Source: a virus. Taken from it: 64,000 nucleotides of DNA. Positions 1-64,000 of the stretch are shown here, one piece after another. Every line of letters starts with the position of its first letter. Position 1 is the first letter of the stretch. The DNA lies in the IMG/VR virus record IMGVR_UViG_3300025889_000115, positions 1 to 64,000 of that record. The stretch is one strand, 5' to 3'. The notes under the pieces were generated by a model that saw only the letters and a program-made list of their open reading frames with translations, was not told the origin of the DNA and did no database searches. A program made the position numbers and the translations under genes.

Positions 1-1
1 T

Positions 2-1000
2 AACGGCGGCAGGATTATGCTGTTGTCGGCTGAGAACCCGGACGCCCTTCGAGGCATCTACCTTGATGAGTGTGTCTTCGACGAGTTTGGCATGCAGAAC
101 CCGAGGGTATGGGGGGAGGTTGTGAGACCGGCACTGTCTGACAGGCAGGGCTCGGCATGTTTTTTGGGAACCCCGGCGGGCCACAATCATTTTTTTGATT
201 TGCTGGAAACGGCCAAGGGGCAGTTAGCCGAGGGCAGCAGCGACTGGTACTACAAGATTTGCAAGGCCAGTGAGACAGGGATTGTGCGCCCAGAGGAACT
301 TGAGGCGGCTCAGGCGCAGATGACGCCGGAGCAATACGAGCAGGAATACGAGTGTTCATTCACCGCAGCGATTATTGGCGCGTATTATGGTAAGCTCTTG
401 GCGGATGCTGATGACAATGGCCGTGTGACGCGGGTGCCTTATGACCCGGCCTATCCAGTTCATACGGCCTGGGACTTGGGTATCAACGACTCGACAGCCA
501 TCTGGTTTGCGCAAGTGTTTCGCGGGGGCGCGGTAAATGTTATTGATTATTACGAGAGTTCTGGCGTTGGTCTCGACCATTATGCAGATATACTCTCAAA
601 GAAAGACTATACGTATGGCGACCACCTCGCTCCTCACGACATTGAGGTCCGTGAGTTGGGCTCGGGTAAAAGCCGCTGGGAAACGGCTTATACGCTGGGA
701 ATCAAATTCAGGGTCATCCCGAAAATGAAGGTGGCAGATGGCATTAACGCTGCGCGTATGTTAATACCTAAATGTTACTTTGACCGCGACAACTGCGGCG
801 AAGGTCTTGAGATGCTAAGACAATACCGGCAGGAATGGGATGAGAAGCGTAAATCCTTTAGGGACCATCCAAGACATGACTATACGAGCCATGCAGCGGA
901 TGCTTTCCGTTATCTTGCTGTTGGTCTTGAAAACCGAGCAGTCATGTCTCGTCCTCCGCAGCAGATTGCGCAGATGGAATACAACCCTTTCACGCTATAG
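2..1000 (+). CDS. terL: Terminase large subunit, unit A (5' end cut by window edge)
   Basis: This is the packaging motor ATPase/nuclease that pumps phage DNA into proheads. The reading frame is open from the first bases. By alignment with the complete copy at 35194-36480, the first 96 residues, including the Walker A motif, lie outside the window. Visible parts are the Walker B region IYLDE, the LGTP coupling motif, the nuclease-domain aspartate motif WDLGIND and the C-terminal acidic motif ADAFRY. By eye it differs from the unit B copy at about 25 of 332 positions. The stop codon is followed after 9 bp by the next head-operon gene. Confidence 0.95.
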   Translation, partial: NGGRIMLLSAENPDALRGIYLDECVFDEFGMQNPRVWGEVVRPALSDRQGSACFLGTPAGHNHFFDLLETAKGQLAEGSSDWYYKICKASETGIVRPEELEAAQAQMTPEQYEQEYECSFTAAIIGAYYGKLLADADDNGRVTRVPYDPAYPVHTAWDLGINDSTAIWFAQVFRGGAVNVIDYYESSGVGLDHYADILSKKDYTYGDHLAPHDIEVRELGSGKSRWETAYTLGIKFRVIPKMKVADGINAARMLIPKCYFDRDNCGEGLEMLRQYRQEWDEKRKSFRDHPRHDYTSHAADAFRYLAVGLENRAVMSRPPQQIAQMEYNPFTL

Positions 1001-1009
1001 AGGCAACTG

Positions 1010-1453
1010 ATGACTGAAAAGGTAAGTACAAGCGCTGGCCCTTCCGGTAGACAGCCTGCTTTCCCCACCCCTACGGGGGTAGCTTTGAGCGCCATTGGAA
1101 GGTTTTCGAGGGAGCGCCAAGCCAAGATTCTAAAGGATGACCCGACGGCAGAAGTGGTACGCGATGCCAGTGGCAAGCAAGTTGGCGTTGTACACAAGGG
1201 CTTATTCGGCGGAAGGGTTTATAGCGGTCGGCCTGAGTTTGACCCGATTAGTGGTGGCCAAACCCAACGTGATGAACAAGCTACGATTATTAGCGCCCCA
1301 GAAACCACTCCAGAGCCAGAAGTCACCCCAGAGGTTACGCCGGAGATTGTTCCTGATGACCTCATGGGTAGCACAGAGCGCGGTCGCCGTCGCAGCAAGC
1401 GTCTTGGTGGTGCTGGCACTCTGCTTGAAGGCGGAGGCGCACTCTATGAATGA
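1010..1453 (+). CDS. Head-operon protein of unknown function, C-terminal LLEGGG tail
   Basis: 147 residues. The middle is low-complexity, with TPEVTPEVTPE-type repeats, followed by a basic stretch (RGRRRSKR) and the C-terminal tag GTLLEGGGALYE. The unit B counterpart at 36490-37194 is longer (234 aa) with an unrelated N-terminal part but the same Pro/Glu repeat and C-terminal tag. The C-terminus is therefore the conserved functional part. It sits between terL and the portal gene, which suggests a head assembly or connector accessory. I recognise no family. Confidence 0.75.
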   Translation: MTEKVSTSAGPSGRQPAFPTPTGVALSAIGRFSRERQAKILKDDPTAEVVRDASGKQVGVVHKGLFGGRVYSGRPEFDPISGGQTQRDEQATIISAPETTPEPEVTPEVTPEIVPDDLMGSTERGRRRSKRLGGAGTLLEGGGALYE

Positions 1454-2411
1454 GGCCATGCCAACAGTGTTGCCTGAAACATCGCCGCGCAGAGGGATTT
1501 TGCGTCTTCTGTCAGACCGCGAAAGTGCAGGCGGCACAGACAGAACAACAATGAGCAAGGACGACGGGAAGCGCACACGCGGAACATACCACATCACACT
1601 AGAAGCAGCGCAAGAGCATGCCCAAGAGTTTCCCTTTCTTAATAGATACAAAGGCTTAAGTGACCAAAACAGAGATAGCTTTGCGCAGTACATGATTGAA
1701 AACCCAGAAACAGAAACAAAACTGGCAAGGGCCGTTTTGGATAAAAAATATGCAGAGCTTGAGGCGGCGGGTGTTAGCCTTTCTCAACTTAGAGAATTTG
1801 AAAGGGATGCTCTGGGCTTATTGTTTTTTAATGCTGGCACTGGCAAGTTTACAAGATTAAAAAGAAATTTATCTGCGCTAACAAAGTATAGGGCAAAATT
1901 TGGAGAAACCCCTACACCAGAGCAAGCAGATATCTTGGAAAGGTTACGAATTGCTAGTGCCGGAGAAATGGATGCAATTAACGCACAAGTGATTGTGGAG
2001 CAGGAAGACGGAACCAAGATTTCTGAAAGAAAACCCGTCCGGGGGTTGGCAATAAGACAGCTATCAACACAAGACTACTTTTTAACAGGGGAAGACACGT
2101 TTAAGTCATACTATCCGGGCGGAACCCGCGCTGAAAGCGTAAGAACCACAAACAAAGCCAAGCAGCTTATTGACGCTTCTAACCAGCGCGGCCAAGCAGC
2201 TTTTGAAGGCGCTTTGCCATATATAAAAATGGATGCGGCCCGAGAAGATTCCCAAGGGATTCTTTCTGTGACTGTAAACGAAAAAGACGAATTGTCAGAC
2301 GATGCTCAGTACAGGCTGGTAAACACTGAACTTGACGGCATCCCAGAGCTATCGCCACCACCAGACGCCATGCTTTTTGCTGGCCCGCAAACTGAAACAC
2401 CGCAACCGTAG
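1446..2411 (+). CDS. Unit A-specific protein, possible lysozyme-superfamily domain
   Basis: 321 residues starting at ATG 1446, which overlaps the previous stop by 8 bp. It has no counterpart in unit B, where the flanking genes abut. Residues about 20-75 contain RLLSDRES, then GTYHIT, then GLSDQNRDSFAQYM. This order resembles lysozyme-superfamily lytic enzymes such as lambda R: a catalytic Glu after a helix, a G-x-Y-x-I/L-T turn, then a helix beginning S-x-x-x-Q/R-D. The assignment is inferred from motif spacing only. The C-terminal half is unrecognised. The stretch 1640-1960 is visibly more AT-rich than its surroundings, consistent with recent acquisition. A virion-associated or relocated muralytic enzyme is one possibility; an unrelated cargo gene is equally open. 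Confidence 0.55.
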   Translation: MNEAMPTVLPETSPRRGILRLLSDRESAGGTDRTTMSKDDGKRTRGTYHITLEAAQEHAQEFPFLNRYKGLSDQNRDSFAQYMIENPETETKLARAVLDKKYAELEAAGVSLSQLREFERDALGLLFFNAGTGKFTRLKRNLSALTKYRAKFGETPTPEQADILERLRIASAGEMDAINAQVIVEQEDGTKISERKPVRGLAIRQLSTQDYFLTGEDTFKSYYPGGTRAESVRTTNKAKQLIDASNQRGQAAFEGALPYIKMDAAREDSQGILSVTVNEKDELSDDAQYRLVNTELDGIPELSPPPDAMLFAGPQTETPQP

Positions 2412-2424
2412 CCAAGAGGGTATT

Positions 2425-2634
2425 ATGAGCTTTTTAACCCCGTCTGCACCACCACCGCCACCTCCTCCTCCGCCTCCTCCTCCGGAGCCTGACCTTGGCC
2501 GCGCCCGTGTTTTGGCAGAAGAAGCCGAAACCCAAGCCCGTGCAAGACGCAAGGGAAGGGGTGCTACGATTGTTGCTGGCGCTTTGGGTGATACGACAGA
2601 GACTAAAACTGGCACACCGACATTGATGGGTTAG
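2425..2634 (+). CDS. Small head-operon protein with polyproline run
   Basis: 69 residues. It starts MSFLTPS and then has a run of 12 prolines, followed by EPDLGRARVLAEEAE (probably helical), a basic patch (RARRKGRG), and ends PTLMG. The ATG at 2425 is preceded by AAGAGGG. The unit B copy (37204-37410) keeps both ends but has a shorter Pro run broken by Thr. Its place immediately upstream of the portal in both units suggests a small virion or connector factor; the function is unknown. Confidence 0.8.
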   Translation: MSFLTPSAPPPPPPPPPPPPEPDLGRARVLAEEAETQARARRKGRGATIVAGALGDTTETKTGTPTLMG

Positions 2635-2636
2635 CT

Positions 2637-4223
2637 ATGAACAAAGCATCCGAACACGTTAAACGCTTCGATTACCTCAAGAGCCGCAGAGATAACTGGG
2701 ACACGCATTACCAGGAACTTGCGGACTATATGCTGCCCCGAAAGGCAGACATTGTGAAGAAGCGGTCTCGCGGTGAAAAGCGCATGGAGCTTATCTATGA
2801 TGGCACTGCGCTTCAATCCATCGACCTAATGGCAGCTTTCCTGCACGGGATGCTGACCAGCGGGGCATCGCCTTGGTTCCACTTGGATGTCAAGGACGAA
2901 ATGATTAACCGCGATGACGATGTTCGTGAATGGCTGCAAGACACCAGCATGCGTATGATGCAGGCCTTCCAGCGGTCAAACTTTGAGACTGAGGTGCATG
3001 AAGCGTATGTGGACTTGGTTGTGTTTGGCACAGCCTGCATGTTCTGCGAGATGGACCGCAAGAACTTACGGTTTAGCACCCGCCACATTTCTGAATATTA
3101 TGTTCAGGAAGACCAGTATGGCATGGTCAACACGGTCTACCGGCTTTACAAGATGACAGCCACACAGGCTGTAGAGCGCTTTGGTCTTGAGCGTGTCGGT
3201 GACTTTATCCGCAAGAAGCACGAGAAGAACGGCGACGAAGAGATAGAAATCCTTCACGCAGTAATGCCACGCACCGACCGCGATGTAACCGCGCCGGACA
3301 ATATGAACATGCCGTTCATGTCGGTGTATGTTTGCAAGGCTACCGGGATGGAGATTTCACAAGGTGGCTTTGAAGAACTGCCCTATGTTGTGCCTCGCTT
3401 CCTGAAAGCTACCGGCGAAGTGATGGGCCGCAGCCCTGCAATGACAGCGCTGCCTGACGTTAAGATGTTGAATCTTATGTCAAAAACCATCATCCAAGCG
3501 GCTCAGAAGCAGATTGACCCGCCGTTGCTGGTGCCTGATGACGGCTTCTTGCTACCTATTCGCACCCAGCCCGGTGGCCTAAACTTTTTCCGTTCCGGCT
3601 CCCGCGAGACGATTACGCCGCTGAACACGGGTGCCAACATTCCTATTGGTCTGAACATGGAAGAACAGCGCCGCACCGCTATTCGCCAAGCGTTCTATGT
3701 TGACCAGATTCTGACTGCTGGCTCTCCGCAGATGACTGCGACAGAGGTGATTCAAAGGCAGGAAGAGCGCATGAGGGTCATTGGCCCCGTGCTGGGCAGG
3801 CTCATGAATGAGATGCTTCGCCCGCTGATTGACCGTGTGTTTGCGCTGATGTTGCGCAACGACATGCTGGCACCGGCACCTGAAATCCTCCAAGGTCGTG
3901 ACATTGATATTGAGTATGTCTCACCGCTGGCACGAGCGCAGAAATCAAGCAGCCTGAACAACACCATGCGGGCGCTTGAGATTCTCCTGCCTCTGGCGCA
4001 GAGCTTGCCGGTTGGCGACCACATCGACCCTGATGGGTTAGTCCGCCACGTCACAGATTCACTTGGTGTCCCGAAAGCCACACTCAGGTCGCAGCGTGAA
4101 GTAAACGAAACTCGTGAAGCGCGAGCGCAAGCAGAGCAAGAGGCTATGCAGCGCCAGCGTGACCAAGAGGATGTTTACACAACAGCGCAGGCTGCACAGG
4201 CCGTGAGGATGGTTCAGTCGTGA
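2637..4223 (+). CDS. Portal (T7-type head-tail connector protein)
   Basis: 528 residues. It forms the dodecameric ring at the portal vertex through which DNA is packaged and ejected. The sequence has the features of the podoviral head-to-tail connector family: an N-terminal helical region with the KSRRDNWDTHYQELADYMLPR segment, the MLTSGASPWFHL motif, a MTATEV motif in the stem/crown region, and a Gln/Ala-rich C-terminal tail. It starts 2 bp after the previous stop and its end overlaps the next gene through GTGA. The unit B copy (529 aa) is closely similar throughout. Confidence 0.95.
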   Translation: MNKASEHVKRFDYLKSRRDNWDTHYQELADYMLPRKADIVKKRSRGEKRMELIYDGTALQSIDLMAAFLHGMLTSGASPWFHLDVKDEMINRDDDVREWLQDTSMRMMQAFQRSNFETEVHEAYVDLVVFGTACMFCEMDRKNLRFSTRHISEYYVQEDQYGMVNTVYRLYKMTATQAVERFGLERVGDFIRKKHEKNGDEEIEILHAVMPRTDRDVTAPDNMNMPFMSVYVCKATGMEISQGGFEELPYVVPRFLKATGEVMGRSPAMTALPDVKMLNLMSKTIIQAAQKQIDPPLLVPDDGFLLPIRTQPGGLNFFRSGSRETITPLNTGANIPIGLNMEEQRRTAIRQAFYVDQILTAGSPQMTATEVIQRQEERMRVIGPVLGRLMNEMLRPLIDRVFALMLRNDMLAPAPEILQGRDIDIEYVSPLARAQKSSSLNNTMRALEILLPLAQSLPVGDHIDPDGLVRHVTDSLGVPKATLRSQREVNETREARAQAEQEAMQRQRDQEDVYTTAQAAQAVRMVQS

Positions 4224-4420
4224 AGGACATAGAAAAGCTAAAGCATATGTACAAAGAGACCTTTGAGACCGAGGGCGGTCAGAAGGTCTTGCGAGACTTG
4301 GAGGCCCGTGCGAATTGGAGGGCGTCCAGCTATGTGGCTGGCGATGCAAACGCCACCGCATTTGAAGAGGGCAAACGCGCTGTCCTGCTTCACATCCACA
4401 ACATGATGACACAGGAGTAA
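4220..4420 (+). CDS. Small conserved protein between portal and scaffold (Bbp19-like)
   Basis: 66 residues, with a GTG start overlapping the portal stop (GTGA), which suggests translational coupling. The pattern is LKHMYxETF, GQKVLRDLEAR, NATAFEEGKRAVLLHIHNMM. This resembles the short Bbp19-type proteins found at this place in podovirus head operons. The unit B copy at 38999-39199 has the same length. Its role is unknown, probably in head assembly. Confidence 0.8.
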   Translation: MKDIEKLKHMYKETFETEGGQKVLRDLEARANWRASSYVAGDANATAFEEGKRAVLLHIHNMMTQE

Positions 4421-4422
4421 CA

Positions 4423-5259
4423 ATGTCAGAGGAAGCTATCGAACAGGTAGCCCAGCCTGAAACTACACTGATGGAAACCCCAGCAGAGGTAGCACAGGGC
4501 GGGTCTGGTAACGAGTTCCTATCCACTATACCGGAGGATTTGCGTGACCACCCAAGCCTGGGGCCAATTAAGGATGTCGAGAACCTCGCTCGTTCTTATG
4601 TAAACGCACAAAGACTGATTGGCGCGGACAAACTGCCGATGCCAGTCAACCCAACAGCCGAAGACCTTGACAACATCTATAGCCGTCTTGGCCGTCCAGA
4701 AAGTGCGGATGGCTATGAAATTGCAGTTGATGGCAACATTGTGACCGAAGATGTTGCAAAGTCTTACGCTGATGTAGCGCATAATCTGCGCCTAACCCCA
4801 GACCAAGCTAACGGTGTGCTGGAATATTACCGCGCTATGGTTCAGGAGTCCGGGCAACTAAGCGAAGCAGCGGAAACGCAACAACGCGCAAGCACTGAAA
4901 CAGCACTCCGCAAGGAGTGGGGCGACGAGTTTGATGTGCGCATCGAAGACGCGGGCAAGATTGCCAAGCAGTTTGGCAGCGGCGAGTTGCTTGAAATGCG
5001 TTTGGACGATGGGACAAAAGTGGGCAACCATCCTGACTTTATCAGGGCTTTTGCCAAGATGGCCGAGTTCCGTTCCAGCGTAACCAGCGAAGATACCGTC
5101 GCTGACAACGCCATTAGCAGCACAATGTCCCGCCGTGAGGCGCAAGCTGAAATTGAAAGCATTATGTCTTCGCCAGTCTACACTGACCGCAAGAATGTGG
5201 TCGGCAGACAGCAAGCCATTGACCGCGTTCAAGAGCTAATGGAAATGGTTCATGGATGA
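4423..5259 (+). CDS. Capsid scaffolding protein
   Basis: 278 residues, acidic and helix-rich, between portal and coat genes, where podoviruses encode the internal scaffold that guides prohead assembly. Typical family features are an N-terminal acidic Ala/Glu region, DHPSL-PIKDVENLARSYVNAQRLIGADK around residue 40-70, and a Gln/Glu-rich middle. A short C-terminal helix with basic residues (GRQQAIDRVQELM) is the likely coat-binding end. The unit B homologue at 39202-40068 is 10 residues longer. Confidence 0.88.
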   Translation: MSEEAIEQVAQPETTLMETPAEVAQGGSGNEFLSTIPEDLRDHPSLGPIKDVENLARSYVNAQRLIGADKLPMPVNPTAEDLDNIYSRLGRPESADGYEIAVDGNIVTEDVAKSYADVAHNLRLTPDQANGVLEYYRAMVQESGQLSEAAETQQRASTETALRKEWGDEFDVRIEDAGKIAKQFGSGELLEMRLDDGTKVGNHPDFIRAFAKMAEFRSSVTSEDTVADNAISSTMSRREAQAEIESIMSSPVYTDRKNVVGRQQAIDRVQELMEMVHG

Positions 5260-5506
5260 CAAAACAGAGCTTAGGCTTGAATGTTTGCGCCTCGCACTTG
5301 AGTATGGTACTCAAAGAGACGTACTAAATCCCCACCTACTCGCAGATACATACTACGAGTGGGTGACGCAGGGTAGCGGGCAAGCCCGTCCTGCCGACAA
5401 CCGGAAAGACGGTGGCCGCAAGCAGGCCCGAAAAGCCAGGAGTGTCCGCGAGGGTAGCACACCGCAACTTACTGTAAACGCAACTGTAGAGAAGGAGGTA
5501 GGCTAA
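5252..5506 (+). CDS. Small conserved protein upstream of coat gene
   Basis: 84 residues, overlapping the scaffold gene by 8 bp and the coat gene by 1 bp (TAATG). The N-terminal half is a helical LRLECLRLALEYGT segment. The C-terminal half is basic (ADNRKDGGRKQARKARSVREGSTP). The unit B copy is 80 aa with the same two halves. Conserved position and synteny support a real gene, but its function is unknown. Confidence 0.78.
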   Translation: MDDKTELRLECLRLALEYGTQRDVLNPHLLADTYYEWVTQGSGQARPADNRKDGGRKQARKARSVREGSTPQLTVNATVEKEVG

Positions 5507-6405
5507 TGTCTACTCAAGTAACTACGGCATTTGTGCAACAGTATTCTGCAAACGTGCAGATGCTCTCACAGCAGATGGGTTCCCGTCTGCGTGACGCAGT
5601 ACGCATTGAGAATGTTGTTGGTAAAAATGCCTTCATCGACCAAATCGGTCTGGCCACGGCGCAGCTTCGCACCTCCCGCCATGCCGACACTCCCCAGCTT
5701 GACACTCCGCATGAGCGGCGTCGTCTGAGCCTGGCTGACTACGAGTATGCTGACCTGATTGATGACCAGGACAAAATCCGCATGCTCATCGACCCGACTT
5801 CATCCTACGCACAAGCCGCAGCAGCAGCTATGGGTCGTGCAATGGATGACGTTGTTATCACCGCCGCTCTTGGCACAGCCTCCACTGGCGAAACCGGCAG
5901 CAGCACTGAGGCAGCGTTTAGCGCCTCTGACGACAACTACATCGTAAACGGCAACACCAACCTGACCCTCGCAAAGCTGCGTCAGGCCAAGGAACTGCTG
6001 GATGCCGGTGACGTTGACCCGTCGATTCCTCGTTACTTTGCCGCTGGCCCAAGCCAGATTCAGAATCTGCTGGCTGACACCACGGTAACTTCGAGCGACT
6101 TCAACACTGTAAAGGCTCTGGTACAGGGCGAACTCGACACCTTCATGGGCTTCAAGTTCATCATGACCAACCGCCTGAACACCACTGATGACGCAGAAAC
6201 TGCTGCATCTGGTGACGTTCGCAAGTGTTTCGCTTGGGCCGAGGATGGCATTACTCTGGGTATTGGCAAGGATGTATCTGCCCGCATCGACGAGCGTTCC
6301 GACAAAGGTTACGCGACTCAGGTGTACTACTGCATGAGCATCGGCGCGGTACGCATGGAGAAGGCCAAAGTCGTTCAAGTCAACTGTGACGAAACCCCGG
6401 ACTAA
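5506..6405 (+). CDS. Major capsid (coat) protein
   Basis: 299 residues. The gene follows scaffold and has the strongest ribosome-binding site of the head operon (GAAGGAGG upstream of TAATG). The N-terminal sequence MSTQVTTAFVQQYSANVQ, with RLRD, YEYADLIDDQDK and an Ala-rich YAQAAAAAMGRAMDD helix, is typical of the HK97-fold coat proteins of this podovirus group (resembling Phage_capsid_2). The unit B copy is 297 aa and very similar. It differs mainly in a surface-like segment around residues 125-150. Confidence 0.92.
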   Translation: MSTQVTTAFVQQYSANVQMLSQQMGSRLRDAVRIENVVGKNAFIDQIGLATAQLRTSRHADTPQLDTPHERRRLSLADYEYADLIDDQDKIRMLIDPTSSYAQAAAAAMGRAMDDVVITAALGTASTGETGSSTEAAFSASDDNYIVNGNTNLTLAKLRQAKELLDAGDVDPSIPRYFAAGPSQIQNLLADTTVTSSDFNTVKALVQGELDTFMGFKFIMTNRLNTTDDAETAASGDVRKCFAWAEDGITLGIGKDVSARIDERSDKGYATQVYYCMSIGAVRMEKAKVVQVNCDETPD

Positions 6406-6419
6406 GAGGAGATTAACAA

Positions 6420-6917
6420 ATGGCTAACGTAAACACTTCTCTTGTTTCCAACTTTGAGGCTAGCCCTCAAGTCATGAACGCATCGCATGAACTGCACGGT
6501 GTAAAGCGTGTAGCACAGGGAACCATCGCCCTTGCGGCTGGTGACCTGTCTGCATCCGACACTGTGATGCTTGCACCGGTTCCAACCAATGCTAGCATTA
6601 CCAGCATCAAGCTGTTCAACGATGACCTTGACTCTGGGACCACCAACACTTGCGATGTCGGCATCTACAACACCGATGGTGTCGCTGTTGACGATGATGC
6701 GTATGCGTCGGCTATCACCGACCTTCGCGCTGCTGTCACCGTCGGCACTGAGGTTGCGTTTGAAGCCCGCGACATCAACGCAATGGGCCAGCAAGTTTGG
6801 GAAGATGCAGGCGCATCGTCTGACCCAGGCGGTTACTACTACATCGGACTCGTGTTCGATGGAGCCGGTGACACTGGCGGCGACCTCTCGTTCATCATCG
6901 AGTACGTCGTAAACTAA
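6420..6917 (+). CDS. Putative head decoration / minor head protein
   Basis: 165 residues, starting 15 bp after the coat gene with an AGAGGAG site. It is beta-rich, with many alternating Thr/Val/Asp segments and the C-terminal motif FIIEYVV. The position directly after the coat gene and before the terminator fits a capsid decoration or fibre protein. The unit B homologue (159 aa) keeps both ends but varies in the middle, as expected for an exposed protein. The function is inferred from context. Confidence 0.65.
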   Translation: MANVNTSLVSNFEASPQVMNASHELHGVKRVAQGTIALAAGDLSASDTVMLAPVPTNASITSIKLFNDDLDSGTTNTCDVGIYNTDGVAVDDDAYASAITDLRAAVTVGTEVAFEARDINAMGQQVWEDAGASSDPGGYYYIGLVFDGAGDTGGDLSFIIEYVVN

Positions 6918-6925
6918 CCAGTTAA

Positions 6926-6953
6926 GGGGGGCGGCTTGAAACCGCCCTCCTTT
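6926..6953 (+). terminator. Intrinsic terminator after the head genes
   Basis: A 9-bp GC stem (GGGGGGCGG pairing with CCGCCCTCC, one G-T pair) with a 7-base loop is followed by a short T run. The same hairpin with a compensated loop occurs at 41709-41736 in unit B. It probably attenuates transcription after coat and decoration genes, giving more head than tail message. Confidence 0.7.
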
Positions 6954-6978
6954 CACTCCTGCTCCGGGGGATAGATGG

Positions 6979-7329
6979 GTGGAGTACAACAGAGATTTCC
7001 GGTACGACCTCAAGGTGGGTCAAATGGCGGAAAGTTGGCTTGCTGACGTACTGCAAACCCGAACCATCGAAATAAAAAGAGACTTCAAAGCTTCACGAAC
7101 CGGCAGAGTGTTTGTGGAGTTTTTTTCTAGGGGGAAGCCGTCAGGCATAGACACAACAGAGGCGGACTTCTGGGCGTTTATCATAGACGGCGAAACTGTG
7201 GTAATATTGCCAACAGCACGGCTCAAGGAGCTTGTGCAGGAAGCAAAGGACGAAGGCAAGATTTGGAAGGGCGGTGACTCTAACACGAGCCAAGGCGTCC
7301 TGATTGATTTGGAAAGGTTAGTAAAGTAA
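6979..7329 (+). CDS. Putative PD-(D/E)XK-like nuclease in the tail operon
   Basis: 116 residues with a GTG start; unit B uses GTG at the same place. The segment TIEIKRD gives an acidic-x-Lys signature. It is followed by VFVEF and a GKPSGI-TTEADFWAF segment, a pattern seen in small phage proteins with a restriction-endonuclease-like fold. Catalytic competence is unproven. It overlaps the tail tubular A start through TAATG. A role in DNA processing during packaging or injection is possible. Confidence 0.6.
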   Translation: MEYNRDFRYDLKVGQMAESWLADVLQTRTIEIKRDFKASRTGRVFVEFFSRGKPSGIDTTEADFWAFIIDGETVVILPTARLKELVQEAKDEGKIWKGGDSNTSQGVLIDLERLVK

Positions 7330-7925
7330 TGCCCTCCGTAGTGGACATATGCAACGAAGCGATGCACCTGTTGGGCGCTGACACAATCACGTCCCTAACC
7401 GAAAACTCGAAAGAGGCGCGTTACTGTAATTCATCTTACGATGACAAGCGTGATGCTGTTCTTCGCGCTCACCCTTGGAATATTGCTGTGACCCGTGCGG
7501 CCCTCGCAAGAGACGCAACCGCCCCAGCGTTTGGGTTCTCTAGCCAGTTTACATTACCTACCAACCCATACTGTTTGCGGGTTCTATCCTTTTGGAACAA
7601 AAGTGTTGATAGCGAAGTATCCGCATACGACAGTCAAATATCCTTTAAGATTGAGGGCCGCAAAGTTATGACCAACGAGGACGAATGTAAGATTACTTAC
7701 ATTGGTCGGGTCATTGACACAGAACAGTATGACTCCTTGCTAGTAAGCGCCATAGCTTGCCGCATAGCAGCGGATGGCGCGTATCATCTAACTGGCAGCA
7801 TGAATGTGGCTCAACAAATGCAAGCTTTGTATGAAACAAGATTAAGAGAGGCTCGTGGCATTGACGCGATGGAAGGCACACCAGACAAGATTATTGCTGA
7901 TGACTTTGTGAACATAAGGCTCTAG
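7329..7925 (+). CDS. Tail tubular protein A (T7 gp11-like)
   Basis: 198 residues. It forms the adaptor ring between portal and nozzle in T7-like tails. Typical features are the N-terminal MPSVVDICNEAMHLLGA helix, SLTENSKEAR, and a RDAVLRAHPWN motif around residue 40-50. It is coupled to the upstream gene (TAATG). The unit B copy has the same length. Confidence 0.88.
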   Translation: MPSVVDICNEAMHLLGADTITSLTENSKEARYCNSSYDDKRDAVLRAHPWNIAVTRAALARDATAPAFGFSSQFTLPTNPYCLRVLSFWNKSVDSEVSAYDSQISFKIEGRKVMTNEDECKITYIGRVIDTEQYDSLLVSAIACRIAADGAYHLTGSMNVAQQMQALYETRLREARGIDAMEGTPDKIIADDFVNIRL

Positions 7926-7927
7926 GC

Positions 7928-10336
7928 ATGGCCCGCGTTTCAACTATTGTCACAAATTTTCAGGCTGGTGAGCTATCCCCACGCCTTGAAGGCCGCATTG
8001 ACCTACAGAAATACAGCAGTGGCGCTCAGAAGCTGGAAAACATGCTGGTGTTCCCGCAAGGCGGCATCACACGCAGACCGGGCACCAAGTACGCTGGCAC
8101 GTCAAAAGACGGTGGCAAGGTCAGGCTTATACCGTTTGAGTTTAGCGACGAGCAAGCCTATGTCCTTGAATTTGGGGCAAACTATATCCGTTATTTCAAA
8201 GACGGTGGGATTCTAACCGAAGCCACCGAGACAATCAGCGGGGCAACACAGGCCAACCCTGTTGTGCTAACGATTACCGGCACCAGCTTGGTCAACGGCG
8301 ACCGCATCTTTGTCAAAGACGTTGCTGGCATGACAGAGTTGAACAACCGTGAATTTACTGTTGCGAATAAGACAACAAACACGATTGAGCTTTCAGGCAT
8401 CGATGGCACCGGCTTCACGGCTTATACCAGCGGCGGCACTGCTGGCAAGATTGTCGAAGACACAACGACGTACACAGAGGCGCAGGTCTTTGAGCTAAAC
8501 TTTGTGCAGTCAGCGGATGTGTTGTACTTGGCCCATAAGGACCATGAGCCAGCCAAGCTAACCCGCACCACAGCTACCAGCTTTACGCTAACCGACATCG
8601 ACTTTATTGATGGCCCGTGGCTTGACGAGAACACCACAGACACCACGATGTACTTTTCAGCAGAGACAGGCACCGTAACGGTTACTGCCTCTGCCCCCGT
8701 CTTTAGTTCCGATGACGTAGGCCGGTTTATTCGCACTCGTGAAATCCTTGAGATTGCGCATGACGAGTGGGCGGCGGGCACGAGCTATGTCAATAATGCT
8801 ACTGTGCGTTATAACGGCCACGTCTATAGGCAAGTTACTGGGTCAACTGAAACGTCAGGCAACACACCGCCGGTTCACCTGACTGGCACAGAGACATACG
8901 GCAACATTGATTGGGAATACCGGCACGACGAGTTCGGCCATGTAAGGATTACCGCCTTTACCAGCGCTACTGTTGTCACGGCTGTTGTGCATGAAGACCA
9001 ATATGGTAACGACACCCTGCCAGACAGTTCTGTAGGTTCTGGCAACGCCAACACCCGCTGGTCACTAGGCGCATTTGGCGGCGACCAAGGCTATCCACGC
9101 GCCGTAGCTTTCTACGAGGAGCGCCTATACTTTGCTGGCACAACAGGTCAGCCGCAGACCATCTTTGGCTCGAAGACGGCTGACTTTGAAAACATGACAC
9201 CCGGCACGAATGACGACGATGCCATCAACATCACGATTGCATCTGGCCAGGTCAACGTTATCCGCCACATGATTCCGGGTCGCTTCCTGCAAATCATGAC
9301 GACAAGTTCTGAATTTACGTTGTCAGGCGGAACAGGCACCCAGCCGGTCACGCCTACAAGCGTCAATGTTCTTCGTGAAACCACCTTTGGCTCTGGGGAT
9401 GTGCGCCCGCTCCGCGCTGGCGCTAGCACCATCATGGTGCAAAAGGGGCTTGAGAAGGTCAAAGAAGTCACATTTGACTTGGACACTGACGGCTTGGTTG
9501 GCAGGGATTTGACCATCTTGGCGGAGCATCTGACACGCGGCGGCGTCACGGACATGGTGTGGCAGCAGGAGCCAGAGCTTGTGCTTTGGTTTGTTCACTC
9601 AGATGGAACTTTGGTTGGCTTGTCCTACGACCCGCAAAATCAGACGATTGGTTGGCACACTCACCCAATGGGCAACAGCGGGATTGTCGAGAGCATCACG
9701 GCCATCCCAAGTGGCGCAGAAGACCAAGTGTACCTCTCGGTCAAGCGCACCATTAACAGCGCAACAGTCCGCCACGTTGTCTTCATGGAAAACATTTATT
9801 TCGGCACCGACGTTGCTGATGCTTTCTATGTAGACTCTGGGCTCACATATGACAGCAGCGCCACCACCACCATTAGTGGCCTGAACCACCTCGAAGGCGA
9901 GACGGTGCAAATTCTGGCTGACGGCTCGGCGCATCCAGACAAGGTTGTAAGCGGCGGTGTGGTAACGCTGGACCGCAGCGCTAGCACAGTGCATGTCGGC
10001 TATTCCTACGATTCCAAGATGCAGACGCTACGCCTTGAAGCTGGTGCTGATGATGGCGTGTCACAGGGCAAGATTAAGCGTATTCACGGCGTAACTGTGC
10101 GGTTCATTGACACGGTTGGCGCAGAGGTCGGGCCGGATGAAAGCAATCTGGACCGTATCCCGTTCCGCGACAGCAGCATGGCAATGGATGAAGCTGTGCC
10201 AATGTTTGATGGAGACAAAGAGATTACGTTCCCGTCAGGGTACGACAATGATGCCAGAGTGTTCGTTAGGCAGACGCAACCATTGCCAATGACTATTCTG
10301 GCAGTGATGCGGAGGTCTAACACATTTGATGCTTAA
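7928..10336 (+). CDS. Tail tubular protein B / nozzle (T7 gp12-like)
   Basis: 802 residues, the same length in both units. The start MARVSTIVTNFQAGELSPR with GGITRRPGTKYAG is characteristic of the podovirus nozzle protein that follows tail tubular A. The body is beta-rich and carries repeated Thr/Gly segments. The end overlaps the next gene by 8 bp. It is the distal tail tube to which fibres attach. Confidence 0.9.
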   Translation: MARVSTIVTNFQAGELSPRLEGRIDLQKYSSGAQKLENMLVFPQGGITRRPGTKYAGTSKDGGKVRLIPFEFSDEQAYVLEFGANYIRYFKDGGILTEATETISGATQANPVVLTITGTSLVNGDRIFVKDVAGMTELNNREFTVANKTTNTIELSGIDGTGFTAYTSGGTAGKIVEDTTTYTEAQVFELNFVQSADVLYLAHKDHEPAKLTRTTATSFTLTDIDFIDGPWLDENTTDTTMYFSAETGTVTVTASAPVFSSDDVGRFIRTREILEIAHDEWAAGTSYVNNATVRYNGHVYRQVTGSTETSGNTPPVHLTGTETYGNIDWEYRHDEFGHVRITAFTSATVVTAVVHEDQYGNDTLPDSSVGSGNANTRWSLGAFGGDQGYPRAVAFYEERLYFAGTTGQPQTIFGSKTADFENMTPGTNDDDAINITIASGQVNVIRHMIPGRFLQIMTTSSEFTLSGGTGTQPVTPTSVNVLRETTFGSGDVRPLRAGASTIMVQKGLEKVKEVTFDLDTDGLVGRDLTILAEHLTRGGVTDMVWQQEPELVLWFVHSDGTLVGLSYDPQNQTIGWHTHPMGNSGIVESITAIPSGAEDQVYLSVKRTINSATVRHVVFMENIYFGTDVADAFYVDSGLTYDSSATTTISGLNHLEGETVQILADGSAHPDKVVSGGVVTLDRSASTVHVGYSYDSKMQTLRLEAGADDGVSQGKIKRIHGVTVRFIDTVGAEVGPDESNLDRIPFRDSSMAMDEAVPMFDGDKEITFPSGYDNDARVFVRQTQPLPMTILAVMRRSNTFDA

Positions 10337-10751
10337 TATACGACCCTATACACATGATGATGTGTATGACATTGAACTAGACTACGAGTTTGGCCGAGCC
10401 TCACGGGCTGGCCTTCTGGGCCACAACGAGATAGTTGCCTATACGCTTCTTGATGACGACAAGGTTCTGGCGGTTGGCGGGGCGCATATCATGTGGTTTG
10501 GCGCAGGGGAAGGTTGGGTGCTGGTTTCACCGGATTGCCTCAGAACCCCGGCATCCTTTGCCCGTTATGCAAAACGGCTGTTTGGTAGTATATTGCAAGA
10601 TACTGATTTAAGGAGAGTGCAGGCCAGCATCCACGTTGACGACGACCGCGCGTACAGGTTTGCAGAATGGCTTGGCTTTGAGAACGAGGGCATCATGCGT
10701 AAGTACGGCGTAGACGGCGGCGATTACTACAGAATGGCGAGGGTACAGTAA
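10329..10751 (+). CDS. GNAT-like internal virion protein (T7 gp13-like)
   Basis: 140 residues, with ATG 10329 chosen because the unit B start aligns there. An upstream in-frame TTG exists. The GNAT-type C-terminal signature is visible (DDDRAYRFAEWLGFENEG, then a Tyr-rich end). In this gene neighbourhood such proteins are counted as gp13-like internal virion or assembly proteins. Whether acetyl-CoA is still bound cannot be judged. Confidence 0.78.
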   Translation: MLNIRPYTHDDVYDIELDYEFGRASRAGLLGHNEIVAYTLLDDDKVLAVGGAHIMWFGAGEGWVLVSPDCLRTPASFARYAKRLFGSILQDTDLRRVQASIHVDDDRAYRFAEWLGFENEGIMRKYGVDGGDYYRMARVQ

Positions 10752-11236
10752 TGTCCGCAGAGATTGCAGCAGCAGCCGCGATAGCATCGGGTGTTATGGG
10801 CTTCAAGGGCAACCGCGCAGCAGCGCGGCAAGCCCGACAGGTTGCTGATTACAATGCCCAAGTCGAAGAGAACAACCTTGTCATTCTCCAACGCGCCCGC
10901 AGGGACCAAGAGCTTCAAGTCAGGCGGCAGGGGGAGCAACTTGTTGGAGCGCAGCGGGTTGCTGTAGGCGCAAGCGGCATACAAGAGCGCGGCACACCAT
11001 TGAACATTTATGCCAACGCCTACTTTGGTATAGAGCGTGACGCGGCCCGGATTCAGTATGCCTCAAGTGTTGACGAAGTTCGGGCGGTTGCTGCTTCTCG
11101 CAAGGAAATCATGGAAGGTCGAGCCCGCGCCACAACCTATCAATACGCGGCTATGGGCTCTTTGCTTGGCGGCACAACGCAAGCAGTCAGCACTTACGGC
11201 CAACTCGGTGGGTTTGACACGACAGGAACAGACTAA
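10751..11236 (+). CDS. Internal virion protein (T7 gp14-like)
   Basis: 161 residues, TAATG-coupled to both neighbours. It has an N-terminal hydrophobic Ala/Ile stretch followed by GFKGNRAAARQA and a long charged helix, then another small-residue-rich segment near the C-terminus. This is the usual layout of the ejected inner-core protein that inserts into the outer membrane. The unit B homologue (187 aa) shares the N-terminal 60 residues best. Confidence 0.78.
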   Translation: MSAEIAAAAAIASGVMGFKGNRAAARQARQVADYNAQVEENNLVILQRARRDQELQVRRQGEQLVGAQRVAVGASGIQERGTPLNIYANAYFGIERDAARIQYASSVDEVRAVAASRKEIMEGRARATTYQYAAMGSLLGGTTQAVSTYGQLGGFDTTGTD

Positions 11237-13506
11237 TGCCACAAATCCCTATTTATAATCGTGGGCAAGGCCCGACAGTGCAGATGACAACTGGCACTCT
11301 CGGCCCAAAACTGTCGTCCCAAGTTTTTGAAAGAGCCGCCGCAGCGCCTGGTGAGGTTGCTGCAAAGGCTCTCGGGGACATTGCCAAGGTAGCCGCTGAC
11401 TTTGAGGTCAGAGAGCAAAAAGCAGAGCTTGAGGCTGCTGAACGCGACCTGATGAACAAGGCGGATGAGGCCGCAGACAGGTTTGTTTTTGAAAACAACG
11501 ACGACAACTACCGCGCCTACGGCATCAATGCTGGCAATTTCAAGACCGACTGGCTGCAATCAAATGTGGACACATATGAGGGGCTGAACAGCCGCCAACG
11601 GGCCGCGCTGTCTAACAACATTGACCGCCGTATGCAGCTTAAACTGCAACCCGGCAAGGTAAATGCTTTCGGTCGCGGTCAGGCCCGCAAGACCGATGTC
11701 TTTAACAAGGCGGCAGAGATTCTTGTTAAGGAGATGGCCAACAGCCAAGACTCTCCCGACATGCTTGTCAAATACAACGAAGAGCTTGATGGCCTGTTTG
11801 AGTCGGCACGGGAGCAGGGGCTACAAGTCTCTTGGACCCCCGAGAGTGTCCGCTTTGAGGTGCAGCGTGAGGTTATAAGTGGCTTCATGCAGGACGAGAC
11901 CAAACCGCTTTCGTTCTTTGAAGACCTAAAAGATGAAATCCTTAACGGCGAAGGCGGGTATGCTCAGAACACTTTGGATGAGCAGGAACGTCTTGCTGGC
12001 ATGTTGTCCAGCCATATTAACGAGCTTGAGACAGTGGCTGTGGCTGACGCAACGGCAGCAGGCGCTAGTGCCTTGGCTGGACTGACAATAGAAACAAACT
12101 CCGCGAACAGGACAGTCGCCCTCAAGGACGGATTAGTAGCCGCAGAAAAGCTGCGCAACTTGGGCAAATTCGCCGCCGCTACAAAACTTGAAGTTGACTT
12201 GCGTAGCACTAATGCAGCGCTAAACGCATCTGACAACTTGATGTTTGCGCCAGAGGCGGACGTGCAGGCGTTTATGTCCAAGCAAAAGCAGTTCTTGGAA
12301 AGCGCACGACCCGAAGAAAGGATAAATGCGCTGGCTGAGTACCAAGCCATGCAAACTGCCATGGCCAAGAGAAAAGAGCTTATACAGGAAGACGCGGCCG
12401 GCTACGTCTATGACTCCTATTTCAGAAAATACAACCAAGCGCCCACACCTTCACAAATAGTGGAGCATCAGCGACAGCTTGGTGTGCAAGAGTCAATTAT
12501 CCGGCCATTTACCAAGCTTCAGTTTACCGAGCTTTCCACGGGCATGGCTCAGGCTGACGCCTCTGGCAAGATGGATTTGATGGCGCAGTTCTTTGGTCAG
12601 TTTGAGGAGGGTGAGCAACGCAGTTTGGCTATGCGCGGAGCCCGCAACCTCGGGCTTACAGCCGCACAAAACATTGCCATGTCTAGGCCGGGTGACCCTC
12701 GTGCGCTTGACCTTCTGAACGCAGAAGGTGTGGACGACAAAGTTCTAAAGGCCAACTTAAAAGAAAAAGGTATAGACGCAACGAAGCTGGGGGACATAAC
12801 TAGCGCTGTAGATAAGGAGTTGGAAGAGTACCAGAAGAGCATTGTTGGTGATGCTGCCTCTGGCTACCTAGACCAGACCAGCACATCTGGCCGCCTAAAC
12901 AGTGTCTTTGAGCAGAAACAAGCTATTTACAAGCTGGCTCAAACCTATGTGGTGGCAGGGATGGACATAAGCCAAGCAGCCAAAAAAGCTGCCGGAGTCA
13001 TTACAGAGCAATTTGTCTTTGAAGAGTCTGGTGATGGCGCTGTTCGCATCCCTGCGGCTCAGGCAGGAGCCAGCGCTGACATCATGTCCTTCCTAGACAG
13101 GAAGTTGCGCCAGCCAGGTTTCCTTGAGAACGAGTCTATTATTCCGGGCGATGCTGGTGTTGCAGAAGGCACCACCGATGAGGTTAGGGCCGGAATATTT
13201 GCATCACAGGTTAGGCAAAACGGTCGCTGGCACACAACAGACGACAACAAGGGCGCTGTCCTGCTTGATGACTTTGGCAACGTGGTCATGAAGAAGGTCA
13301 ACATGTTCGGTGAGCGTGGCGAGTTCCCGGTGTACTACGACTTTGCTGACATCGAGGAGCGCATCCAATACGAGGCTGAATACTTTAGAGATGTGGTAGG
13401 CGGTGTGCAGGGTCTTATGGTAGCGCCCACAAGCCCAGACAGGGTTTTAGCCACCGGGGCTGAAATCAGACAGGAGCGGCCTGACTTAATAGGTGGGCTG
13501 CGGTAA
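11236..13506 (+). CDS. Internal virion protein (T7 gp15-like)
   Basis: 756 residues, largely helical and charged, between gp14-like and gp16-like genes. By position and composition it corresponds to the gp15 inner-core protein that forms part of the DNA-ejection conduit. The N-terminus (MPQIPIYNRGQGPTVQ-type) matches the unit B protein's start, but the rest is much diverged and the unit B protein is 900 aa. Confidence 0.75.
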   Translation: MPQIPIYNRGQGPTVQMTTGTLGPKLSSQVFERAAAAPGEVAAKALGDIAKVAADFEVREQKAELEAAERDLMNKADEAADRFVFENNDDNYRAYGINAGNFKTDWLQSNVDTYEGLNSRQRAALSNNIDRRMQLKLQPGKVNAFGRGQARKTDVFNKAAEILVKEMANSQDSPDMLVKYNEELDGLFESAREQGLQVSWTPESVRFEVQREVISGFMQDETKPLSFFEDLKDEILNGEGGYAQNTLDEQERLAGMLSSHINELETVAVADATAAGASALAGLTIETNSANRTVALKDGLVAAEKLRNLGKFAAATKLEVDLRSTNAALNASDNLMFAPEADVQAFMSKQKQFLESARPEERINALAEYQAMQTAMAKRKELIQEDAAGYVYDSYFRKYNQAPTPSQIVEHQRQLGVQESIIRPFTKLQFTELSTGMAQADASGKMDLMAQFFGQFEEGEQRSLAMRGARNLGLTAAQNIAMSRPGDPRALDLLNAEGVDDKVLKANLKEKGIDATKLGDITSAVDKELEEYQKSIVGDAASGYLDQTSTSGRLNSVFEQKQAIYKLAQTYVVAGMDISQAAKKAAGVITEQFVFEESGDGAVRIPAAQAGASADIMSFLDRKLRQPGFLENESIIPGDAGVAEGTTDEVRAGIFASQVRQNGRWHTTDDNKGAVLLDDFGNVVMKKVNMFGERGEFPVYYDFADIEERIQYEAEYFRDVVGGVQGLMVAPTSPDRVLATGAEIRQERPDLIGGLR

Positions 13507-15146
13507 TGCTGGAAATCTACATCCCGCCACAGCAGGATAACCCCACACTGCGCCAGAATTACTTTGACTATTCAAAGTCAGGCACGATGGATGTGTTGGG
13601 TGCCACCTTCCAGCAGGCTTTCTATGAAAACCCTATGAACGCCGCACTGCGCTCAACGCAGCTTTTCTTTGGCGGCGACACGGGCCGAAAGCTGACCCCG
13701 CAAGAGTACCAAGAGAGCGAGTTCTTTCGGGAGGGCATCACAGTAGGAGAGGACGGCATCTACGAGGGTGCCGCTTCTATATTGGCTGAACGCTATGATG
13801 TGCGCTCCAAGCGGAAACTTATCCTGTCACGCTCCCGTGGTGGTGTGGGCCTTGGCGCAACACAGCTTGGTGTGGGCTTGGTCGCAAGCATGCTTGACCC
13901 ATTAGCCGTTGGTGCTGCTTTCATACCCGGTGTGGCCGCTGCTCGTTTGGGCATGGCTGTTGCCCGGCCAGTCACTGCCAGCGGTAGATTTGCCAGAGGC
14001 GCTGTAGAGGGTGCCGTGGGAACGGCTGCGCTTGAGCCTATTGTCTATGGCGCTGCGCGGTACGAACAGGACGCAGACTACACGCTGGCTGACAGTATGC
14101 TTAACGTGGCCTTTGGCACTGTGCTTGGCGGCGGACTTCATGCTGTCGGCGGTGCAATCGGTGACGCAGTGTCACGCTCACGGCTCAAAACAAAGAAAGC
14201 TCTTTTACAGACGGCGGTAGCCCAACTTGCCGATGGCAGGAAGGTTGACGTTGAGCCGCTAATAAAAGCTGACTCGCAGTTGCGCAATGACCCGGCTTTC
14301 CGTGGCGCAAATGTCGTGGACGAAAGCATTGGCGAGACGCCTGATTTGGACATGCGCCCGAAGGGCAAGCGCATACCAGACGTGTTGCGTCCCCTACTTG
14401 TGCCTAGTGAGCGCCCCAAGAGCATCAGGGAGTTCATCAGAGGCATTGGTGGCATTAAAGGAGATGACCCGCTTGCTACCGACTTGCTTGAGCGCAGCGG
14501 CGGGGACAAGAGCCTGTTCCGCGCCAAGAGGGGCAAAGACAAGCAACCTTTGGACAGGGCCAGGGAGGCGGCAGAGGAGGCTGGCTATTTGCCAGAAGGC
14601 TCAACTGTTGATGACTTGCTGGAGCTTGTGGCGCGGGACACAAAGGAAACGCCGGTATACTCCCAGCGTGACGCAGACTTTGATGCGCGTCTGGAACAAG
14701 CCAGAGCAATCAACGACGAGCTTGAGAAGTACCGCATTGACCCCAAGGGCTACACCGACCAGCAAATCGGGCGACTTTTAGAGCAGCGGTCACGTCTTGA
14801 TGAAGTGCCAGAAGATGTGCCGGACGGGCTGACGGAGGAAGAGTTTTACAGGCTGCGCAAGGAGCAGCAGGAAGACATTGGACGCAACCCTGACGTTGAT
14901 GACTTTGTGGAGCGTATGCGCGAGGCTCAGGAGATTGAGGCCCGGTTTGACGACGAGCCACTTAAACGGCTGCAAGAAGAAAACGAACTGCTTGAGGAAG
15001 ACATACGCTACCTTATAGACGATGAGTTGCTGGACGAAGCGGCGCAGGAACAAATCCAAGTCTTCAACCGCCTCACCGAAAAGGCCGAGGCTGGCTATGA
15101 GAAGGGGCTGCAAGCAGCGCAAATCTGTTTGACAGGGAAAGTATAA
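13506..15146 (+). CDS. gp16-like internal virion protein, N-terminal part
   Basis: 546 residues. It starts TAATG-coupled to the gp15-like gene. Residues about 115-240 are Gly/Ala-rich and hydrophobic (ASMLDPLAVGAAF, ARLGMAVARP), as in the membrane-interacting part of gp16-like ejection proteins. The C-terminal third is an acidic coiled coil. No transglycosylase motif is seen. It is followed by a second ORF through TAATG, and together they would match a single large gp16-like protein, as in unit B. It may be a natural split or a frameshift. Confidence 0.75.
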   Translation: MLEIYIPPQQDNPTLRQNYFDYSKSGTMDVLGATFQQAFYENPMNAALRSTQLFFGGDTGRKLTPQEYQESEFFREGITVGEDGIYEGAASILAERYDVRSKRKLILSRSRGGVGLGATQLGVGLVASMLDPLAVGAAFIPGVAAARLGMAVARPVTASGRFARGAVEGAVGTAALEPIVYGAARYEQDADYTLADSMLNVAFGTVLGGGLHAVGGAIGDAVSRSRLKTKKALLQTAVAQLADGRKVDVEPLIKADSQLRNDPAFRGANVVDESIGETPDLDMRPKGKRIPDVLRPLLVPSERPKSIREFIRGIGGIKGDDPLATDLLERSGGDKSLFRAKRGKDKQPLDRAREAAEEAGYLPEGSTVDDLLELVARDTKETPVYSQRDADFDARLEQARAINDELEKYRIDPKGYTDQQIGRLLEQRSRLDEVPEDVPDGLTEEEFYRLRKEQQEDIGRNPDVDDFVERMREAQEIEARFDDEPLKRLQEENELLEEDIRYLIDDELLDEAAQEQIQVFNRLTEKAEAGYEKGLQAAQICLTGKV

Positions 15147-17662
15147 TGCAAGCGTGTACCCAAGACATCATTGACGCAATGCGCCAGGCTGGCTTTGAGA
15201 TTGACGAAGAAGAAGCAGCGGACATCCTTGGTGCTTTTGTGGATGACCTTGAGAAGCAGCAGGGCAAGATTTACTCACAATCCCAAGAAAATCAATTACT
15301 TGAGCGCAGACTGAAAATACATCAGCAGGCCAAGATTAGTGCTGCCATCCAAAAGCGTAACTTCCTGATTAACCAGAAACGTGCTGCATTGCTCAAGCAG
15401 GCCATTGACAACTATGAGGGGTCTGCTGACGACGCCTTGCTCGACATTCTTGTTGGCTCGGTAAAGAACTACAAGGGTGGCCGGATGAGCATCGACGCAA
15501 GGCGGCAGGGCATCCAGAACGACGGCGCTGGCCTGCTGCTTGCAGAGTTGCAGAAGAACGACCTTGTTGGCTTGTTCCAGTCCTCGCAGCTTGATGAGAT
15601 GATTTACAAGGAACTATTCGACGGGTTTGGCACGTCGGGCAACGCAGAGGCACGGCAGATTGCAGAAGCTATCCAGCGTGTTCAGAAGAACCTCCTCGAC
15701 CGCAAGAACAGGAACGGCGCGAATATTGGCGAGTTGGCAAGCTATGTTGTGCGCCAGCGGCATGACCCGAACCGCCTGCGCGATGCAGGGTTCGACCAAT
15801 GGTACAACGACATCGTTCCTTTGCTGGACGTAGAAAAGACTTTTGACGGGGTGCGCGGTGGCGAAGCCGGGCGCAAGGCTTTCTTGCGTGAAGCCTACAA
15901 CCACCTTGAGAGCGGCAACTTCCAGAAAACGTCGTCTGTGACTGGCGAAGACGGCAAGGTTGACCCACTGACCGCGTTCAAAGGCCCGGCCAACCTAGCC
16001 AAGAAACTCAGCGGCTCCCGTGTCCTGCACTTTAGGGACGGCAAATCCAGCTACCAGTACGCCAACAAATATTCTGGCAAGAACCTGATTACATCCGTGC
16101 TAGACGGTATATCCAATGACGCTCAGTCCATTGCGCTTATGGAGGTGCTTGGCACAAATCCAGAAGCCATGCTCGAGACTTTTATCCGCAACCGGCCCGA
16201 CATTACGGACACGGGTGCGCGTCGACTGCGCAATGCCTTGAAGGAGCTTGATGGCACAACTCGCGCTGTTGGCGCTGCACAGACCAAGGTTCTTGGGGCA
16301 GACATGACCGCAGTGGCTGGGTCTCTTCGGGCTCTACAAAACATGTCAAAGCTGGGATTTGCCACAATTTCCTCATTCTCAGACATCGGGTCCAAGGCAA
16401 CGTTGTTGCAGCGGGAAACAGGGCGTAGCTTCTTCGAGTCCTACAACGAAGCCATCCTTGATGTAATGCGCGGGTTTACAGACACGCAAAAGCGCGAGTT
16501 CTCGTATTACCTTGGCACGGGTGTTGACACGTTCCTCGGCAGCATACACTCGCGGTGGGCGGCAGATGACCAGTTGCCCGGTATGATGACCAAGGCACAA
16601 CAAACCTATTTTAAGCTGAACGGCATGCAGTTTTGGAACAGCGCCCAGAAAGACGGCGTTGCCAAAATACTTGCAGCGGACTTGGCCAAGAACGTGGGCA
16701 AAAGGTTTGATGACTTGCCCATTGAGCTTCGCAAAACGCTTGAACTGTACGACATAAACGCGCAGGAACTGGCGTTGTTCCGTGGTGTAGACCGCCAAGG
16801 CCCGGACGGGCGCGAGTACGTATTCCCATCAATGGTGGATGAGATTGACGACGCCGCCTTGGATGCTGCGGCATCGGTGAGGTTCCAGCGGACAAACATA
16901 ACACCAGAGATGCGACAGCAGTTTCGGGATGATTTGCGTACAAGGATTGCAGCTTACTACGCAGACAGTGCGGATGCGGCTGTGCCTACGCCCGGCGCAC
17001 GGGAACGTGCCATCATGAACCAAGGCACAAAGCGCGGCACACCTGTCGGTGAAGCCATACGCATGTTTATGCAGTTCAAGTCATTCCCCATCACTTTTGT
17101 GACCAAGGGGTTACAGCGTCAGTATTATGGCCAGAAGGCTGTGGGCCGGTCCGGCGCAATAGGCATTGCGCAGCTTATGGTTGGGACGACAATCATGGGC
17201 TATATAGCAAATGCCACCAAAGATGTTCTCAAGGGGCGTGAGCCGCGAGAGGTGTTTAGCCGCGAGAGGGCGTTCAAAAGCTTCACAGAGGCGTTTGTCG
17301 CGGGTGGTGGCGCTGGCATTTACGGCGACTTCCTGTTTGGTGAATACAATCGCTATGGGCAGTCACTCACACAGACTCTCGCTGGCCCCACATTTGGCAC
17401 AGCGGATGATATTGCCCGAATTTACGGCAACATGATGTCTGGCAACTTGGACAAAGCTGGCGAAAAGGCTGTTAATTTTTTCTTTAGGAACTTGCCTGGC
17501 GCAAACCTGTTTTACCTCAAGATGGGCATAGACTACATGTTCCTGCATGGCATCTCAGAAATGATGAATCCAGGCTACATGCGCCGCTTGGAAAGGCGTA
17601 TTGAGCGAGAGACCGGCAGTGAGTTTTACCTTCCGCCGAGCGAGTTTGCTGTAGGCAGCTAG
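15146..17662 (+). CDS. gp16-like internal virion protein, C-terminal part
   Basis: 838 residues, with ATG overlapping the previous stop (TAATG). The C-terminal region has features typical of gp16-like podovirus proteins, including MFMQFKSFPITF and an ending MNPGYMRRLERR followed by FYLPPS. The reading frame is open upstream of the ATG for 15 more codons, ending with SANLFDRES just before it. A single-base length change near 15118 would fuse it to the preceding ORF. The weak ribosome-binding site resembles other coupled starts here. Confidence 0.78.
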   Translation: MQACTQDIIDAMRQAGFEIDEEEAADILGAFVDDLEKQQGKIYSQSQENQLLERRLKIHQQAKISAAIQKRNFLINQKRAALLKQAIDNYEGSADDALLDILVGSVKNYKGGRMSIDARRQGIQNDGAGLLLAELQKNDLVGLFQSSQLDEMIYKELFDGFGTSGNAEARQIAEAIQRVQKNLLDRKNRNGANIGELASYVVRQRHDPNRLRDAGFDQWYNDIVPLLDVEKTFDGVRGGEAGRKAFLREAYNHLESGNFQKTSSVTGEDGKVDPLTAFKGPANLAKKLSGSRVLHFRDGKSSYQYANKYSGKNLITSVLDGISNDAQSIALMEVLGTNPEAMLETFIRNRPDITDTGARRLRNALKELDGTTRAVGAAQTKVLGADMTAVAGSLRALQNMSKLGFATISSFSDIGSKATLLQRETGRSFFESYNEAILDVMRGFTDTQKREFSYYLGTGVDTFLGSIHSRWAADDQLPGMMTKAQQTYFKLNGMQFWNSAQKDGVAKILAADLAKNVGKRFDDLPIELRKTLELYDINAQELALFRGVDRQGPDGREYVFPSMVDEIDDAALDAAASVRFQRTNITPEMRQQFRDDLRTRIAAYYADSADAAVPTPGARERAIMNQGTKRGTPVGEAIRMFMQFKSFPITFVTKGLQRQYYGQKAVGRSGAIGIAQLMVGTTIMGYIANATKDVLKGREPREVFSRERAFKSFTEAFVAGGGAGIYGDFLFGEYNRYGQSLTQTLAGPTFGTADDIARIYGNMMSGNLDKAGEKAVNFFFRNLPGANLFYLKMGIDYMFLHGISEMMNPGYMRRLERRIERETGSEFYLPPSEFAVGS

Positions 17663-17668
17663 TTAAGG

Positions 17669-17686
17669 TATAAAGTACCCAAGGAG
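17669..17686 (+). promoter_or_regulatory. Possible -10 box and RBS ahead of the fibre genes
   Basis: TATAAA is followed by a strong AAGGAG ribosome-binding site and GTGACGC before the ATG at 17693. The block from GGTATAAAG through the first codons is conserved at 52057-52096 in unit B, although the upstream sequences differ. No convincing -35 is seen, so promoter activity is only a possibility. The RBS is clear. Confidence 0.3.
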
Positions 17687-17692
17687 TGACGC

Positions 17693-18988
17693 ATGACAGT
17701 CAGCAGCTCAACAACCAAGGTAAGCTACAGTGGTGACAACAGCACCACTGTTTTTGCTTATACTTTCAAAATCTTCGCAGACGCAGACCTGACGGTTATT
17801 GTGCGTACCGACGCGACTGGCGCTGAGTCAACCAAGACTCTGACGACAGACTACACTGTGTCGGGCGCTGGCAATGCGGGCGGTGGTGCCGTTACTATGG
17901 TTACTGCGCCTGCTAGCGGCGAGACCCTTGTCATCAAACGTAGTTTGACCCTGACACAATCCACTGATTATGTGGCCAACGACCCGTTCCCGGCCGCTGC
18001 CCACGAGGATGCCTTGGACCGGCTGACGTTCATCGCGCAGCAACAGCAAGAGGTGTTTGACCGCGCCGTCGTCTTTCCTGAGACGGACACCGCAAGCACG
18101 ACAATCCCTGACTCCGTGACCCGTGCCAACAAGTTCCTTGGCTTTGGTGCAAGCGGAGAAGTCGCAGTTTTATCCAGCACAGGCACCGCCCCCGGCGCGA
18201 TTGACACTGGCAACTTGGTAGATGGCGCAGTTACAACTGCAAAACTTGCATCTACCGCTGTAACCACAGCTAAAATTACAGACGATGCGGTTACACAGGC
18301 CAAGATTGCAGATGATGCGGTTGGGCAAGCACAGATTGCGGATGACGCGGTAGGTTCTGCCCAGATTGCGGATGACGCGGTAGGTTCTGCCCAGATTGCA
18401 GACAACGCTGTGGGCACAGCACAGATTGCTGATAGCGCCGTCACCGCTGCTAAACTCTCGTCAGATGCAGCATTTTCTGCTGGCATGTTGATGCCTTATG
18501 CGGGCACATCTGCCCCAACCGGGTGGCTGCTGGCATACGGTCAGGCAGTGTCTCGAACAACCTATGCCGACTTGTTTACTGCAATTAGCACGACCTACGG
18601 GTCTGGTGACGGCTCAACCACCTTCAACCTTCCAGACCTACGCGGCCGCACCATCGCCGGTCAGGACGATATGGGTGGCTCATCCGCCAACCGGCTGACA
18701 AATCAATCCGGCGGTTTGAACGGTGACACTCTGGGTGCTTCTGGCGGCGCAGAGACGCACACCCTGACCACGTCGCAGATGCCAAGCCACAGCCACACCC
18801 TTGGCAGCAACGCCAAGATATCAACCACATTTGGTACTAGTGGCGAAAACACCGCAGTCAGGCGTGACACATTAAGTGGGAGTGCGCTTGATTCGTTCAT
18901 CAGTGGCTCCACCCAAGCCGCAGGCTCTGGCAGCGCTCACAACAACGTGCAACCGACCATCATTCTCAACTACATCATCAAGACTTAG
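17693..18988 (+). CDS. Tail fibre with T7-type anchor and tail-collar domain
   Basis: 431 residues. Residues 1-135 match the T7 gp17 N-terminal anchor that binds the tail (YSGDNSTTVFAYTFKIF, then DPFPAAAHEDALDRLTF). Residues about 185-260 are a stalk of 10-residue repeats (DDAVGSAQIA type). From about residue 262 there is a phage tail-collar domain (MLMPYAGTSAPTGW, FNLPDLRGR). It is the likely receptor-facing adaptor. The anchor is conserved with the unit B fibre at 52082, while the rest is not. Confidence 0.88.
   Translation: MTVSSSTTKVSYSGDNSTTVFAYTFKIFADADLTVIVRTDATGAESTKTLTTDYTVSGAGNAGGGAVTMVTAPASGETLVIKRSLTLTQSTDYVANDPFPAAAHEDALDRLTFIAQQQQEVFDRAVVFPETDTASTTIPDSVTRANKFLGFGASGEVAVLSSTGTAPGAIDTGNLVDGAVTTAKLASTAVTTAKITDDAVTQAKIADDAVGQAQIADDAVGSAQIADDAVGSAQIADNAVGTAQIADSAVTAAKLSSDAAFSAGMLMPYAGTSAPTGWLLAYGQAVSRTTYADLFTAISTTYGSGDGSTTFNLPDLRGRTIAGQDDMGGSSANRLTNQSGGLNGDTLGASGGAETHTLTTSQMPSHSHTLGSNAKISTTFGTSGENTAVRRDTLSGSALDSFISGSTQAAGSGSAHNNVQPTIILNYIIKT
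18333..18392 (+). repeat. 30-bp perfect tandem duplication in the fibre stalk
   Basis: Two identical 30-bp copies (18333-18362 and 18363-18392) encode successive 10-residue stalk repeats. They are flanked by degenerate copies from about 18260 to 18450. This is a substrate for copy-number change and hence stalk-length variation. Confidence 0.9.
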
Positions 18989-18996
18989 GGGCGACC

Positions 18997-19050
18997 ATGA
19001 CTAAATCAGTTGCTAGTGATTTCGGCCCGATTGCGGGATACACAGAATGA
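18997..19050 (+). CDS. 17-residue leader-like ORF
   Basis: ATG 18997 opens a 17-codon frame (MTKSVASDFGPIAGYTE). It ends ATGA-overlapped with the start of the second fibre gene and fills the whole gap between the fibre genes. A GGGGCG stretch precedes it. It may serve only to couple translation to the downstream fibre gene, or be a decayed remnant. No homologue is seen elsewhere in the window. Confidence 0.35.
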   Translation: MTKSVASDFGPIAGYTE

Positions 19051-20450
19051 CGGTTACAAGTGGGTCAGACACTTACAAGCTGTACTCCGGCGACGGCACA
19101 ACGCATGTCTTCGCATACACGTTTCGTGTCTTTCAAAACACAGAACTGCTTGTTTTAATTAGAAATAATACAACTGGCGCAACATATATTGCCAGTGATG
19201 CAGCCCGCAGCGGCAGCTATGACCCTGACACGCATGTCGGCGGGGAAGGTTTAAACACTGCATATATCCTGTCGGGTGTTGATGACCCTAACGGCGGCAA
19301 CGTCACGTTCAAGTATGACACCAGCAACCCGTCCGATGAAAATTACAGCACTACTGACTACCGCCCGCAAACAGGCGAAAGTGTCATTATTATCCGTGTC
19401 CCTGATGTAAGCCAAGAAACCAACTATGTGCCAGGTGGTGCGTTTCCTGCTGAATCTCACGAAGACGCTTTGGACAAGCTGACGTTTCATGTCCAACGGA
19501 TTGAAGACCAACTGAACAAAACAATCCAGAGGCCGGAGGCTGACACGGGCGCGGTTGGCAGCAGCATTGACAGTTCCTTGTCGGTTTTGCCTGACAACGA
19601 AGACATGAAGGGTAAATACCTGTCATTTAACGCCACCACAGGTGCGCCAGAGGCCGGGGCAACTGCGACTGATGTGGTGCTTTCGTCATCTGCGCAAACA
19701 CTTACCAACAAAAGCATTAACGCTGACAACAACTCAATCAGCAACCTTGAAGTTGACAATTTCAAAGACAGCGCCGTTGTAACAGAGTCTGAGGGTATTG
19801 CGACTTTTGACAATGACACAACTCTGCCAACCAGCGCTGCCGTCAAAAACTATGTAGACTCTCAGGTTTCGGCTGTGCCGGTCAGTGACATTTTGTCTAT
19901 CACGGCTGGCACAGGACTGACCGGCGGCGGTTCGGCTGGGGATGTAGAGTTAAGCATCGACTCAACGGTTGTCACACTTAGCGGTACTGGCACACTAACC
20001 AACAAAACTATAGACGCGTCCCAGCTTACTGGCACCATTGACGATGCCAGAATACCAGCGGCCACGACAACTTCGCCGGGGCTTTTGTCGGCAGCAGACA
20101 AAACAAAGCTAAATGGCATCGACGCTAACGCTACGGATGACCAGACAGCGGCTGAGATTAGGGCGTTAGTAGATAGCGCTAGCAACAGCAATGTCTTTAC
20201 TGATGCTGACAAAGTCAGACTTGAAGGCATTGAGGCAGGCGCAGACGTTACTGACACAACAAACGTGGTCGCGGCACTCACAGCAGGAGACAACATCACC
20301 ATTGAAAGTGACGGCACAATTTCTGCTGACAACAAGATTGGCACAAAGGACACGCCATCTTCTGCCCCTAGCAATGGCGACTTATTAAAATTTTCAACCG
20401 CAGACGACGCTTGGGTGTATTCTCAAGAAATAGACGCCGGAACCTATTGA
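19047..20450 (+). CDS. Second tail-fibre protein with T7-type anchor
   Basis: 467 residues. The N-terminus is again gp17-anchor-like (YSGDGTTHVFAYTFRVF; GGAFPAESHEDALDKLTF) but carries an insertion of about 40 residues compared with the first fibre. Further on are the tail-fibre motifs LTNKSI and TLTNKTIDAS, and a KLNGIDANATDD / RLEGIEAGADVTD repeat common in phage fibres. Two anchor-bearing fibres in one genome imply alternative or heteromeric fibres. Confidence 0.82.
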   Translation: MTVTSGSDTYKLYSGDGTTHVFAYTFRVFQNTELLVLIRNNTTGATYIASDAARSGSYDPDTHVGGEGLNTAYILSGVDDPNGGNVTFKYDTSNPSDENYSTTDYRPQTGESVIIIRVPDVSQETNYVPGGAFPAESHEDALDKLTFHVQRIEDQLNKTIQRPEADTGAVGSSIDSSLSVLPDNEDMKGKYLSFNATTGAPEAGATATDVVLSSSAQTLTNKSINADNNSISNLEVDNFKDSAVVTESEGIATFDNDTTLPTSAAVKNYVDSQVSAVPVSDILSITAGTGLTGGGSAGDVELSIDSTVVTLSGTGTLTNKTIDASQLTGTIDDARIPAATTTSPGLLSAADKTKLNGIDANATDDQTAAEIRALVDSASNSNVFTDADKVRLEGIEAGADVTDTTNVVAALTAGDNITIESDGTISADNKIGTKDTPSSAPSNGDLLKFSTADDAWVYSQEIDAGTY

Positions 20451-20463
20451 GAAGGAGCGCATC

Positions 20464-21570
20464 ATGGCATCTACAATCAAAATTAAACGCAACACGACAG
20501 ACAGTGATGCGCCTACCACCTCGGACATTGCCCAAGGTGAACTCGGCTTCACTGAAGCCACACAGAAACTCTTCTACCGTGACGCATCGGACAACATCCG
20601 TGTTATCGGCGGTGAGGGGGCTTTCCTGCGTAGTGACACAAATGACACCATGTCAGGCAACCTCACGGTCACTGGCGACCTGACGGTCAACGGGACAACA
20701 ACAGAGGTGAACTCGACGACACTGACTGTCGATGACCCGATTGTCCGTTATGCCGACAACAATGCGGCTGACTCTGTAGACATCGGGTTCTATGGCAAGT
20801 ATGTCGAAAGCGCGACCACAAAATACGCTGGTCTCGTCCGAGACGCCTCAGACACCGGCAAGTTTATCCTGTTCGCTGGCAACCAGACAGAGCCAACGAC
20901 CACGGTCGACACCTCTGGGACTGGCCATACCACCGCCACGCTTAAAGCCAACATCGAAGGCAACATCTCCTCACCAACCATCACAGCCGGTACAGTCGCG
21001 ACCTCGCTCGACATGAACGGCAACGAACTTATCCTTGATGCAGATGGCGACACCAGTATCACGGCTGACACTGATGATGTCATTGACTTCAGGGTTGGTG
21101 GTACGGACGAAATCGAACTTACCGCTGACTACCTGCGACCGAAGACTAACTACGGCAGTAGCCTAGGTAACTCTGTGCGTCGTTGGAATACAGTCCACGC
21201 TAACACTGGCAACTTTGCTAGTCAGGTGACACTCGGTGTGGCTCAAGGCACTGCACCGATGGTTGTCACTTCGACAACGAAGGTCGACAACCTCAACGCT
21301 GACCTGCTCGACGGTAAATCAGCACCAACCGGTGACATTGTCGGCACGTCAGACACCCAGACCCTGACGAGCAAGACGCTGACCAGCCCGGTCCTGACTA
21401 CGCCGCAGATTAACGACACGAGTGCCGACCACCAGTATGTGTTCGCAGTGAGCGAACTGACGGCTGACCGGACTGTCACGATGCCTCTTCTGACTGACAA
21501 CGACACCTTCGTGTTCGCTAACCACACGCAGACCCTCGACAACAAAACAATCGACGGTGGGACATTCTGA
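20464..21570 (+). CDS. Fibre-like structural protein (TIKIKR N-terminus)
   Basis: 368 residues, preceded by GAAGGAG. The N-terminal pattern MASTIKIKRNTT, then GELGFTEATQKLFY, is a recurrent start of phage receptor-binding and fibre-accessory proteins. The body has LTVTGDLTVNGTTTEVNS beta-helix-type repeats, and the end TLDNKTIDGGTF is a classic fibre terminus. A related start is used by the protein at 21901. It probably continues the fibre complex. Confidence 0.75.
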   Translation: MASTIKIKRNTTDSDAPTTSDIAQGELGFTEATQKLFYRDASDNIRVIGGEGAFLRSDTNDTMSGNLTVTGDLTVNGTTTEVNSTTLTVDDPIVRYADNNAADSVDIGFYGKYVESATTKYAGLVRDASDTGKFILFAGNQTEPTTTVDTSGTGHTTATLKANIEGNISSPTITAGTVATSLDMNGNELILDADGDTSITADTDDVIDFRVGGTDEIELTADYLRPKTNYGSSLGNSVRRWNTVHANTGNFASQVTLGVAQGTAPMVVTSTTKVDNLNADLLDGKSAPTGDIVGTSDTQTLTSKTLTSPVLTTPQINDTSADHQYVFAVSELTADRTVTMPLLTDNDTFVFANHTQTLDNKTIDGGTF

Positions 21571-21932
21571 TGACGCAGTTAACGGAGGGTAGCAGTGTCC
21601 ACGAGGTGCAGTGCCAGGTGCAGGACCAGCACCTTGGTGAACTACTTGGTCGTCTAGTTGACGCTGAAACCAAGATGAGCATGGCTGTTCTACAGAACGA
21701 AAAGCTCAGACATATGCTGACGGACTACGAGGACACGAAAGACAAGCTGAAAGAGCTTCAGTCCGACTTTGCTGCCTTGAAGTCAAATGCCGATGCCTTC
21801 GAGCAAGCTATGAAGGAGGCAAGAGCCGACAGGCAAGCAGCACAGGAAGAGCTAGCCGCTCTGAAGGCCCCGAAGCCTAAAAGAAAAAGGAAGGTAGCCA
21901 ATGGCAAACACAATCAAGCTGAAGCGCAGTAG
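21570..21932 (+). CDS. Coiled-coil protein between fibre genes
   Basis: 120 residues. Heptad-like charged helices run from about residue 20 to 105 (EDTKDKLKELQSDFAAL), followed by a basic tail (KPKRKRKV). The ATG overlaps the preceding stop (TGATG), and the last 32 bp overlap the next fibre gene. It may be a trimeric linker or fibre chaperone. It is absent from unit B. Confidence 0.65.
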   Translation: MTQLTEGSSVHEVQCQVQDQHLGELLGRLVDAETKMSMAVLQNEKLRHMLTDYEDTKDKLKELQSDFAALKSNADAFEQAMKEARADRQAAQEELAALKAPKPKRKRKVANGKHNQAEAQ

Positions 21933-23130
21933 CACTGCTTCTGACACGCCGAGTGCCGGTGACCTTGAAGTCGGGGAATTGGCTGTCAACACGGCTGACG
22001 CGAAACTCTTCACCAAGCACACCGACAACAGCATCAAGGAAATTTCTGGCACCGGCGGCGGCGGTGGCCTGTCAAATGTGGTCGAGGACACCACCCCACA
22101 ACTTGGTGGCGTACTAGACACAAACGGCAACAACATCGAGTTTGGCGACTCGACAGGTGCAGAGGTTAATCGACTGAAGTTCGGTGCCGGTGACGACCTT
22201 GAGATTTACCACGATGGCAGCAACAGCGTAATACGCGATGCTGGTACGGGCAATCTTGTTTTAAGGGCCAGTGAGGCAAATTTTAAAAATGCGGCAGGGA
22301 CAGAGTTTACCGCTAAATTTATTCAAGACGGCGCAGCCGAGCTTTATTACGACAACGCCAAGAAGCTGGAGACGACAGCCGATGGCGTAGACATCATCTC
22401 AACAGATGATGGAAATGCCATTGGCCCAAAGCTGCATCTATACCGCAACAGTGCCAGCCCCGCAGATTTTGATGACATAGGTGCGTTGTATTTCACTGGA
22501 AACGACAGCGGAGGCAACCGCCAAGACTACGCTTACATTAGTGCCAAGCTAAACGATGACGGAGATGGTAGTGAAGATGGACTAATTAGCGTGTTCTCAC
22601 AGGTGCAGGGCGCTGCTGTTCAGCACCTAAACTGTTTGTCTGGTCGAACTTCTGTTTATGGCCAACTTTATTTAGCGCCTAGCACCATTTACTCCGACCC
22701 GCACATCATGTTTGAGGGCAGCACCTCGAATGGATTTGAGACTACCTTAAATGTCACCAACCCAACAGCGGACAATACCATCACCCTGCCGGATGCGACT
22801 GGCACGGTTGCGCTGCAAAACCAGACAATCAACGCCCAAACCGGCACAACCTACACAACAGTTTTGTCCGACGCTGGTAAACTCGTCACTCTCAGCAACG
22901 CATCTGCAATAACTCTGACCATTCCGCCTAACTCTTCCGTCGCCTATGCTACAGGCACACGCATCGACTTCATTCAGATTGGCGCGGGGCAAGTAACCGT
23001 AGCTGGCGGCACTGGAGTGACAGTCAATTCGACGCCAACACTAAAGTTCCGCGCACAACACTCTGCCGCGTCGTGCATCAAAATTGGAACGGACACTTGG
23101 CAACTCGTCGGGGACTTGGCCGAGTCATGA
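21901..23130 (+). CDS. Fibre-like structural protein (TIKLKR N-terminus)
   Basis: 409 residues, with ATG behind AAGGAAGG. It starts MANTIKLKRSST, then DLEVGELAVNTADAKLF, paralogous to the N-terminus of the 20464 gene. A Gly-rich hinge (GTGGGGGLSNV) leads to beta-rich repeats (DDLEIYHDGSN). The C-terminal 80 residues form a conserved cap found on many phage fibre proteins (TVLSDAGKLVTLSNASAITLT). It is a likely receptor-binding component. Confidence 0.75.
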   Translation: MANTIKLKRSSTASDTPSAGDLEVGELAVNTADAKLFTKHTDNSIKEISGTGGGGGLSNVVEDTTPQLGGVLDTNGNNIEFGDSTGAEVNRLKFGAGDDLEIYHDGSNSVIRDAGTGNLVLRASEANFKNAAGTEFTAKFIQDGAAELYYDNAKKLETTADGVDIISTDDGNAIGPKLHLYRNSASPADFDDIGALYFTGNDSGGNRQDYAYISAKLNDDGDGSEDGLISVFSQVQGAAVQHLNCLSGRTSVYGQLYLAPSTIYSDPHIMFEGSTSNGFETTLNVTNPTADNTITLPDATGTVALQNQTINAQTGTTYTTVLSDAGKLVTLSNASAITLTIPPNSSVAYATGTRIDFIQIGAGQVTVAGGTGVTVNSTPTLKFRAQHSAASCIKIGTDTWQLVGDLAES

Positions 23131-23879
23131 CCAGCGCATTAGGCATCATCGCGTCAGGCCACAAGTTTGCAGCGGCGGCTGGGCTGACATTGAGCTTCAA
23201 CGCTCGAACCTATGACGAAGACACAACTGGTGCCGTCTCCCCAGCCGACGACACTAGTACGCTCACAACCAGCCTGTCTGCGGGTTCCGCAGGAGACCTA
23301 GCCATTTTGTGTGAGAGACGAATCAACGGCAAAAGCACAACAGTCCCAGCCTCTAACCTGAACACAGGATGGACATCAATCGGCACTGGCCCAACTAATG
23401 CCGCGAATGAGTTTCGTTTTGACTTCAGCTACAAGATAATGACCGCCTCAGACATATCCAGCGGGTCGGTGACTACAGGGCAGTCTGAGGTTCAACAGAA
23501 TACCATCTTATTTTTTACGCCGTCTCAGGCCATCACATCTGTGTCTTCATATGGTTTTACATATGCCTCAACTGCGGGGACGTTAAGCAATCAGACACAA
23601 AGCGTCACATCGTCAGGCGCATCGGCACCGGTGATTGTGTTTGGCATAAAGACGACGCACGGCGGCACCGGCGGTCACCCACGCCCAGCGACCTTTGGGA
23701 CAGTAAGCTGGGATGCTGATTTTTACGAGTCCACTAGCGGAAGCGGTATAGATATTCAAAACGACGCCAGCCGTGTTGGTTACATAATACAAAACTCAAC
23801 GCTTTCAGACGTGACCATAAGTTACACTGATGAGGGCAACAACCAGCAAGCGGCCAGCTTTCACCTGAGTGTTGCGTAA
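23127..23879 (+). CDS. Tail-associated beta-rich protein
   Basis: 250 residues, ATG 23127, ATGA-coupled to the fibre gene upstream. It is Ser/Thr/Gly-rich and predominantly beta (LSFNARTYDEDTTG, SAGDLAIL). It resembles terminal adhesin or accessory domains in marine phage fibre loci. I do not recognise a family. It is the last gene of the unit A fibre module and has no unit B counterpart. Confidence 0.68.
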   Translation: MTSALGIIASGHKFAAAAGLTLSFNARTYDEDTTGAVSPADDTSTLTTSLSAGSAGDLAILCERRINGKSTTVPASNLNTGWTSIGTGPTNAANEFRFDFSYKIMTASDISSGSVTTGQSEVQQNTILFFTPSQAITSVSSYGFTYASTAGTLSNQTQSVTSSGASAPVIVFGIKTTHGGTGGHPRPATFGTVSWDADFYESTSGSGIDIQNDASRVGYIIQNSTLSDVTISYTDEGNNQQAASFHLSVA

Positions 23880-23922
23880 TGTTTGGCTTTTAACAAGTAT
23901 TTAGAGGACGGGTCGTACTGAC

Positions 23923-24093
23923 ATGGACACACAGGCACAGCTTGAAGCTCATGAGAAAGAATGCGCTATGTTTCGTGAGCTTGTGAACGGCAAACTAGAC
24001 ATGCTGGACAAGCGGATGTGGAGGCTTGAGGCGATGCTGATGGGCTCGACACTTTGTGTCGTTGCCGCCACTGTCGCTCTGGTGCTTCGGTGA
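23923..24093 (+). CDS. Small membrane protein, XhlA-like holin candidate
   Basis: 56 residues: an N-terminal charged coiled-coil part (EAHEKECAMFRELVNGKLDMLDKRMWRLEAML) and one C-terminal transmembrane segment (STLCVVAATVALVL). This is the layout of XhlA-type haemolysin/holin-associated proteins. It is GTGA-coupled to the lipoprotein gene, which supports a role in lysis. The family assignment is inferred from architecture. Confidence 0.65.
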   Translation: MDTQAQLEAHEKECAMFRELVNGKLDMLDKRMWRLEAMLMGSTLCVVAATVALVLR

Positions 24094-24545
24094 TTAGGGC
24101 CAGTGTTTTCGCAGTGTCTCTATTGGCTCTCACGGCCTGTGAAAACATCAACTTCTCAGAGCTTGCCAGCACGTTCAGCGCTGGCGGCGGTGCTATGGGG
24201 GCGGCGGTCGTCACAGCCAACCCTGTCATTATTGGTGGGGCGGCTGTCGCAAGCGGGGTCACCACAGCGGCGCTAACGCCGGAAACAAATTCAGTAACCG
24301 CAGAACAAATAGCCGAGGTTCAGAACCCTTGGCAAGCCTTGCTGGTAGCCTTTGACCAGCTTCTTGCTCATGCGTTTGAACTTGTTATTGCTATAGGGCT
24401 GGCCGTGTTTGCCATTCCTATGCTCATCACTTACTTGCTTGGGAGGGTCAAGCAACGTCCAGAGGACGCAAAAGCTATCAGTAACCTTGTAAACAAGATA
24501 GGTGAGATGGATGACCCGAAGAGCAAAGGCAAAGCCAAAAAGTAA
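24090..24545 (+). CDS. Lipoprotein with C-terminal transmembrane segment (spanin candidate)
   Basis: 151 residues with a GTG start overlapping the previous stop. The N-terminal signal VFAVSLLALTAC has a lipobox (L-T-A-C) with Cys at about residue 16. A second hydrophobic segment lies near residues 95-120 (FELVIAIGLAVFAIPMLITYLL), followed by a basic cytoplasmic tail. An outer-membrane lipid anchor plus a C-terminal inner-membrane segment is the topology of a unimolecular spanin. The region between is short and Gly/Ala-rich, which is atypical, so this is tentative. Confidence 0.55.
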   Translation: MIRASVFAVSLLALTACENINFSELASTFSAGGGAMGAAVVTANPVIIGGAAVASGVTTAALTPETNSVTAEQIAEVQNPWQALLVAFDQLLAHAFELVIAIGLAVFAIPMLITYLLGRVKQRPEDAKAISNLVNKIGEMDDPKSKGKAKK

Positions 24546-24714
24546 GTCGCGCGTAAACGAGGCCGGTAACTACACCAAGCCCACTATGCGCAAAAGACTT
24601 TTCTCCAAAATCAAAGCTGGCGGCAAGGGCGGCAAGCCAGGCCAATGGTCTGCCCGCAAGGCACAGATGCTTGCAAAGCAGTACAAGGCCAAAGGGGGCG
24701 GATACCGCAACTAA
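24511..24714 (+). CDS. Small basic protein (VNEAGNYTKPTMRKRLF family)
   Basis: 67 residues, very rich in Lys/Arg/Gly. The ATG at 24511 lies inside the end of the lipoprotein gene, in another frame. The motif set RVNEAGNYTKPTMRKRLFSKIKAGG and GGKPGQWSARKAQMLAKQY is almost identical in the unit B copy at 57851. It belongs to a cluster of tiny basic proteins closing the late operon. Function is unknown. Confidence 0.78.
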   Translation: MTRRAKAKPKSKSRVNEAGNYTKPTMRKRLFSKIKAGGKGGKPGQWSARKAQMLAKQYKAKGGGYRN

Positions 24715-25149
24715 ATGCTGGCAGAAATTGCTGCCGCAAACGCGGCGTTCGGAATCATCAAGCAGGCCATCAGCAACGGCAAAGAACTTGCCTCTGCTGG
24801 CGCGGCTATTGCTCAGTTTGTTGGTGCCAAAGAAGACCTACAGCGCAAGCTGGACAAGAAGGGCGCAGACAAGACAGACCTTCAGGAGTTCATGGCCCTT
24901 GAACAGCTTCGTGAGAAGGAGGAAGAGCTAAAACAGATGATGATTATCCTCGGCCGGCCGGGGCTCTGGTCAGACTGGCAGAAGTTCCAAGCCAAGGCAC
25001 GGGTGGCCAGGCGCGAGGCAGAGGCTGCTGCCATAGCCAAGCGCAAGAAGTACCTAGAGGTGGCAATCATAGCGTTTTTCTTTATACTTGGACTGTTCAT
25101 CTTGGGTTCGTTACTGGCTTTGGCGTTGCATGCAGCGGGCAGATTATAA
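24715..25149 (+). CDS. Membrane-anchored helical protein
   Basis: 144 residues. The N-terminus is Ala-rich (MLAEIAAANAAFGIIKQAI), the middle is a charged helix, then RPGLWSDWQKFQAKARVARREA, and one C-terminal transmembrane segment of about 23 residues (VAIIAFFFILGLFILGSLLALAL). It is a close homologue of 56667-57098 in unit B, where it precedes the holins. It is possibly a lysis or injection accessory; the family is unknown to me. Confidence 0.75.
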   Translation: MLAEIAAANAAFGIIKQAISNGKELASAGAAIAQFVGAKEDLQRKLDKKGADKTDLQEFMALEQLREKEEELKQMMIILGRPGLWSDWQKFQAKARVARREAEAAAIAKRKKYLEVAIIAFFFILGLFILGSLLALALHAAGRL

Positions 25150-25160
25150 CGGTTATTATA

Positions 25161-25421
25161 ATGGCGATGAAGAAATCACAACGCAGCCTCAAGGCTTGGA
25201 CAAAGCAGAAATGGAGGACTAAGAGTGGCAAACCGTCCACGCAGGGTCCGAAAGCAACCGGGGAGCGATATCTACCGTCTCGAGCCATTAAAGCCCTCTC
25301 ACCCCAAGAGTATGCGGCGACCACGAGAGCCAAGAGGAAGGCTACTAGAGCCGGAAAACAAGTTAGCAAGCAACCAAAACGAATCGCAGCCAAGACCAGA
25401 AAGTACAGGAAGGTGAAGTGA
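25161..25421 (+). CDS. Small basic protein (KKSQRSLKAWTKQKWRTKSGKPS family)
   Basis: 86 residues, about one third Lys/Arg. Motifs are KKSQRSLKAWTKQKWRTKS, STQGPKATGERYLPSRAIK, and EYAATTRAKRK. I recall it as a short family widespread in marine phage genomes (possibly DUF5872, not certain). The unit B copy at 58048 is nearly identical. A role in nucleic-acid binding is plausible from charge alone. Confidence 0.78.
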   Translation: MAMKKSQRSLKAWTKQKWRTKSGKPSTQGPKATGERYLPSRAIKALSPQEYAATTRAKRKATRAGKQVSKQPKRIAAKTRKYRKVK

Positions 25422-25537
25422 TGCCTTATTCTAAATACTCCCCAAAGCAAAAGAAGCTGGCGGCAATGGCCAAGCCACGCAAGAAAATCACAGGTGCTGA
25501 CTTGAAGAAGGCCAGCAAGATGAAGAAGAAGAAGTAA
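25421..25537 (+). CDS. 38-residue basic protein
   Basis: MPYSKYSPKQKKLAAM followed by KITGADLKKASKMKKKK. The ATG overlaps the previous stop (TGATG) and the end overlaps the next start (TAATG). The unit B equivalent at 58748-58894 is 48 aa with the same N-terminal SKQKK-AA and KITGAD motifs. It is a conserved micro-gene of unknown function. Confidence 0.7.
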   Translation: MPYSKYSPKQKKLAAMAKPRKKITGADLKKASKMKKKK

Positions 25538-25848
25538 TGGCTAAGACTCCGGCATGGCAGCGCAAGGCAGGCAAGAACCCGAAGGGTGGCTTGAACGAGG
25601 CTGGCCGTCGCTCTGCCAAGAAGCAGGGCATGAACTTGAAACGCCCTGTGAAGAAGGGCGACAACCCACGCAGGGCCAGCTTCCTTGCCCGGATGGGCGG
25701 CATGAAGGGACCAGAGCGTGATGCGAAGGGCAGGCCCACTAGGCTCCTGCTGTCTCTACGGGCATGGGGTGCAAGCAGCAAGGCTGACGCAAAGAAGAAG
25801 GCAGCAGCTATATCCAAGCGGAACAAGGCCAAGAAGTCCAAGAAGTGA
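25537..25848 (+). CDS. Basic protein (KTPAWQRKAGKNPKGGLN family)
   Basis: 103 residues, strongly basic. The signature KTPAWQRKAGKNPKGGLNEAGRRSAKK, ARMGGMKGPERDAKG and SLRAWG is typical of a short phage protein family (I recall DUF6321, not certain). The unit B copy at 58887-59198 has the same length. It is coupled on both sides. The function is unknown. Confidence 0.78.
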   Translation: MAKTPAWQRKAGKNPKGGLNEAGRRSAKKQGMNLKRPVKKGDNPRRASFLARMGGMKGPERDAKGRPTRLLLSLRAWGASSKADAKKKAAAISKRNKAKKSKK

Positions 25849-25967
25849 AACCGCGCAACCCGCAAGCCAAGAGCCTGATGAGCAAGCTGTTCAAGCCGCG
25901 CGTCGTCAAGCCCAAGAAGGGCAAGGGTAGCTACTCCAGAAAAAAGAGCCCCGCCGGGAAACCGTAA
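25845..25967 (+). CDS. 40-residue basic protein ending the late operon
   Basis: GTG start overlapping the preceding stop (GTGA). The sequence is KPRNPQAKSLMSKLFKPRVVKPKKGKGSYSRKK followed by a short tail. The unit B copy (59198-59320) uses ATG and has the same length. The last codons run into the terminator hairpin. Confidence 0.7.
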   Translation: MKPRNPQAKSLMSKLFKPRVVKPKKGKGSYSRKKSPAGKP

Positions 25968-25980
25968 ACCCGACGAGGCT
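25940..25980. terminator. Terminator between convergent late and recombination operons
   Basis: An imperfect GC-rich inverted repeat spans 25947-25980 (AGCC-CG-CGGG against CCCG-CG-GGCT). On its left flank is a run of six A, which gives six U at the 3' side for leftward transcripts. It overlaps the end of the last late gene and probably stops the leftward recombination operon. Use in the rightward direction is less clear. Confidence 0.55.
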
Positions 25981-26035
25981 AAGTGGCTAGGCGGTGATGC
26001 CCCCGGCATCATTTGTCCGCTTCGCTAGGGAGAAA

Positions 26036-26275
26036 CTACTCTATTCGCCAAATCCTGTAGCCCGTACCGTTGGGCTCTTTGCGTGACCGGTACTTCATAC
26101 CTCTGTGATACATAGCGCCGCGCACCTTCTCGTAGTCCGATTCTGTGGTTGCCGAAAGGCAATCCCCGACCTCCATCTGGTCAAGTATGTTCCACTTGCC
26201 CCGCTGAACGCCCGGCACTGGCAACCCTTTCTCAAGGAATACTATTACCTGACCGCACTCGTTGCATCTTTGCAC
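26036..26275 (-). CDS. Zinc-ribbon protein with GD-YRIWR C-terminal domain
   Basis: 79 residues. The GTG at 26275 is chosen because AAGGAGG lies 5 bp upstream; unit B has TTG at the aligned place with the same site. An N-terminal CNEC motif is followed by a domain of about 45 residues (MEVGDCLSATTESDYEKVRGAM, then GTGYRIWRIE). The latter resembles the C-terminal half of the protein at 27697. It is the last gene of the leftward recombination operon. Confidence 0.7.
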   Translation of the reverse strand: MQRCNECGQVIVFLEKGLPVPGVQRGKWNILDQMEVGDCLSATTESDYEKVRGAMYHRGMKYRSRKEPNGTGYRIWRIE

Positions 26276-26423
26276 TACACCCTCCTTGCAAATCATGGCA
26301 TAGGACGTGGTTGTTCCCATTCGCAATCCACGTTCCATCCATGACATAATGGTCCTTGCCGCAGAAAACACAGCTAACCTTTCTCGTGTCTTTCTTCTTG
26401 GTTCGCGGCCCTCTTCTCTTCAC
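26232..26423 (-). CDS. Small zinc-finger protein
   Basis: 63 residues with a GTG start behind GGAGG. Cys motifs CVFC-x(17)-ANGN-H-x-LC and GGC suggest one zinc site (C-x2-C ... C ... C). The reading frame overlaps both neighbours. The unit B protein (62 aa) preserves the same Cys spacing and the YVMDGTW segment, which supports coding. Function is unknown. Confidence 0.65.
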   Translation of the reverse strand: MKRRGPRTKKKDTRKVSCVFCGKDHYVMDGTWIANGNNHVLCHDLQGGCSAKMQRVRSGNSIP

Positions 26424-26577
26424 GCTGGGCCTCCAGTCCTGCTTTAAGGAAGCGCTCGGCCATAAAGAGAAGCTGAGTTGAGTTCATGTCCCTCCAGTGA
26501 GACACGCCCTCTATGCTAACCAGCAACCCGTCTGGCCGAGGCACTACCAAGATTGACTTAGAATGGGATGTCGTCAT
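26374..26577 (-). CDS. Small conserved protein of the recombination operon
   Basis: 67 residues. The ATG at 26577 lies within the last codons of the SSB-like gene (20-bp overlap, another frame). A beta-like start (SKSILVVPRPDGLLVSIEG) is followed by a helix (STQLLFMAERFLKAGLEAQREEK). The unit B copy has 69 aa. Function is unknown; the tight overlap argues for co-translation with SSB. Confidence 0.7.
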   Translation of the reverse strand: MTTSHSKSILVVPRPDGLLVSIEGVSHWRDMNSTQLLFMAERFLKAGLEAQREEKRAANQEERHEKG

Positions 26578-26890
26578 CCAGGTTCAGCTTTGACTTACGC
26601 GCAGTCTCCTGCACACCAGCCGCCTCTGCCACTTGCTTGAAGCCATCCTGAGACACGTCAGCAGCCACGCTGTCGGTGTTGGTGTACTCGACAGGCTGCT
26701 CGACTTTCAGCGTGATGCTACCGTCGTCGTTCTCGTACACGCGCACAGAATACTGCACGTCATGCCTGAGGTGCACGTCAGCAGGCGCACCCTCCTTGTA
26801 CGGCGTCCACTTGCTGTTGCCGTACTTGGCCGCGCCCTTGTCGTTGGGCCACGCCCGGAACTGGGTGATGTTCTTCCATTTTGTTGCCAT
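26558..26890 (-). CDS. Single-stranded DNA-binding-like protein
   Basis: 110 residues. It ends LDDDIPF, the acidic-hydrophobic tail typical of SSB proteins that dock partner enzymes. The N-terminal KNITQFRAWPNDKGAAKYGNSKWTPYK and beta strands (YSVRVYENDDGSITLKVEQP) fit a small OB-like or beta-barrel fold. It lies next to the annealing protein and exonuclease, which supports a recombination role. The fold assignment is inferred. Confidence 0.65.
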   Translation of the reverse strand: MATKWKNITQFRAWPNDKGAAKYGNSKWTPYKEGAPADVHLRHDVQYSVRVYENDDGSITLKVEQPVEYTNTDSVAADVSQDGFKQVAEAAGVQETARKSKLNLDDDIPF

Positions 26891-26892
26891 TG

Positions 26893-27549
26893 TTAGCCTC
26901 CTAAGCTCTTCTGGCGTTGCTTGAACAGGTTAAGGATGGTTTCCGCACGTTCAGGGTTGCGTTTCTTGAGGTCCATAATCTGATGCCGGTTCTCGACAAA
27001 CAGGTTATCAACACCGCCGGCCACCTCAATCTTCTCCAGCCTACTCTTCATCTGAACGTATAGCTGACGGTCAGCGTCGTCATAGGCATCGGACGGCGTC
27101 TCAACAGGGGATGGAGGGTTCCCACCGGAGTCGCCGCCCGAACTGGATGTTTCCAAATTCTGCTGCTTTCTCGGCACAGCCTCCATTTCATTAGCACTGG
27201 CGTACTCACCACCGGACAGTCCGATGCTTGCCAGCGCTCTGCCAATGGCTGAGGTTTCACAGTTCTCCAAGGCGCTAGTCTTGTTGACGTTGCCCTGTCC
27301 TCTGATTTCCTCGGCCATTCCTGAGCCGATTGGGTAACCACTATCGCCTGTAATTGTCGCTTTGACAACCACACGATGCCCATCGTCCACAAGAATTTCA
27401 GTTTCAACGCCGCAATCAAGGCCGAACACGGTCCTGAATGCCTCCATGCGATGCACAACTTGGGTGTATTTCTTGCCACCTCGCTGTGCGATGCCGTGGG
27501 TCTTATGCAATTCGGAGACCAGCCCCATTGCATCCATTATCTTACTCAT
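26893..27549 (-). CDS. ERF-like single-strand annealing recombinase
   Basis: 218 residues. The conserved core NKTSALENCETSAIGRALAS-GLSGGEYAS, preceded by GMAEEIRGQG, is characteristic of ERF/Sak-type phage annealing proteins and their ssDNA-annealing relatives. A Gln/Ser/Pro-rich linker (about 130-160) leads to a C-terminal helical region. With the exonuclease and SSB-like gene it forms a complete Red-type recombination set. The unit B copy has the same length. Confidence 0.8.
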   Translation of the reverse strand: MSKIMDAMGLVSELHKTHGIAQRGGKKYTQVVHRMEAFRTVFGLDCGVETEILVDDGHRVVVKATITGDSGYPIGSGMAEEIRGQGNVNKTSALENCETSAIGRALASIGLSGGEYASANEMEAVPRKQQNLETSSSGGDSGGNPPSPVETPSDAYDDADRQLYVQMKSRLEKIEVAGGVDNLFVENRHQIMDLKKRNPERAETILNLFKQRQKSLGG

Positions 27550-27697
27550 CCTTTACCTTTCCTTTGTGCAAGTGGTCTGCCATAAGGTGCATGAAGACAG
27601 TCCAAGCCGCCTTCATGTCTAGGAAGTCTTGCTCGAGCGCCGTGACACAGCGCTCAAGCTCATCCAGCCTCTGCTGGCGTTCTTCCTCCTCCGACAT
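27542..27697 (-). CDS. 51-residue coiled-coil protein
   Basis: MSEEEERQQRLDELERCVTAL is a short coiled coil, followed by a conserved C-terminus (DMKAAWTVFMHLMADHLHKGKV). The ATG overlaps the upstream stop (TAATG) and the end overlaps the annealing-protein start by 8 bp. The unit B protein has a different coiled coil but an identical C-terminal helix, so that helix is the constrained part. Function is unknown. Confidence 0.68.
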   Translation of the reverse strand: MSEEEERQQRLDELERCVTALEQDFLDMKAAWTVFMHLMADHLHKGKVKDE

Positions 27698-28020
27698 TAC
27701 AGGGTTGGGGCCACGCGGCCGTTTGAAAGCTGTTGCGCTTTGCGCCTAGCCTCTGCGGCATAGTGGTTTACAAAAGCGCTCTTGGACTTGCGCCCATCTA
27801 CACGCCACACGCGGTAGCCATCGTCTGTTCGGCGGGAAACATACGACAGCTTGTTGTTTGACAACGCCTTGATGATGCGCTTGTAGATGACTTCGTTAGG
27901 GCAAAGGATGCTGTCGCCGGGCTTCATCTTTAGAGCCAGCTTTGTCTCCTCACTGGCATGGCGGCCCGGGCCATTGCCACGGTTAGGGATAGGGATGTTG
28001 CGTTCAATTTTAAGTGTCAT
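27697..28020 (-). CDS. Small conserved protein, GDS-YRVWR domain
   Basis: 107 residues. After a basic N-terminus, residues 32-76 read MKPGDSILCPNEVIYKRIIKAL, then YVSRRTDDGYRVWRVDG, a compact domain repeated in the protein at 26036. The ATG has GGAGGG upstream. The unit B copy (60998-61255) is shorter at the C-terminus. It may bind DNA or RNA or regulate the operon; this is inference only. Confidence 0.72.
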   Translation of the reverse strand: MTLKIERNIPIPNRGNGPGRHASEETKLALKMKPGDSILCPNEVIYKRIIKALSNNKLSYVSRRTDDGYRVWRVDGRKSKSAFVNHYAAEARRKAQQLSNGRVAPTL

Positions 28021-28022
28021 AG

Positions 28023-28913
28023 CTAAACCCTCCAGGTTTCTCTTGCTATTTTGAGGATGTCAGGGCCATGTCGGCCCGCGATTTGACCAAAATCCGGCTG
28101 GACTAGGCCAAACAGGGTTGCCCAATTCTGGTTCGCAGCTTTGAGCAAATTCTGTTGCACCACCCAGCGCTGCACTACGTCTTGGTAGGTGGCTTCGAGA
28201 GCCTCCGGCTTTAGTGCATCACAGTTCTCGGCGGTGACGATGTTGTAGCCCGCAGGCGTCACAAACAGCAGGCCGGGCTCGTCGCCTGTGGCCTTGTTAT
28301 AGACCGCCTGCTGCATGATTTGCTGGGGAGTGGGTTCTGTCTTGGGTTTCGGGTTGCGCCATGTGCGGGTGCCGTCCTTCTTCGGAGGGTTCCGCAGCGG
28401 CAGGCTGCACTTCAAGTCAATCTGTCGACCAGCGCCCGTAAAGTCTTGGAACAGGATGACAGGGACATCCAGCTTCTCCTCGTTGTAGAGCCGCTGGTAC
28501 TCGCCCTCGAAAGCGACTCCTTTATAGAACTCGCGTATGCCTTCAACAGCGTATCGCGCCATTGTTGGGATGACTTCTTTGAAGTGGTGGTATTCCTCTG
28601 CATCCTTGCCTCCGTCCCAGTCTCTAGGCTTGTAAAACTCGAACTCTGTCAGGCCGCGACTGATTGCCTCGTCAATATCCATGGGCTCCTTGGGGCCATG
28701 GATGGGGCTGTAGTCGTGGACGCCCAGCGCCATGTCGGCTATGCTTTGTACTATCTGGCCAGCACGGGGCCGCGCAGCAAAGGGGAAGTTCATCTTGTGT
28801 TCTTTGCGTAGGTACAGCTTCAACACATGCTCATCAATCGGCTGCGTTGCGCCGGATGCACTGACATGCTTCCGCCCAAAGAACAAGCTGTAATCAGGGA
28901 TTTCTCTTTGCAT
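28023..28913 (-). CDS. PD-(D/E)XK exonuclease (RecB/Cas4-like)
   Basis: 296 residues from ATG 28913, which has GGAGGG 4 bp upstream and lies well inside the predicted transcript. An in-frame ATG 12 bp upstream almost coincides with the expected transcription start. Nuclease motifs are DFTG (157-160), IDLK (165-168) and the downstream QQAVY (201-205), as in RecB-family nucleases. It probably resects double-strand ends for the ERF-like protein. It is the first gene of the leftward operon. The unit B copy has identical length. Confidence 0.85.
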   Translation of the reverse strand: MQREIPDYSLFFGRKHVSASGATQPIDEHVLKLYLRKEHKMNFPFAARPRAGQIVQSIADMALGVHDYSPIHGPKEPMDIDEAISRGLTEFEFYKPRDWDGGKDAEEYHHFKEVIPTMARYAVEGIREFYKGVAFEGEYQRLYNEEKLDVPVILFQDFTGAGRQIDLKCSLPLRNPPKKDGTRTWRNPKPKTEPTPQQIMQQAVYNKATGDEPGLLFVTPAGYNIVTAENCDALKPEALEATYQDVVQRWVVQQNLLKAANQNWATLFGLVQPDFGQIAGRHGPDILKIARETWRV

Positions 28914-28931
28914 ATAACCCTCCATATCCCC

Positions 28932-28960
28932 GTTCTAACCACTTTCAACACAGGTGTCAA
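28932..28960 (-). promoter_or_regulatory. Sigma70-type promoter for the leftward recombination operon
   Basis: On the minus strand, TTGACA (28960-28955), a 17-bp spacer and TAGAAC (28937-28932). The same -35, spacer length and -10 are kept at 62195-62167 in unit B, while the spacer bases vary. Transcription would start a few bases before the exonuclease gene. The -35 box abuts the start of the divergent gene at 28963. Confidence 0.75.
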
Positions 28961-28962
28961 CT

Positions 28963-29160
28963 ATGTTTATTGTTTTTGATTCAGATGAATTGCTAGACTG
29001 CGAAAAGTGCGAGGGGAATGGTGTTATTCCCATTGACTTATACGAGCATAGCGAAATAGGGTTTGACATCACCCGCAGCTACTCATGGGAGTGCGGCGTT
29101 TGTGGAGGCGAGGGCAAGCTGATGCCCTATTTTGAAATCGAGTATGATGCCGAGGCATGA
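28963..29160 (+). CDS. Small protein with two CxxCxGxG-type motifs
   Basis: 65 residues (ATG 28963, AGGTG upstream). The repeats CEKCEGNG and CGVCGGEG match the zinc-binding motif known from DnaJ-type zinc fingers, so one zinc ion held by four Cys is likely. The unit B copy (67 aa) keeps both motifs. It heads a short rightward block with the resolvase-like gene, divergent from the recombination operon. Role unknown, possibly nucleic-acid or protein binding. Confidence 0.75.
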   Translation: MFIVFDSDELLDCEKCEGNGVIPIDLYEHSEIGFDITRSYSWECGVCGGEGKLMPYFEIEYDAEA

Positions 29161-29725
29161 GCAGATTCGCTGCCGGTATGCACATTGTGATGACGATGTG
29201 CCTGACGGCTGGGCGGTTTACCCGCTGGACGGGTGGCATGGTGCCAAAGGCTATGTTCTGTGGAGCGAACACATGACCAATGGACGTGCAAAAGGCGCTC
29301 AGTTCGAGCGCGACGTGGCCCGCATGTGCCACAGTTCTCTAGGCTTCGATGCGAAACGAGACCTCGAGCAATACAGAAGCGGCGACCGAGGTGACCTGAT
29401 TGGGGTGCCTGGCTGGGTCATAGAGTGTAAGCGTTATGCTTCGGGCTCGACATACAGAGATGAGTGGTGGGCGCAAGTAACCAAGGCGGCGGATGCTGCC
29501 ATGTGTGAGCCCGTTTTAATTTACAAGTTCGACCGCCAGCCTGTCCGCTGCGTGGTGTACCTGTCGGCCATCAACCCCGACTATTGGGGCAAGGACGACG
29601 TGGCCACGGTTAGCTTCGACACTTGGTGCATGATTGTCAGGGAGGGATTGACAGATGAAGACCGCAGACCAAATGACCCTAGAGGAGTTTCGCAACCTGT
29701 TGTCAGAGGTAACGGCTCCGCCTAA
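29147..29725 (+). CDS. PD-(D/E)XK Holliday-junction-resolvase-like nuclease
   Basis: The nuclease core starts MTNGRAKGAQFER (ATG 29273, SD GGAG) and contains AKRDLEQYRSGDRGDLIGV and VIECKRY. The D-(x)n-E-x-K signature with G-FER is that of Hjr-type resolvases. Upstream codons back to ATG 29147 (CRYAH-DD-VP-G-VYPL-GWHGAKGYVLWSE) differ from unit B mostly at third positions, so they are translated as well. The long form is 192 aa and the short form 150 aa. It likely resolves branched DNA before packaging. Confidence 0.8.
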   Translation: MPRHEQIRCRYAHCDDDVPDGWAVYPLDGWHGAKGYVLWSEHMTNGRAKGAQFERDVARMCHSSLGFDAKRDLEQYRSGDRGDLIGVPGWVIECKRYASGSTYRDEWWAQVTKAADAAMCEPVLIYKFDRQPVRCVVYLSAINPDYWGKDDVATVSFDTWCMIVREGLTDEDRRPNDPRGVSQPVVRGNGSA

Positions 29726-29855
29726 AGCAACACCGCCACCAAAAGGCACTTATCAGCGCAAGACAAAGCCAACGGCGGCGCAGCAACCGTTCTGGAACAA
29801 GCGGAAGAAGGGGACAAACAAGCGTGTTAAACGCCGTTCTGCTTCTCGCACTTGA
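29655..29855 (+). CDS. Small basic protein downstream of resolvase
   Basis: 66 residues. The ATG at 29655 has GGAGGG upstream and lies 71 bp inside the nuclease gene. An N-terminal helix (MTLEEFRNLLSEVT) leads into a Pro-rich and basic tail (YQRKTKPTAAQQPFWNKRKKGTNKR). The unit B copy keeps the length and the tail. Its 3' end overlaps the oppositely oriented gene at 29827 by 29 bp. Confidence 0.7.
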   Translation: MKTADQMTLEEFRNLLSEVTAPPKATPPPKGTYQRKTKPTAAQQPFWNKRKKGTNKRVKRRSASRT

Positions 29856-30021
29856 AGTGAGCCTGCATCGGCGCGGGGAATAGAGGGATGACTGCGTTAG
29901 CCATCTCCACGCCCCGCGCGTAGCACTCCGCCTCTGTCTTCTTTAAGCCTGTGGTGTCTTCAAAGAGGACGCACTGATTCGGCTGTCCTATCACGCACAC
30001 CAGCATGAGCGTCTTGAACAT
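29827..30021 (-). CDS. Small secreted-type protein
   Basis: 64 residues. The start MFKTLMLVCVIGQPNQC is short and hydrophobic, like a signal or membrane-inserting segment, though an unusual one. Four Cys in total are positioned as in the unit B copy (C9, C17, C33 and C58 approximately). This suggests periplasmic disulfides. GGAG precedes the ATG. A role in superinfection exclusion or envelope interaction would fit but is not shown. Confidence 0.6.
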   Translation of the reverse strand: MFKTLMLVCVIGQPNQCVLFEDTTGLKKTEAECYARGVEMANAVIPLFPAPMQAHFKCEKQNGV

Positions 30022-30057
30022 GTCAACGCTCCTTTCTTTGCCAGTCTAGCATTAAGT

Positions 30058-30081
30058 GGGGGGATATTGCTAATCGCCCCC
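30058..30081 (-). terminator. Hairpin at the 3' end of the HNH gene
   Basis: A G5/C5 stem with a loop of about 13 bases overlaps the HNH stop codon. Unit B has a slightly longer version at 63294-63317. No U tract follows, so it may be a weak or factor-dependent terminator or simply an mRNA-protecting stem. Confidence 0.3.
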
Positions 30082-30960
30082 TTCCCATGTCGGCGGTGTG
30101 TGGTCCGGTCCGTAAAACTCCTCCGGCATCTTGTTGTTTTTTGCTAGGTTTTCTTCTGCGGTAATCACTTGCAGATTCCACGGTACATGCAGCCCCCAGA
30201 CGGTTTCCCCTTTCCTTGGGTAGTAATGGTCAACGTGGTGCCTTACGCCGGTCTGGCGCGTCTTTCTCGCGGCCTCTTTGTAGAATGGAGCGAAGACCTT
30301 CGGGTCAATGCCCTTTAGCGTTGCTTCTCTCAAGTACCTTCGGCGCAGTTGCGCCTCAAGCTTCCGCTGCTCTCTGTGTTCGATGTCCTCCGCCCACCGT
30401 TCCCGCTGGCGCGTCCGGTGCCGTTCTTTGCGCTTCTGTTTCTTTTCTTCGGGGACATCCACGAAATAACGCTGGTAGTGTTCGCGGTGCAGATTGGGGT
30501 TTTCCTCAAAGCATTTCTTGCGCCACTCTCTATAACGTTCTCTGCCGCCGCGCTCGTGGTAGTATTCGTAATGAGATTGCAGGACTTTCTCGCGGTTCTC
30601 ACGCTTCCATCTCTTTGCGCTTTCCTTTTGACAAGCTACGCAATGCCCATAAGGCAGCATCCTTTCGGACAGGTGCCCTTTGGGGCAGGGTTTACCATTG
30701 AAGTAGAACCGTTGTCCGGCTTTCTCTGCCTCCTGCCGGGTCATTATCTTCTGGCCAATCTTAGCCTCTAACTCTGCGACGTGCCGCGCCCGCGCCTCTT
30801 TCCTTTTCTTAGGGCATCTGTTTTTGTGCCGGTTGCACTCTGTGCAGACGCCCGGCCCGCTGACATGTCTCGGTGCCACATGCCCGTTCTTGCACGGCTT
30901 GCCTGTGAAGTAAAATTTGAGCCCCCTTTCCCTAGCCTCCTGTTTAGTGATGATTTCCAT
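30070..30960 (-). CDS. HNH endonuclease with duplicated N-terminal zinc-binding module
   Basis: 296 residues. Two copies of a Cys-rich module ([22 protein letters not shown] and [22 protein letters not shown]) occupy residues 1-110. A long, extremely charged helix follows. The C-terminus has an HNH-type core: [11 protein letters not shown], then [19 protein letters not shown]. The paired zinc modules resemble DNA-recognition modules of phage HNH nucleases. It may be a homing-type nuclease or a packaging-associated nicking enzyme. The nearly identical partial copy in unit B argues for stable residence. Confidence 0.82.
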
Positions 30961-31010
30961 GTCTGTGCCTCCTCTTTACAGACGTTTTGAAATGTGATAT
31001 TTGAGTTTCT

Positions 31011-31167
31011 CATTGTCACGCGGCAGACATGTAACTGCCGTGTCATTGTTGCCGCAGTGTCATTGCTGACACAGAAACAAAACAAATCTATTTCTAAAAA
31101 AGACATTGTTCAGTCATTGCGATGCAGTACTGCTCCAGCAATGACATTGCAGTAGCAATGACATTGC
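31011..31167. promoter_or_regulatory. Palindrome-rich intergenic region (operator or origin candidate)
   Basis: The 226-bp gap between the HNH and XRE genes holds seven CATTG elements (starts 31011, 31044, 31061, 31104, 31115, 31145, 31162). Two of them form perfect 13-bp palindromes GCAATGACATTGC at 31138-31150 and 31155-31167, 17 bp apart. There are also a 16-bp palindrome GTGTCATTGCTGACAC (31057-31072) and GCAGTACTGC (31124-31133). The spacing and symmetry suit a dimeric repressor, most simply the adjacent XRE protein, or replication iterons. Confidence 0.65.
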
Positions 31168-31186
31168 CAGAGATTTTTTTTAGATT

Positions 31187-31360
31187 TTATTTTTGCTCCA
31201 GTTCCAAGGCTTGCAGCGCCAGCTCTACAGTACGCGGTATGTCATGTTCTCCGCTTTCGTAATACTGGACGGTACGTCTGGCCAATCCTAGTCGTTCAGC
31301 AAAACTCTGCTGTGTGTGGCCAAGCATCTCCCGCCTGTGTTTCAGGTCATTAGCGGTCAC
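31187..31360 (-). CDS. XRE-family helix-turn-helix regulator (Cro-like)
   Basis: 57 residues with a GTG start at 31360 and AGGAGG 8 bp upstream. It is almost entirely an HTH domain: LKHRREMLGHTQQSFAERLGLARRTVQYYESGEHDIPRT fits the XRE pattern (helix 2 TQQSFAERLG, recognition helix ARRTVQYYESG). It overlaps the upstream gene by 11 bp. It is the last gene of the early leftward operon and directly upstream of the palindrome array, which it probably binds to control the HNH transcript or the early genes. Confidence 0.82.
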   Translation of the reverse strand: MTANDLKHRREMLGHTQQSFAERLGLARRTVQYYESGEHDIPRTVELALQALELEQK

Positions 31361-31586
31361 TGCCCCATACCTCCTTTTTCTCTATCCAGTGTGGCTCGGA
31401 TGCTGTCACCACCTCTGCGATGGCCCAGCTTGAGATGCTGTACTCGCCAGGCACATAGTCCTTGCTCTGTCTTTTCTCTATGACGGCTTGCGCTTCTTCA
31501 AGCGTGTCTGCCAGTTCGTAGTTGTCCCGGTAGCTAGGTCCGCCATGTGTGCGGCTAAACTCCAGCGTGGTTACGATGATGTACAT
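31350..31586 (-). CDS. Small early protein of unknown function
   Basis: 78 residues. A beta-strand start (MYIIVTTLEFSRT) is followed by YELADTLEEAQAVIEKRQ, a pattern of small phage proteins with one alpha/beta unit. A GGAGG site precedes the ATG. It belongs to the 31.2-34.3 kb operon of overlapping small genes. I recognise no family. Confidence 0.62.
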   Translation of the reverse strand: MYIIVTTLEFSRTHGGPSYRDNYELADTLEEAQAVIEKRQSKDYVPGEYSISSWAIAEVVTASEPHWIEKKEVWGSDR

Positions 31587-31589
31587 GTT

Positions 31590-31784
31590 TCAGCCCTCCT
31601 TTGTGCTGATGTAGATGTGATGACTCCTGACCATCCATGATGCACTGTGGATGCTTTCCCTGACGGCATCGCGCCATTCGTCGTCATAGTTCTCTGGTGC
31701 GCAGTCCATCCTTTCCAGCATTTCAGATGCCGCCTGTATGACCTCGATGAAAGCCCGTTTCTGTGCCTCGTTTATGATGTGCAT
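31590..31784 (-). CDS. Small early helical protein
   Basis: 64 residues, mostly helical (AQKRAFIEVIQAASEMLERM), acidic in the middle, ending HIYISTKEG. The start overlaps the upstream gene by 13 bp. Function is unknown; it is supported by the tight operon packing and codon use. Confidence 0.6.
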   Translation of the reverse strand: MHIINEAQKRAFIEVIQAASEMLERMDCAPENYDDEWRDAVRESIHSASWMVRSHHIYISTKEG

Positions 31785-31975
31785 GGGTTGCCCCTCTCTT
31801 TCTCTGCTATGCGCTCCAGCCCTTCGAGCGTTGTCCTTTCACGGGACAGTTCGCGCTCTATTGCCTCGGCTTTGTTCAATGCTTCGGCACGTTGTCCTGC
31901 CAAGCCCTCAATGACTCGCAACTGCCGGTCAATCTCGTTGGACCAGTAGGCAGCGGCCCTTGTTAGTTCCTGCAT
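31772..31975 (-). CDS. Small early coiled-coil protein
   Basis: 67 residues forming nearly one continuous amphipathic helix (RQLRVIEGLAGQRAEALNKAEAIERELSRERTTLEGLERIAEKE). It is probably a dimeric coiled coil and overlaps both neighbours by 13 bp. Function is unknown. Confidence 0.58.
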   Translation of the reverse strand: MQELTRAAAYWSNEIDRQLRVIEGLAGQRAEALNKAEAIERELSRERTTLEGLERIAEKERGNPCTS

Positions 31976-32244
31976 GGTGTTTCCTCCTCTTCCATGTCTT
32001 CGGCTATTAGCTGTTTGGTTGCGTCAATCTTTGCTTCATCAATCGTGCAAGAAAGCATGACCAGTCCGGCGTCCCTGCCGTCACGGCAGTTATGTGCCAG
32101 TCTCAGCACGGCATGGTGGAACATCAGCGACAGGTTATAGGCTGTCTCCATGACTCCGTCGTGCGGGTGGTTGTTCACTGCATCCATGCAAGCCCGCAGG
32201 AATTCCGCGTCATGCTCTGTCAATGGGTTGTCTTCGCTGTTCAT
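31963..32244 (-). CDS. Small early protein (MNSEDN)
   Basis: 93 residues from ATG 32244, coupled (ATGA) to the zinc-ribbon gene upstream and preceded by GGAGG. It is acidic and helical (EHDAEFLRACMDAVNNH, AVLRLAHNCRDGRDAGL). The junction with the preceding gene repeats at 32620, where another zinc-ribbon gene is coupled to another MNS-starting gene. Function is unknown. Confidence 0.62.
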   Translation of the reverse strand: MNSEDNPLTEHDAEFLRACMDAVNNHPHDGVMETAYNLSLMFHHAVLRLAHNCRDGRDAGLVMLSCTIDEAKIDATKQLIAEDMEEEETPCRN

Positions 32245-32429
32245 TTCTCTTCCTCCCATTCGTCAGCTTCAATCAGTCCGACCTCTTGTTCGCAATCTGA
32301 ACACCATTGCGAAACGTCATCACTGAACCATTGTTTGCGGCTGTTGCAAAAGAAGCGGTTAGCGTGCCATTCACTGCCGCCGCATTCCTCGCAGACATAG
32401 TCTGTCTGCTCAAAATCAAAGCTGCTCAT
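32241..32429 (-). CDS. Zinc-ribbon protein, early operon
   Basis: 62 residues. Two Cys pairs (CEECGGSEW at residues 13-16 and CSDCEQE near residue 43), plus a Cys between them, give a zinc-ribbon architecture. It ends ADEWEEEK, an acidic tail shared with the zinc ribbon at 32620. It may mimic or bind a host transcription component; that is speculation from the fold type. Confidence 0.65.
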   Translation of the reverse strand: MSSFDFEQTDYVCEECGGSEWHANRFFCNSRKQWFSDDVSQWCSDCEQEVGLIEADEWEEEK

Positions 32430-32623
32430 TTCTCCAGCCTCCTAGCTACTGCCTTTTCAACCAACTGCTCGAACCATTCGCCGTCAGTGATAACGTCTAT
32501 TTCATGCTGGACGTATTCGCGAAGCCAGCCCGGTGAGACGTTGCTTGCATCCCACGGCCTCGCTTCATCGCCCATGCCCTCGCATATTGCGTCAATGATT
32601 GCTTGCTTCAAAACACTGTTCAT
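32426..32623 (-). CDS. Small early protein (MNSVLK)
   Basis: 65 residues from ATG 32623, ATGA-coupled to the upstream zinc ribbon. It is helical (LKQAIIDAICEGMG; WLREYVQHEIDVITDGEWFEQLVEKAVARRLEK). The longer open frame upstream is an alternative-frame reading of the zinc-ribbon gene and is rejected. Function is unknown. Confidence 0.6.
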   Translation of the reverse strand: MNSVLKQAIIDAICEGMGDEARPWDASNVSPGWLREYVQHEIDVITDGEWFEQLVEKAVARRLEK

Positions 32624-32760
32624 TTCTCTTCCTCCTCTTTCGCGTCCTGCTCGGACCATTCGTCGGCTGTCATCACATGCCAGCTTCGACATTCGGGACA
32701 GCTTTCTACGCGCCCCTCGGCTTGCCAGTGGTGGTTGCAGTTTCCACAATCGTGGTTCAT
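32620..32760 (-). CDS. 46-residue zinc-ribbon protein
   Basis: MNHDCGNCNHHW then VESCPECRSW is a C-x2-C...C-x2-C ribbon, followed by TADEW and an acidic EEEEK tail. The ATG has AGGAGG 9 bp upstream. It is paralogous in layout to 32241-32429. Confidence 0.65.
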   Translation of the reverse strand: MNHDCGNCNHHWQAEGRVESCPECRSWHVMTADEWSEQDAKEEEEK

Positions 32761-32772
32761 GTCTCTGTCCTC

Positions 32773-32904
32773 CTATTTGATGCCGACCAGCCAAGCGAAT
32801 GCCTGCCAGCCCCAAGCGTCAGGGCCAGTTAAAAAGCCCCAGATGAAAAGCCCGGCCAGCGTCATGCTGGCCAAAGCTTCTAGAACGATTGCAAGGCGGG
32901 TCAT
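32773..32904 (-). CDS. 43-residue inner-membrane protein
   Basis: MTRLAIVLEALASMTLAGLFIWGFLTGPDAWGWQAFAWLVGIK has one clear transmembrane helix and an aromatic C-terminal half. The start is coupled to the upstream stop (ATGA region) and preceded by GGAGG. An early small membrane protein of this kind could modify host physiology or exclude other phages; no direct evidence. Confidence 0.6.
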   Translation of the reverse strand: MTRLAIVLEALASMTLAGLFIWGFLTGPDAWGWQAFAWLVGIK

Positions 32905-33062
32905 TGCTCTGCCTCCTGTAGCGTTATGGGGTATTCCATGCGGGTGCAACGCTCTTGCGCCTCTTGCCAAGTCTGAAACAATTCCTCTCCGACGTACCTG
33001 TCCCCGAATAGCTGGTCGATGCCAGCGATGACCCACAGTTGAGTCTTGTCTTGCTCTGTCAT
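32901..33062 (-). CDS. 53-residue early protein
   Basis: MTEQDKTQLWVIAGIDQLFGDRYVGEELFQTWQEAQERC. It has an alpha/beta pattern, with GAAGGAGG 8-10 bp before the ATG at 33062. It overlaps both neighbours by 4 bp. Unknown function. Confidence 0.6.
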   Translation of the reverse strand: MTEQDKTQLWVIAGIDQLFGDRYVGEELFQTWQEAQERCTRMEYPITLQEAEQ

Positions 33063-33274
33063 TGCTTTGCCTCCTTCATAAATAACTGGCAACGTCTCTT
33101 CGCGTTGCTTATGTCGTTCATGGCCCAATCCAGCACGTCCGAATTCACAAACCCGGTCTCGTGCAATTCTGCCTCTGCCGTGGCCAGTGAGTTAAGAGCG
33201 CGTGCGGCTCTGGTATAAGCCTCACTGACTGGCGGTGTCGCCTCCCGGCGTCGTTTGGTTCTTGTGTTGTCCAT
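33059..33274 (-). CDS. 71-residue early helical protein
   Basis: A basic N-terminus (RTKRRREATPP) is followed by two amphipathic helices (YTRAARALNSLATAEAELHE; WAMNDISNAKRRCQLFMKEAK). It is ATGA-coupled to the next gene. Unknown function; the basic N-terminus may contact nucleic acid. Confidence 0.6.
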   Translation of the reverse strand: MDNTRTKRRREATPPVSEAYTRAARALNSLATAEAELHETGFVNSDVLDWAMNDISNAKRRCQLFMKEAKQ

Positions 33275-33276
33275 GT

Positions 33277-33477
33277 CTATGCCTCCAATCCCTTTTGTTG
33301 ACGGTACACTTGCACCAACCCGGCGTGATAACCACGCTGGGACTCGGTGTCTGCCGGGTCAACCCGGAACATATACAGCGCGTCGTCTAGGTCATAGACT
33401 TGGCCCTTTGCCACCTCTAGCTTGGCGGCATGAATGCCCCGGATGTAGTCCCGGTTAAGCTCAACAATATCTCCCAT
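33277..33477 (-). CDS. 66-residue early protein
   Basis: MGDIVELNRDYIRGIHAAKLEVAKGQVYDLDDALYMF and a YHAGLVQVYRQQ C-terminus. Good RBS (GAAATGGGAG region), placed 15 bp after the GP88-like gene. Unknown function. Confidence 0.58.
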   Translation of the reverse strand: MGDIVELNRDYIRGIHAAKLEVAKGQVYDLDDALYMFRVDPADTESQRGYHAGLVQVYRQQKGLEA

Positions 33478-33492
33478 TTCTAAGCCACTCCC

Positions 33493-34260
33493 TTAGTGTG
33501 TGATGAATGCGACGGGCTTTGAAGCTTGCCAGCACAAGCCACAAGCGCCGCATGATGGGGCCAGCGTTTCCTCGCCTTTCTTGGCAAGCTGGCCGGTGGT
33601 CTTGCTGATTTGCGTCGGACAGGTGAAAGCCTGTTTAGACGCCAGCAAGTCTTGGGTGCGTTCATCGTCTGCCGACAATGCCGCAAAACTGTCATTGAAT
33701 GAGCCAGAGAACCGGACAGCCCACCGAATGCCGCATTCCCGGCGCAAGGTGGCCAGAGCTTGGCCTATGGCCCGCTCTTGGCTGTCAACAGCGTCTGGTT
33801 GATTGGCCGTGTATCCGTATACATGCAGCGCCGGGAACATGCCGAGCCATTTGGCCCATTGCGCGACATAGGCGACGGAATAGAAGTCGCCAAGGACATG
33901 CAAGCGCACTAAAAAGCCATTCGGGTGCTTGGCTTGGTAATGGGCAAGGTCTGATTCTATTTGCTGCAGCAAAGCATCGTCCGCCTTGTACCGTGTCGCG
34001 TTCATCATGTTATTGCCATAGCAATCATTCCAATGGGCGCAAGAGCGCGGGCAGGTGGCGCGTTCTTCCAGTGTCAAAGTGAAGATGGGAAAGCCAGACA
34101 GCTTGCCCTTGGTTACACGCTTGCCAAGCTTGGCGTTGGTGCTGGCTTTAATTGCCCGCTCGGTCTTGGCCATACCATCGGCCACGCTCTTAGCCCGCAA
34201 GTCATGGTAAACGCTACGTCCGGCCATTACGGCCATTTCAGTCTTGGTTAATTGTTTCAT
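33493..34260 (-). CDS. GP88-like Cys-cluster protein
   Basis: 255 residues. ATG 34260 is chosen because GGAGGG lies 7 bp upstream. A longer open frame to 34641 crosses promoter and repeat DNA and is rejected. The motifs CPRSC-x5-CYG (C70, C74, C80), RLHVLGDFYS, and a C-terminal FTCP plus CGACGLCW cluster match the phage Gp88 family first named from a mycobacteriophage. Seven or more Cys in two clusters suggest a bound metal or Fe-S centre. First gene of the early leftward operon. Activity unknown. Confidence 0.75.
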   Translation of the reverse strand: MKQLTKTEMAVMAGRSVYHDLRAKSVADGMAKTERAIKASTNAKLGKRVTKGKLSGFPIFTLTLEERATCPRSCAHWNDCYGNNMMNATRYKADDALLQQIESDLAHYQAKHPNGFLVRLHVLGDFYSVAYVAQWAKWLGMFPALHVYGYTANQPDAVDSQERAIGQALATLRRECGIRWAVRFSGSFNDSFAALSADDERTQDLLASKQAFTCPTQISKTTGQLAKKGEETLAPSCGACGLCWQASKPVAFITH

Positions 34261-34293
34261 CGCTTTGCCCTCCAGCACGATTGAACATGATTC

Positions 34294-34323
34294 CCATATG
34301 GCGCATTGGTTGCGCCTAGTCAA
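34294..34323 (-). promoter_or_regulatory. Candidate leftward early promoter with internal inverted repeat
   Basis: Reading leftward there is TTGACT (34323-34318) and, about 17-19 bp further, a weak CATATGG -10. Between them lies a perfect inverted repeat GGCGCA-N5-TGCGCC (34300-34316), well placed for an operator blocking RNA polymerase. The -10 match is poor, so the promoter is tentative while the inverted repeat is certain. Confidence 0.4.
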
Positions 34324-34393
34324 TAGCAAAAAGCACGGCAAAGTAAAAAAAAGACACAGGCATGTTGTGAGCGTGTATATACTAAAGCATGAC

Positions 34394-34430
34394 GATGGAT
34401 GGTTGCGATGATGGTTGCGATGATGGTTGG
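34394..34430 (+). repeat. Three tandem 12-bp repeats upstream of TerS
   Basis: GATGATGGTTGC occurs three times in a row, the first copy with one extra G and the last ending GG. The repeats lie in the non-coding control region between divergent early and late genes. Possible roles are TerS or regulator binding sites, or part of a packaging or origin locus. No second copy of this region is in the window to compare. Confidence 0.7.
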
Positions 34431-34496
34431 TTGTGCCTGTCAGTAAACACAGAGAAGACACATCCACACGCGGCAATGTATATATGTGGCATTTAT

Positions 34497-34545
34497 GCAA
34501 CAGTGTTGCCCTGGCGCAACAGTGACATATCCGCAACAGTGTTGC
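34497..34545. promoter_or_regulatory. Operator array of GCAACAGTGTTGC palindromes
   Basis: Perfect 13-bp palindromes at 34497-34509 and 34533-34545 flank a half-matching copy GCAACAGTGACA at 34516-34527, at 17-19 bp spacing. The array sits in the 405-bp gap (34261-34665) between the divergent GP88-like and TerS genes. The outer arms GCAA-N5-TTGC are the same as in the 31138/31155 palindromes. A regulator of the early/late switch is the likely ligand. The remaining gap (34546-34665) is GC-rich and shows no clear promoter. Confidence 0.65.
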
Positions 34546-34665
34546 ATCGCGGCCACAGGCAGGGGGGGATGTTTGGAGCCCGACCACCCCCAGCGCGCGG
34601 GGCCACTCTGTATATGTGTTAACTGACCTCTGCACACTCACACATCACTCACACTCGGAGGAACC

Positions 34666-35046
34666 ATGGGCAAGATTACGAAGGCAAACACGACACGGGT
34701 CATTGAGCTACTGAGCGAAGGCCATAGCTTGGTGAAGGCTTGCGAGGGCGCGGGCATATCCCGTGCTGGCGCATACAAGCGCATGAGGGCCGATGAGGAG
34801 TTTCGGGCGGCTGTGTACACGGCAAGGGCTGAGAGCGCTGAGAAGGCTCTGGAGGAGCTTGACGGCATGTATATGAACGCACTGGAGGGGCGTAAGAGGT
34901 ATGACCCCAACATACTACGGGACTATGCGCAACACGTGCGCTGGCGTGCTAAGACTTCTATGCCTGAGCAATATGGCGAGTCCAAGAACCGGGCTGGCGT
35001 CGAGGTGAGTGACGGCACGGTTCGGATTCTGTGGGAGACAGATTGA
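34666..35046 (+). CDS. terS: Terminase small subunit, unit B
   Basis: 126 residues with CGGAGGA before the ATG. The N-terminal HTH (TRVIELLSEGHSLVKACEGAGISRAGAYKRM) recognises the packaging site. A central oligomerisation helix and a C-terminal part that would contact TerL follow. It is TGATG-coupled to a zinc-ribbon gene and then terL. The unit A copy lies outside the window. Confidence 0.88.
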   Translation: MGKITKANTTRVIELLSEGHSLVKACEGAGISRAGAYKRMRADEEFRAAVYTARAESAEKALEELDGMYMNALEGRKRYDPNILRDYAQHVRWRAKTSMPEQYGESKNRAGVEVSDGTVRILWETD

Positions 35047-35204
35047 TGAAATGTCCTAATTGCGAAACAGGAATGATACATGGCGGGGACCACGATGACG
35101 AAGACATGAACGGGCGTGGTTACATAGCTAGCAATCTAATTTGCCCTGACTGCGATACATTCATGCTTATTTACACGCCAATAGAGGACTCAGATGGACG
35201 TTAA
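35046..35204 (+). CDS. 52-residue zinc-ribbon protein between terS and terL
   Basis: MKCPNCETG...ICPDCDTF is a textbook C-x2-C / C-x2-C zinc ribbon with an acidic loop (GGDHDDEDMNG). It starts on the terS stop (TGATG) and overlaps the terL start by 11 bp. Its place inside the terminase operon suggests a packaging accessory, possibly DNA-end recognition. This is inference. Confidence 0.7.
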   Translation: MKCPNCETGMIHGGDHDDEDMNGRGYIASNLICPDCDTFMLIYTPIEDSDGR

Positions 35205-36480
35205 GATTCCCTACAAGCCTCGCGCCTTACAGGCAGAGATGCACAAGGAGTTGAAGAGATGGAATGTGTTGGTGATGCACCGCCGCTTCGGCAAGACGGT
35301 GTGGGCAGTGAACCAGCTAATCAAGACGACGCTGACCTGCCCGTTGCCTCGACCGAGGACGGCTTTTGTAGCTCCTACCTTTGCTCAGGCGAAGCGAATA
35401 GCGTGGGACTACGTCAAGTTTTACGCGGGCGTGATTCCAGGCGTGACCTTTAACGAGACAGAACTGCGGGCTGACTTTCCGAATGGTGGCAGGATTATGT
35501 TGCTGTCTGCTGAGAACCCTGATGCCCTTCGAGGAATATATTTGGATGAGTGTGTCTTCGATGAGTTCGGGATGCAGAACCCAAGGGTGTGGGGGGAGGT
35601 TGTGAGACCGGCCTTGTCTGACAGGCAGGGGTCGGCATGTTTTTTGGGAACCCCGGCGGGCCACAACCATTTCCATGATTTGCTAGAGACGGCCAAGAGT
35701 CAGTTGGCAGAGAACAGCAGCGATTGGTATTTTAAGATTTGCAAGGCGAGTGAGACGGGCATCGTCAGGCCGGAGGAATTGGAAGCGGCTCAGGTGCAGA
35801 TGACGCCGGAGCAGTACGAGCAAGAATACGAGTGTTCGTTCACAGCGGCTATTATTGGTGCGTATTACGGCAAGCTGCTGACAGATGCAGATGACAATGG
35901 CCGTATAACGCGAGTGCCATATGACCCGGCCTATCCTGTGCATACGGCCTGGGACTTGGGCATTAACGACTCGACAGCCATTTGGTTTGCGCAGGTCTTC
36001 CGTGGCGGTGCAGTTAATATAATAGATTATTATGAGAGTAGTGGTGTGGGGCTGGACCACTACGCTGATGTGCTGAACCGCAAGGAGTACACCTATGGGG
36101 ACCATCTGGCACCGCATGACATCGAAGTGCGGGAGCTAGGCTCCGGCAAGTCACGGCTTGAGACTGCGTATTCGCTAGGTCTGAGGTTTCGTGTTATACC
36201 TAAGATGAAGGTCGCAGATGGCATTAACGCAGCGCGTATGTTAATACCTAAATGCTATTTTGACCGCGACAAGTGCGGCGAAGGCTTGGAGATGCTCCGG
36301 CAGTACAGGCAGGAATGGGATGAGAAGCGTAAGATTTTTAGAGACCATCCGCGACATGACTATACGAGCCATGCTTCGGATGCTTTCCGCTATCTCGCGA
36401 CTGGCTTGGAGAACCGAGAGGTTATGCGAAAGCCTCCACAGCAGGTTGCGCAAAGCGAATACAACCCCTTCACGCTATAG
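35194..36480 (+). CDS. terL: Terminase large subunit, unit B
   Basis: 428 residues, complete. Motifs in order: Walker A variant HRRFGKT (29-35), Walker B IYLDE (115-119), coupling motif LGTP (151-154), nuclease aspartate WDLGIND (D254), and C-terminal acidic motif SDAFRY (D396). This is a two-domain ATPase plus RNase H-like nuclease, as in other DNA-packaging motors. RRFGK-type Walker A is usual for podoviral terminases. Confidence 0.95.
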   Translation: MDVKIPYKPRALQAEMHKELKRWNVLVMHRRFGKTVWAVNQLIKTTLTCPLPRPRTAFVAPTFAQAKRIAWDYVKFYAGVIPGVTFNETELRADFPNGGRIMLLSAENPDALRGIYLDECVFDEFGMQNPRVWGEVVRPALSDRQGSACFLGTPAGHNHFHDLLETAKSQLAENSSDWYFKICKASETGIVRPEELEAAQVQMTPEQYEQEYECSFTAAIIGAYYGKLLTDADDNGRITRVPYDPAYPVHTAWDLGINDSTAIWFAQVFRGGAVNIIDYYESSGVGLDHYADVLNRKEYTYGDHLAPHDIEVRELGSGKSRLETAYSLGLRFRVIPKMKVADGINAARMLIPKCYFDRDKCGEGLEMLRQYRQEWDEKRKIFRDHPRHDYTSHASDAFRYLATGLENREVMRKPPQQVAQSEYNPFTL

Positions 36481-36489
36481 GAGAGACTG

Positions 36490-37194
36490 ATGGCTAGCTC
36501 AACAAGTGGTGGCAGCACCGGGGGCGTTAGCCGCCAGCCAGCCACAATCAAGGCAAAGGCAGGGACAAAGCCTGGCGAAGAGGGACGCTACACGCTGCCT
36601 TCAACCGGCACTATCAAAACGACCACGATGGACCCTGACAAGCTCACAGCTAAACGCCAAGAACGTGCTGCGGCTATTTCTGAGCGTGGCGGTGGCGTAG
36701 GTGCTGAAAAGGATTATGAACGTGAGTCTTCTATATCTGAGCTTAAAGGCCGGTTAAGGGAAACACTCCCTGGGTTTTTAGGCGGCATGAGCCGGGTTAG
36801 CCTTGAAGGACAGATTTCTGCTTTGGAAGAGGGTGCAACCCCGGTCAAGATTGAAACCCCTAGCGGCGATTTTTTGACTGTTGGGACTGTCACAGGAAAA
36901 GGCGACTACATAGGCCGCGCTGAGTACGCCGACATTGCAAAAGAGGCAGCCAAGGGTACAACGACAACCCTTCCGTTTATTGAAACTACGGTAGAGGCAG
37001 CAGAAGAACGTGCAGCAGCCCTACGCGCAGAAGAAGAGCCTTCTACCATTATTACCCCAGAGGTTACGCCAGAGGTTACACCGGAAGCTGATGCAGCCAT
37101 GCTTGGCGAAGGCGAAACAACTCGTCGCCGTCGTGCAAAACGCGCTGGCGCTGCCGGTACCCTGCTTGAAGGCGGCGGTGTTCTTTATGAATAG
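36490..37194 (+). CDS. Head-operon protein with LLEGGG tail, unit B form
   Basis: 234 residues. A Ser/Gly-rich start, then an alpha/beta middle region absent from the unit A version, then an Ala/Glu helix, TPEVTPEVTPE repeats, RRRRAKR and the C-terminal tag LLEGGGVLYE. The RBS is GGAG. Only the C-terminal 50 residues align with the 1010-1453 protein, so the N-terminal part has been exchanged or lost between units. Confidence 0.75.
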   Translation: MASSTSGGSTGGVSRQPATIKAKAGTKPGEEGRYTLPSTGTIKTTTMDPDKLTAKRQERAAAISERGGGVGAEKDYERESSISELKGRLRETLPGFLGGMSRVSLEGQISALEEGATPVKIETPSGDFLTVGTVTGKGDYIGRAEYADIAKEAAKGTTTTLPFIETTVEAAEERAAALRAEEEPSTIITPEVTPEVTPEADAAMLGEGETTRRRRAKRAGAAGTLLEGGGVLYE

Positions 37195-37203
37195 GAGATT
37201 TAG

Positions 37204-37410
37204 ATGAGCTTTTTGACTCCATCCATGCCAACCCCACCTCCCCCGCCACCTCCTCCGCCGGAGCCGGATATTGGCCGTGCGCGTGTACTGGCTGAAGAGG
37301 CAGAAATGGAAGCCCGTAGTCGCCGCAAGGGCCGAGGCTCAACCATTGTCGCTGGTGCGCTGGGGGACACTGTCCAGCCTACTAACGGCAAACCAACATT
37401 GATGGGTTAG
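37204..37410 (+). CDS. Small head-operon protein with polyproline run, unit B
   Basis: 68 residues, homologous to 2425-2634. The Pro tract is PTPPPPPPPPPEPD, and the GRARVLAEEAE helix and PTLMG end are retained. It follows the previous stop by 9 bp with AGGAG, so the unit A insertion of 1446-2411 lies exactly between this pair of genes. Confidence 0.8.
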   Translation: MSFLTPSMPTPPPPPPPPPEPDIGRARVLAEEAEMEARSRRKGRGSTIVAGALGDTVQPTNGKPTLMG

Positions 37411-37412
37411 AT

Positions 37413-39002
37413 ATGGCACAGGAAGCAGCCCCGCTAATCAAGCGGTTCGATTCTCTTAAAAGCCGCCGTGATAATTGGGACACCCACTATCAGGAACTGG
37501 CTGACTACATGCTGCCTCGCAAGGCGGACATCGTGAAGAAACGCTCTCGCGGTGAAAAGCGCATGGAGTTGATTTACGACGGCACTGCGTTGCAATCCAT
37601 CGACCTGATGGCCGCTTTCCTCCATGGCATGCTTACCAGCGGTGCATCGCCTTGGTTTCATCTGGACATCAAAGATGAGGCGCTGAATCGGGACGATGAC
37701 GTGCGCGAGTGGCTGCAAGACACCAGCATGCGCATAATGCAAGCCTTCCAACGCTCAAACTTTGAGACTGAAGTCCACGAGGCGTATGTGGACCTTGTGG
37801 TGTTTGGCACCGCTTGCATGTTTGCTGAGATGGACCGTGACAAGCTGCGGTTTAGCACACGGCACATTTCTGAATACTACGTTTCCGAAGACCAGTACGG
37901 CATGGTCAACACCGTGTTCCGTATGTACAAGTCCACCGCAGCACAGGCTGTGGAGCGCTTTGGCTTTGATAACGTCGGTAGCTTCATCCAAAAGAAATTT
38001 GAAAAGACTCCTGATGAGGAAGTCGAGATTCTGCATGCTGTCCTGCCACGCATTGCGCGGGATGTGACAAAGCAAGACAATCTCAACATGCCGTATATGT
38101 CGGCCTATGTTTGCAAAAGCACCGGTATGATTATTTCAGAAGGTGGCTTTGAAGAGTTACCTTATGTCGTGCCGCGCTTCCTGAAGGCAACCGGCGAGAC
38201 CATGGGCCGTTCTCCGGCCATGACTGCACTGCCCGATGTGAAAATGCTGAACCTGATGTCCAAGACCATCATCCAGGCAGCACAAAAACAGATTGACCCA
38301 CCGCTTCTGGTTCCTGATGACGGCTTCCTGCTGCCTATCCGCACCCAGCCTGGTGGCCTCAACTTCTTCCGTGCTGGCACTAGAGAGACGATTACGCCAC
38401 TGAACACGGGCGCAAACATTCCGATTGGCCTGAACATGGAAGAGCAGCGCCGTGCTGCTATCCGCCAAGCGTTTTATGTTGACCAGATTATCAGTGCTGG
38501 CTCCGCGCAGATGACTGCGACAGAGGTTATACAGAGGCAAGAAGAGCGTATGCGCGTCATTGGCCCTGTGCTGGGCCGTTTGATGAACGAGCTTCTTCGT
38601 CCGCTGATTGACCGTGTGTTTGCGCTGATGTTGCGCAACGACATGCTGGCACAGCCACCAGAAGTGTTGCAGGGATTGGATATTGATATTGAGTACGTTT
38701 CGCCTCTGGCACGCGCTCAAAAGTCCAGCAGCCTGAACAACACCATGCGGGCGCTTGAGATTCTCCTGCCGCTGGCTCAAAGCCTTCCGGTCGGAGACCA
38801 CATCGACCCTGACGGACTTGTCCGGCATGTGACCGACGCGCTTGGCGTTCCCAAGAAAACCCTTCGCTCTCAGCGTGAGGTTGACGAGACACGGCAAGCA
38901 CGGGCGCAAGCAGAGCAAGAAGCTATGCAACGGCAGCGTGACCAAGAAGATGTCTACACAACCGCGCAAGCCGCGCAGGCAGTCAGGATGGTGGGACAGT
39001 GA
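37413..39002 (+). CDS. Portal (T7-type head-tail connector), unit B
   Basis: 529 residues, colinear with the 2637-4223 protein and highly similar, with the MLTSGASPWFHL and MTATEV segments unchanged. Most differences fall in the first 10 residues and around residues 185-215. Its end overlaps the next start (GTGA). Confidence 0.95.
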   Translation: MAQEAAPLIKRFDSLKSRRDNWDTHYQELADYMLPRKADIVKKRSRGEKRMELIYDGTALQSIDLMAAFLHGMLTSGASPWFHLDIKDEALNRDDDVREWLQDTSMRIMQAFQRSNFETEVHEAYVDLVVFGTACMFAEMDRDKLRFSTRHISEYYVSEDQYGMVNTVFRMYKSTAAQAVERFGFDNVGSFIQKKFEKTPDEEVEILHAVLPRIARDVTKQDNLNMPYMSAYVCKSTGMIISEGGFEELPYVVPRFLKATGETMGRSPAMTALPDVKMLNLMSKTIIQAAQKQIDPPLLVPDDGFLLPIRTQPGGLNFFRAGTRETITPLNTGANIPIGLNMEEQRRAAIRQAFYVDQIISAGSAQMTATEVIQRQEERMRVIGPVLGRLMNELLRPLIDRVFALMLRNDMLAQPPEVLQGLDIDIEYVSPLARAQKSSSLNNTMRALEILLPLAQSLPVGDHIDPDGLVRHVTDALGVPKKTLRSQREVDETRQARAQAEQEAMQRQRDQEDVYTTAQAAQAVRMVGQ

Positions 39003-39199
39003 AAGACATCGAAAAGCTGAAGCATATGTACACCGAAACCTTCAACAGCGAAGCTGGGCAGAAGGTTCTCAGAGACCTTGAGGCGCGTTCAAACTGGCGG
39101 GCCTTGAGCTATGTGGCGGGTGACCCCAATGCCACAGCCTTTGAAGAGGGCAAACGTGCCGTTCTTCTTCACATCCACAACATGATGACACAGGAGTAA
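38999..39199 (+). CDS. Small conserved protein between portal and scaffold (Bbp19-like), unit B
   Basis: 66 residues, GTG start, homologous to 4220-4420 with the same end HIHNMMTQE. Function is unknown; the conserved position between portal and scaffold is the main evidence. Confidence 0.8.
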   Translation: MKDIEKLKHMYTETFNSEAGQKVLRDLEARSNWRALSYVAGDPNATAFEEGKRAVLLHIHNMMTQE

Positions 39200-39201
39200 C
39201 T

Positions 39202-40068
39202 ATGTCAGAGGAAGCTATCGAACAGGTAGCCCAGTCTGAAGCTGCACCGGCAACTGATGCCGGGACTATGCTGGAAACCCCAGCGGAAGTAGCACAGGGC
39301 GGGTCTGGTAACGATTTCTTGCAAACAATACCGGAGGAACTGAGAGACCATCCAAGCCTCTCACCAATTAAAGACGTAGAGAACCTTGCGAGGTCTTACG
39401 TCAATGCGCAGCGCCTGATTGGTGCTGACAAGATTCCAGTCCCCGTAAACCCAACCGACGAGGATTTGGACAATATTTACAACAGGTTAGGTAGACCAGA
39501 GACTGTTGATGGCTACGAGATTGCTGTCGATGGTAACGTAGTCACGGAGGAGGTGGCTCAGTCTTACGCTGACATAGCGCACAAACTGCGCCTGACACCT
39601 GACCAGGCCAGCGGCATCATGGACTACTATCGCAGCATGGCTTCACAAGCCTCTGAGATGTCAGTCGAGGCTGAGACGCAGCAACGTAGCCAGACAGAAA
39701 TGGAGTTGCGCAAGGAGTGGGGCGACGACTTTACCGCCCGGATTGAAGACGCTGGTAAAATTGCACAGCAGTTTGGCGGCGGTGAGTTGCTTGAGATGCA
39801 GCTTGCTAATGGCACCAAAGTGGGCAACCACCCTGATTTCATTAAGGCATTTGCAAAAATGGCTGAGTTCAGGCAAAGTGTGACTAGTGAAGACACCGTT
39901 TCTGATGCACCGACAGGGAGCATGGTGAGTCGTCAATCAGCGCAGCAAGAGATTGATGCGATTATGAATGACAAGTCACATGCGTATTGGGACCGCAAGA
40001 ACGTGATTGGCCGCCAACAGGCCATTGAGCGTGTGCAAGATTTGATGGGTGTGCTACATGGAACATGA
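39202..40068 (+). CDS. Capsid scaffolding protein, unit B
   Basis: 288 residues, homologous to 4423-5259. Compared with unit A there is a short insertion (EAAPATDAG) in the acidic N-terminal region and a few extra residues before the conserved C-terminal coat-binding helix (DRKNVIGRQQAIERVQDLM). Confidence 0.88.
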   Translation: MSEEAIEQVAQSEAAPATDAGTMLETPAEVAQGGSGNDFLQTIPEELRDHPSLSPIKDVENLARSYVNAQRLIGADKIPVPVNPTDEDLDNIYNRLGRPETVDGYEIAVDGNVVTEEVAQSYADIAHKLRLTPDQASGIMDYYRSMASQASEMSVEAETQQRSQTEMELRKEWGDDFTARIEDAGKIAQQFGGGELLEMQLANGTKVGNHPDFIKAFAKMAEFRQSVTSEDTVSDAPTGSMVSRQSAQQEIDAIMNDKSHAYWDRKNVIGRQQAIERVQDLMGVLHGT

Positions 40069-40300
40069 TGATGTGGTCCAAGTGCGCCTTGAGTGCTTAC
40101 GTTACGCGATTGAGTTTGGAACCGCGCGTGACGTTGTAGACCCCGCCCGACTCGCGGATAAATACTTCGAGTGGGCGATGCAGGGTAGCGGGGAAACCCG
40201 TCCTGCCGACAACCGGAAAGACGGTGGCCGCAAGCAGGTCCGAAAAGCTAGGAGTGTCCGAGAGGGTAGCACACCGGAATCTAGTGCAACTGTAACGTAG
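40058..40300 (+). CDS. Small conserved protein upstream of coat gene, unit B
   Basis: 80 residues. The ATG at 40058 is preferred over an upstream in-frame start because it aligns with unit A. It has the same helical first half (RLECLRYAIEFGT) and basic second half (ADNRKDGGRKQVRKARSV) as 5252-5506. It overlaps the scaffold gene by 11 bp. Function is unknown. Confidence 0.78.
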   Translation: MEHDDVVQVRLECLRYAIEFGTARDVVDPARLADKYFEWAMQGSGETRPADNRKDGGRKQVRKARSVREGSTPESSATVT

Positions 40301-40313
40301 AAGGAGAGACATT

Positions 40314-41207
40314 ATGTCTACTCAAGTAACTACGGCGTTTGTACAACAGTATTCTGCGAATGTGCAGATGCTTGCACAGCAGATGGGTTCCCGTCTGCGT
40401 GACACTGTGCGCATCGAGAATGTTGTTGGCAAGAACGCCTTTATCGACCAGGTCGGAGTAGCAACTGCGCAACTGCGTAGCACTCGCCACGCCGACACCC
40501 CTCAGATGGATACGCCACATGCGCGTCGTCGCCTGAGCCTCGCATCGTATGAGTACGCCGACCTTATCGACGACCAAGACAAGGTCCGTATGCTCATCGA
40601 CCCAACCTCGTCCTACGCTCAGGCCGCTGCTGCTGCCATGGGCCGTGCCATGGACGATGTTATCATCACTGCATTTGATGCTGCTTCCAACACTGGTGAG
40701 ACCGGTTCGACTTCGACCGCTTTCGACACCAACCAGGATGTTGCGGTTTCTGTCGGTGGTGCTGACACCAACATGAACCTGACCAAGCTGCGCGAAGCCA
40801 AGAAGCTGCTGGACCAGGCTGACGTTGACCCTTCGATTCCTCGCTACATCGTAATGGGTCCAAGCCAAATCCACGCACTGCTTGCTGACACCAGCGTTAC
40901 CTCTGCCGACTTCAATACTGTCAAGGCTCTGGTACAAGGTGAAATCAACCAGTTCATGGGCTTCAACTTCATCATGTCGAACCGTCTGTCGGCTGACGCC
41001 AACAACGTCCGTACTTGCTTTGCCTGGGCCGAAGAAGGTCTTGCGCTTGGCGTTGGTAAGGATGTGTCGGCTCGTATTGATGAGCGTGCGGACAAGGGTT
41101 ATTCAACTCAGGTCTATTACTGCATGGATATCGGCGCTACACGGATGCAAGAGAACATGGTTGTTCGCATCAAGTGTGACGAAGATGACCTTGACGGCGC
41201 AGCGTAA
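40314..41207 (+). CDS. Major capsid (coat) protein, unit B
   Basis: 297 residues, preceded by GAAGGAGAG. It is homologous to 5506-6405 over its full length. The variable part is residues about 122-150 and the last ten residues. Near identity elsewhere suggests the two coats could co-assemble if both units were expressed in one cell. Confidence 0.92.
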   Translation: MSTQVTTAFVQQYSANVQMLAQQMGSRLRDTVRIENVVGKNAFIDQVGVATAQLRSTRHADTPQMDTPHARRRLSLASYEYADLIDDQDKVRMLIDPTSSYAQAAAAAMGRAMDDVIITAFDAASNTGETGSTSTAFDTNQDVAVSVGGADTNMNLTKLREAKKLLDQADVDPSIPRYIVMGPSQIHALLADTSVTSADFNTVKALVQGEINQFMGFNFIMSNRLSADANNVRTCFAWAEEGLALGVGKDVSARIDERADKGYSTQVYYCMDIGATRMQENMVVRIKCDEDDLDGAA

Positions 41208-41220
41208 GGGAGATTGAGAG

Positions 41221-41700
41221 ATGACAACCAAAAACTCTGACCTCATCGCCAACCTTGAGGCACTCCCGCAGGTAGCAAATGCAGCTTCTGAGCTTGGCGG
41301 CCGCGTCCGCATTGCTCAGGGCAACGTGGCACTTGCTGCAACCGACACTAACGATGACGACATCGTTATGCTGGCTCCTGTTCCAACCCATGCGACCCTC
41401 GTGTCTGTCCGTGTAGGCTCTGATGCCTTGGGCGGCTCCTGCGCCTACAATGTTGGTTTCTACACCAACGCTGGCGTGGTTGTGGACGAGGACGCTCTGG
41501 CCACTGCTGTTGCCGATGGCGCTGGCGTAGCGGAACTCCGTTACGAAGTGCTTGACCTCAACACCACTGGTCAGCAGGTCTGGGAACTGGCGGGTCAAAG
41601 CTCTGACCCAAGTGACGTATACTACGTTGCTGCCACGTTCAGTGCCGAAGGCGCTTCCGCTGGTGACATGGCGTTCATCATTGAGTACGTCGTAGACTAA
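41221..41700 (+). CDS. Putative head decoration / minor head protein, unit B
   Basis: 159 residues, homologue of 6420-6917. It shares the ANLEALPQV-type start, VRIAQGNVALAA and the C-terminal GDMAFIIEYVV. The exposed middle is strongly diverged. The gene directly precedes the conserved terminator. Confidence 0.65.
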   Translation: MTTKNSDLIANLEALPQVANAASELGGRVRIAQGNVALAATDTNDDDIVMLAPVPTHATLVSVRVGSDALGGSCAYNVGFYTNAGVVVDEDALATAVADGAGVAELRYEVLDLNTTGQQVWELAGQSSDPSDVYYVAATFSAEGASAGDMAFIIEYVVD

Positions 41701-41708
41701 CTAGATAA

Positions 41709-41736
41709 GGGGGGCGGCTTGACACCGCCCTCCTTT
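41709..41736 (+). terminator. Intrinsic terminator after the head genes, unit B
   Basis: The same 9-bp G-rich stem as in unit A with loop CTTGACA instead of CTTGAAA and a short T run. The flanking bases differ between units, so the stem itself is under selection. Confidence 0.7.
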
Positions 41737-41759
41737 GCTCCAATCCGAGGGCCGGGTAG

Positions 41760-42110
41760 GTGGAGTTCAATAGAGATTTTAGGTACGACTTGAAAGTCGG
41801 GCAGATGGCGGAAAGCTGGTTAGCCGACATACTCATGTCAAAAACCATTGAGATTAAGAGGGACTTCAAGGCTTCACGAACCGGCAAGGTGTTTGTGGAG
41901 TTTTTTTCTAGGGGAAAGCCGTCAGGTATATCCACTACTGAGGCAGATTTCTGGGCGTTTATTGTGGACGGCGAAACTGTGGTAATATTACCCACAGAAC
42001 GACTCAAGGCTCTTGTGCAAGAAGCGAAGGACGAGGGCAAGATTTGGAAGGGCGGCGACTCGAATACGAGCCAGGGCGTCCTTGTTAATTTGGAAAGGTT
42101 AGTAAAGTAA
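41760..42110 (+). CDS. Putative PD-(D/E)XK-like nuclease, unit B
   Basis: 116 residues, GTG start, nearly identical to 6979-7329. TIEIKRDF, VFVEFFSRGKPSGI and TTEADFWAFIVDG are conserved between the two. Strict conservation of the acidic and Lys residues supports, but does not prove, enzymatic function. Confidence 0.6.
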   Translation: MEFNRDFRYDLKVGQMAESWLADILMSKTIEIKRDFKASRTGKVFVEFFSRGKPSGISTTEADFWAFIVDGETVVILPTERLKALVQEAKDEGKIWKGGDSNTSQGVLVNLERLVK

Positions 42111-42706
42111 TGCCATCCGTAGTGGACATCTGTAACGAGGCAATGGACCTGTTGGGTGCAGCTACAATTACTGCACTTACCGAAAACTCTAAAGAAGCCC
42201 GGCTGTGCAACCGCAGGTTTGAAACTGTTAGAGACGCTGTTATACGAGCGCATCCTTGGAATGTAGCGATTACCCGCGCCTCGCTTGCCAAAGACTCAGA
42301 GACTCCGGCCTTCGGGTTTGCTAATCAATTTACTCTCCCAACCAACCCGTATTGCCTTCGCGTGTTGTCGTTTTGGAACAGCAACATCGACAGCGACGTA
42401 GCCCCGTATGACAGTGAGGTCATGTTTAAGATTGAAGGCCGCAAGGTTCTTAGCAACGAGGGGACTTGCAAGATTACTTACTTAGCTAGGGTTACCGACA
42501 CAGAAACATACGACCCTCTGCTCTCCAGCACTATTGCACACAAACTGGCCGCAGAGACGGCCTATGCTATTACAGGCAGCACAACGGTAAGCCAGTCCAT
42601 GCAACAGCTATACGAGTTGCGGCTGCGTGAAGCCCGTTCTGCTGATGCTATGGAGGGTATGCCTGACAAGCTGATTGCAGATGACTTCATAAACATCAGG
42701 TTCTGA
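42110..42706 (+). CDS. Tail tubular protein A (gp11-like), unit B
   Basis: 198 residues, TAATG-coupled, homologous to 7329-7925. The SKEAR and RAHPWNVAITRA motifs are conserved. More divergent in the last 60 residues. Confidence 0.88.
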   Translation: MPSVVDICNEAMDLLGAATITALTENSKEARLCNRRFETVRDAVIRAHPWNVAITRASLAKDSETPAFGFANQFTLPTNPYCLRVLSFWNSNIDSDVAPYDSEVMFKIEGRKVLSNEGTCKITYLARVTDTETYDPLLSSTIAHKLAAETAYAITGSTTVSQSMQQLYELRLREARSADAMEGMPDKLIADDFINIRF

Positions 42707-42707
42707 T

Positions 42708-45116
42708 ATGGCCCGCGTTTCAACTATTGTCACAAACTTTCAAGCGGGCGAGTTTTCGCCGCGCCTTGAAGGCCGTATTGACCTGCAAAAGTATAACTCC
42801 GGCGCACAGAAGCTGGAGAATATGCTTATCTTCCCACAGGGTGGCATCACTCGCAGACCAGGCACCAAGTATGCTGGCACGTCAAAAGACGGTGGCAAGG
42901 TGCGGCTCATCGACTTCCAGTTTAGTGACGAACAAGCCTATGTCCTTGAATTTGGGGCAAATTATATCCGCTTCTTCAAAGACGGTGGGCTGCTGACAGA
43001 AGCAACCAAGTCCATCACTGCCGCAACACAGGCTAACCCTGTTGTCGTTACGGCTAGCACTCACGGCTATTCCAATGGTGACCGCGTGTTCATCAAGGAT
43101 GTCGCTGGCATGGTGGAGTTGAATAACCGTGAATTTACGGTTGCTAACAAAACGACCAACACCTTCGAGCTTTCCGGCATCAACGGGACTGGCTTCACGG
43201 CCTACACCAGCGGCGGCACATCCGGCAAGATTGTAGAGGTCACGACCACCTACACAGAAGCACAGGTCTTCGAGCTAAATCATGTGCAGTCTGCTGACGT
43301 TCTGTATCTTGCACATAAGGACCATGAGCCAGCAAAGCTGACCCGCACGACAACGACAAGCTTCACGCTGACGGACATCGACTTTGTTGACGGCCCGTGG
43401 CTGGATGAGAACACCACAGACACTACGATTTACTTTTCTGCGGAAACAGGCACAGTGACGGTCACTGCCTCTGCTGACGTCTTTAGCTCCGATGATGTAG
43501 GCCGGTTTATTCGCACTCGTGAAATCCTTGAGATTGCACATGACGAGTGGGCGGCGAGTACGAGCTATGCTAACAATGCAACGGTCAGGTTTGGCGGGCA
43601 TGTCTATAAGAACGTAACCGGCAGCACCGTAAGTTCGGGGAATACGCCGCCTGTGCATCTGACCGGCACAGAAACTTACGGGACTATTGATTGGGAATAC
43701 CGGCACGACGAGTTTGGTCATGTAGAGATTACGGTTTTTACTAGTGCCACCGAGGTTACTGCTGTCGTGCATGAAGACCAGTATGGAAACTCAACGCTAC
43801 CAGACAGTTCTGTCGGCTCCTCCAATGCCAACACCCGCTGGTCTCTCGGTGCATTTGGCGGCGACCAAGGCTTCCCACGCGCTGTAGCGTTCTACGAGGA
43901 GCGCCTGTACTTTGCTGGCACAACAGGCCAGCCACAAACCATCTTTGGCTCTCAGACTGCTGACTTCGAGAACATGACACCCGGCCTGAACGATGACGAT
44001 GCAATCAACGTTACCATCGCATCGGACCAAGTGAACGTCATTAAGCACATGATTCAGGGCCGCTTCTTGCAGCTTCTGACAACAAGTGCAGAGTTCACAC
44101 TGTCAGGTGGTACCGGCACCCAGCCAGTTACGCCGACTAACGTGAACGTCCTTCGTGAGACAACCTTTGGCTCATCTGACGTGCGCCCTATCCGCGCTGG
44201 CTCCAGCACCATCCTTATTCAGAAGGGGCAGGAGAAGGTCAAAGAGGTCACATTCGACTTGGACACTGACGGGCTTGTAGGGCGTGACCTTACAATTCTA
44301 GCGGAGCATATTGCCCGTGGCGGTCTGACCGACATGATTTGGCAGCAGGAGCCGGAGCTTATCCTGTGGTTTGTGCGCACAGACGGGGTTCTTATCGGCC
44401 TTTCATATGACCCACAAAACCAGACTATTGGGTGGCACACTCACCCAATGGGGGAGTCTGGGGTTGTGGAGAGTATAACGGCTATACCTAGCGGCGCTGA
44501 GGACCAGGTTTACTTGTCGGTCAAGCGCACCATCGACGGTTCTGTTGTGCGCCACATCGTGTTCATGGAGAATATCTACTTCGGCACAGACGTCTCGGAT
44601 GCTTTCTATGTAGACTCCGGTCTGACATATGACGACACCGCCACGACCACGATTACCGGCCTGAACCACCTCGAAGGTGAGGCGGTGCAGATTCTAGCTG
44701 ATGGCGCGGCACATGCTGACAAGACGGTTAGCGGTGGTGCGGTGACGCTGGACCGCAGCGCAAGCACGGTGCATGTGGGTTATTCCTACGATTCTAAAGT
44801 TCAAACGCTGCGCATGGAGGGCGGGGCTGACGACGGGGTATCTCAAGGCAAAATCAAACGCATCCACGGGGCTACCATCCGGTTCCTCGACACGGTGGGT
44901 GCTGAGATTGGGCCTGACGAAGATAACCTGGACCGTCTGCCCTTCCGCGACAGCAGCATGGCCATGGATGAGGCCGTGCCAATGTTTGATGGGGACAAGG
45001 AGATTTCGTTCCCGTCAGGTTATGACAACGACGCCAGAGTTTTCGTTAGACAGACGCAGCCCCTGCCTATGACCATTCTGGCAGTTATGCGGAGGTCTAA
45101 CACATTCGATGCTTAA
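42708..45116 (+). CDS. Tail tubular protein B / nozzle (gp12-like), unit B
   Basis: 802 residues, the same length as unit A and similar along the whole length. Together with the conserved portal and tail tubular A this shows that the two phages share one head-tail framework and differ mainly in exchangeable parts. Confidence 0.9.
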   Translation: MARVSTIVTNFQAGEFSPRLEGRIDLQKYNSGAQKLENMLIFPQGGITRRPGTKYAGTSKDGGKVRLIDFQFSDEQAYVLEFGANYIRFFKDGGLLTEATKSITAATQANPVVVTASTHGYSNGDRVFIKDVAGMVELNNREFTVANKTTNTFELSGINGTGFTAYTSGGTSGKIVEVTTTYTEAQVFELNHVQSADVLYLAHKDHEPAKLTRTTTTSFTLTDIDFVDGPWLDENTTDTTIYFSAETGTVTVTASADVFSSDDVGRFIRTREILEIAHDEWAASTSYANNATVRFGGHVYKNVTGSTVSSGNTPPVHLTGTETYGTIDWEYRHDEFGHVEITVFTSATEVTAVVHEDQYGNSTLPDSSVGSSNANTRWSLGAFGGDQGFPRAVAFYEERLYFAGTTGQPQTIFGSQTADFENMTPGLNDDDAINVTIASDQVNVIKHMIQGRFLQLLTTSAEFTLSGGTGTQPVTPTNVNVLRETTFGSSDVRPIRAGSSTILIQKGQEKVKEVTFDLDTDGLVGRDLTILAEHIARGGLTDMIWQQEPELILWFVRTDGVLIGLSYDPQNQTIGWHTHPMGESGVVESITAIPSGAEDQVYLSVKRTIDGSVVRHIVFMENIYFGTDVSDAFYVDSGLTYDDTATTTITGLNHLEGEAVQILADGAAHADKTVSGGAVTLDRSASTVHVGYSYDSKVQTLRMEGGADDGVSQGKIKRIHGATIRFLDTVGAEIGPDEDNLDRLPFRDSSMAMDEAVPMFDGDKEISFPSGYDNDARVFVRQTQPLPMTILAVMRRSNTFDA

Positions 45117-45531
45117 TATACGACCATACAAACAAGAAGATGTGTACGACATCGAGTTGGATTACGAGTTCGACAGTGCTTCTCGTGCAGGGTTACTGGG
45201 TCATAACGAGATAGTTGCCTACACGCTTCTAGACGATGACAAGGTAATGGCTGTCGGCGGTGCGCACGTTATGTGGTTTGGGGCGGGGGAAGCATGGGTG
45301 CTGGTATCGCCGGAGTGCCTTGGCAAGCCAGCATCCTTTGCCCGTTATGCAAAAAAGCTGTTTGATAGTATATTGCAAGACACAGAGCTACGCAGGGTGC
45401 AAGCCAGTATTCATGTAGATGATGACCGGGCATACAGGTTCGCAGAGTGGCTTGGGTTTGAGAACGAGGGCGTGATGCGCAAGTACGGCGTTGAAGGTGA
45501 CGATTATTACAGAATGGCGAGGGTGGCGTAA
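45109..45531 (+). CDS. GNAT-like internal virion protein (gp13-like), unit B
   Basis: 140 residues, ATG start overlapping the nozzle gene by 8 bp. The DDDRAYRFAEWLGFENEG motif is the same as in unit A. Catalysis is not demonstrated by sequence. Confidence 0.78.
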   Translation: MLNIRPYKQEDVYDIELDYEFDSASRAGLLGHNEIVAYTLLDDDKVMAVGGAHVMWFGAGEAWVLVSPECLGKPASFARYAKKLFDSILQDTELRRVQASIHVDDDRAYRFAEWLGFENEGVMRKYGVEGDDYYRMARVA

Positions 45532-46094
45532 TGGAACCGACCACCATCATGGCTGCTGCGTCCGTTGCCCAGGGGGTTATGGGCTTCAAGGGCAACCGCG
45601 CTGCTGCACGACAAGCTGCCGCTGTTGGTGAATACCAAGCCCAGGTAGCAGAAAACGAGCTTATCCTCACGCAACGCGCCCGCCGCAACCAAGAAGTGTC
45701 TCTGCGTAGGAACTCAGAAAGACTAAAGGGGTCACAGAGAGTAGCTACCGCAGCTTCCGGGATACAGATGTCCGGTAGCCCCCTTGAGGCCATGAAAGAC
45801 ACTTACTTCAATACCGAAGTTGACGCTTTGCGCATCCAATACGCGGGCAGCGTAGAAGAAGCAAATGCCGCTTCAAATGCAGCTATGGCTAGGATGACAG
45901 GGAAGGCGCAGGCCTCTGCTTACAACATGGCGGCTTTGACAAGCGTTGTTGGAGCAACTTCTGCTATGGCTAATTTCCGACAGCAACAAACGCTGCTTGG
46001 GCAGCGAACCGCCGCATATGATGCGCAAGTTGGCTTCCAGAACAGGATGCTGGCGCTTGAAAAATCAAGATACCAAAAGGAGCTTAGTTCCTAG
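45531..46094 (+). CDS. Internal virion protein (gp14-like), unit B
   Basis: 187 residues. The N-terminal 60 residues (VMGFKGNRAAARQAA) match unit A. The C-terminal part is longer and ends in a Lys-containing helix (QNRMLALEKSRYQKEL). This gene marks the left edge of the diverged internal-core segment. Confidence 0.78.
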   Translation: MEPTTIMAAASVAQGVMGFKGNRAAARQAAAVGEYQAQVAENELILTQRARRNQEVSLRRNSERLKGSQRVATAASGIQMSGSPLEAMKDTYFNTEVDALRIQYAGSVEEANAASNAAMARMTGKAQASAYNMAALTSVVGATSAMANFRQQQTLLGQRTAAYDAQVGFQNRMLALEKSRYQKELSS

Positions 46095-46096
46095 CT

Positions 46097-48799
46097 ATGC
46101 CAAGAATCCCGCTTTACGCAAAGGGCGCTGGCCCAACAGTTGAATTGGCCACGGGTCAGCTTGGGGCAAGGCCAAGCGCTGGCGCGTTCACTGCGCCTGG
46201 AGAGGCTATGGCGCGGATGGGTCAGGCTGTTGGCCGTGCCGGTGCCACGTTTGCAGAAGGCCAAATGCGCATTGAAGAGGGGCAACTAAAAGCCGAAAAG
46301 GAACGCCAGTCAAACGAAATTGAGTTTCAGCGGCGTCAGAAAAAAGTTGAATTTGACTTTGCTGTCGCGGAGCGAGATGCCGAAGACAGGCGTATTCTTG
46401 CAGAGGAGGCAGACCGCGCTGTTGTGGCCACTAGCGGGTTCCTTGAGCAAAACACAGACACTGACACTCAAACTTTTAATCAGAATTTTGAGACGCACCG
46501 CAGCAAGCTAATCTCTGAGGTTGAAGGCCGGGATTACACCCCACGCCGCAAAGCTTTGGTCGAGAACGCTATTAGGCAAAGCACTCGCGCGCAACGCAGT
46601 AGTGGCGCAAATCAAGCCTTTGGGCGCGGCCAGGTTGCGCGTACCACCGCCGCTGAAACGACCATCTACACAGCTATGAACCAAATATCTTTGTATGCGG
46701 ATGGACATCCCGAAAGAGTTGCGTTGCTCAACAGCATTGAAACCACTTTTGTTGACGCCGAGAAAAATGGCCTAAGGATGAAGTTTACAAGGGCGGGGGT
46801 CCAGCAACAGGTACTTTACCAAGACTACAACCGTGAAATTGCCGGTGCCGGAAGTCACGAGGAAGTAGCCGACATCCTATTGAGGTTGCGATTTGATGGT
46901 AGCGTTAGCCAAGCAAACCGAGAGAAGTTGATTGTTGACCTGAACCAAACTGAAACAAAGCTTTTTAATGACGCGCGAGACTCTGCTGCTGGGGTTTTGA
47001 ACAGCGCAAATATGTCTTCGAGGGAGCAATCAGAAATCGAGGAGGCCATTGAAGGCGCGGGTACGTATACCTTTACCATGGGGGATGGCTCATCTAGCTC
47101 TGTTGACTTCTCTCAAATGCGCTCAACAGATGTCGGCCCTATGCTGAGTATATTGAGCAGACGCTTTAAGGATGTAGAAGACCTAACGTCAAGAAACATT
47201 CTGTCTTCAGCCGAAGACGCCTACAACCCCAAAATGTCAGGGGCTGACAACGCCGCAAAGTTTTCTGAATATTACTCTGCGTCAGCAATCGAGACGCACG
47301 GAAAGACGCCGGAGCAGTTAGATGAAATTGCTTTGAACCTTGCGAATCAACACCAAGACTTTGTTACCAATATAATCAAGTCAGAGGGCGTGACTCGACA
47401 GAACTACCCAGAGATTGTAGCAAGGATTGATGCGGCTGAAGCATTGCTGACATCCGAGCTTGGCGGCCGTGCGCCTTTAAAGTTTGCAACAGGAGGGGAC
47501 CAAGGCACTGTCATAGGAATACTGTCTGGCTTGGCGTCGTCGCGTGAAGACTTGCGCAAGGCTGCTGCGGAAACCGCTACATCCGAAACTCATTTGGATT
47601 TCATGAGGAGAGGCGAGTTTGAGTTCGTGGCTGGCCAAGCAACCGACAAGGAAACAAAGAAAGCTGTCAACACACGCATGGCCGAGCTTTCGGACAATGT
47701 TCCTTCGCAAATCAATGATTTGTCTAAGAACGGGACAACATATGAGACGTTTGTGTCAGTGCTGAACACACAAGCTGAACGGATTACAAACCCTAACTTT
47801 GACCCTGAAGACGCAGAGAAGGAGGGCGTTTCTGCTGCAATTGAATTGTACCGAGAAATGAAGCTGGCTGGTCGCGGCGTTGCCAACAGGCATGTGTCGG
47901 CCGAAAGCAAGAAAATATTTGAAGGCTATTTCCGTCTTGAGCCTCATTTTGGTGCAGTTGCCACCATTCGGACACTACAGCAACAGCGAGACGACATCGA
48001 CGTAAACGCAAGTTACAAACAGGTTCAAAGTGGGGTCGAGTCCATCTCGGACACAGCATCACAAAGCTATTCTTGGTATCAGCACATTCCTGGCCTTGGC
48101 CCTGATGAAGACTTTGTAATCCAAAATACGTCAGAAATTCAAAGTTACGTTAGCAAAGCAGCAAAAGATTACATTAAACTTGGTGTCCCGGCAGAAGCCG
48201 CCGTTGAGCTTGCTGCAAAAGATTACGGCGAGTCTCATGTGCGCATCCGGAACATAATGGTTCCCAAGACAATGGGGATGCCCAGAAATGTTGAAGAAAT
48301 GGCGACTGCCGCCGTCAAGGATTCAATCTTGAAGTATCCTTATGTCGCTGAAGAGTTTGACAGCGAAGAGCTTTCCATCCGCCCCTTAGCAGGCACAATG
48401 GACCGCTGGACACTGGTGCATAGTGGTGGTTCGCCTGTGATTGCAACAGACATTGATGACCCGAAAAGAGCATTTCCAATTGAGTTTACCCTTGATGACC
48501 TAAATAAATACATGATTACGCAAAGGTCTGACGCCGGACTCATTGAGATTGCGAAGAATACAGAAATGAACTTCCGCAAGAAGGTAGAGTTGGAGTTCCA
48601 CACCCGCAGCGGGCGCTTTGAGGGTATGACTGAGTATAACGCACGGCTTAAAAGACTTCGTATTTTGCACCCGGAGCGAAGCTTCCGTTTGGAGGCTGAG
48701 GATATTAGCAAAGCCACAACATCCGTTTTGGAGCAGATGCTGGGCGTTTCTGGTTCTGAAGACTTTAGCGGCGAAGCCCCTATAGAGAAGGCTGAGTGA
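46097..48799 (+). CDS. Internal virion protein (gp15-like), unit B
   Basis: 900 residues, helical and highly charged, with an early Glu/Arg-rich coiled coil (residues 65-110). Only the first 20 residues (MPRIPLYAKGAGPTVELATG) and scattered positions match the 756-residue unit A protein. The gene position and neighbours support the gp15 role. Confidence 0.75.
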   Translation: MPRIPLYAKGAGPTVELATGQLGARPSAGAFTAPGEAMARMGQAVGRAGATFAEGQMRIEEGQLKAEKERQSNEIEFQRRQKKVEFDFAVAERDAEDRRILAEEADRAVVATSGFLEQNTDTDTQTFNQNFETHRSKLISEVEGRDYTPRRKALVENAIRQSTRAQRSSGANQAFGRGQVARTTAAETTIYTAMNQISLYADGHPERVALLNSIETTFVDAEKNGLRMKFTRAGVQQQVLYQDYNREIAGAGSHEEVADILLRLRFDGSVSQANREKLIVDLNQTETKLFNDARDSAAGVLNSANMSSREQSEIEEAIEGAGTYTFTMGDGSSSSVDFSQMRSTDVGPMLSILSRRFKDVEDLTSRNILSSAEDAYNPKMSGADNAAKFSEYYSASAIETHGKTPEQLDEIALNLANQHQDFVTNIIKSEGVTRQNYPEIVARIDAAEALLTSELGGRAPLKFATGGDQGTVIGILSGLASSREDLRKAAAETATSETHLDFMRRGEFEFVAGQATDKETKKAVNTRMAELSDNVPSQINDLSKNGTTYETFVSVLNTQAERITNPNFDPEDAEKEGVSAAIELYREMKLAGRGVANRHVSAESKKIFEGYFRLEPHFGAVATIRTLQQQRDDIDVNASYKQVQSGVESISDTASQSYSWYQHIPGLGPDEDFVIQNTSEIQSYVSKAAKDYIKLGVPAEAAVELAAKDYGESHVRIRNIMVPKTMGMPRNVEEMATAAVKDSILKYPYVAEEFDSEELSIRPLAGTMDRWTLVHSGGSPVIATDIDDPKRAFPIEFTLDDLNKYMITQRSDAGLIEIAKNTEMNFRKKVELEFHTRSGRFEGMTEYNARLKRLRILHPERSFRLEAEDISKATTSVLEQMLGVSGSEDFSGEAPIEKAE

Positions 48800-51700
48800 T
48801 GAACGAAGAAGAAGACCTGCTCAGTCCCGCTAGGCCTGAAATTACGCCAACACGAGAGGCTGTTGAACGCGCCGCTGAAGCGGAGTTAGAGGCGCAAAAG
48901 CCCACCTTTGGCGAAGCTGTCCGGGCGTCTGTTCAAGAAGACTGGATGATGTCTTGGGCATTGCGCGGGCGCGAGGAGTTTGCCCCTGACCCAGACTTTC
49001 AGTTGTCTATAGAGGAGCGCCGGAAAGCAACATCTGGCCTTCCAGAAGAGTACCACGGGTTTGTCGAGGACGCATACAGTATGCCTCAACTTGAGTCTTT
49101 GCGTGAGGAGGCGTTCAAGACATACGAAAACGACCAGAAGCTTGCCCAGCTTGGCTGGGGCGGAGTTGGTATCCGCTTTGGCGTGGCCTTGGCTGACCCG
49201 GCAGCAATTGGACTTAGCGTAGCTACAGAAGGTGTGGCGGCTCCATTGATTTGGGGCAACAAGCTGACAAGGCTGCAAAGAGCTTTTCGCGGAGGTACGG
49301 CCGCAGCAGCAACAAATGCGATTGTCGAAAGTTACATTGTTAGTCAGAACGCTGTCAAAGACCCCTATGACATCTTGTATTCCGCTAGTGCTGGATTTTT
49401 GATTGGCGGCGGCCTGTCTTCCCTGGGCAGGACTGACACGTTAGACCCTATTAATGGCGCAATGGCCAACATGGCAAAGGCAGCAGACGACGCGCAGCGC
49501 GTTGAGGCCGTCGATGCCGTCAATAGTCGCATTCAGGGAGAGGGTTTGGGAGAGCAGTTCGACCGGTCTGTGGGCGCGGCTGAAAACCCGTTTGAGCCAG
49601 CACAGCAAATCTCTGACCTCCGTACAGATTTGGACAATTTCTTGGATGAAGCTGGAGACTCTGCAGACCCCGCTTATGGCAGGGGCCGATTTGACATGGC
49701 CAGTTATCTGCTGGCCTCAAAGAACCAAACCGCTAATTTTTTAGGGCGGGTTCTAGGCGAGGACGCCGTCGGTTTCCGTAAAGATGCTGGGCGACCACTT
49801 GAGGCCACTGCTGACATCATCAAGACGAATGAATTTAAATCAGCCCTTAGCCGCTACTATTCTGTGTATGACGAGGCATACAACGAATGGGCAAAGGAGC
49901 AAGGCTTTGGCTACTTCAAACGCAAGATGAATATCCCGCGCCGCCAGTTTGGTGAGCTTGTGGCGGATGCGATTGAGAATCCTGAGCTTCCGTTTTCCCC
50001 TGCCGTGAGAAAGGCTGCGCAACGGCAAGCTGAGATTAAGCGTGACCTTCTCAACGGGGCCAAGGATGCGGAGGTTCGTGGCTTTGAGACCGTTCCTGAG
50101 AACCTGCGTTATTTCACGCACCTCTGGGACTCATTCAAGTTTGTTGAGGCCCGGCATCGTTACGGGGACACAGCGATTACGCGGATTCTGACCAACGCCC
50201 TAATAAACGGCACAGAAGACTTGGACGAAGAAGCGGCCCAGATGATTGCCAAGAGCATGGCCGGAAAGCTAAACCGTGACGGCGCTGGCATGGACTCCGG
50301 CGCAGCCAGATTGTTCACAACAGATGACCGCGATGTCATGAAGCAAATCCTTGTGGAAGAGGGTTTCATGACGGACGACGAGGCTACACGCCTGTTGTCG
50401 CTGTTTGAGCAGCGTCCTGACGGCACTCCAGCACGGGCCAAGCGTAGGCTTGGGTTTAACATGGAGGAGGAGCTGTCGGTGTTTAACTCACAGACCCGTC
50501 AGCAAGAGACTCTCCGCCTCAAGGACTTGCAAGAGCGAGACGCTGAACAGGTCTTTACCTCCTATGCAGCAGGGATGTCTGGCCGTATAGCTCTGGCAAA
50601 GGTGGGCTTCAAGGACGAGACTACAATCAATCAATTCCTAGACAGAAACCTAGCAGAAGCAGAGGCCCGCGAGGGCAACAAAGGCCTGAAACGCGCACAG
50701 AAAGAGAACCTTGTGGCTCAGACCATAATTAACATGATTCTGAACCGCCGCGCTCCGTTGGCAGCAGACCCGTCTGGCAACTACGCAAGGATTGCGCGCC
50801 TGGTCCAAGACTATAACTTTATCCGCCTGATGAACCAGGTTGGTTTTGCTCAGGTCGCCGAGCTTGGCAACGCCATCAGCATTGGCGGCTGGCGGGCTGT
50901 GCTGCAACAGGTCCCAGAGATGCGCCGCATGTTGCGCAGGGCAAAAAATGGAGAGATTGAAGACGAGGTTTTGAGGGACATTGAGGCCGCAACTGGCATT
51001 GGCTCTGACCGTTTGACAAATCAGGCCATGAACCGCGCAGACACTATCGGTGTGTTCAGCGAGGGGCGTGGCGACTGGATTGACAAGGGGCTGTTTATGC
51101 TGGCCCCTTTGAAAAGAGCCACAGCAGACTTGTCTGGCATGGCCCCGATTACGTTAGCTCTTGAACGAATGGCTGCACGGGTTGCTGTCCAGACCATGAC
51201 GGACCTTGCTTTTAAGGCCAGAAACCTGTCGCGCAAACGCTTGGCCGGACTTGGGCTAGACGAGGCCATGACTGAGCGCGTTTATTCGCAAATCAGGAAA
51301 AACGCTGTCAGACAGCCATCTTCTATGGTTAAGCGCAAAAAGGTTCGTGCAATCAATCTTGGGGCTTGGGATGACGCTGAGGCAAGAGATGCTTTCCTCA
51401 TAGCTATATCCCGTTGGACCCGCCGCAGCATCCAGCAGAATGACGTAGGCAACCTGAACCTTTATATGACCTCAACCATGGGGCAGATTCTGACGCAGTT
51501 CCGCACGTTTATGCTGGTTTCTTATGCGAAGCAAACGCTGCATAACATCAAGGCAAAAGACTTTAGGGCTTTGTCAGCGATGCTTCATTCAGTGGCATTT
51601 GCGGGCCTTGCCTACACAGCGCAAACCCAGGTCAACGCTCAGTTTAGAGAGGACAAAGAAGAGTTCTTGAAAGAAAGGCTGTCAGTTGACGCTATTGCCA

Positions 51701-52032
51701 AGGCATCGTTTCAGCGTAGCTCGTGGGCATCACTGTTCCCGGCACTAGTGGACACAGGAGCCATGTTCTATCAGGACGACCCTGTCTTCGCATACCGTTC
51801 CACAGGGCTAGACACCAACCTGATTGGCGGTGTGCCTAGTGTTCAGCTTATTTCAAAGGGTCTCGGTTCAGCACAGGCTGCGTCTAGGGCGCTCCTGAAT
51901 CCTGACTTGCAGTTTTCGCAGGGGCAACAACGGGCGTTGAATACGCTTGTACCTTTTCAGAACGCAATCGGCATCAAGAACGCCCTTAACAAGTTGGTGG
52001 ACATGAGACCGGAAACGACCAAGGTAGACTAG
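48799..52032 (+). CDS. Internal virion protein (gp16-like), unit B
   Basis: 1077 residues from ATG 48799 (TGATG with the preceding gene; an in-frame GTG 3 bp earlier is less likely). Residues about 115-215 are hydrophobic and Gly/Ala-rich (GGVGIRFGVALADPAAIGLSVA), as in the ejection proteins that span the cell envelope. The C-terminal region has QFRTFMLVSYAKQT. It is unbroken, in contrast to the two-ORF arrangement in unit A. No transglycosylase motif seen. Confidence 0.78.
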   Translation: MNEEEDLLSPARPEITPTREAVERAAEAELEAQKPTFGEAVRASVQEDWMMSWALRGREEFAPDPDFQLSIEERRKATSGLPEEYHGFVEDAYSMPQLESLREEAFKTYENDQKLAQLGWGGVGIRFGVALADPAAIGLSVATEGVAAPLIWGNKLTRLQRAFRGGTAAAATNAIVESYIVSQNAVKDPYDILYSASAGFLIGGGLSSLGRTDTLDPINGAMANMAKAADDAQRVEAVDAVNSRIQGEGLGEQFDRSVGAAENPFEPAQQISDLRTDLDNFLDEAGDSADPAYGRGRFDMASYLLASKNQTANFLGRVLGEDAVGFRKDAGRPLEATADIIKTNEFKSALSRYYSVYDEAYNEWAKEQGFGYFKRKMNIPRRQFGELVADAIENPELPFSPAVRKAAQRQAEIKRDLLNGAKDAEVRGFETVPENLRYFTHLWDSFKFVEARHRYGDTAITRILTNALINGTEDLDEEAAQMIAKSMAGKLNRDGAGMDSGAARLFTTDDRDVMKQILVEEGFMTDDEATRLLSLFEQRPDGTPARAKRRLGFNMEEELSVFNSQTRQQETLRLKDLQERDAEQVFTSYAAGMSGRIALAKVGFKDETTINQFLDRNLAEAEAREGNKGLKRAQKENLVAQTIINMILNRRAPLAADPSGNYARIARLVQDYNFIRLMNQVGFAQVAELGNAISIGGWRAVLQQVPEMRRMLRRAKNGEIEDEVLRDIEAATGIGSDRLTNQAMNRADTIGVFSEGRGDWIDKGLFMLAPLKRATADLSGMAPITLALERMAARVAVQTMTDLAFKARNLSRKRLAGLGLDEAMTERVYSQIRKNAVRQPSSMVKRKKVRAINLGAWDDAEARDAFLIAISRWTRRSIQQNDVGNLNLYMTSTMGQILTQFRTFMLVSYAKQTLHNIKAKDFRALSAMLHSVAFAGLAYTAQTQVNAQFREDKEEFLKERLSVDAIAKASFQRSSWASLFPALVDTGAMFYQDDPVFAYRSTGLDTNLIGGVPSVQLISKGLGSAQAASRALLNPDLQFSQGQQRALNTLVPFQNAIGIKNALNKLVDMRPETTKVD

Positions 52033-52057
52033 GGTTCCAGCAGAGCCGCAACTGCGG

Positions 52058-52079
52058 TATAAAGGACCGAAGGAGTGAC
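52058..52079 (+). promoter_or_regulatory. Conserved -10-like box and RBS ahead of the fibre gene, unit B
   Basis: TATAAA, then GAAGGAG and GTGACGC before ATG 52082, matching 17669-17692. A small inverted repeat CCGC-ACT-GCGG immediately precedes it here only. No convincing -35. Confidence 0.3.
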
Positions 52080-52081
52080 GC

Positions 52082-55054
52082 ATGACAGTCAGCAGCACGA
52101 ATACAAAAAACAGCTATAGCGGGGACGGCTCCACAGTCGTTTTTGCCTATACTTTCAAAGTCTTCGACGACGATGACATCCAAGTCATTCTTCGTAACGA
52201 CACGACTGGCGCTGAAACTGTGCAGACCAAGACGACACATTACACTGTGTCGGGCGTGGGAAACACTGGCGGTGGCAACATTACCTTTGTAGCCGCCCCG
52301 GCAACAGGAGAGACTGTTGTCCTGATTCGCGCCATCCCGCTGACACAGACTACTGACTACACTCCTAATGACCCCTTCCCTGCTGAAACGCATGAAGAGG
52401 CGCTGGACCGCCTGACATTCATCGTGCAGGACATTGAGGAAGAGGTTGGCCGGTCCATTAAGGTGTCGCGTACCAACACCATCACCTCGTCTGAGTTCAC
52501 TGTGGGTGCCACCACACGGGCAAACAAAATCTTCGCCTTCGACAGCGACGGTGACTTGGCTGTTACGCAGGAGATTGGCACATACCAAGGTACAGACGCC
52601 ACGACCACGACATCTGCCTACGCCGAGCGTGACATCATCAAGTCCACCACGGCTGGACAGCTTAACAACGTATATATTTGCGTAGCTGATTCGGTAGCCG
52701 GTGACCTGCTGACTGACACCGACCATTTCGAGCTACTCGTTGACGCTGTGTCTGCCGCTACAAGTGCGACTGCTGCGGCTTCCAGTGCTACAGCGGCTGC
52801 TGCAAGCGAAACGGCTGCGTCTGCGTCTGAAAGTGCTGCGGCCACATCCGAGTCAAACGCGGCGACGAGCGAGTCTAACGCCTCTACCAGCGAAACAAAT
52901 GCGGCCACAAGTGCAACCAACGCCGCTACAAGTGCTACTAACGCCGCTACCAGTGAGACAAATGCTGGCACATCAGCCACGGCTGCTGCTTCTTCGGCTA
53001 CCGCAGCGGCTGCAAGTGCCACGGCTGCTGCTGCAAGTGAGTCGGCTGCTGCCACGTCCGAGACAAATGCTGCCACTAGCGAGACCAATGCAGCAACGTC
53101 TGCCACCACGGCCACTACGAAGGCGTCAGAGGCCGCTACAAGCGCCACTAATGCTGCAACCAGCGAGAGCAACGCCAGCACAAGCGAGACTAATGCGGCG
53201 ACATCGGCCACGGCTTCAGCGTCATCAGCCACAGCTGCGGCGGCAAGTCAGACAGCGGCGGCGGCTAGTGCGGCATCTGCTGCGTCTGCGTTTGACAATT
53301 TTGATGACACATATCTGGGGAGTTTCTCTAGCAACCCGACAGTCGATAACGACGGTGATGCCTTGGTTGAGGGTGCGCTTTACTTCAACACCACCGCCAA
53401 CGAGATGCGTGTCTACGATGGCGCAAACTGGATTGCCGCTACATCTGCTGGCAATGTCTCGCTCATTCTGTACGAATACACAGCGACATCAGGGCAAACC
53501 ACGTTCTCTGGCTCTGACGACAACAGTGCAACTCTGTCCTATACGGCAGACAATCTGCAAGTCGTGATGAACGGTATCGTCCTCGACCCGTCTGACTTTA
53601 CCGCCACCAACGGCACCAGCGTTGTGCTGGCTTCTGGCGCGGCTGCCAATGACCTTGTGAACATCTATGCGTTCAAGAGCTTCACTGTGGCTGACACTGT
53701 GTCTGCGTCTGCTGGTGGTACGTTCAGTGGGAACGTGACTGTTAATGCAAGGCTTGATGTGGACAACATCCGCATCGACGGCAACACCATCAGCAGCACC
53801 GACACTAACGGCGACATTACCCTCGACCCGAATGGCACAGGTGACACGATTATTGCGTCGGGTAATTTTGGCGTAGGCACAACATCTCCAGGCGGTTTGG
53901 CAGAGTTTTACAAAGCCGGAACCTCTGAGGTTCTGATTGGCTCCGACAATGGCGGCACAGCACAACTTTCGCTGTACGAAAATGATGACGGCACAAAAGA
54001 AGGCTTTTTGAAGTATGACGGCACCAACAATCGCATCCATCTGGCCACGTCTGGCGATGCTAATGCGCTAGTCATGCCTCGTGACACCGGCTACGTCGGT
54101 CTTGGGACAACAGATTTCACTACCCAGAATGGAAGTGTTTCCAGACTTTTAAAACTAGGCGGTGCTAACAACACTGTTATTGCTGCGGAGCAAACAGGTT
54201 CAGGTAAAAATTTTATATTAGAAGCAAGAAACGAAGGACGTAGTGGCGGCGACAGATATGCTCAAATGTCATTTGCCGAAGATGGTTCTGATAATGGCGC
54301 TATAATATTTTACACAGCCGCTTCTGGTTCTGATGTTTCAGAACGTATGCGCATCGACAGCAGCGGCCAGATATTTTTCGGAACCACCGATGCGTCTATG
54401 TATAACAATTCGGGGGCTGGAAATGGCGGAGTTACCATCAACGCAGCTAATGGATTTTCAAAAGGTCTGATAGCTTGTGCGAGAGACAACGCGCAGCCTC
54501 TAGAAGTCAACAGATTGGCCAGTGACGGCACATTGGTTTCTTTTTCACAAGATGGAACCCAAGAAGGCACAATCTCTGTATCTGGCAGCACCGTTTCTTA
54601 TAATGGTGGACACCTTTCCCGCTGGTCACAAGCCACTGACGGCAACCGCATCGACGGCCTTGTCAAAGGCACAGTGATGACCAACCTCGACCAGATGGCT
54701 GAGTGGACAAAGGACGGTGTGACAGAAGACAACGAGCAGCTTAACTGTATGGCTGTGTCATCCGTTGAGGGCGATGCAAACGTGGCTGGCGTATTCGTCA
54801 ACTGGGATGATGACGACGAGGACTTCACCGCCGACATGAACATCGCAATGACCGGCGATATGGTCATCCGCATTGCTCAAGGCACGACAGTGGCACGAGG
54901 CGACTTGCTGATGTCAACAGGTGACGGCACTGCCAAGCCGCAAGGCGATGACATTGTTCGCAGCAAGACGATTGCGAAGGTGACCAGCACCACAGTTTCA
55001 CACACATACGACGATGGCAGCTACCTTGTGCCGTGCGTCCTGATGGCTTGCTAA
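52082..55054 (+). CDS. Large tail fibre with T7-type anchor and Ala/Ser/Thr stalk
   Basis: 990 residues. Residues 1-145 are the T7 gp17-type anchor, close to the unit A fibre (YSGDGSTVVFAYTFKVF). Residues about 222-403 are a low-complexity stalk of repeated ATSATNAATSETNA-like units, as in long trimeric phage fibres. Beyond it are a SLILYEYTATSGQTTFSG-type domain, LDVDNIRIDGNTISS beta repeats and a C-terminal adhesin region. It replaces the four larger fibre genes of unit A. Confidence 0.85.
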   Translation: MTVSSTNTKNSYSGDGSTVVFAYTFKVFDDDDIQVILRNDTTGAETVQTKTTHYTVSGVGNTGGGNITFVAAPATGETVVLIRAIPLTQTTDYTPNDPFPAETHEEALDRLTFIVQDIEEEVGRSIKVSRTNTITSSEFTVGATTRANKIFAFDSDGDLAVTQEIGTYQGTDATTTTSAYAERDIIKSTTAGQLNNVYICVADSVAGDLLTDTDHFELLVDAVSAATSATAAASSATAAAASETAASASESAAATSESNAATSESNASTSETNAATSATNAATSATNAATSETNAGTSATAAASSATAAAASATAAAASESAAATSETNAATSETNAATSATTATTKASEAATSATNAATSESNASTSETNAATSATASASSATAAAASQTAAAASAASAASAFDNFDDTYLGSFSSNPTVDNDGDALVEGALYFNTTANEMRVYDGANWIAATSAGNVSLILYEYTATSGQTTFSGSDDNSATLSYTADNLQVVMNGIVLDPSDFTATNGTSVVLASGAAANDLVNIYAFKSFTVADTVSASAGGTFSGNVTVNARLDVDNIRIDGNTISSTDTNGDITLDPNGTGDTIIASGNFGVGTTSPGGLAEFYKAGTSEVLIGSDNGGTAQLSLYENDDGTKEGFLKYDGTNNRIHLATSGDANALVMPRDTGYVGLGTTDFTTQNGSVSRLLKLGGANNTVIAAEQTGSGKNFILEARNEGRSGGDRYAQMSFAEDGSDNGAIIFYTAASGSDVSERMRIDSSGQIFFGTTDASMYNNSGAGNGGVTINAANGFSKGLIACARDNAQPLEVNRLASDGTLVSFSQDGTQEGTISVSGSTVSYNGGHLSRWSQATDGNRIDGLVKGTVMTNLDQMAEWTKDGVTEDNEQLNCMAVSSVEGDANVAGVFVNWDDDDEDFTADMNIAMTGDMVIRIAQGTTVARGDLLMSTGDGTAKPQGDDIVRSKTIAKVTSTTVSHTYDDGSYLVPCVLMAC

Positions 55055-55066
55055 GGAGAACGCATC

Positions 55067-56134
55067 ATGAGCAGAGCAAGAGATTTCGCAGACCTCGCCG
55101 GAAGCGCCGAGGCTGGTGGCCTGACTGGCAGGAACCTCATCATCAACGGTTCAATGGCGTGTTTCCAGAGGGCAACAGCAGCAACCACAATGACCAATGC
55201 CTATGGTGCGGTAGACCGCTTCAAAGGCTTTTCAAATGGCGGCGGTGCATTTACCGGCGAAAAGTACGACTTGACCACAGGTGAGATTGCTACGACAGGT
55301 CAGTATCAGGCATTGAAAATGTTGGTATCTACAGCGGACACCTCTATTGCTGCGGCAGACTACTACGCCCTGCAATACAAATTTGAAGGTGATGACCTAC
55401 AGCAGCTTAAATACGGCTCGTCATCGGCTCAATCTTTTACGGTTTCTTTTTGGGTCAAGTCGGACACAACAGGCACATACTTCCTGACAGTTGACAAGGT
55501 TGCTAATGGTCAGACTGCTTATCGCATCCCTATTGAATACACTATTTCAAGCGCAGACACTTGGGAGCAAAAAGTAATAACTGTGTCGCCTACCGCTGGT
55601 AGCACTTCTCTTATTACTTCATCCGCAGGCGCTATTGGTGGCGGCACTGGCCACGGCCTCAGTCTTTACTGGGGCTTTGCTTGGGGTACAGATTATCACG
55701 GCACAAACAACACTTGGGGTACAGGTACATATGGCACAAACGCAACAGCGAATGGCTGGATGGGAACGGTAGGCAATGACTTCTACATCACCGGCGTGCA
55801 GTTTGAGGTCGGCGAACAGGCCACGCCGTTTGAGCATCGGTCGTTTGCGTCAGAAGAAATTGCCTGTACCCGCTATTTCTATGAGGCTCCGCCACTGTAT
55901 CGCGGTCACTCTATGAATGTAGACTTTATCACTGTTTTAAGACTGGCGATTAACTACCCTGTACGCATGAGAACATCCCCAACAGTAACCAATAGCGGCA
56001 TCACTAGCGGTTTTTCAATCGCAACTGTTCAAACTAATGACAAGTCTCATAACTTTGAAGTGAGCAAGGCGAGTACGACTGATTTCCGTCCTTCACTGAC
56101 TAGTCCTAATTTTAAGTTTGATGCGGAGTTATAG
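55067..56134 (+). CDS. Fibre-tip / carbohydrate-binding-like protein
   Basis: 355 residues, AAGGAG upstream. N-terminus MSRARDFADLAGSAEAGGLTGRNLIINGSM, with an R-x-NLIINGSM segment common at the start of phage fibre-tip domains. Then a beta-sandwich-like region (FTVSFWVKSDTTGTYFL, GVQFEVGEQATPFEHRS) resembling carbohydrate-binding modules. Probably receptor recognition. Confidence 0.75.
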   Translation: MSRARDFADLAGSAEAGGLTGRNLIINGSMACFQRATAATTMTNAYGAVDRFKGFSNGGGAFTGEKYDLTTGEIATTGQYQALKMLVSTADTSIAAADYYALQYKFEGDDLQQLKYGSSSAQSFTVSFWVKSDTTGTYFLTVDKVANGQTAYRIPIEYTISSADTWEQKVITVSPTAGSTSLITSSAGAIGGGTGHGLSLYWGFAWGTDYHGTNNTWGTGTYGTNATANGWMGTVGNDFYITGVQFEVGEQATPFEHRSFASEEIACTRYFYEAPPLYRGHSMNVDFITVLRLAINYPVRMRTSPTVTNSGITSGFSIATVQTNDKSHNFEVSKASTTDFRPSLTSPNFKFDAEL

Positions 56135-56136
56135 AT

Positions 56137-56316
56137 ATGGACACAATGAGCATTACTAACGCACAGTATGAGGCGTATGAAGGCTCTAACGTGGCAATCA
56201 AGGCAACGATTGATGGCGACGAGTTGATTGCCCCCCTCGCCCCCGGAAACCGTCACTACGACGAAATCATGCGTCAGCAGTCGGAAGGCTTGCTGACGAT
56301 TGCGGACGCTGACTGA
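56137..56316 (+). CDS. 59-residue protein downstream of the fibre genes
   Basis: MDTMSITNAQYEAYEGSN, then IKATIDGDELIAPLAPGNRHYDEIMRQQ. A strand-rich first half and a helical end, typical of small proteins following marine phage fibre genes. Ends TGATG-coupled to the next gene. Function is unknown, possibly a fibre-assembly factor. Confidence 0.68.
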   Translation: MDTMSITNAQYEAYEGSNVAIKATIDGDELIAPLAPGNRHYDEIMRQQSEGLLTIADAD

Positions 56317-56480
56317 TGCCAGAGGAGCAGAAAATCGCTCTCGACGTTGCGGCTGGCACAGGCACCGCTGCCGCTTGGATGGGGATGGCCCCGGACATCG
56401 TGGCGGTGGTAACCGGCATATATGTGCTGGTGCGGCTCTGGGAAACCCAGACCGTGCGGAAGCTGACCGGGCGCGACTGA
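56316..56480 (+). CDS. 54-residue membrane protein, lysis-region
   Basis: One hydrophobic segment (APDIVAVVTGIYVLVRLW) between a Gly/Ala-rich start and a basic C-terminal tail (TVRKLTGRD). The start is coupled to the preceding stop. A small class III holin or antiholin is possible; assignment is by position only. Confidence 0.6.
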   Translation: MPEEQKIALDVAAGTGTAAAWMGMAPDIVAVVTGIYVLVRLWETQTVRKLTGRD

Positions 56481-56481
56481 T

Positions 56482-56667
56482 GTGGAACTGGTGCATGTGT
56501 TTCTGCTTCACGTTTTCTTAGACGGCAAGCCTAAAAGCAAGGACATGCACTTCTGGAACGTGGACGAGTGCGTATATTTTGCGCAACGTCTTCATAAGCA
56601 AGGAGGGAAGATTACAAGCTACTGCCTACCCGTCCAGGTCAGGCGTGACACTACAAGGATTTACTGA
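56482..56667 (+). CDS. 61-residue protein, lysis region
   Basis: GTG start immediately after the previous stop. MELVHVFLLHVFLDGKPKSKDMHFWNVDECVYFAQRLHKQGG. It resembles the small secreted-type proteins at 57301 and 29827 in size and in carrying two Cys, but the N-terminal strand is too short for a certain signal peptide. Unknown function. Confidence 0.58.
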   Translation: MELVHVFLLHVFLDGKPKSKDMHFWNVDECVYFAQRLHKQGGKITSYCLPVQVRRDTTRIY

Positions 56668-57098
56668 TGCTTGCTGAACTCGCTGCCGCCAACGCCGCCT
56701 TTGCCGTAATCAAGCAAGCCATCCAGAATGGCAAGGACATAGCCTCTGCTGGCAGTGCCGTTGCAGAGTTTGTGGGTGCCAAAGAGAAGCTGCAAGCCAA
56801 GGCCCAGAAGAAGGGTGGCGGCTCTGACCTCGAAGAGTTTATGGCTCTGGAAAAGCTCAAGCAACAGGAAGACGAACTCAAAACCATTATGATTTACGCT
56901 GGTCGGCCCGGGCTATGGAGCGACTGGCAGAGGTTTCAGGCCAAGGCGCGGGTTGCTAGGCGCGAGGCAGTTGTTGCATCCGCAGCCAGACGCAAGAAGA
57001 TTATAGACATCACAATCATCGGGGCATTTGTGCTGTGCTTTCTTGCCATTCTAGGCGCACTTTTTGCCCTAATCTTACACCATCAAGGGAGGTTATAA
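56667..57098 (+). CDS. Membrane-anchored helical protein, unit B
   Basis: 143 residues, homologous to 24715-25149: the same Ala-rich N-terminus, RPGLWSDWQRFQAKARVARREA block and a C-terminal transmembrane helix. In unit B it sits upstream of the holins, while in unit A it lies between two basic-protein genes, so the gene has moved. Function unknown. Confidence 0.75.
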   Translation: MLAELAAANAAFAVIKQAIQNGKDIASAGSAVAEFVGAKEKLQAKAQKKGGGSDLEEFMALEKLKQQEDELKTIMIYAGRPGLWSDWQRFQAKARVARREAVVASAARRKKIIDITIIGAFVLCFLAILGALFALILHHQGRL

Positions 57099-57304
57099 TG
57101 GATATTACAATGGAGCGCTTCTTGGCGTGGAGGATACTGCCGCGTCTTATGATGTTCGTGATGACATTCATGTATATCCGCGTCATTGAGTGGGGCATGT
57201 CCCTCGAAGACATCACAACCCAGCAGAGTGCCATGGTCAGTGTCGTCAGCGGTGCCATGACTGGTGCTTTTGCTGTGTGGCTTGGAAGCGAGAAAAAGGC
57301 ATGA
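57098..57304 (+). CDS. Holin-like protein with two membrane segments
   Basis: 68 residues from ATG 57098 (GGGAGG upstream, TAATG overlap). Two hydrophobic stretches (LPRLMMFVMTFMYIRVIEW and MVSVVSGAMTGAFAVWLG) and a charged C-terminus (SEKKA). Size, topology and position upstream of the lysozyme suit a class II holin. Confidence 0.65.
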   Translation: MDITMERFLAWRILPRLMMFVMTFMYIRVIEWGMSLEDITTQQSAMVSVVSGAMTGAFAVWLGSEKKA

Positions 57305-57477
57305 ATGTGGCCTGGTCATTAGTGCTGGTCACTGCGGTGTCAGCCACGGAATATAATGTTGAGCCTATTACCACAACTGAGACGATGGCTGAGTGTTACT
57401 TCCAAAGTACCGAGGTTAATTGGCAGTCACACATACACAACAATCAAGAGCTTCTTTGCATAAGGATAGAGGAATGA
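57301..57477 (+). CDS. 58-residue secreted-type protein
   Basis: MNVAWSLVLVTAVSATEYNVEP has a short signal-peptide-like start with an SAT cleavage-like site. The mature part has two Cys (C33, C54), possibly a disulfide. ATGA-coupled at both ends between two holin-like genes. A periplasmic antiholin-type regulator is one idea; not established. Confidence 0.58.
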   Translation: MNVAWSLVLVTAVSATEYNVEPITTTETMAECYFQSTEVNWQSHIHNNQELLCIRIEE

Positions 57478-57854
57478 TTCAAGCACTGATTCCCATCGTT
57501 GGCGAACTGGCCGGTGGCTGGCTCAAGGGCAAGGCCGCAGAGAAAGCCGCCAAGTCTCAGGTGAAGGTTGCCAAGGCCGAGGCAGAGGCCGAGGTAATGA
57601 AGACAGCCGCCACGCATGATTCCAAGTGGGAACTCATCATGGCGCAGTCCACACAGACATCCCTCAAAGACGAAATCGTCACGGTGATTGTGCTTATTCC
57701 TGTCGTGCTGGTGTTCATCCCCGGCATGGAAGATGTGGTGCAGAATGGCTTTGACCGGCTAAATGAACTACCCGACTGGTACCAATATTTGGTATTCTTG
57801 GTGTGCAGTGCCGCCCTTGGCATCAAAGGCTTGGATAAGTTCAGGAAGAAATGA
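57474..57854 (+). CDS. GTA-type 3-TM holin-like protein
   Basis: 126 residues from ATG 57474. An N-terminal amphipathic part (GELAGGWLKGKAAEKAAK) and an Ala/Glu helix lead to TSLKDEIVTVIVLIPVVLVFIPG and a second hydrophobic stretch (WYQYLVFLVCSAALGIKG). The LKDE segment before the membrane helices is characteristic of the holin family seen in gene transfer agents and related phages. No unit A counterpart. Confidence 0.75.
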   Translation: MIQALIPIVGELAGGWLKGKAAEKAAKSQVKVAKAEAEAEVMKTAATHDSKWELIMAQSTQTSLKDEIVTVIVLIPVVLVFIPGMEDVVQNGFDRLNELPDWYQYLVFLVCSAALGIKGLDKFRKK

Positions 57855-58048
57855 TGGCCCGCAAACCTGTTAAAACAAAGTCCCGCGTGAACGAGGCTGG
57901 TAACTACACCAAGCCTACTATGCGCAAAAGACTTTTCTCCAAAATCAAAGCTGGCGGCAAAGGTGGCAAGCCGGGGCAGTGGTCTGCCCGCAAGGCGCAG
58001 ATGCTGGCCAAGCAGTACAAGTCAGCAGGGGGCGGCTATAAGAACTGA
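57851..58048 (+). CDS. Small basic protein (VNEAGNYTKPTMRKRLF family), unit B
   Basis: 65 residues; ATGATG start overlapping the holin stop. From residue 12 on it is nearly identical to 24511-24714 (GGKPGQWSARKAQMLAKQY). The N-terminal dozen residues differ. Unknown function. Confidence 0.78.
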   Translation: MMARKPVKTKSRVNEAGNYTKPTMRKRLFSKIKAGGKGGKPGQWSARKAQMLAKQYKSAGGGYKN

Positions 58049-58308
58049 TGGCACTCAAGAAATCACAACGAAGCCTGAAGTCTTGGACAAAGCAGAAATG
58101 GAGAACCAAGAGTGGTAAGCCGTCCACGCAGGGCCCGAAAGCTACCGGGGAGCGCTATCTACCGTCTAGAGCCATTAAAGCCCTCTCACCCAAAGAATAT
58201 GCGGCGACCACGAGAGCGAAGAGGAAGGCTACTAGAGCCGGGAAACAAGTTAGCAAGCAACCAAAACGAATTGCGCAGAAGACAAGGCGCTACAGGAAGA
58301 CAAAATGA
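58048..58308 (+). CDS. Small basic protein (KKSQRSLKSWTKQKWRTKSGKPS family), unit B
   Basis: 86 residues, the most conserved protein of the cluster between the two units, with only a few substitutions compared with 25161-25421. TGATG-coupled to the preceding basic gene and ATGA-coupled to the lysozyme gene. Confidence 0.78.
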   Translation: MALKKSQRSLKSWTKQKWRTKSGKPSTQGPKATGERYLPSRAIKALSPKEYAATTRAKRKATRAGKQVSKQPKRIAQKTRRYRKTK

Positions 58309-58748
58309 ATCTAGTGAAACTGTGTGACGACCTCAAAGCCGACGAGGGGAGTGTCAACGAGATTTACATTTGCCCGGCAGGGCATCCCACTTTTGGCGTA
58401 GGCCATATGATTACCAAGAAAGACCCTGAACATGGTGAGCCAGTTGGCACTAGCATTAGCGATGAACGGGTACGGGAAGCCTTCGAGGCAGACATCACCA
58501 TCACGCTACAAGATTGTGAGAAACTATATCCTGACTTCGCTGACTTGCCAGAAGAGGTGCAGCTAATCATCGCCAACATGCTCTTCAACATGGGCTTGCC
58601 GCGCCTGTCCAAGTTCCGGGGCATGAAGGCTGCGGTGGACGACCGTGACTGGAACCGCGCAGCGGATGAGATGGTGGACAGTTTGTGGTATAACCAAGTG
58701 ACAGCGCGGGCAGACCGTCTGGTGCAACGTATGAAAGAGGTAGTGTGA
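58305..58748 (+). CDS. Endolysin, T4-type lysozyme (GH24)
   Basis: 147 residues. It cleaves the glycan strand of peptidoglycan at the end of infection. Glu14 (in ADEG) and Thr29 (in HPTFGVGH) have the 15-residue spacing of the T4 lysozyme catalytic Glu and Thr. The intermediate Asp position is Cys23 (ICPAG), a variation that T4 lysozyme is known to tolerate. No signal peptide or SAR domain, so it depends on a holin. No homologue at the unit A locus. Confidence 0.9.
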   Translation: MNLVKLCDDLKADEGSVNEIYICPAGHPTFGVGHMITKKDPEHGEPVGTSISDERVREAFEADITITLQDCEKLYPDFADLPEEVQLIIANMLFNMGLPRLSKFRGMKAAVDDRDWNRAADEMVDSLWYNQVTARADRLVQRMKEVV

Positions 58749-58894
58749 TGCCTGGTGCAAAGTATTCATCGAAGCAGAAAAAGATGGCGGCTGTAGCTTC
58801 GCCGCGTAACAAGATTACTGGTGCTGACTTCGCAAAGCTGCGAGGCAAGAAGAAGCCGACCATGGGTGCGGCCAAGAAGAAGCGCCGTGGCTAA
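58748..58894 (+). CDS. 48-residue basic protein, unit B
   Basis: MPGAKYSSKQKKMAAVASPRNKITGADFAKLRGKKKP and a further basic tail. Counterpart of 25421-25537 with a C-terminal extension. TGATG-coupled to the lysozyme gene. Confidence 0.7.
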   Translation: MPGAKYSSKQKKMAAVASPRNKITGADFAKLRGKKKPTMGAAKKKRRG

Positions 58895-59198
58895 GACTCC
58901 GGCATGGCAGCGCAAGGCTGGCAAGAACCCGAAGGGTGGCTTGAACGAGGCTGGGCGTCGTTCTGCCAAGAAGCAGGGCATGAACCTCAAGCGTCCTGTG
59001 AAGAAGGGCGACAACCCGCGCCGTGCATCCTTCCTTGCCCGCATGGCTGGAATGAAAGGCCCGGAGCGTGACGCAAAGGGCAAGCCGACCAGGCTCTTGC
59101 TCTCTCTACGGGCATGGGGTGCCTCTAGCAAGGCTGACGCTAGGAAGAAGGCGTCAGGCATATCCAAGCGGAACAAGGCCAAGAAAGCCAGAGCGTGA
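58887..59198 (+). CDS. Basic protein (KTPAWQRKAGKNPKGGLN family), unit B
   Basis: 103 residues from GTG 58887, aligned with the unit A start. The upstream in-frame extension is the previous gene in another frame. Nearly identical to 25537-25848. Function unknown. Confidence 0.78.
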   Translation: MAKTPAWQRKAGKNPKGGLNEAGRRSAKKQGMNLKRPVKKGDNPRRASFLARMAGMKGPERDAKGKPTRLLLSLRAWGASSKADARKKASGISKRNKAKKARA

Positions 59199-59320
59199 TG
59201 CCTCGCAACCCGCAAGCCCGCAGCCTGATGAGCAAGCTGTTCAAGCCGCGCATCCTCAAGCCCAAGAAGGGCAAGGGTAGTTACTCCCGTAAAAAAGAAC
59301 CCCGCCGAAGCGGGGCTTAG
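59198..59320 (+). CDS. 40-residue basic protein ending the late operon, unit B
   Basis: PRNPQARSLMSKLFKPRILKPKKGKGSYSRKK followed by a different tail (EPRRSGA). Its last codons form the terminator stem. Confidence 0.7.
   Translation: MPRNPQARSLMSKLFKPRILKPKKGKGSYSRKKEPRRSGA
59291..59315 (-). terminator. Intrinsic terminator for the leftward operon, unit B
   Basis: On the minus strand: CCCCGC-TTCG-GCGGGG, a stable UUCG tetraloop stem, followed by TTCTTTTTT. It overlaps the end of the last late gene and will stop transcripts coming from the recombination operon. Confidence 0.8.
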
Positions 59321-59346
59321 TGGCTAGGTTACCTAGCTGGGAGGAA

Positions 59347-59580
59347 CTACTCAATTCTCCAAATTCTGTACCCAGTACCGTTAGGTTCCTTGCGTGAGCG
59401 GTACTCCATGCCTCTGTACCTCATAGCCGCGCGAACCTTCTCGAAATCACGCTCGGTTGTCGCAACTAGGCTGTCACCAACCTCCATACCAGAAAGTATA
59501 TTCCACCTGTCGCGTCTGCCGCCGGGTATTGGTATGCCTTTTTCAAGCACCACTTGATTGCACTCTGCGCACTTTTTCAA
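59347..59580 (-). CDS. Zinc-ribbon protein with GD-YRIWR domain, unit B
   Basis: 77 residues from TTG 59580. This start has AGGAGG 5 bp upstream, exactly as the GTG start of the unit A copy. CAEC motif, then MEVGDSLVATTERDFEKVRAAM and GTGYRIWRIE. Confidence 0.7.
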   Translation of the reverse strand: MKKCAECNQVVLEKGIPIPGGRRDRWNILSGMEVGDSLVATTERDFEKVRAAMRYRGMEYRSRKEPNGTGYRIWRIE

Positions 59581-59731
59581 AGCACCCTCCTGTCTGCGTG
59601 TCATAGCAAAGCTTATGTCCGTTCCCATTCGCAACCCACGTTCCATCCATGACATAATGCTCCTTACCGCAGAACTCACAGTTTAATTTCCTTGTGTCTC
59701 GGTTCTTGGTTTTCGGTTTTCTTTTCCTCAC
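59543..59731 (-). CDS. Small zinc-finger protein, unit B
   Basis: 62 residues from GTG 59731 (GGAGG upstream). The CEFC, LCYD and GGC cysteines align with the unit A copy at 26232; the basic N-terminus (RKRKPKTKNRDTRK) differs in length. Overlaps both neighbours. Confidence 0.65.
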   Translation of the reverse strand: MRKRKPKTKNRDTRKLNCEFCGKEHYVMDGTWVANGNGHKLCYDTQTGGCFEKVRRVQSSGA

Positions 59732-59885
59732 GTTGGGCCTCCAATCCCGCATTGAGGAAGCGCCCGGCCATCCAGAGTAGCTGTGTTGAGTCCATGTCTC
59801 TGTAGTAGGACACGCCCTCTATACTAACCAGCACTCCTTCTGGCCTAGGCACTACCAAGATTTGCTTAGAAGGGGATGTCATCAT
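59676..59885 (-). CDS. Small conserved protein of the recombination operon, unit B
   Basis: 69 residues from ATG 59885, inside the last codons of the SSB-like gene, as in unit A. SKQILVVPRPEGVLVSIEG and the C-terminal charged helix are conserved. Confidence 0.7.
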   Translation of the reverse strand: MMTSPSKQILVVPRPEGVLVSIEGVSYYRDMDSTQLLWMAGRFLNAGLEAQREEKKTENQEPRHKEIKL

Positions 59886-60198
59886 CCAAAGACATCTTTG
59901 GCTTACGCGCAGTTTCCTGAACGCCAGCCGCTTCTGCCACCTGTTTGAATCCACCTTGCGAAACGTCGTCAGCTACGCTGTCTGTGCCGGTGTATTCAAT
60001 AGGCTGTTCGACCTTTAACGTGATGCTGCCGTCGTCGTTCTCGTACACGCGCACAGAATACTGTACGTCATGCCTGAGATGCACATCCGCTGGCGCACCG
60101 TCCTTGTACGGCGTCCACTTGCTGTTGCCAAACTTGGCAGCACCCTTGTCGTTGGGCCAAGCCCGGAACTGGGTGATTGGTTTCCACTGTCTTGCCAT
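59866..60198 (-). CDS. Single-stranded DNA-binding-like protein, unit B
   Basis: 110 residues, the same length as 26558-26890, ending SLDDDIPF. Central strands YSVRVYENDDGSITLKVEQP are identical; substitutions cluster in the linker before the acidic tail, as usual for SSB-type proteins. Confidence 0.65.
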   Translation of the reverse strand: MARQWKPITQFRAWPNDKGAAKFGNSKWTPYKDGAPADVHLRHDVQYSVRVYENDDGSITLKVEQPIEYTGTDSVADDVSQGGFKQVAEAAGVQETARKPKMSLDDDIPF

Positions 60199-60200
60199 GA

Positions 60201-60857
60201 TTAACCTCCAAGGCTCTGTTCGTGCTTTTGAAATAGGTCAAAGAGCGCCTGCGCACGTTGAGGATTGCGCTTCTTGACATCCATGATGAGGTGCTTGTTC
60301 TCAGCGAACAGGTTATGGACACCGCCAACCATCTTTATGTTCTCCAGCCTAGACTTCACCTGAACGTATAGATGACGGTCAGATTCTTCATGGGCATCAG
60401 GCGACGTCTCGACAGGGGATGGAGGGTTCCCGCTGGAGCCGCCGCCTGAACTGGATGTCTCCAAGTTCTGCTGCTTCCTCGGCACAGCCTCCATTTCATT
60501 AGCACTGGCATACTCACCACCGGACAGACCGATGCTTGCCAGCGCCCTACCAATGGCAGATGTCTCACAGTTTTCCAAGGCGCTTGTCTTGTTGACGTTG
60601 CCTTGGCCCCTGATTTCCTCTGCCATCCCTGAGCCAACGATGTGACCATTATGGTCTGTGACAACGGCTTTTACAACCACACGCTGCCCGTCGTCCACGA
60701 GAATCTCCGTGTCAACGCCGCACTCAAGGCCGAAGACGGTTCGGAACGCCTCCATGCGGTGGACAACCTGGGTGTACTTCTTGCCACCCCGTTGCGCTAT
60801 CCCGTGGGATTTGTGCAATTCGGAGACAAGCCCCATTGCATCAATCATCTTGCTCAT
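60201..60857 (-). CDS. ERF-like single-strand annealing recombinase, unit B
   Basis: 218 residues, homologous to 26893-27549. The core NKTSALENCETSAIGRALAS-GLSGGEYAS is identical, while the C-terminal 60 residues after the Ser/Pro linker are diverged. Confidence 0.8.
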   Translation of the reverse strand: MSKMIDAMGLVSELHKSHGIAQRGGKKYTQVVHRMEAFRTVFGLECGVDTEILVDDGQRVVVKAVVTDHNGHIVGSGMAEEIRGQGNVNKTSALENCETSAIGRALASIGLSGGEYASANEMEAVPRKQQNLETSSSGGGSSGNPPSPVETSPDAHEESDRHLYVQVKSRLENIKMVGGVHNLFAENKHLIMDVKKRNPQRAQALFDLFQKHEQSLGG

Positions 60858-61005
60858 CTGTTACCTTTCCTTTGTGCAAATGGTCTGCCATCAAGTGCAT
60901 GAAGACAGTCCAAGCCGCCTTCATGTCACTCATCTCTGCCTGTAGCTCGGCTAGCCTTTTCTCAAGCCGGTCTACCTGCTGTTGTAGTTCACCAACGTCA
61001 GGCAT
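60841..61005 (-). CDS. 54-residue coiled-coil protein, unit B
   Basis: VGELQQQVDRLEKRLAELQAEM is a canonical heptad coiled coil, followed by the conserved DMKAAWTVFMHLMADHLHKGKV. ATG 61005 overlaps the upstream stop; the end overlaps the annealing gene by 17 bp. Longer upstream readings are out-of-frame copies of the neighbour. Confidence 0.68.
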   Translation of the reverse strand: MPDVGELQQQVDRLEKRLAELQAEMSDMKAAWTVFMHLMADHLHKGKVTDEQDD

Positions 61006-61255
61006 TGGCAGCTTTGGGCAGACTGCGCCCGTCAACCCGCCACACCCGGAACCCTTCGTCAACACGCCGTGAAACATAGGCTTTGTTATGCTTCCACAGT
61101 GTCTTGATAATCCGCCTGTACACAACCTCGTTGGGACACAGTACGCTGTCGCCGGGCTTCATCTGCAAGGCAAGTTCGCTTTCGCTACTCATGGTGCGGC
61201 CGGAACCGGGCTTGCGCTTAGGGATTGAAATGTCACGTTCGATTTTTAGTTTCAT
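60998..61255 (-). CDS. Small conserved protein, GDS-FRVWR domain, unit B
   Basis: 85 residues from ATG 61255 (GGAGGG upstream). KLKIERDISIPKRK, then MKPGDSVLCPNEVVYRRIIKTL and GFRVWRVDG. It lacks the C-terminal 20 residues of the unit A protein. Confidence 0.72.
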   Translation of the reverse strand: MKLKIERDISIPKRKPGSGRTMSSESELALQMKPGDSVLCPNEVVYRRIIKTLWKHNKAYVSRRVDEGFRVWRVDGRSLPKAANA

Positions 61256-61257
61256 AG

Positions 61258-62148
61258 CTAAACCCTCCAAATTTCTCTAGCTATCTTCACGATGTCAGGG
61301 CCATGGCGGCCCGCGATTTGACCAAAGTCCGGCTGGACAAGGCCAAAGAGGTTGCTCCAGTTGCCATTCGCAGCCTTGAGCAAGTTCTGTTGCACCACCC
61401 AGCGCTGCACTACGTCCTGATAAGTTGCCTCTAGGGCTTCAGGCTTTAGTGCGTCGCAGTTTTCGGCGGTGACGATGTTGTAGCCAGCAGGGGTCACAAA
61501 CAGGAGGCCTGGCGCATCACCTGTCGCCTTCCAATAGACTGCCTGTTGCATGATTTGCTGGGGAAGCGGTTCGGTCTTAGGCTTTGGGTTGCGCCAAGTG
61601 CGGGTGCCGTCTTTCTTCGGTGGGTTTCGCATTGGCAAGCTGCACTTCAGGTCAACTTGTCGGCCAGACCCCGTGAAGTCTTGGAACAGGATGACCGGGA
61701 CATCCAGCTTTTCCTCAATGTAGAGCCGCTGGTATTCGCCCTCGAACTCGTCGTCTCCGTAGAACTCCTTGATGCCGTCAACAGCGTATCTCGCCATCTC
61801 CGGTATGACTTCCTTGAAGTGGTGGTACTCTTCTGCATCCTTTCCCCCGTCCCAGTCACGCGGCTTGTAAAACTCGAACTCAGTCATGCCTTTACGCACA
61901 GCTTCGTCAAAGTCTATTGGCTCCTTGCGGCCATAGATAGGGCTGTAGTCGTGGACGCCCAGTGCCATGTCCGCTATGCTTTGAACTATCTGACCAGCAC
62001 GGGGCCGGGCCGCAAAGGGGAAATTAATCTTGTGTTCTTTACGCAAGAACAACTTCAGGACATGCTCGTCAATCGGCTGCGTTGCACCCGACGCGCTGAC
62101 ATGCTGCCGTCCGAAGAACAGGCTGTAATCAGGGATTGTTCTTTCCAT
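61258..62148 (-). CDS. PD-(D/E)XK exonuclease (RecB/Cas4-like), unit B
   Basis: 296 residues from ATG 62148 (GGAGGG 4 bp upstream). The motifs DFTGSGRQVDLK and QQAVY are retained. Together with the annealing and SSB-like genes it forms the second copy of the recombination set. Confidence 0.85.
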   Translation of the reverse strand: MERTIPDYSLFFGRQHVSASGATQPIDEHVLKLFLRKEHKINFPFAARPRAGQIVQSIADMALGVHDYSPIYGRKEPIDFDEAVRKGMTEFEFYKPRDWDGGKDAEEYHHFKEVIPEMARYAVDGIKEFYGDDEFEGEYQRLYIEEKLDVPVILFQDFTGSGRQVDLKCSLPMRNPPKKDGTRTWRNPKPKTEPLPQQIMQQAVYWKATGDAPGLLFVTPAGYNIVTAENCDALKPEALEATYQDVVQRWVVQQNLLKAANGNWSNLFGLVQPDFGQIAGRHGPDIVKIAREIWRV

Positions 62149-62166
62149 GTGACCCTCCATATCCAC

Positions 62167-62195
62167 GTTCTAAACATTTCCAACATAGGTGTCAA
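62167..62195 (-). promoter_or_regulatory. Sigma70-type promoter for the leftward recombination operon, unit B
   Basis: TTGACA, 17-bp spacer, TAGAAC on the minus strand, identical boxes to 28960-28932 with a diverged spacer. Confidence 0.75.
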
Positions 62196-62197
62196 CA

Positions 62198-62401
62198 ATG
62201 TTTTTAGTCTTTGATTCGGATGAGTTGGTTGATTGCGTGAGGTGTGAGGGCAACGGGGTAATCCCCATTGACTTGTATGAGCATAGCGAAATAGGGTTCG
62301 GCATCACCCGTAGTTTTTCTTGTGAGTGTGGGGTGTGTGGAGGCGAGGGTAAACTGATGCCCTATTTTGAAATCGAATATGATTCTGAGGCCAGCGATTG
62401 A
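62198..62401 (+). CDS. Small protein with two CxxCxGxG-type motifs, unit B
   Basis: 67 residues; CVRCEGNG and CGVCGGEG. Homologous to 28963-29160, with an additional Cys in the middle (FSCECG). Its stop overlaps the TTG start of the next gene. Confidence 0.75.
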   Translation: MFLVFDSDELVDCVRCEGNGVIPIDLYEHSEIGFGITRSFSCECGVCGGEGKLMPYFEIEYDSEASD

Positions 62402-62961
62402 TTGTCTGCCGGTACGCGCATCGTGATGACGAGGTGCCGGTGGGGCGGGAGGTTTATCCTCTGGGTGGTTGGCATGGGGCCAAGGGCTATGTGCTATGGA
62501 GTGAAGACATGACCAATGGACGTGCAAAAGGCGCACAATTTGAACGCACTATTGCGAATATGTGCCGTGACTCTCTAGGCTATGAGGCGAAACGAGACCT
62601 CGAACAATACAGAAGCGGTGACCGGGGTGACCTGATTGGGGTGCCTGGCTGGGTCATAGAGTGTAAACGCTACGCCTCGGGCTCGACATACAGAGATGAC
62701 TGGTGGCGGCAAGTGACCAAGGCAGCAGACGTTGCTATGTGTGAGCCTGTCCTCATCTATAAGTATGACCGCCAGCCTATCCGCTGTGTGGTTTTCCTAT
62801 CGGCCATCAACCCAGATTTTTGGGGCAAGGCCGACACTGCCACGGTCAGCTTTGATACGTGGTGCATGATTGTCAGGGAGGGATTGACAGATGAAGAGCG
62901 CAGCCGACATGAGCATGGACGAGTTCCGCAACCTATTGGCCACGGTGACAGCCACGCCTGA
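62398..62961 (+). CDS. PD-(D/E)XK Holliday-junction-resolvase-like nuclease, unit B
   Basis: 187 residues if started at TTG 62398 (TTGA overlap), or 150 residues from ATG 62509, which has GGAG 7 bp upstream. GDRGDLIGV and VIECKRY nuclease signature conserved. The N-terminal CRYAH and GWHGAKGYVLWSE segment is conserved at the protein level with unit A. Confidence 0.8.
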   Translation: MIVCRYAHRDDEVPVGREVYPLGGWHGAKGYVLWSEDMTNGRAKGAQFERTIANMCRDSLGYEAKRDLEQYRSGDRGDLIGVPGWVIECKRYASGSTYRDDWWRQVTKAADVAMCEPVLIYKYDRQPIRCVVFLSAINPDFWGKADTATVSFDTWCMIVREGLTDEERSRHEHGRVPQPIGHGDSHA

Positions 62962-63091
62962 TGTTCCGCCGACTCCGCCCGGGCGTTACCAGCGCAAGGT
63001 AAAGCCGACGGCAGCGCAGCAACCGTTCTGGAACAGGCGCAAGCCGGGTACAAACAAGCGGGCTAAATCGCGTCAGCCTTCTCGCACCTGA
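62891..63091 (+). CDS. Small basic protein downstream of resolvase, unit B
   Basis: 66 residues, GGAGGG upstream, homologous to 29655-29855. YQRKVKPTAAQQPFWNRRKPGTNKR is the conserved part. Overlaps the nuclease gene by 71 bp and the opposing gene by 29 bp. Confidence 0.7.
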   Translation: MKSAADMSMDEFRNLLATVTATPDVPPTPPGRYQRKVKPTAAQQPFWNRRKPGTNKRAKSRQPSRT

Positions 63092-63257
63092 AGTGGGCTT
63101 GCATAGGCGCGGGGAACAGTGGGATGACAGCCTTTGCCATCTCCATGCCCCGTGCGTAGCACTCCTGCTCTGTGTCTTTTAGTCCTGTTGTGTCTTCAAA
63201 CAGGGCGCACTCATTCGGCTGCCCTATTACGCACACCAGTACGAGCGCCTTAAACAT
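63063..63257 (-). CDS. Small secreted-type protein, unit B
   Basis: 64 residues. MFKALVLVCVIGQPNECALFEDTTGL with the same four Cys as the unit A copy and GGAG before the ATG. Unknown function. Confidence 0.6.
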   Translation of the reverse strand: MFKALVLVCVIGQPNECALFEDTTGLKDTEQECYARGMEMAKAVIPLFPAPMQAHFRCEKADAI

Positions 63258-63293
63258 GTCAACGCTCCTTTCTCTTCAAGCCTAGCATTAAGT

Positions 63294-63317
63294 GGGGGCA
63301 TATTGCTAATCGCCCCC
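63294..63317 (-). terminator. Hairpin at the 3' end of the HNH gene, unit B
   Basis: GGGGGC/GCCCCC stem with a 12-base loop, overlapping the stop codon; no U tract. Equivalent to 30058-30081. Confidence 0.3.
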
Positions 63318-64000
63318 CTCCCATACCGGCGGTGTGTGGTCCGGCCCGTAAAACTCTTCCGGCATCTTGTTGCTTTTGGCTAGGTTTTCCTCTGCGGTAA
63401 TCACTTGCAGATTCCACGGCACATGCAGCCCGCAGACCGCTTCTCCGTTGCGCGGATAGTAGTGGTCAACGTGATGCTTTACGCCGGTCTGTCGCGTCTT
63501 TCTCGCTGCCTCTTTGTAAAAGGGGGCAAAGACCTTTGGGTCAATCCCCTTGGGCATTGCTTCCCTCAAGTACCTGCGGCGCAGTTGCGCTTCAAGTTTC
63601 CGCTGCTCCCTGTGTTCGATGTCCTCCGCCCACCGTTCCCGCTGGCGCGTCCGGTGCCGTTCTTTGCGCTTCTGTTTCTTTTCTTCGGGGACATCCACAA
63701 AATAACGCTGGTAGTGTTCGCGATGCAGGTTGGGGTTTTCCTCAAAGCATTTCTTGCGCCACTCCTTGTAACGCTCCCTGCCGCCGCGCTCGTGGTAGTA
63801 TTCGTAATGAGACTGCAAAACTTTGTCGTGGTTCTTACGCTTCCATTTTTTTGAGCCCTCCTTGTGACAAGCTACGCAATGCCCATATGGCAGCATTCTT
63901 TCGGACAGGTGGCCTTTGGGGCAGGGTTTACCATTGAAGTAGAACCGTTGTCCGGCTTTCTCTGCCTCCTGCCGGGTCATTATCTTCTGGCCAATCTTAG
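63306..64000 (-). CDS. HNH endonuclease, unit B (5' end cut by window edge)
   Basis: About 231 codons are visible, open through the right edge and aligned with residues 66-296 of the unit A protein at 30070-30960. The second zinc module ([18 protein letters not shown]), the long charged helix and the HNH core ([27 protein letters not shown]) are present. The ATG at 63980 is internal, not the start. Confidence 0.82.

What the first reader, a model, noticed from the sequence alone, without database searches (positions are those of the whole stretch)
1..64000. Two distinct but related podovirus-type genomes joined head to tail
TerL at 2-1000 and 35194-36480 are close homologues. Every later block recurs in the same order about 33-35.5 kb further on: portal, scaffold, coat, tail tube, recombination operon, resolvase, HNH. 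The copies are not identical, since fibres, gp15/gp16-like genes and lysis genes are different. This is therefore neither a simple duplication nor a circular-genome artefact. It could be tandem prophages, a natural recombinant concatemer, or an assembly join between two co-occurring relatives.
Basis: partly seen in the sequence, partly recalled or inferred. Interest (0 to 1): 0.85.

Follow-up and report, generated by a model that had tools for sequence, protein, structure and literature searches.

The report
Metagenome chimera of two related phages
The apparent 'double phage genome' is almost certainly an assembly artefact: one complete 33-kb aquatic phage genome wrongly glued to most of a related phage, at a 117-base stretch that the two share in an endonuclease gene.

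Summary
The 64,029-base IMG/VR record holds two related podovirus-type gene sets head to tail, with 25 of 35 A genes matching B genes, nearly all in the same order.

The record's last 117 bases repeat 30677-30793 exactly. This is the longest exact match between the halves, and it stops at the record's end. Three IMG/VR contigs from other data sets (L016, L100, G001) run through 64029 straight into 30794 at 99.9-100% identity. So 30794-64029 is one complete, circularly closing genome of 33,236 bp (phage B), assembled elsewhere as a single copy. TerS, the GP88-like gene and everything from about 30.7 kb on belong to B.

A is only 1-30676, an incomplete genome without its own TerS. A near-identical contig (L020) carries a different, A-type region upstream of TerL.

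The join lies in an endonuclease VII/HNH-like gene that also occurs as an isolated island in unrelated contigs, which would explain the shared stretch. No fetched contig supports the A-B join. Both phages are distant, uncultivated relatives of HTVC010P-type pelagiphages (TerL about 52%). Tandem prophages are not supported.

The parts
1..30676 (+). Phage A, incomplete (TerL 5' end, TerS and about 4 kb more are missing)
   Evidence: Supported by other contigs: L084 (24-6489, 100%), L215 (5146-18719, 99.95%), L216 (11685-18067, 99.94%). No contig above 98% identity over about 18.7-30.7 kb.
30677..30793 (.). Join point: 117 bases identical to 63913-64029
   Evidence: Longest exact match between the halves, ending at the record's end.
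30070..30960 (-). Endonuclease VII/HNH-like gene in which A passes into B
   Evidence: PHROG 1035, E=2.5e-19. B's own copy runs across the closure, 891 nt, intact.
30794..64000 (+). Phage B, complete genome of 33,236 bp (to 64029, beyond the window), which closes 64029 to 30794
   Evidence: L016, L100 and G001 cross the closure at 99.9-100% identity.
63913..64000 (.). Second copy of the 117-base stretch (63913-64029); end of the record
2..1000 (+). TerL of A, truncated at its 5' end
   Evidence: 92% amino acid identity to TerL of B.
33493..34641 (-). GP88-like gene of B
   Evidence: Pfam PF17338, E=2.6e-11.
34666..35046 (+). TerS of B (not of A)
   Evidence: Pfam PF20901, E=1.2e-8; contiguous with B in L016 and G001.
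35194..36480 (+). TerL of B, full length
   Evidence: 100% in L003, L004, L005.

Best explanation
The record is a chimeric metagenome contig. Two related podovirus-type phages, each with a genome of about 33-35 kb, carry very similar copies of an endonuclease VII-like gene, and inside it they share 117 identical bases. The assembler walked along phage A to that stretch, crossed into phage B, followed B once round its closed graph, and stopped when it came back to the same 117 bases. The result is 1-30676 = most of A, and 30677-64029 = all of B plus a 117-base overlap. Shown: the overlap, the closure of B in other contigs, and the single-copy arrangement of B and of relatives. Inferred: that the crossing was made by software and not by a real recombinant molecule.
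For: The record's last 117 bases are the longest exact match between the halves. L016, L100 and G001 join 64029 directly to 30794. L020, 99.2% identical to A at 1-3724, has an A-type region upstream of TerL, about 84% like the window's. The A-like contigs G009 and L019 run from late A genes to an A-type TerS and TerL in single-genome order. Relative G013 is a 34,942-bp contig with a 77-bp end repeat, and isolates of the nearest cultivated group are 34-36 kb single genomes. No fetched locus holds the A|B junction; two scans of viral contigs for sequence on its A side found nothing. Chimeras from coexisting viruses with highly similar regions are a known error (PMC5610896).
Against: No reads or coverage were available. 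No contig near-identical to A was found across 30676, so A's true continuation is inferred from relatives at about 92% identity. Records of or very near the window's own genome may be left out of the scans. Some supporting records may be re-assemblies of the same samples.
Confidence: 0.93

Rival explanations
1. A real recombinant phage exists whose genome is A up to about 30.7 kb and then B (a crossover in the endonuclease gene). The contig records that true junction and then runs on round B.
For: Relatives are mosaic: G010 has a B-like TerL with A-like portal and coat, and G012 has an A-like TerL with a B-like portal region. The endonuclease gene appears mobile.
Against: No contig with the junction was found. 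A-like relatives keep an A-type TerS and TerL. The join coincides with the longest exact match between the halves, which also ends the record.
Confidence: 0.05
2. Two related prophages integrated in tandem in a host chromosome, or a natural 64-kb concatemer of two phages.
For: Only the contiguity of the record itself.
Against: B closes on itself in three contigs. The record has no tRNA, no integrase appeared among the 31 proteins scanned, and there are no host flanks. In 84,980 bacterial and archaeal species genomes the TerL scan found only two distant relatives, at 51% and 35%.
Confidence: 0.02

Closest known systems
Chimeric contig of coexisting similar viruses in metagenome assembly (benchmarked in PMC5610896)
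   Same: Two distinct genomes joined in one contig at a stretch of identical sequence; the contig ends where the repeat recurs
   Different: Unusually tidy: one whole closed genome is included, so the chimera imitates a tandem double genome
HTVC010P-type pelagiphages (proposed Ubiqueviridae; PMC10504331)
   Same: TerL 51-52% and portal 57-58% amino acid identity; genome about 33-36 kb; podovirus-type gene set
   Different: Almost no DNA similarity (8% of 5 kb at 65-69%); GC 53%; host unknown

Membership tests
Chimeric metagenome contig | Join lies at a stretch identical in both genomes | tested here: met
   30677-30793 = 63913-64029, 117 of 117
Chimeric metagenome contig | At least one component is found elsewhere without the join, with another continuation | tested here: met
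   B closes 64029 to 30794 in L016, L100 and G001
Chimeric metagenome contig | Reads do not support the join; coverage differs between the parts | not testable with these tools
   No reads or coverage available
Tandem prophages | Integrase, attachment sites and host flanks | tested here: not met
   No tRNA; no integrase among the 31 proteins scanned; no host-like flank in a record that begins and ends inside phage genes. Attachment sites were not searched for separately.
HTVC010P-type phages (proposed Ubiqueviridae) | Related terminase and portal as best cultivated match | tested here: met
   TerL 52%, portal 58%; best hits are all Pelagibacter phages
HTVC010P-type phages (proposed Ubiqueviridae) | Single genome of about 33-36 kb | tested here: met
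   B is 33,236 bp
HTVC010P-type phages (proposed Ubiqueviridae) | SAR11 (Pelagibacter) host | not testable with these tools
   Uncultivated; GC 53% is much higher than SAR11 genomes as known to me
HTVC010P-type phages (proposed Ubiqueviridae) | Family-level placement by whole-genome phylogeny | not tested
   No tree was built

The most novel reading that the evidence does not exclude
The A|B junction is a true recombination junction in nature: an A-type phage acquired the endonuclease-to-TerS side of a B-type phage by exchange within a mobile endonuclease gene.
Probability: 0.05. Interest if true: 0.3.

Novelty: not a real feature. Interest (0 to 1): 0.1.

Why it matters
It removes a false 'double genome' and corrects a public record: the B half can be entered as a complete 33,236-bp genome and A as an incomplete one. 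It also points to a practical hazard. Very similar endonuclease genes shared between co-occurring phages can bridge their assemblies, and a contig end that exactly repeats an internal stretch is a cheap flag for such chimeras.

Tried and rejected
First idea: A and B share the whole single-copy region 30.8-35.5 kb identically (a figure-eight with a 4.7-kb repeat). Rejected as unsupported: the window's start has no exact overlap with 35481 onward, and L020, near-identical to A, carries an A-type TerL start.

Tandem prophages: rejected.

Reading 117 as a particular assembler's k-mer length: left open, because the assembler is unknown.

Search for a contig near-identical to A across 30676: none found. 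The fibre gene at 21901-23130 gave no full-length relative.

Full report
WHAT WAS CHECKED. The window is bases 1-64000 of a 64,029-base IMG/VR record classed as linear. Self-comparison confirms two related gene sets in the same order: TerL at 81% DNA identity, portal to tail at 75%, the recombination operon at 79-84%. Twenty-five of 35 A genes have a B match by protein, from 25% to 93% identity; most internal virion, fibre and lysis genes differ or have no counterpart.

WHERE THE TWO GENOMES MEET. The sequence shows otherwise. Bases 30794-35481 occur only once in the record. The record's last 117 bases (63913-64029) are identical to 30677-30793. This is the longest exact match between the halves: one shared 117-mer, no shared 118-mer. 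A contig that ends exactly where its longest internal repeat recurs is what an assembler is expected to produce on returning to a node of its graph already used (inference).

B IS A COMPLETE GENOME THAT CLOSES ON ITSELF. Three contigs from other IMG/VR data sets cross this point. L016 (9,130 bp, 3300006803_000468) equals 60526-64029 without a mismatch and runs on through 30677-36419 with 6 mismatches in 5,743. L100 (3300025652_001429) equals 53479-64029 at 99.95% and runs on to 32774. G001 (31,242 bp, 3300025759_000418) equals 32798-64029 with 3 mismatches and runs 10 bases past the closure. Together they cover B all the way round: 33,236 bp. Across the closure B's endonuclease gene is intact with 891 nucleotides. 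A more distant relative, G013, is 34,942 bp with a 77-bp exact end repeat, as a complete single copy would be. The nearest cultivated phages are likewise single genomes of about 34-36 kb.

A IS PARTIAL. Window 1-30676 is supported by L084 (24-6489, 100%), L215 (5146-18719, 99.95%) and L216 (11685-18067, 99.94%). L020 is 99.2% identical to 1-3724 and carries an A-type sequence upstream of that point, only about 84% like the window's 35.2-35.5 kb. A therefore has its own TerS side, which is missing here. In the A-like contigs G009 and L019 the late genes lead to an A-type TerS and TerL about 4 kb further on, the usual single-genome order. From this I estimate A at about 34.5-35 kb (inference). 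The stretch from about 18.7 to 30.7 kb has no contig above 98% identity, so A's fibre region and right end rest on this record alone.

WHY THE JOIN IS THERE. It lies in an endonuclease VII/HNH-like gene (30070-30960, PHROG 1035, E=2.5e-19). The A and B copies are 83-100% identical per 100 bases over their last 700 bases, with single stretches at 93, 98 and 100%. The same gene occurs at 87% (L192, L193) and 77-81% (L194, L195, L197) in contigs that show no other match to the window at 200 bases or more, so it looks like a mobile gene. Recent sharing of such a gene between co-occurring phages would supply the identical stretch; that this caused the join is inference. Chimeric contigs from coexisting viruses with highly similar regions are a documented assembly error (PMC5610896).

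RIVALS. Tandem prophages are not supported: no tRNA, no integrase among the proteins scanned, no host flank, and only two distant TerL relatives in the cellular genome collection. A true A/B recombinant remains possible at a low level, because relatives are mosaic (G010, G012). But no fetched contig contains the junction, and scans for its A side were empty. Reads would settle it. Some of the supporting records may be re-assemblies of the same samples, so their independence is not guaranteed.

PLACEMENT. The closest cultivated phages are HTVC010P-type pelagiphages (TerL 52%, portal 58%), for which the family Ubiqueviridae has been proposed (PMC10504331). DNA similarity to them is minimal. With 53% GC the host is probably not SAR11 (inference from general knowledge of SAR11 genomes).

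VERDICT. The gene content is duplicated in the record, but this is not a real genome structure. It is an assembly chimera, joined at 30677-30793, of one incomplete and one complete phage genome.

Noticed in passing
30070-30960; L192, L193, L194, L195, L197: The endonuclease VII-like gene occurs at 77-87% DNA identity in contigs with no other detected similarity to these phages, so it looks like a mobile gene; the A-like contig G009 has no DNA match to it.
   Followed up: partly
G010 (L179-L180), G012 (L181-L182): Related contigs are mosaics of A-like and B-like blocks, for example a B-like TerL (89%) followed by an A-like portal-to-coat block (92%) in G010.
   Followed up: partly
17693-18988 and 19047-20450: Phage A has two neighbouring tail-fibre genes that start with the same kind of N-terminal module (PHROG 1640), where B has one such gene (52082-55054).
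   Followed up: no
52766-53283: Direct repeat inside the tail-fibre gene of B (52766-53052 and 52997-53283, 68% identical).
   Followed up: no
about 19000-24000: The fibre and lysis region of A has almost no close DNA relatives among the fetched contigs, apart from 22828-23889 (94%) in L225, a contig otherwise largely unlike the window.
   Followed up: partly
32798 and 34562 (starts of G001/G002 and of L003/G003): B contigs from different data sets start at the same base, which suggests a recurring strain fork or re-assembly of the same reads.
   Followed up: no

Follow-up and report, generated by a model that had tools for sequence, protein, structure and literature searches.

The window, a stretch of 64,000 nt covering positions 1-64000 of a virus record of 64,029 bases, carries a short gene for an XRE-type helix-turn-helix (HTH) protein, followed by a non-coding region rich in short repeats and then by a nuclease gene. 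The following features were recognised at this locus, with the strand in brackets where one applies.

31350 to 31586 (-): 78-aa protein with no function assigned, overlapping the XRE start and conserved together with XRE
31187 to 31360 (-): XRE-type HTH protein of 57 aa (ORF and profile match), with a GTG start that overlaps the preceding 78-aa gene
30961 to 31186: non-coding control region of 226 nt between the XRE and nuclease genes, with nine CATTG/CAATG elements, of the GCWWWGWC type
30975 to 31003 (+): predicted sigma70-type promoter TTTACA-N14-TGA-TATTTG with an extended -10, reading into the array
31010 to 31181 (+): short RNA predicted on the strand opposite the XRE and nuclease genes, its start and end placed from the promoter and the dyad/T-run
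31011 to 31015 (+): CATTG element located at the predicted transcript start, unchanged in 16 of 16 aligned close relatives
31021 to 31040: inverted repeat CGGCAG-8 nt-CTGCCG, 20 nt
31057 to 31072: dyad GTGTCATTGCTGACAC (GTGTCA-TTGC-TGACAC)
31124 to 31133: 10-bp palindrome GCAGTACTGC
31133 to 31172: 40-bp dyad made of the two 13-bp palindromes and their flanks, stem of the predicted terminator
31138 to 31150: perfect 13-bp palindrome GCAATGACATTGC, copy 1, exact
31155 to 31167: perfect 13-bp palindrome GCAATGACATTGC, copy 2, exact
31174 to 31181 (+): T8 run after the dyad, predicted intrinsic terminator tail
30070 to 30960 (-): endonuclease VII/HNH-type nuclease (phrog_1035, 2.5e-19) in a variable slot after the array, replaced in relatives
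29132 to 29725 (+): PDDEXK_15 phage endonuclease facing the array, whose homologue abuts the promoter in relatives without a slot gene

The repeat array and its genome

An earlier note on this DNA had described a 57-residue HTH protein beside a 226-bp non-coding region. Both are borne out: the protein matches Pfam HTH_3 (PF01381) with E=2.5e-8 and 34.3 bits against a curated cut-off of 23, as expected of an XRE/Cro-type regulator, and the gap to the next gene is real. An AlphaFold model of the protein fuses its helices (pTM 0.42) and was set aside. The seven CATTG elements that had been counted lie on the plus strand (31011, 31044, 31061, 31104, 31115, 31145 and 31162), and two CAATG elements, equivalent to CATTG on the minus strand, bring the total in the gap to nine. 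Dinucleotide shuffles of the gap (n=2000) contain a mean of 1.42 such elements and never reach nine (0/2000), and the densest 150-bp stretch of the whole window falls in the gap, with 8 elements vs at most 5 elsewhere. The two perfect 13-bp palindromes, 17 bp apart, and the 10-bp palindrome were also correctly described, while the reported 16-bp palindrome holds for its pairing arms and fails at its 4-nt centre, which is not palindromic. The 40-bp dyad with its T8 run, the 20-nt inverted repeat and the extended -10 promoter come in addition. The region is thus genuine and conserved, and contains more than first described. A global regulon was considered and rejected, as exact copies of the palindromes occur within the 64 kb only at the array and near-matches stay at chance level.

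Two related podophage genomes, units A and B, lie head to tail in the window (DNA 70-89% alike), with T7-like structural genes for a portal/head-tail connector, a major head protein, internal virion proteins and a tail fibre. Judged by the large terminase, HTVC010P-type pelagiphages (51-52% identity) are the nearest isolates. Three contigs (G013, G014 and G010) join unit B to the window's 30.8-36.4 kb stretch at ~100% identity, and the last 117 bases of the record are identical to 30677-30793; unit B thus probably closes into a complete circle of ~33.2 kb (30793-64029), to which the array would belong. The 64-kb record is, on the same sequence grounds, probably chimeric, two related phages having been joined in assembly, with the A-B join (near 30.7-30.9 kb) an artefact and the array assigned to unit B.

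Searching IMG/VR with the XRE protein (P0001) yielded 22 close relatives, in all of which the array directly follows the XRE stop; they share the half-site, and the spacing is almost constant. Conversely, the tandem-palindrome pattern matched 19 of 2.9 million contigs, every one of them beside this XRE (19/19), and the three close relatives without the tandem signature form a clade in which CAATGCATTG replaces CAATGwCATTG. The palindromes, on whose conservation in unit B and relatives the earlier note had staked its proposal, are thus conserved in relatives, and the unit B contigs carry the same array. No XRE relatives were found in 84,980 cellular genomes, and the isolate phages searched gave only weak HTH matches.

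A wider search returned 71 XRE relatives, whose subfamilies carry other repeats (GCTATGCA, GCAATGCA, GCTTAGCAAGTTATA and ATGCTTAACAAGTT) in the same place or one small gene further. Most array families fit GCWWWGC or GCWWWGWC, with 3-7 copies per 200 bp vs ~0.2 expected from the rest of the locus (GCWWWGWC in the window family: 6 vs 0.16, P=2e-8), values that describe enrichment and are no independent test, the motif having been derived from these same arrays. The exception is the ATGCTTAACAAGTT family, which does not fit GCWWWGC. On the XRE tree, array types change 7 times, close to the minimum of 6 and far from the shuffled mean of 24.6. Such a change of repeat type with XRE subfamily supports, without proving, binding by XRE, since neighbour linkage alone could yield the pattern. 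Two loci, L092 and L087, differ in their repeats despite nearly identical recognition helices, and the most remote XRE matches (L068, L069 and L140-L144) have no array.

The gene after the array is far less constant. Endonuclease VII/HNH types, GIY-YIG, a C5 methyltransferase, an acetyltransferase or no gene at all occupy this slot among relatives, and in locus L022 the nuclease is deleted while XRE and array are kept. Nuclease homologues found elsewhere without XRE lack the array; an operator specific to the nuclease was rejected on the grounds that the array persists while the slot gene changes and that these XRE-less homologues are without it. Where the slot is empty (L085, L125, L129 and L134), a PDDEXK_15 endonuclease gene shares the promoter's strand and runs nearly up to the -35 box. 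The transcription unit proposed below would therefore sit between convergent genes, and such surroundings speak against a function linked to a single nuclease and against plain antisense action throughout the group. The HNH/endonuclease VII slot types (30070-30960 and relatives) share their ends and differ in their middles, in the manner of an exchange slot.

Signals for a predicted reverse transcript

The predicted promoter of the window is weak by consensus (8/12 bases) and was called via homology; it is unique in the window, and only this uniqueness counts, as the extended -10 pattern was derived from these same sequences. Throughout the window family, TT(T/G)(A/T)CA-N14-TGN-TATT(T/A)G is conserved in the same place, with constant spacing and a spacer sequence that differs between subgroups. 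In 25 distant loci, scored on both strands, TTGACA-16-TATAAT or TTGACA-16/18-TAAAAT lies opposite XRE with 11-12/12 consensus bases, and no sense-strand site scoring >=11 was found in the loci that were rescanned whole. Gap shuffles reach the observed promoter score 0-4 times per 400. TTGACA-N16-18-TAWAAT occurs exactly once per record in 12 of 14 related records (contigs up to 35 kb), always at the array, and is missing from the remaining two, which belong to the window's own family; the same pattern read backward, as a control, gave a single match in all 14. The arrangement known from lambda pO-oop, in which the gap that follows the regulator holds a reverse promoter, is thus found in the relatives and, in a weak but unique form, in the window. 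In every contig checked it reads through the array toward XRE and then toward the large terminase gene.

In the clade of L087, L089, L105 and L111, the promoter spacer holds a perfect DnaA box TTATCCACA, the sole perfect copy in each of the four records and invariant while the surrounding spacer varies. The arrays with the box inside the spacer are those of L089, L087, L105/L109 and L111; none was found in the window array or in most other families.

A terminator-like hairpin with a T-rich tail lies near the XRE stop in most families and is clear in the window (31133-31181); L021, L022 and L095 have no clear terminator, and L112 and L127 only a weak one. A simple strict terminator scan of the window found none, probably because the stem holds mismatches. 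At L022 (5174-5374) the dyad is a perfect 32-bp palindrome, GGTGCATTGCATTGTATACAATGCAATGCACC; relative to L021, both dyad arms have changed together, the large dyad being kept and the small palindromes lost.

The predicted RNA would measure ~170 nt in the window and roughly 125-190 nt across families, and it ends a few bases short of the XRE stop, avoiding overlap with the regulator coding sequence. It found no match in Rfam 15 at gathering score; the matches at relaxed thresholds, mostly to eukaryotic microRNA/snoRNA models far below cut-off, were discarded. In most members the region folds far more strongly than shuffles (z -4.7; about -1.5 to -7.5 across members), about equally on both strands, and the strand assignment therefore rests on the promoter and the T-run. 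Read on the mRNA strand, two mismatches of the window dyad become G-U, and on the proposed RNA strand C-A, which, together with the equal folding, makes the structure no proof of an RNA. A 5' hairpin at the RNA start was dropped, because its dyad spans the predicted start site, so that a transcript would contain only part of it.

A candidate reverse transcription unit and its competitors

The array is conserved, and the promoter-like and terminator-like signals stand to it in a fixed order and orientation. The reading that we favour, to which we give an even chance, is that they form a terminated reverse transcription unit gated by XRE through operators within it, resembling lambda pO-oop or plasmid Cop control. 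The array would consist of iterated binding sites for the adjacent 57-aa XRE, inside a short unit opposite the XRE and nuclease genes. Transcription would start from a host sigma70 promoter (30975-31003, +), run through the array and stop at the dyad/T-run terminator beside the XRE stop codon. XRE made from the early operon may then repress or time the reverse promoter by binding these sites, of which the first overlaps the predicted start. By analogy with lambda pO-oop, the short RNA could tune expression across the region or nearby replication.

The closest parallels are found in lambda and in plasmid pIP501. In lambda, the reverse promoter pO lies near the origin, has DnaA sites downstream and influences replication (PMC3985674), and the oop RNA ends at tO, overlapping the 3' part of cII by 52 bases (PMC5869508). 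The likeness of the lambda cII-pO/oop/tO-O segment lies in a small regulator gene followed by a reverse promoter, a short RNA and a hairpin terminator at the regulator 3' end, and, for cII-O, in adjoining replication genes with DnaA sites near the promoter (PMC3985674, PMC5869508). Unlike oop, the RNA predicted here stops short of the regulator gene, and the gene downstream changes from relative to relative and in some families has the opposite orientation. We know of no comparable repeat array in the oop region. In the copR-RNAIII-repR segment of pIP501, the small repressor CopR (92 aa, vs 57 aa here) is paired with a 136-nt reverse RNA, RNAIII (vs ~170 nt here) (PMC4981023); however, no rep gene follows in the phages, and CopR binds upstream of the rep promoter, whereas the present repeats come after the regulator's own gene.

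Two further comparisons are more distant. Like Aca repressors, the XRE protein is a small HTH protein ending a run of small variable genes, with a match to Aca1 limited to the HTH (E 2e-4, residues 14-52), but its repeats stand after the operon, not before it; candidate counterparts of the inverted repeats that precede an acr-aca operon are the palindromes upstream of the early operon described below. The HTVC010P-type pelagiphages are podophages of ~34-36 kb with a similar overall gene layout, yet in HTVC010P the genes that seem to correspond meet without a spacer, and the search turned up no relative of XRE.

The main competitor is a replication origin, which the earlier note had also raised. 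The repeats would then be iterons and the AT-rich stretch an unwinding element; the backward promoter would activate the origin by transcription or supply its primer, and initiation would be under the control of XRE, or of another protein, together with host DnaA. We consider this proposal unlikely, if not strongly so. Iterated sites and an AT-rich stretch are indeed present, as at iteron origins, and in most families the former flank the latter. The backward promoter is strong in relatives, one clade carries the invariant DnaA box, and the lambda pO adjoins the origin, with DnaA binding downstream of it (PMC3985674). Initiation by the host is likely, given that no polymerase, helicase, primase or integrase was matched among the early genes tested. 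Against an origin stand the missing DnaA box in the window array and most other families, the lack of an initiator match among the genes tested nearby, and a GC skew that shows no turn at the array and follows the coding strand only, so that the skew analysis suggested by the earlier note gave nothing. To our knowledge, a 57-aa XRE protein is also not a known initiator type. Origin and reverse transcription unit are not mutually exclusive.

That the array is a repressor operator, as the earlier note proposed, fits its constant position after XRE and the change of repeat type with XRE subfamily; that it should be nothing else agrees poorly with the promoter and terminator signals. An array serving solely as XRE operator for the nuclease/recombination operon promoter, the reverse-strand promoter and terminator being fortuitous or else a terminator that works in both directions, could draw on the conserved ribosome site ahead of the slot gene, but the sole near-consensus promoter, a single copy in nearly every record, points in the opposite direction, several families have no gene directly following on the XRE strand, and L022 keeps XRE and array without the nuclease; we judge it quite unlikely. 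The direction of the promoter recalls another lambda arrangement, PR'-6S RNA-tR', where a strong promoter makes a short terminated leader RNA and points to the late genes. A late-operon leader of this kind, terminated until antitermination opens the way to terminase and late genes, is highly improbable here: the promoter does point to the large terminase gene, and the late genes lie on the same strand 3-4 kb downstream, but 3-4 kb of oppositely oriented early genes intervene and no antiterminator was identified. Chance repeats or an assembly artefact have next to no probability, as the array recurs in independent contigs from many samples, which already contradicts what the chimeric look of the 64-kb record might suggest.

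If the XRE-gated reverse unit is taken further, the locus may, tentatively and with considerable doubt, represent a new family of phage regulatory RNA/replication-control elements in HTVC010P-related podophages, in which the single consensus host promoter of each genome would drive a short repeat-built RNA, gated by the 57-aa XRE and, in one clade, by DnaA via the promoter box. For the question of how replication is started and timed in phages without a recognisable polymerase, helicase or primase among the tested genes, this locus of ~250 bp offers a concrete small target: it contains the contig's only near-consensus host promoter, together with an array that tracks XRE and, in one clade, a DnaA box. 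It occurs in a group of uncultured marine-type phages, and its layout appears to resemble the lambda region that controls replication genes. The array families with their different repeats also form a natural set in which to follow changes of operator spacing and sequence by small XRE proteins.

Other observations in the early region

The small early-operon genes gave no strong family match in profile comparison, and no near-consensus promoter was found for the early genes. Two early proteins of ~110 aa (26036-26371 and 27697-28020, both -) matched no known family and look like paralogues, with 29% identity over 73 residues. The 13-bp palindrome GCAACAGTGTTGC occurs in two identical copies, at 34497-34509 and 34533-34545, in the divergent region between a GP88-like gene and the terminase side; both copies have the same GCAA-N5-TTGC frame as the array, and GCAACACTGTTGC is present at the corresponding place in 5 of 11 relatives. 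They lie upstream of the early operon and are possibly an operator of the early promoter.
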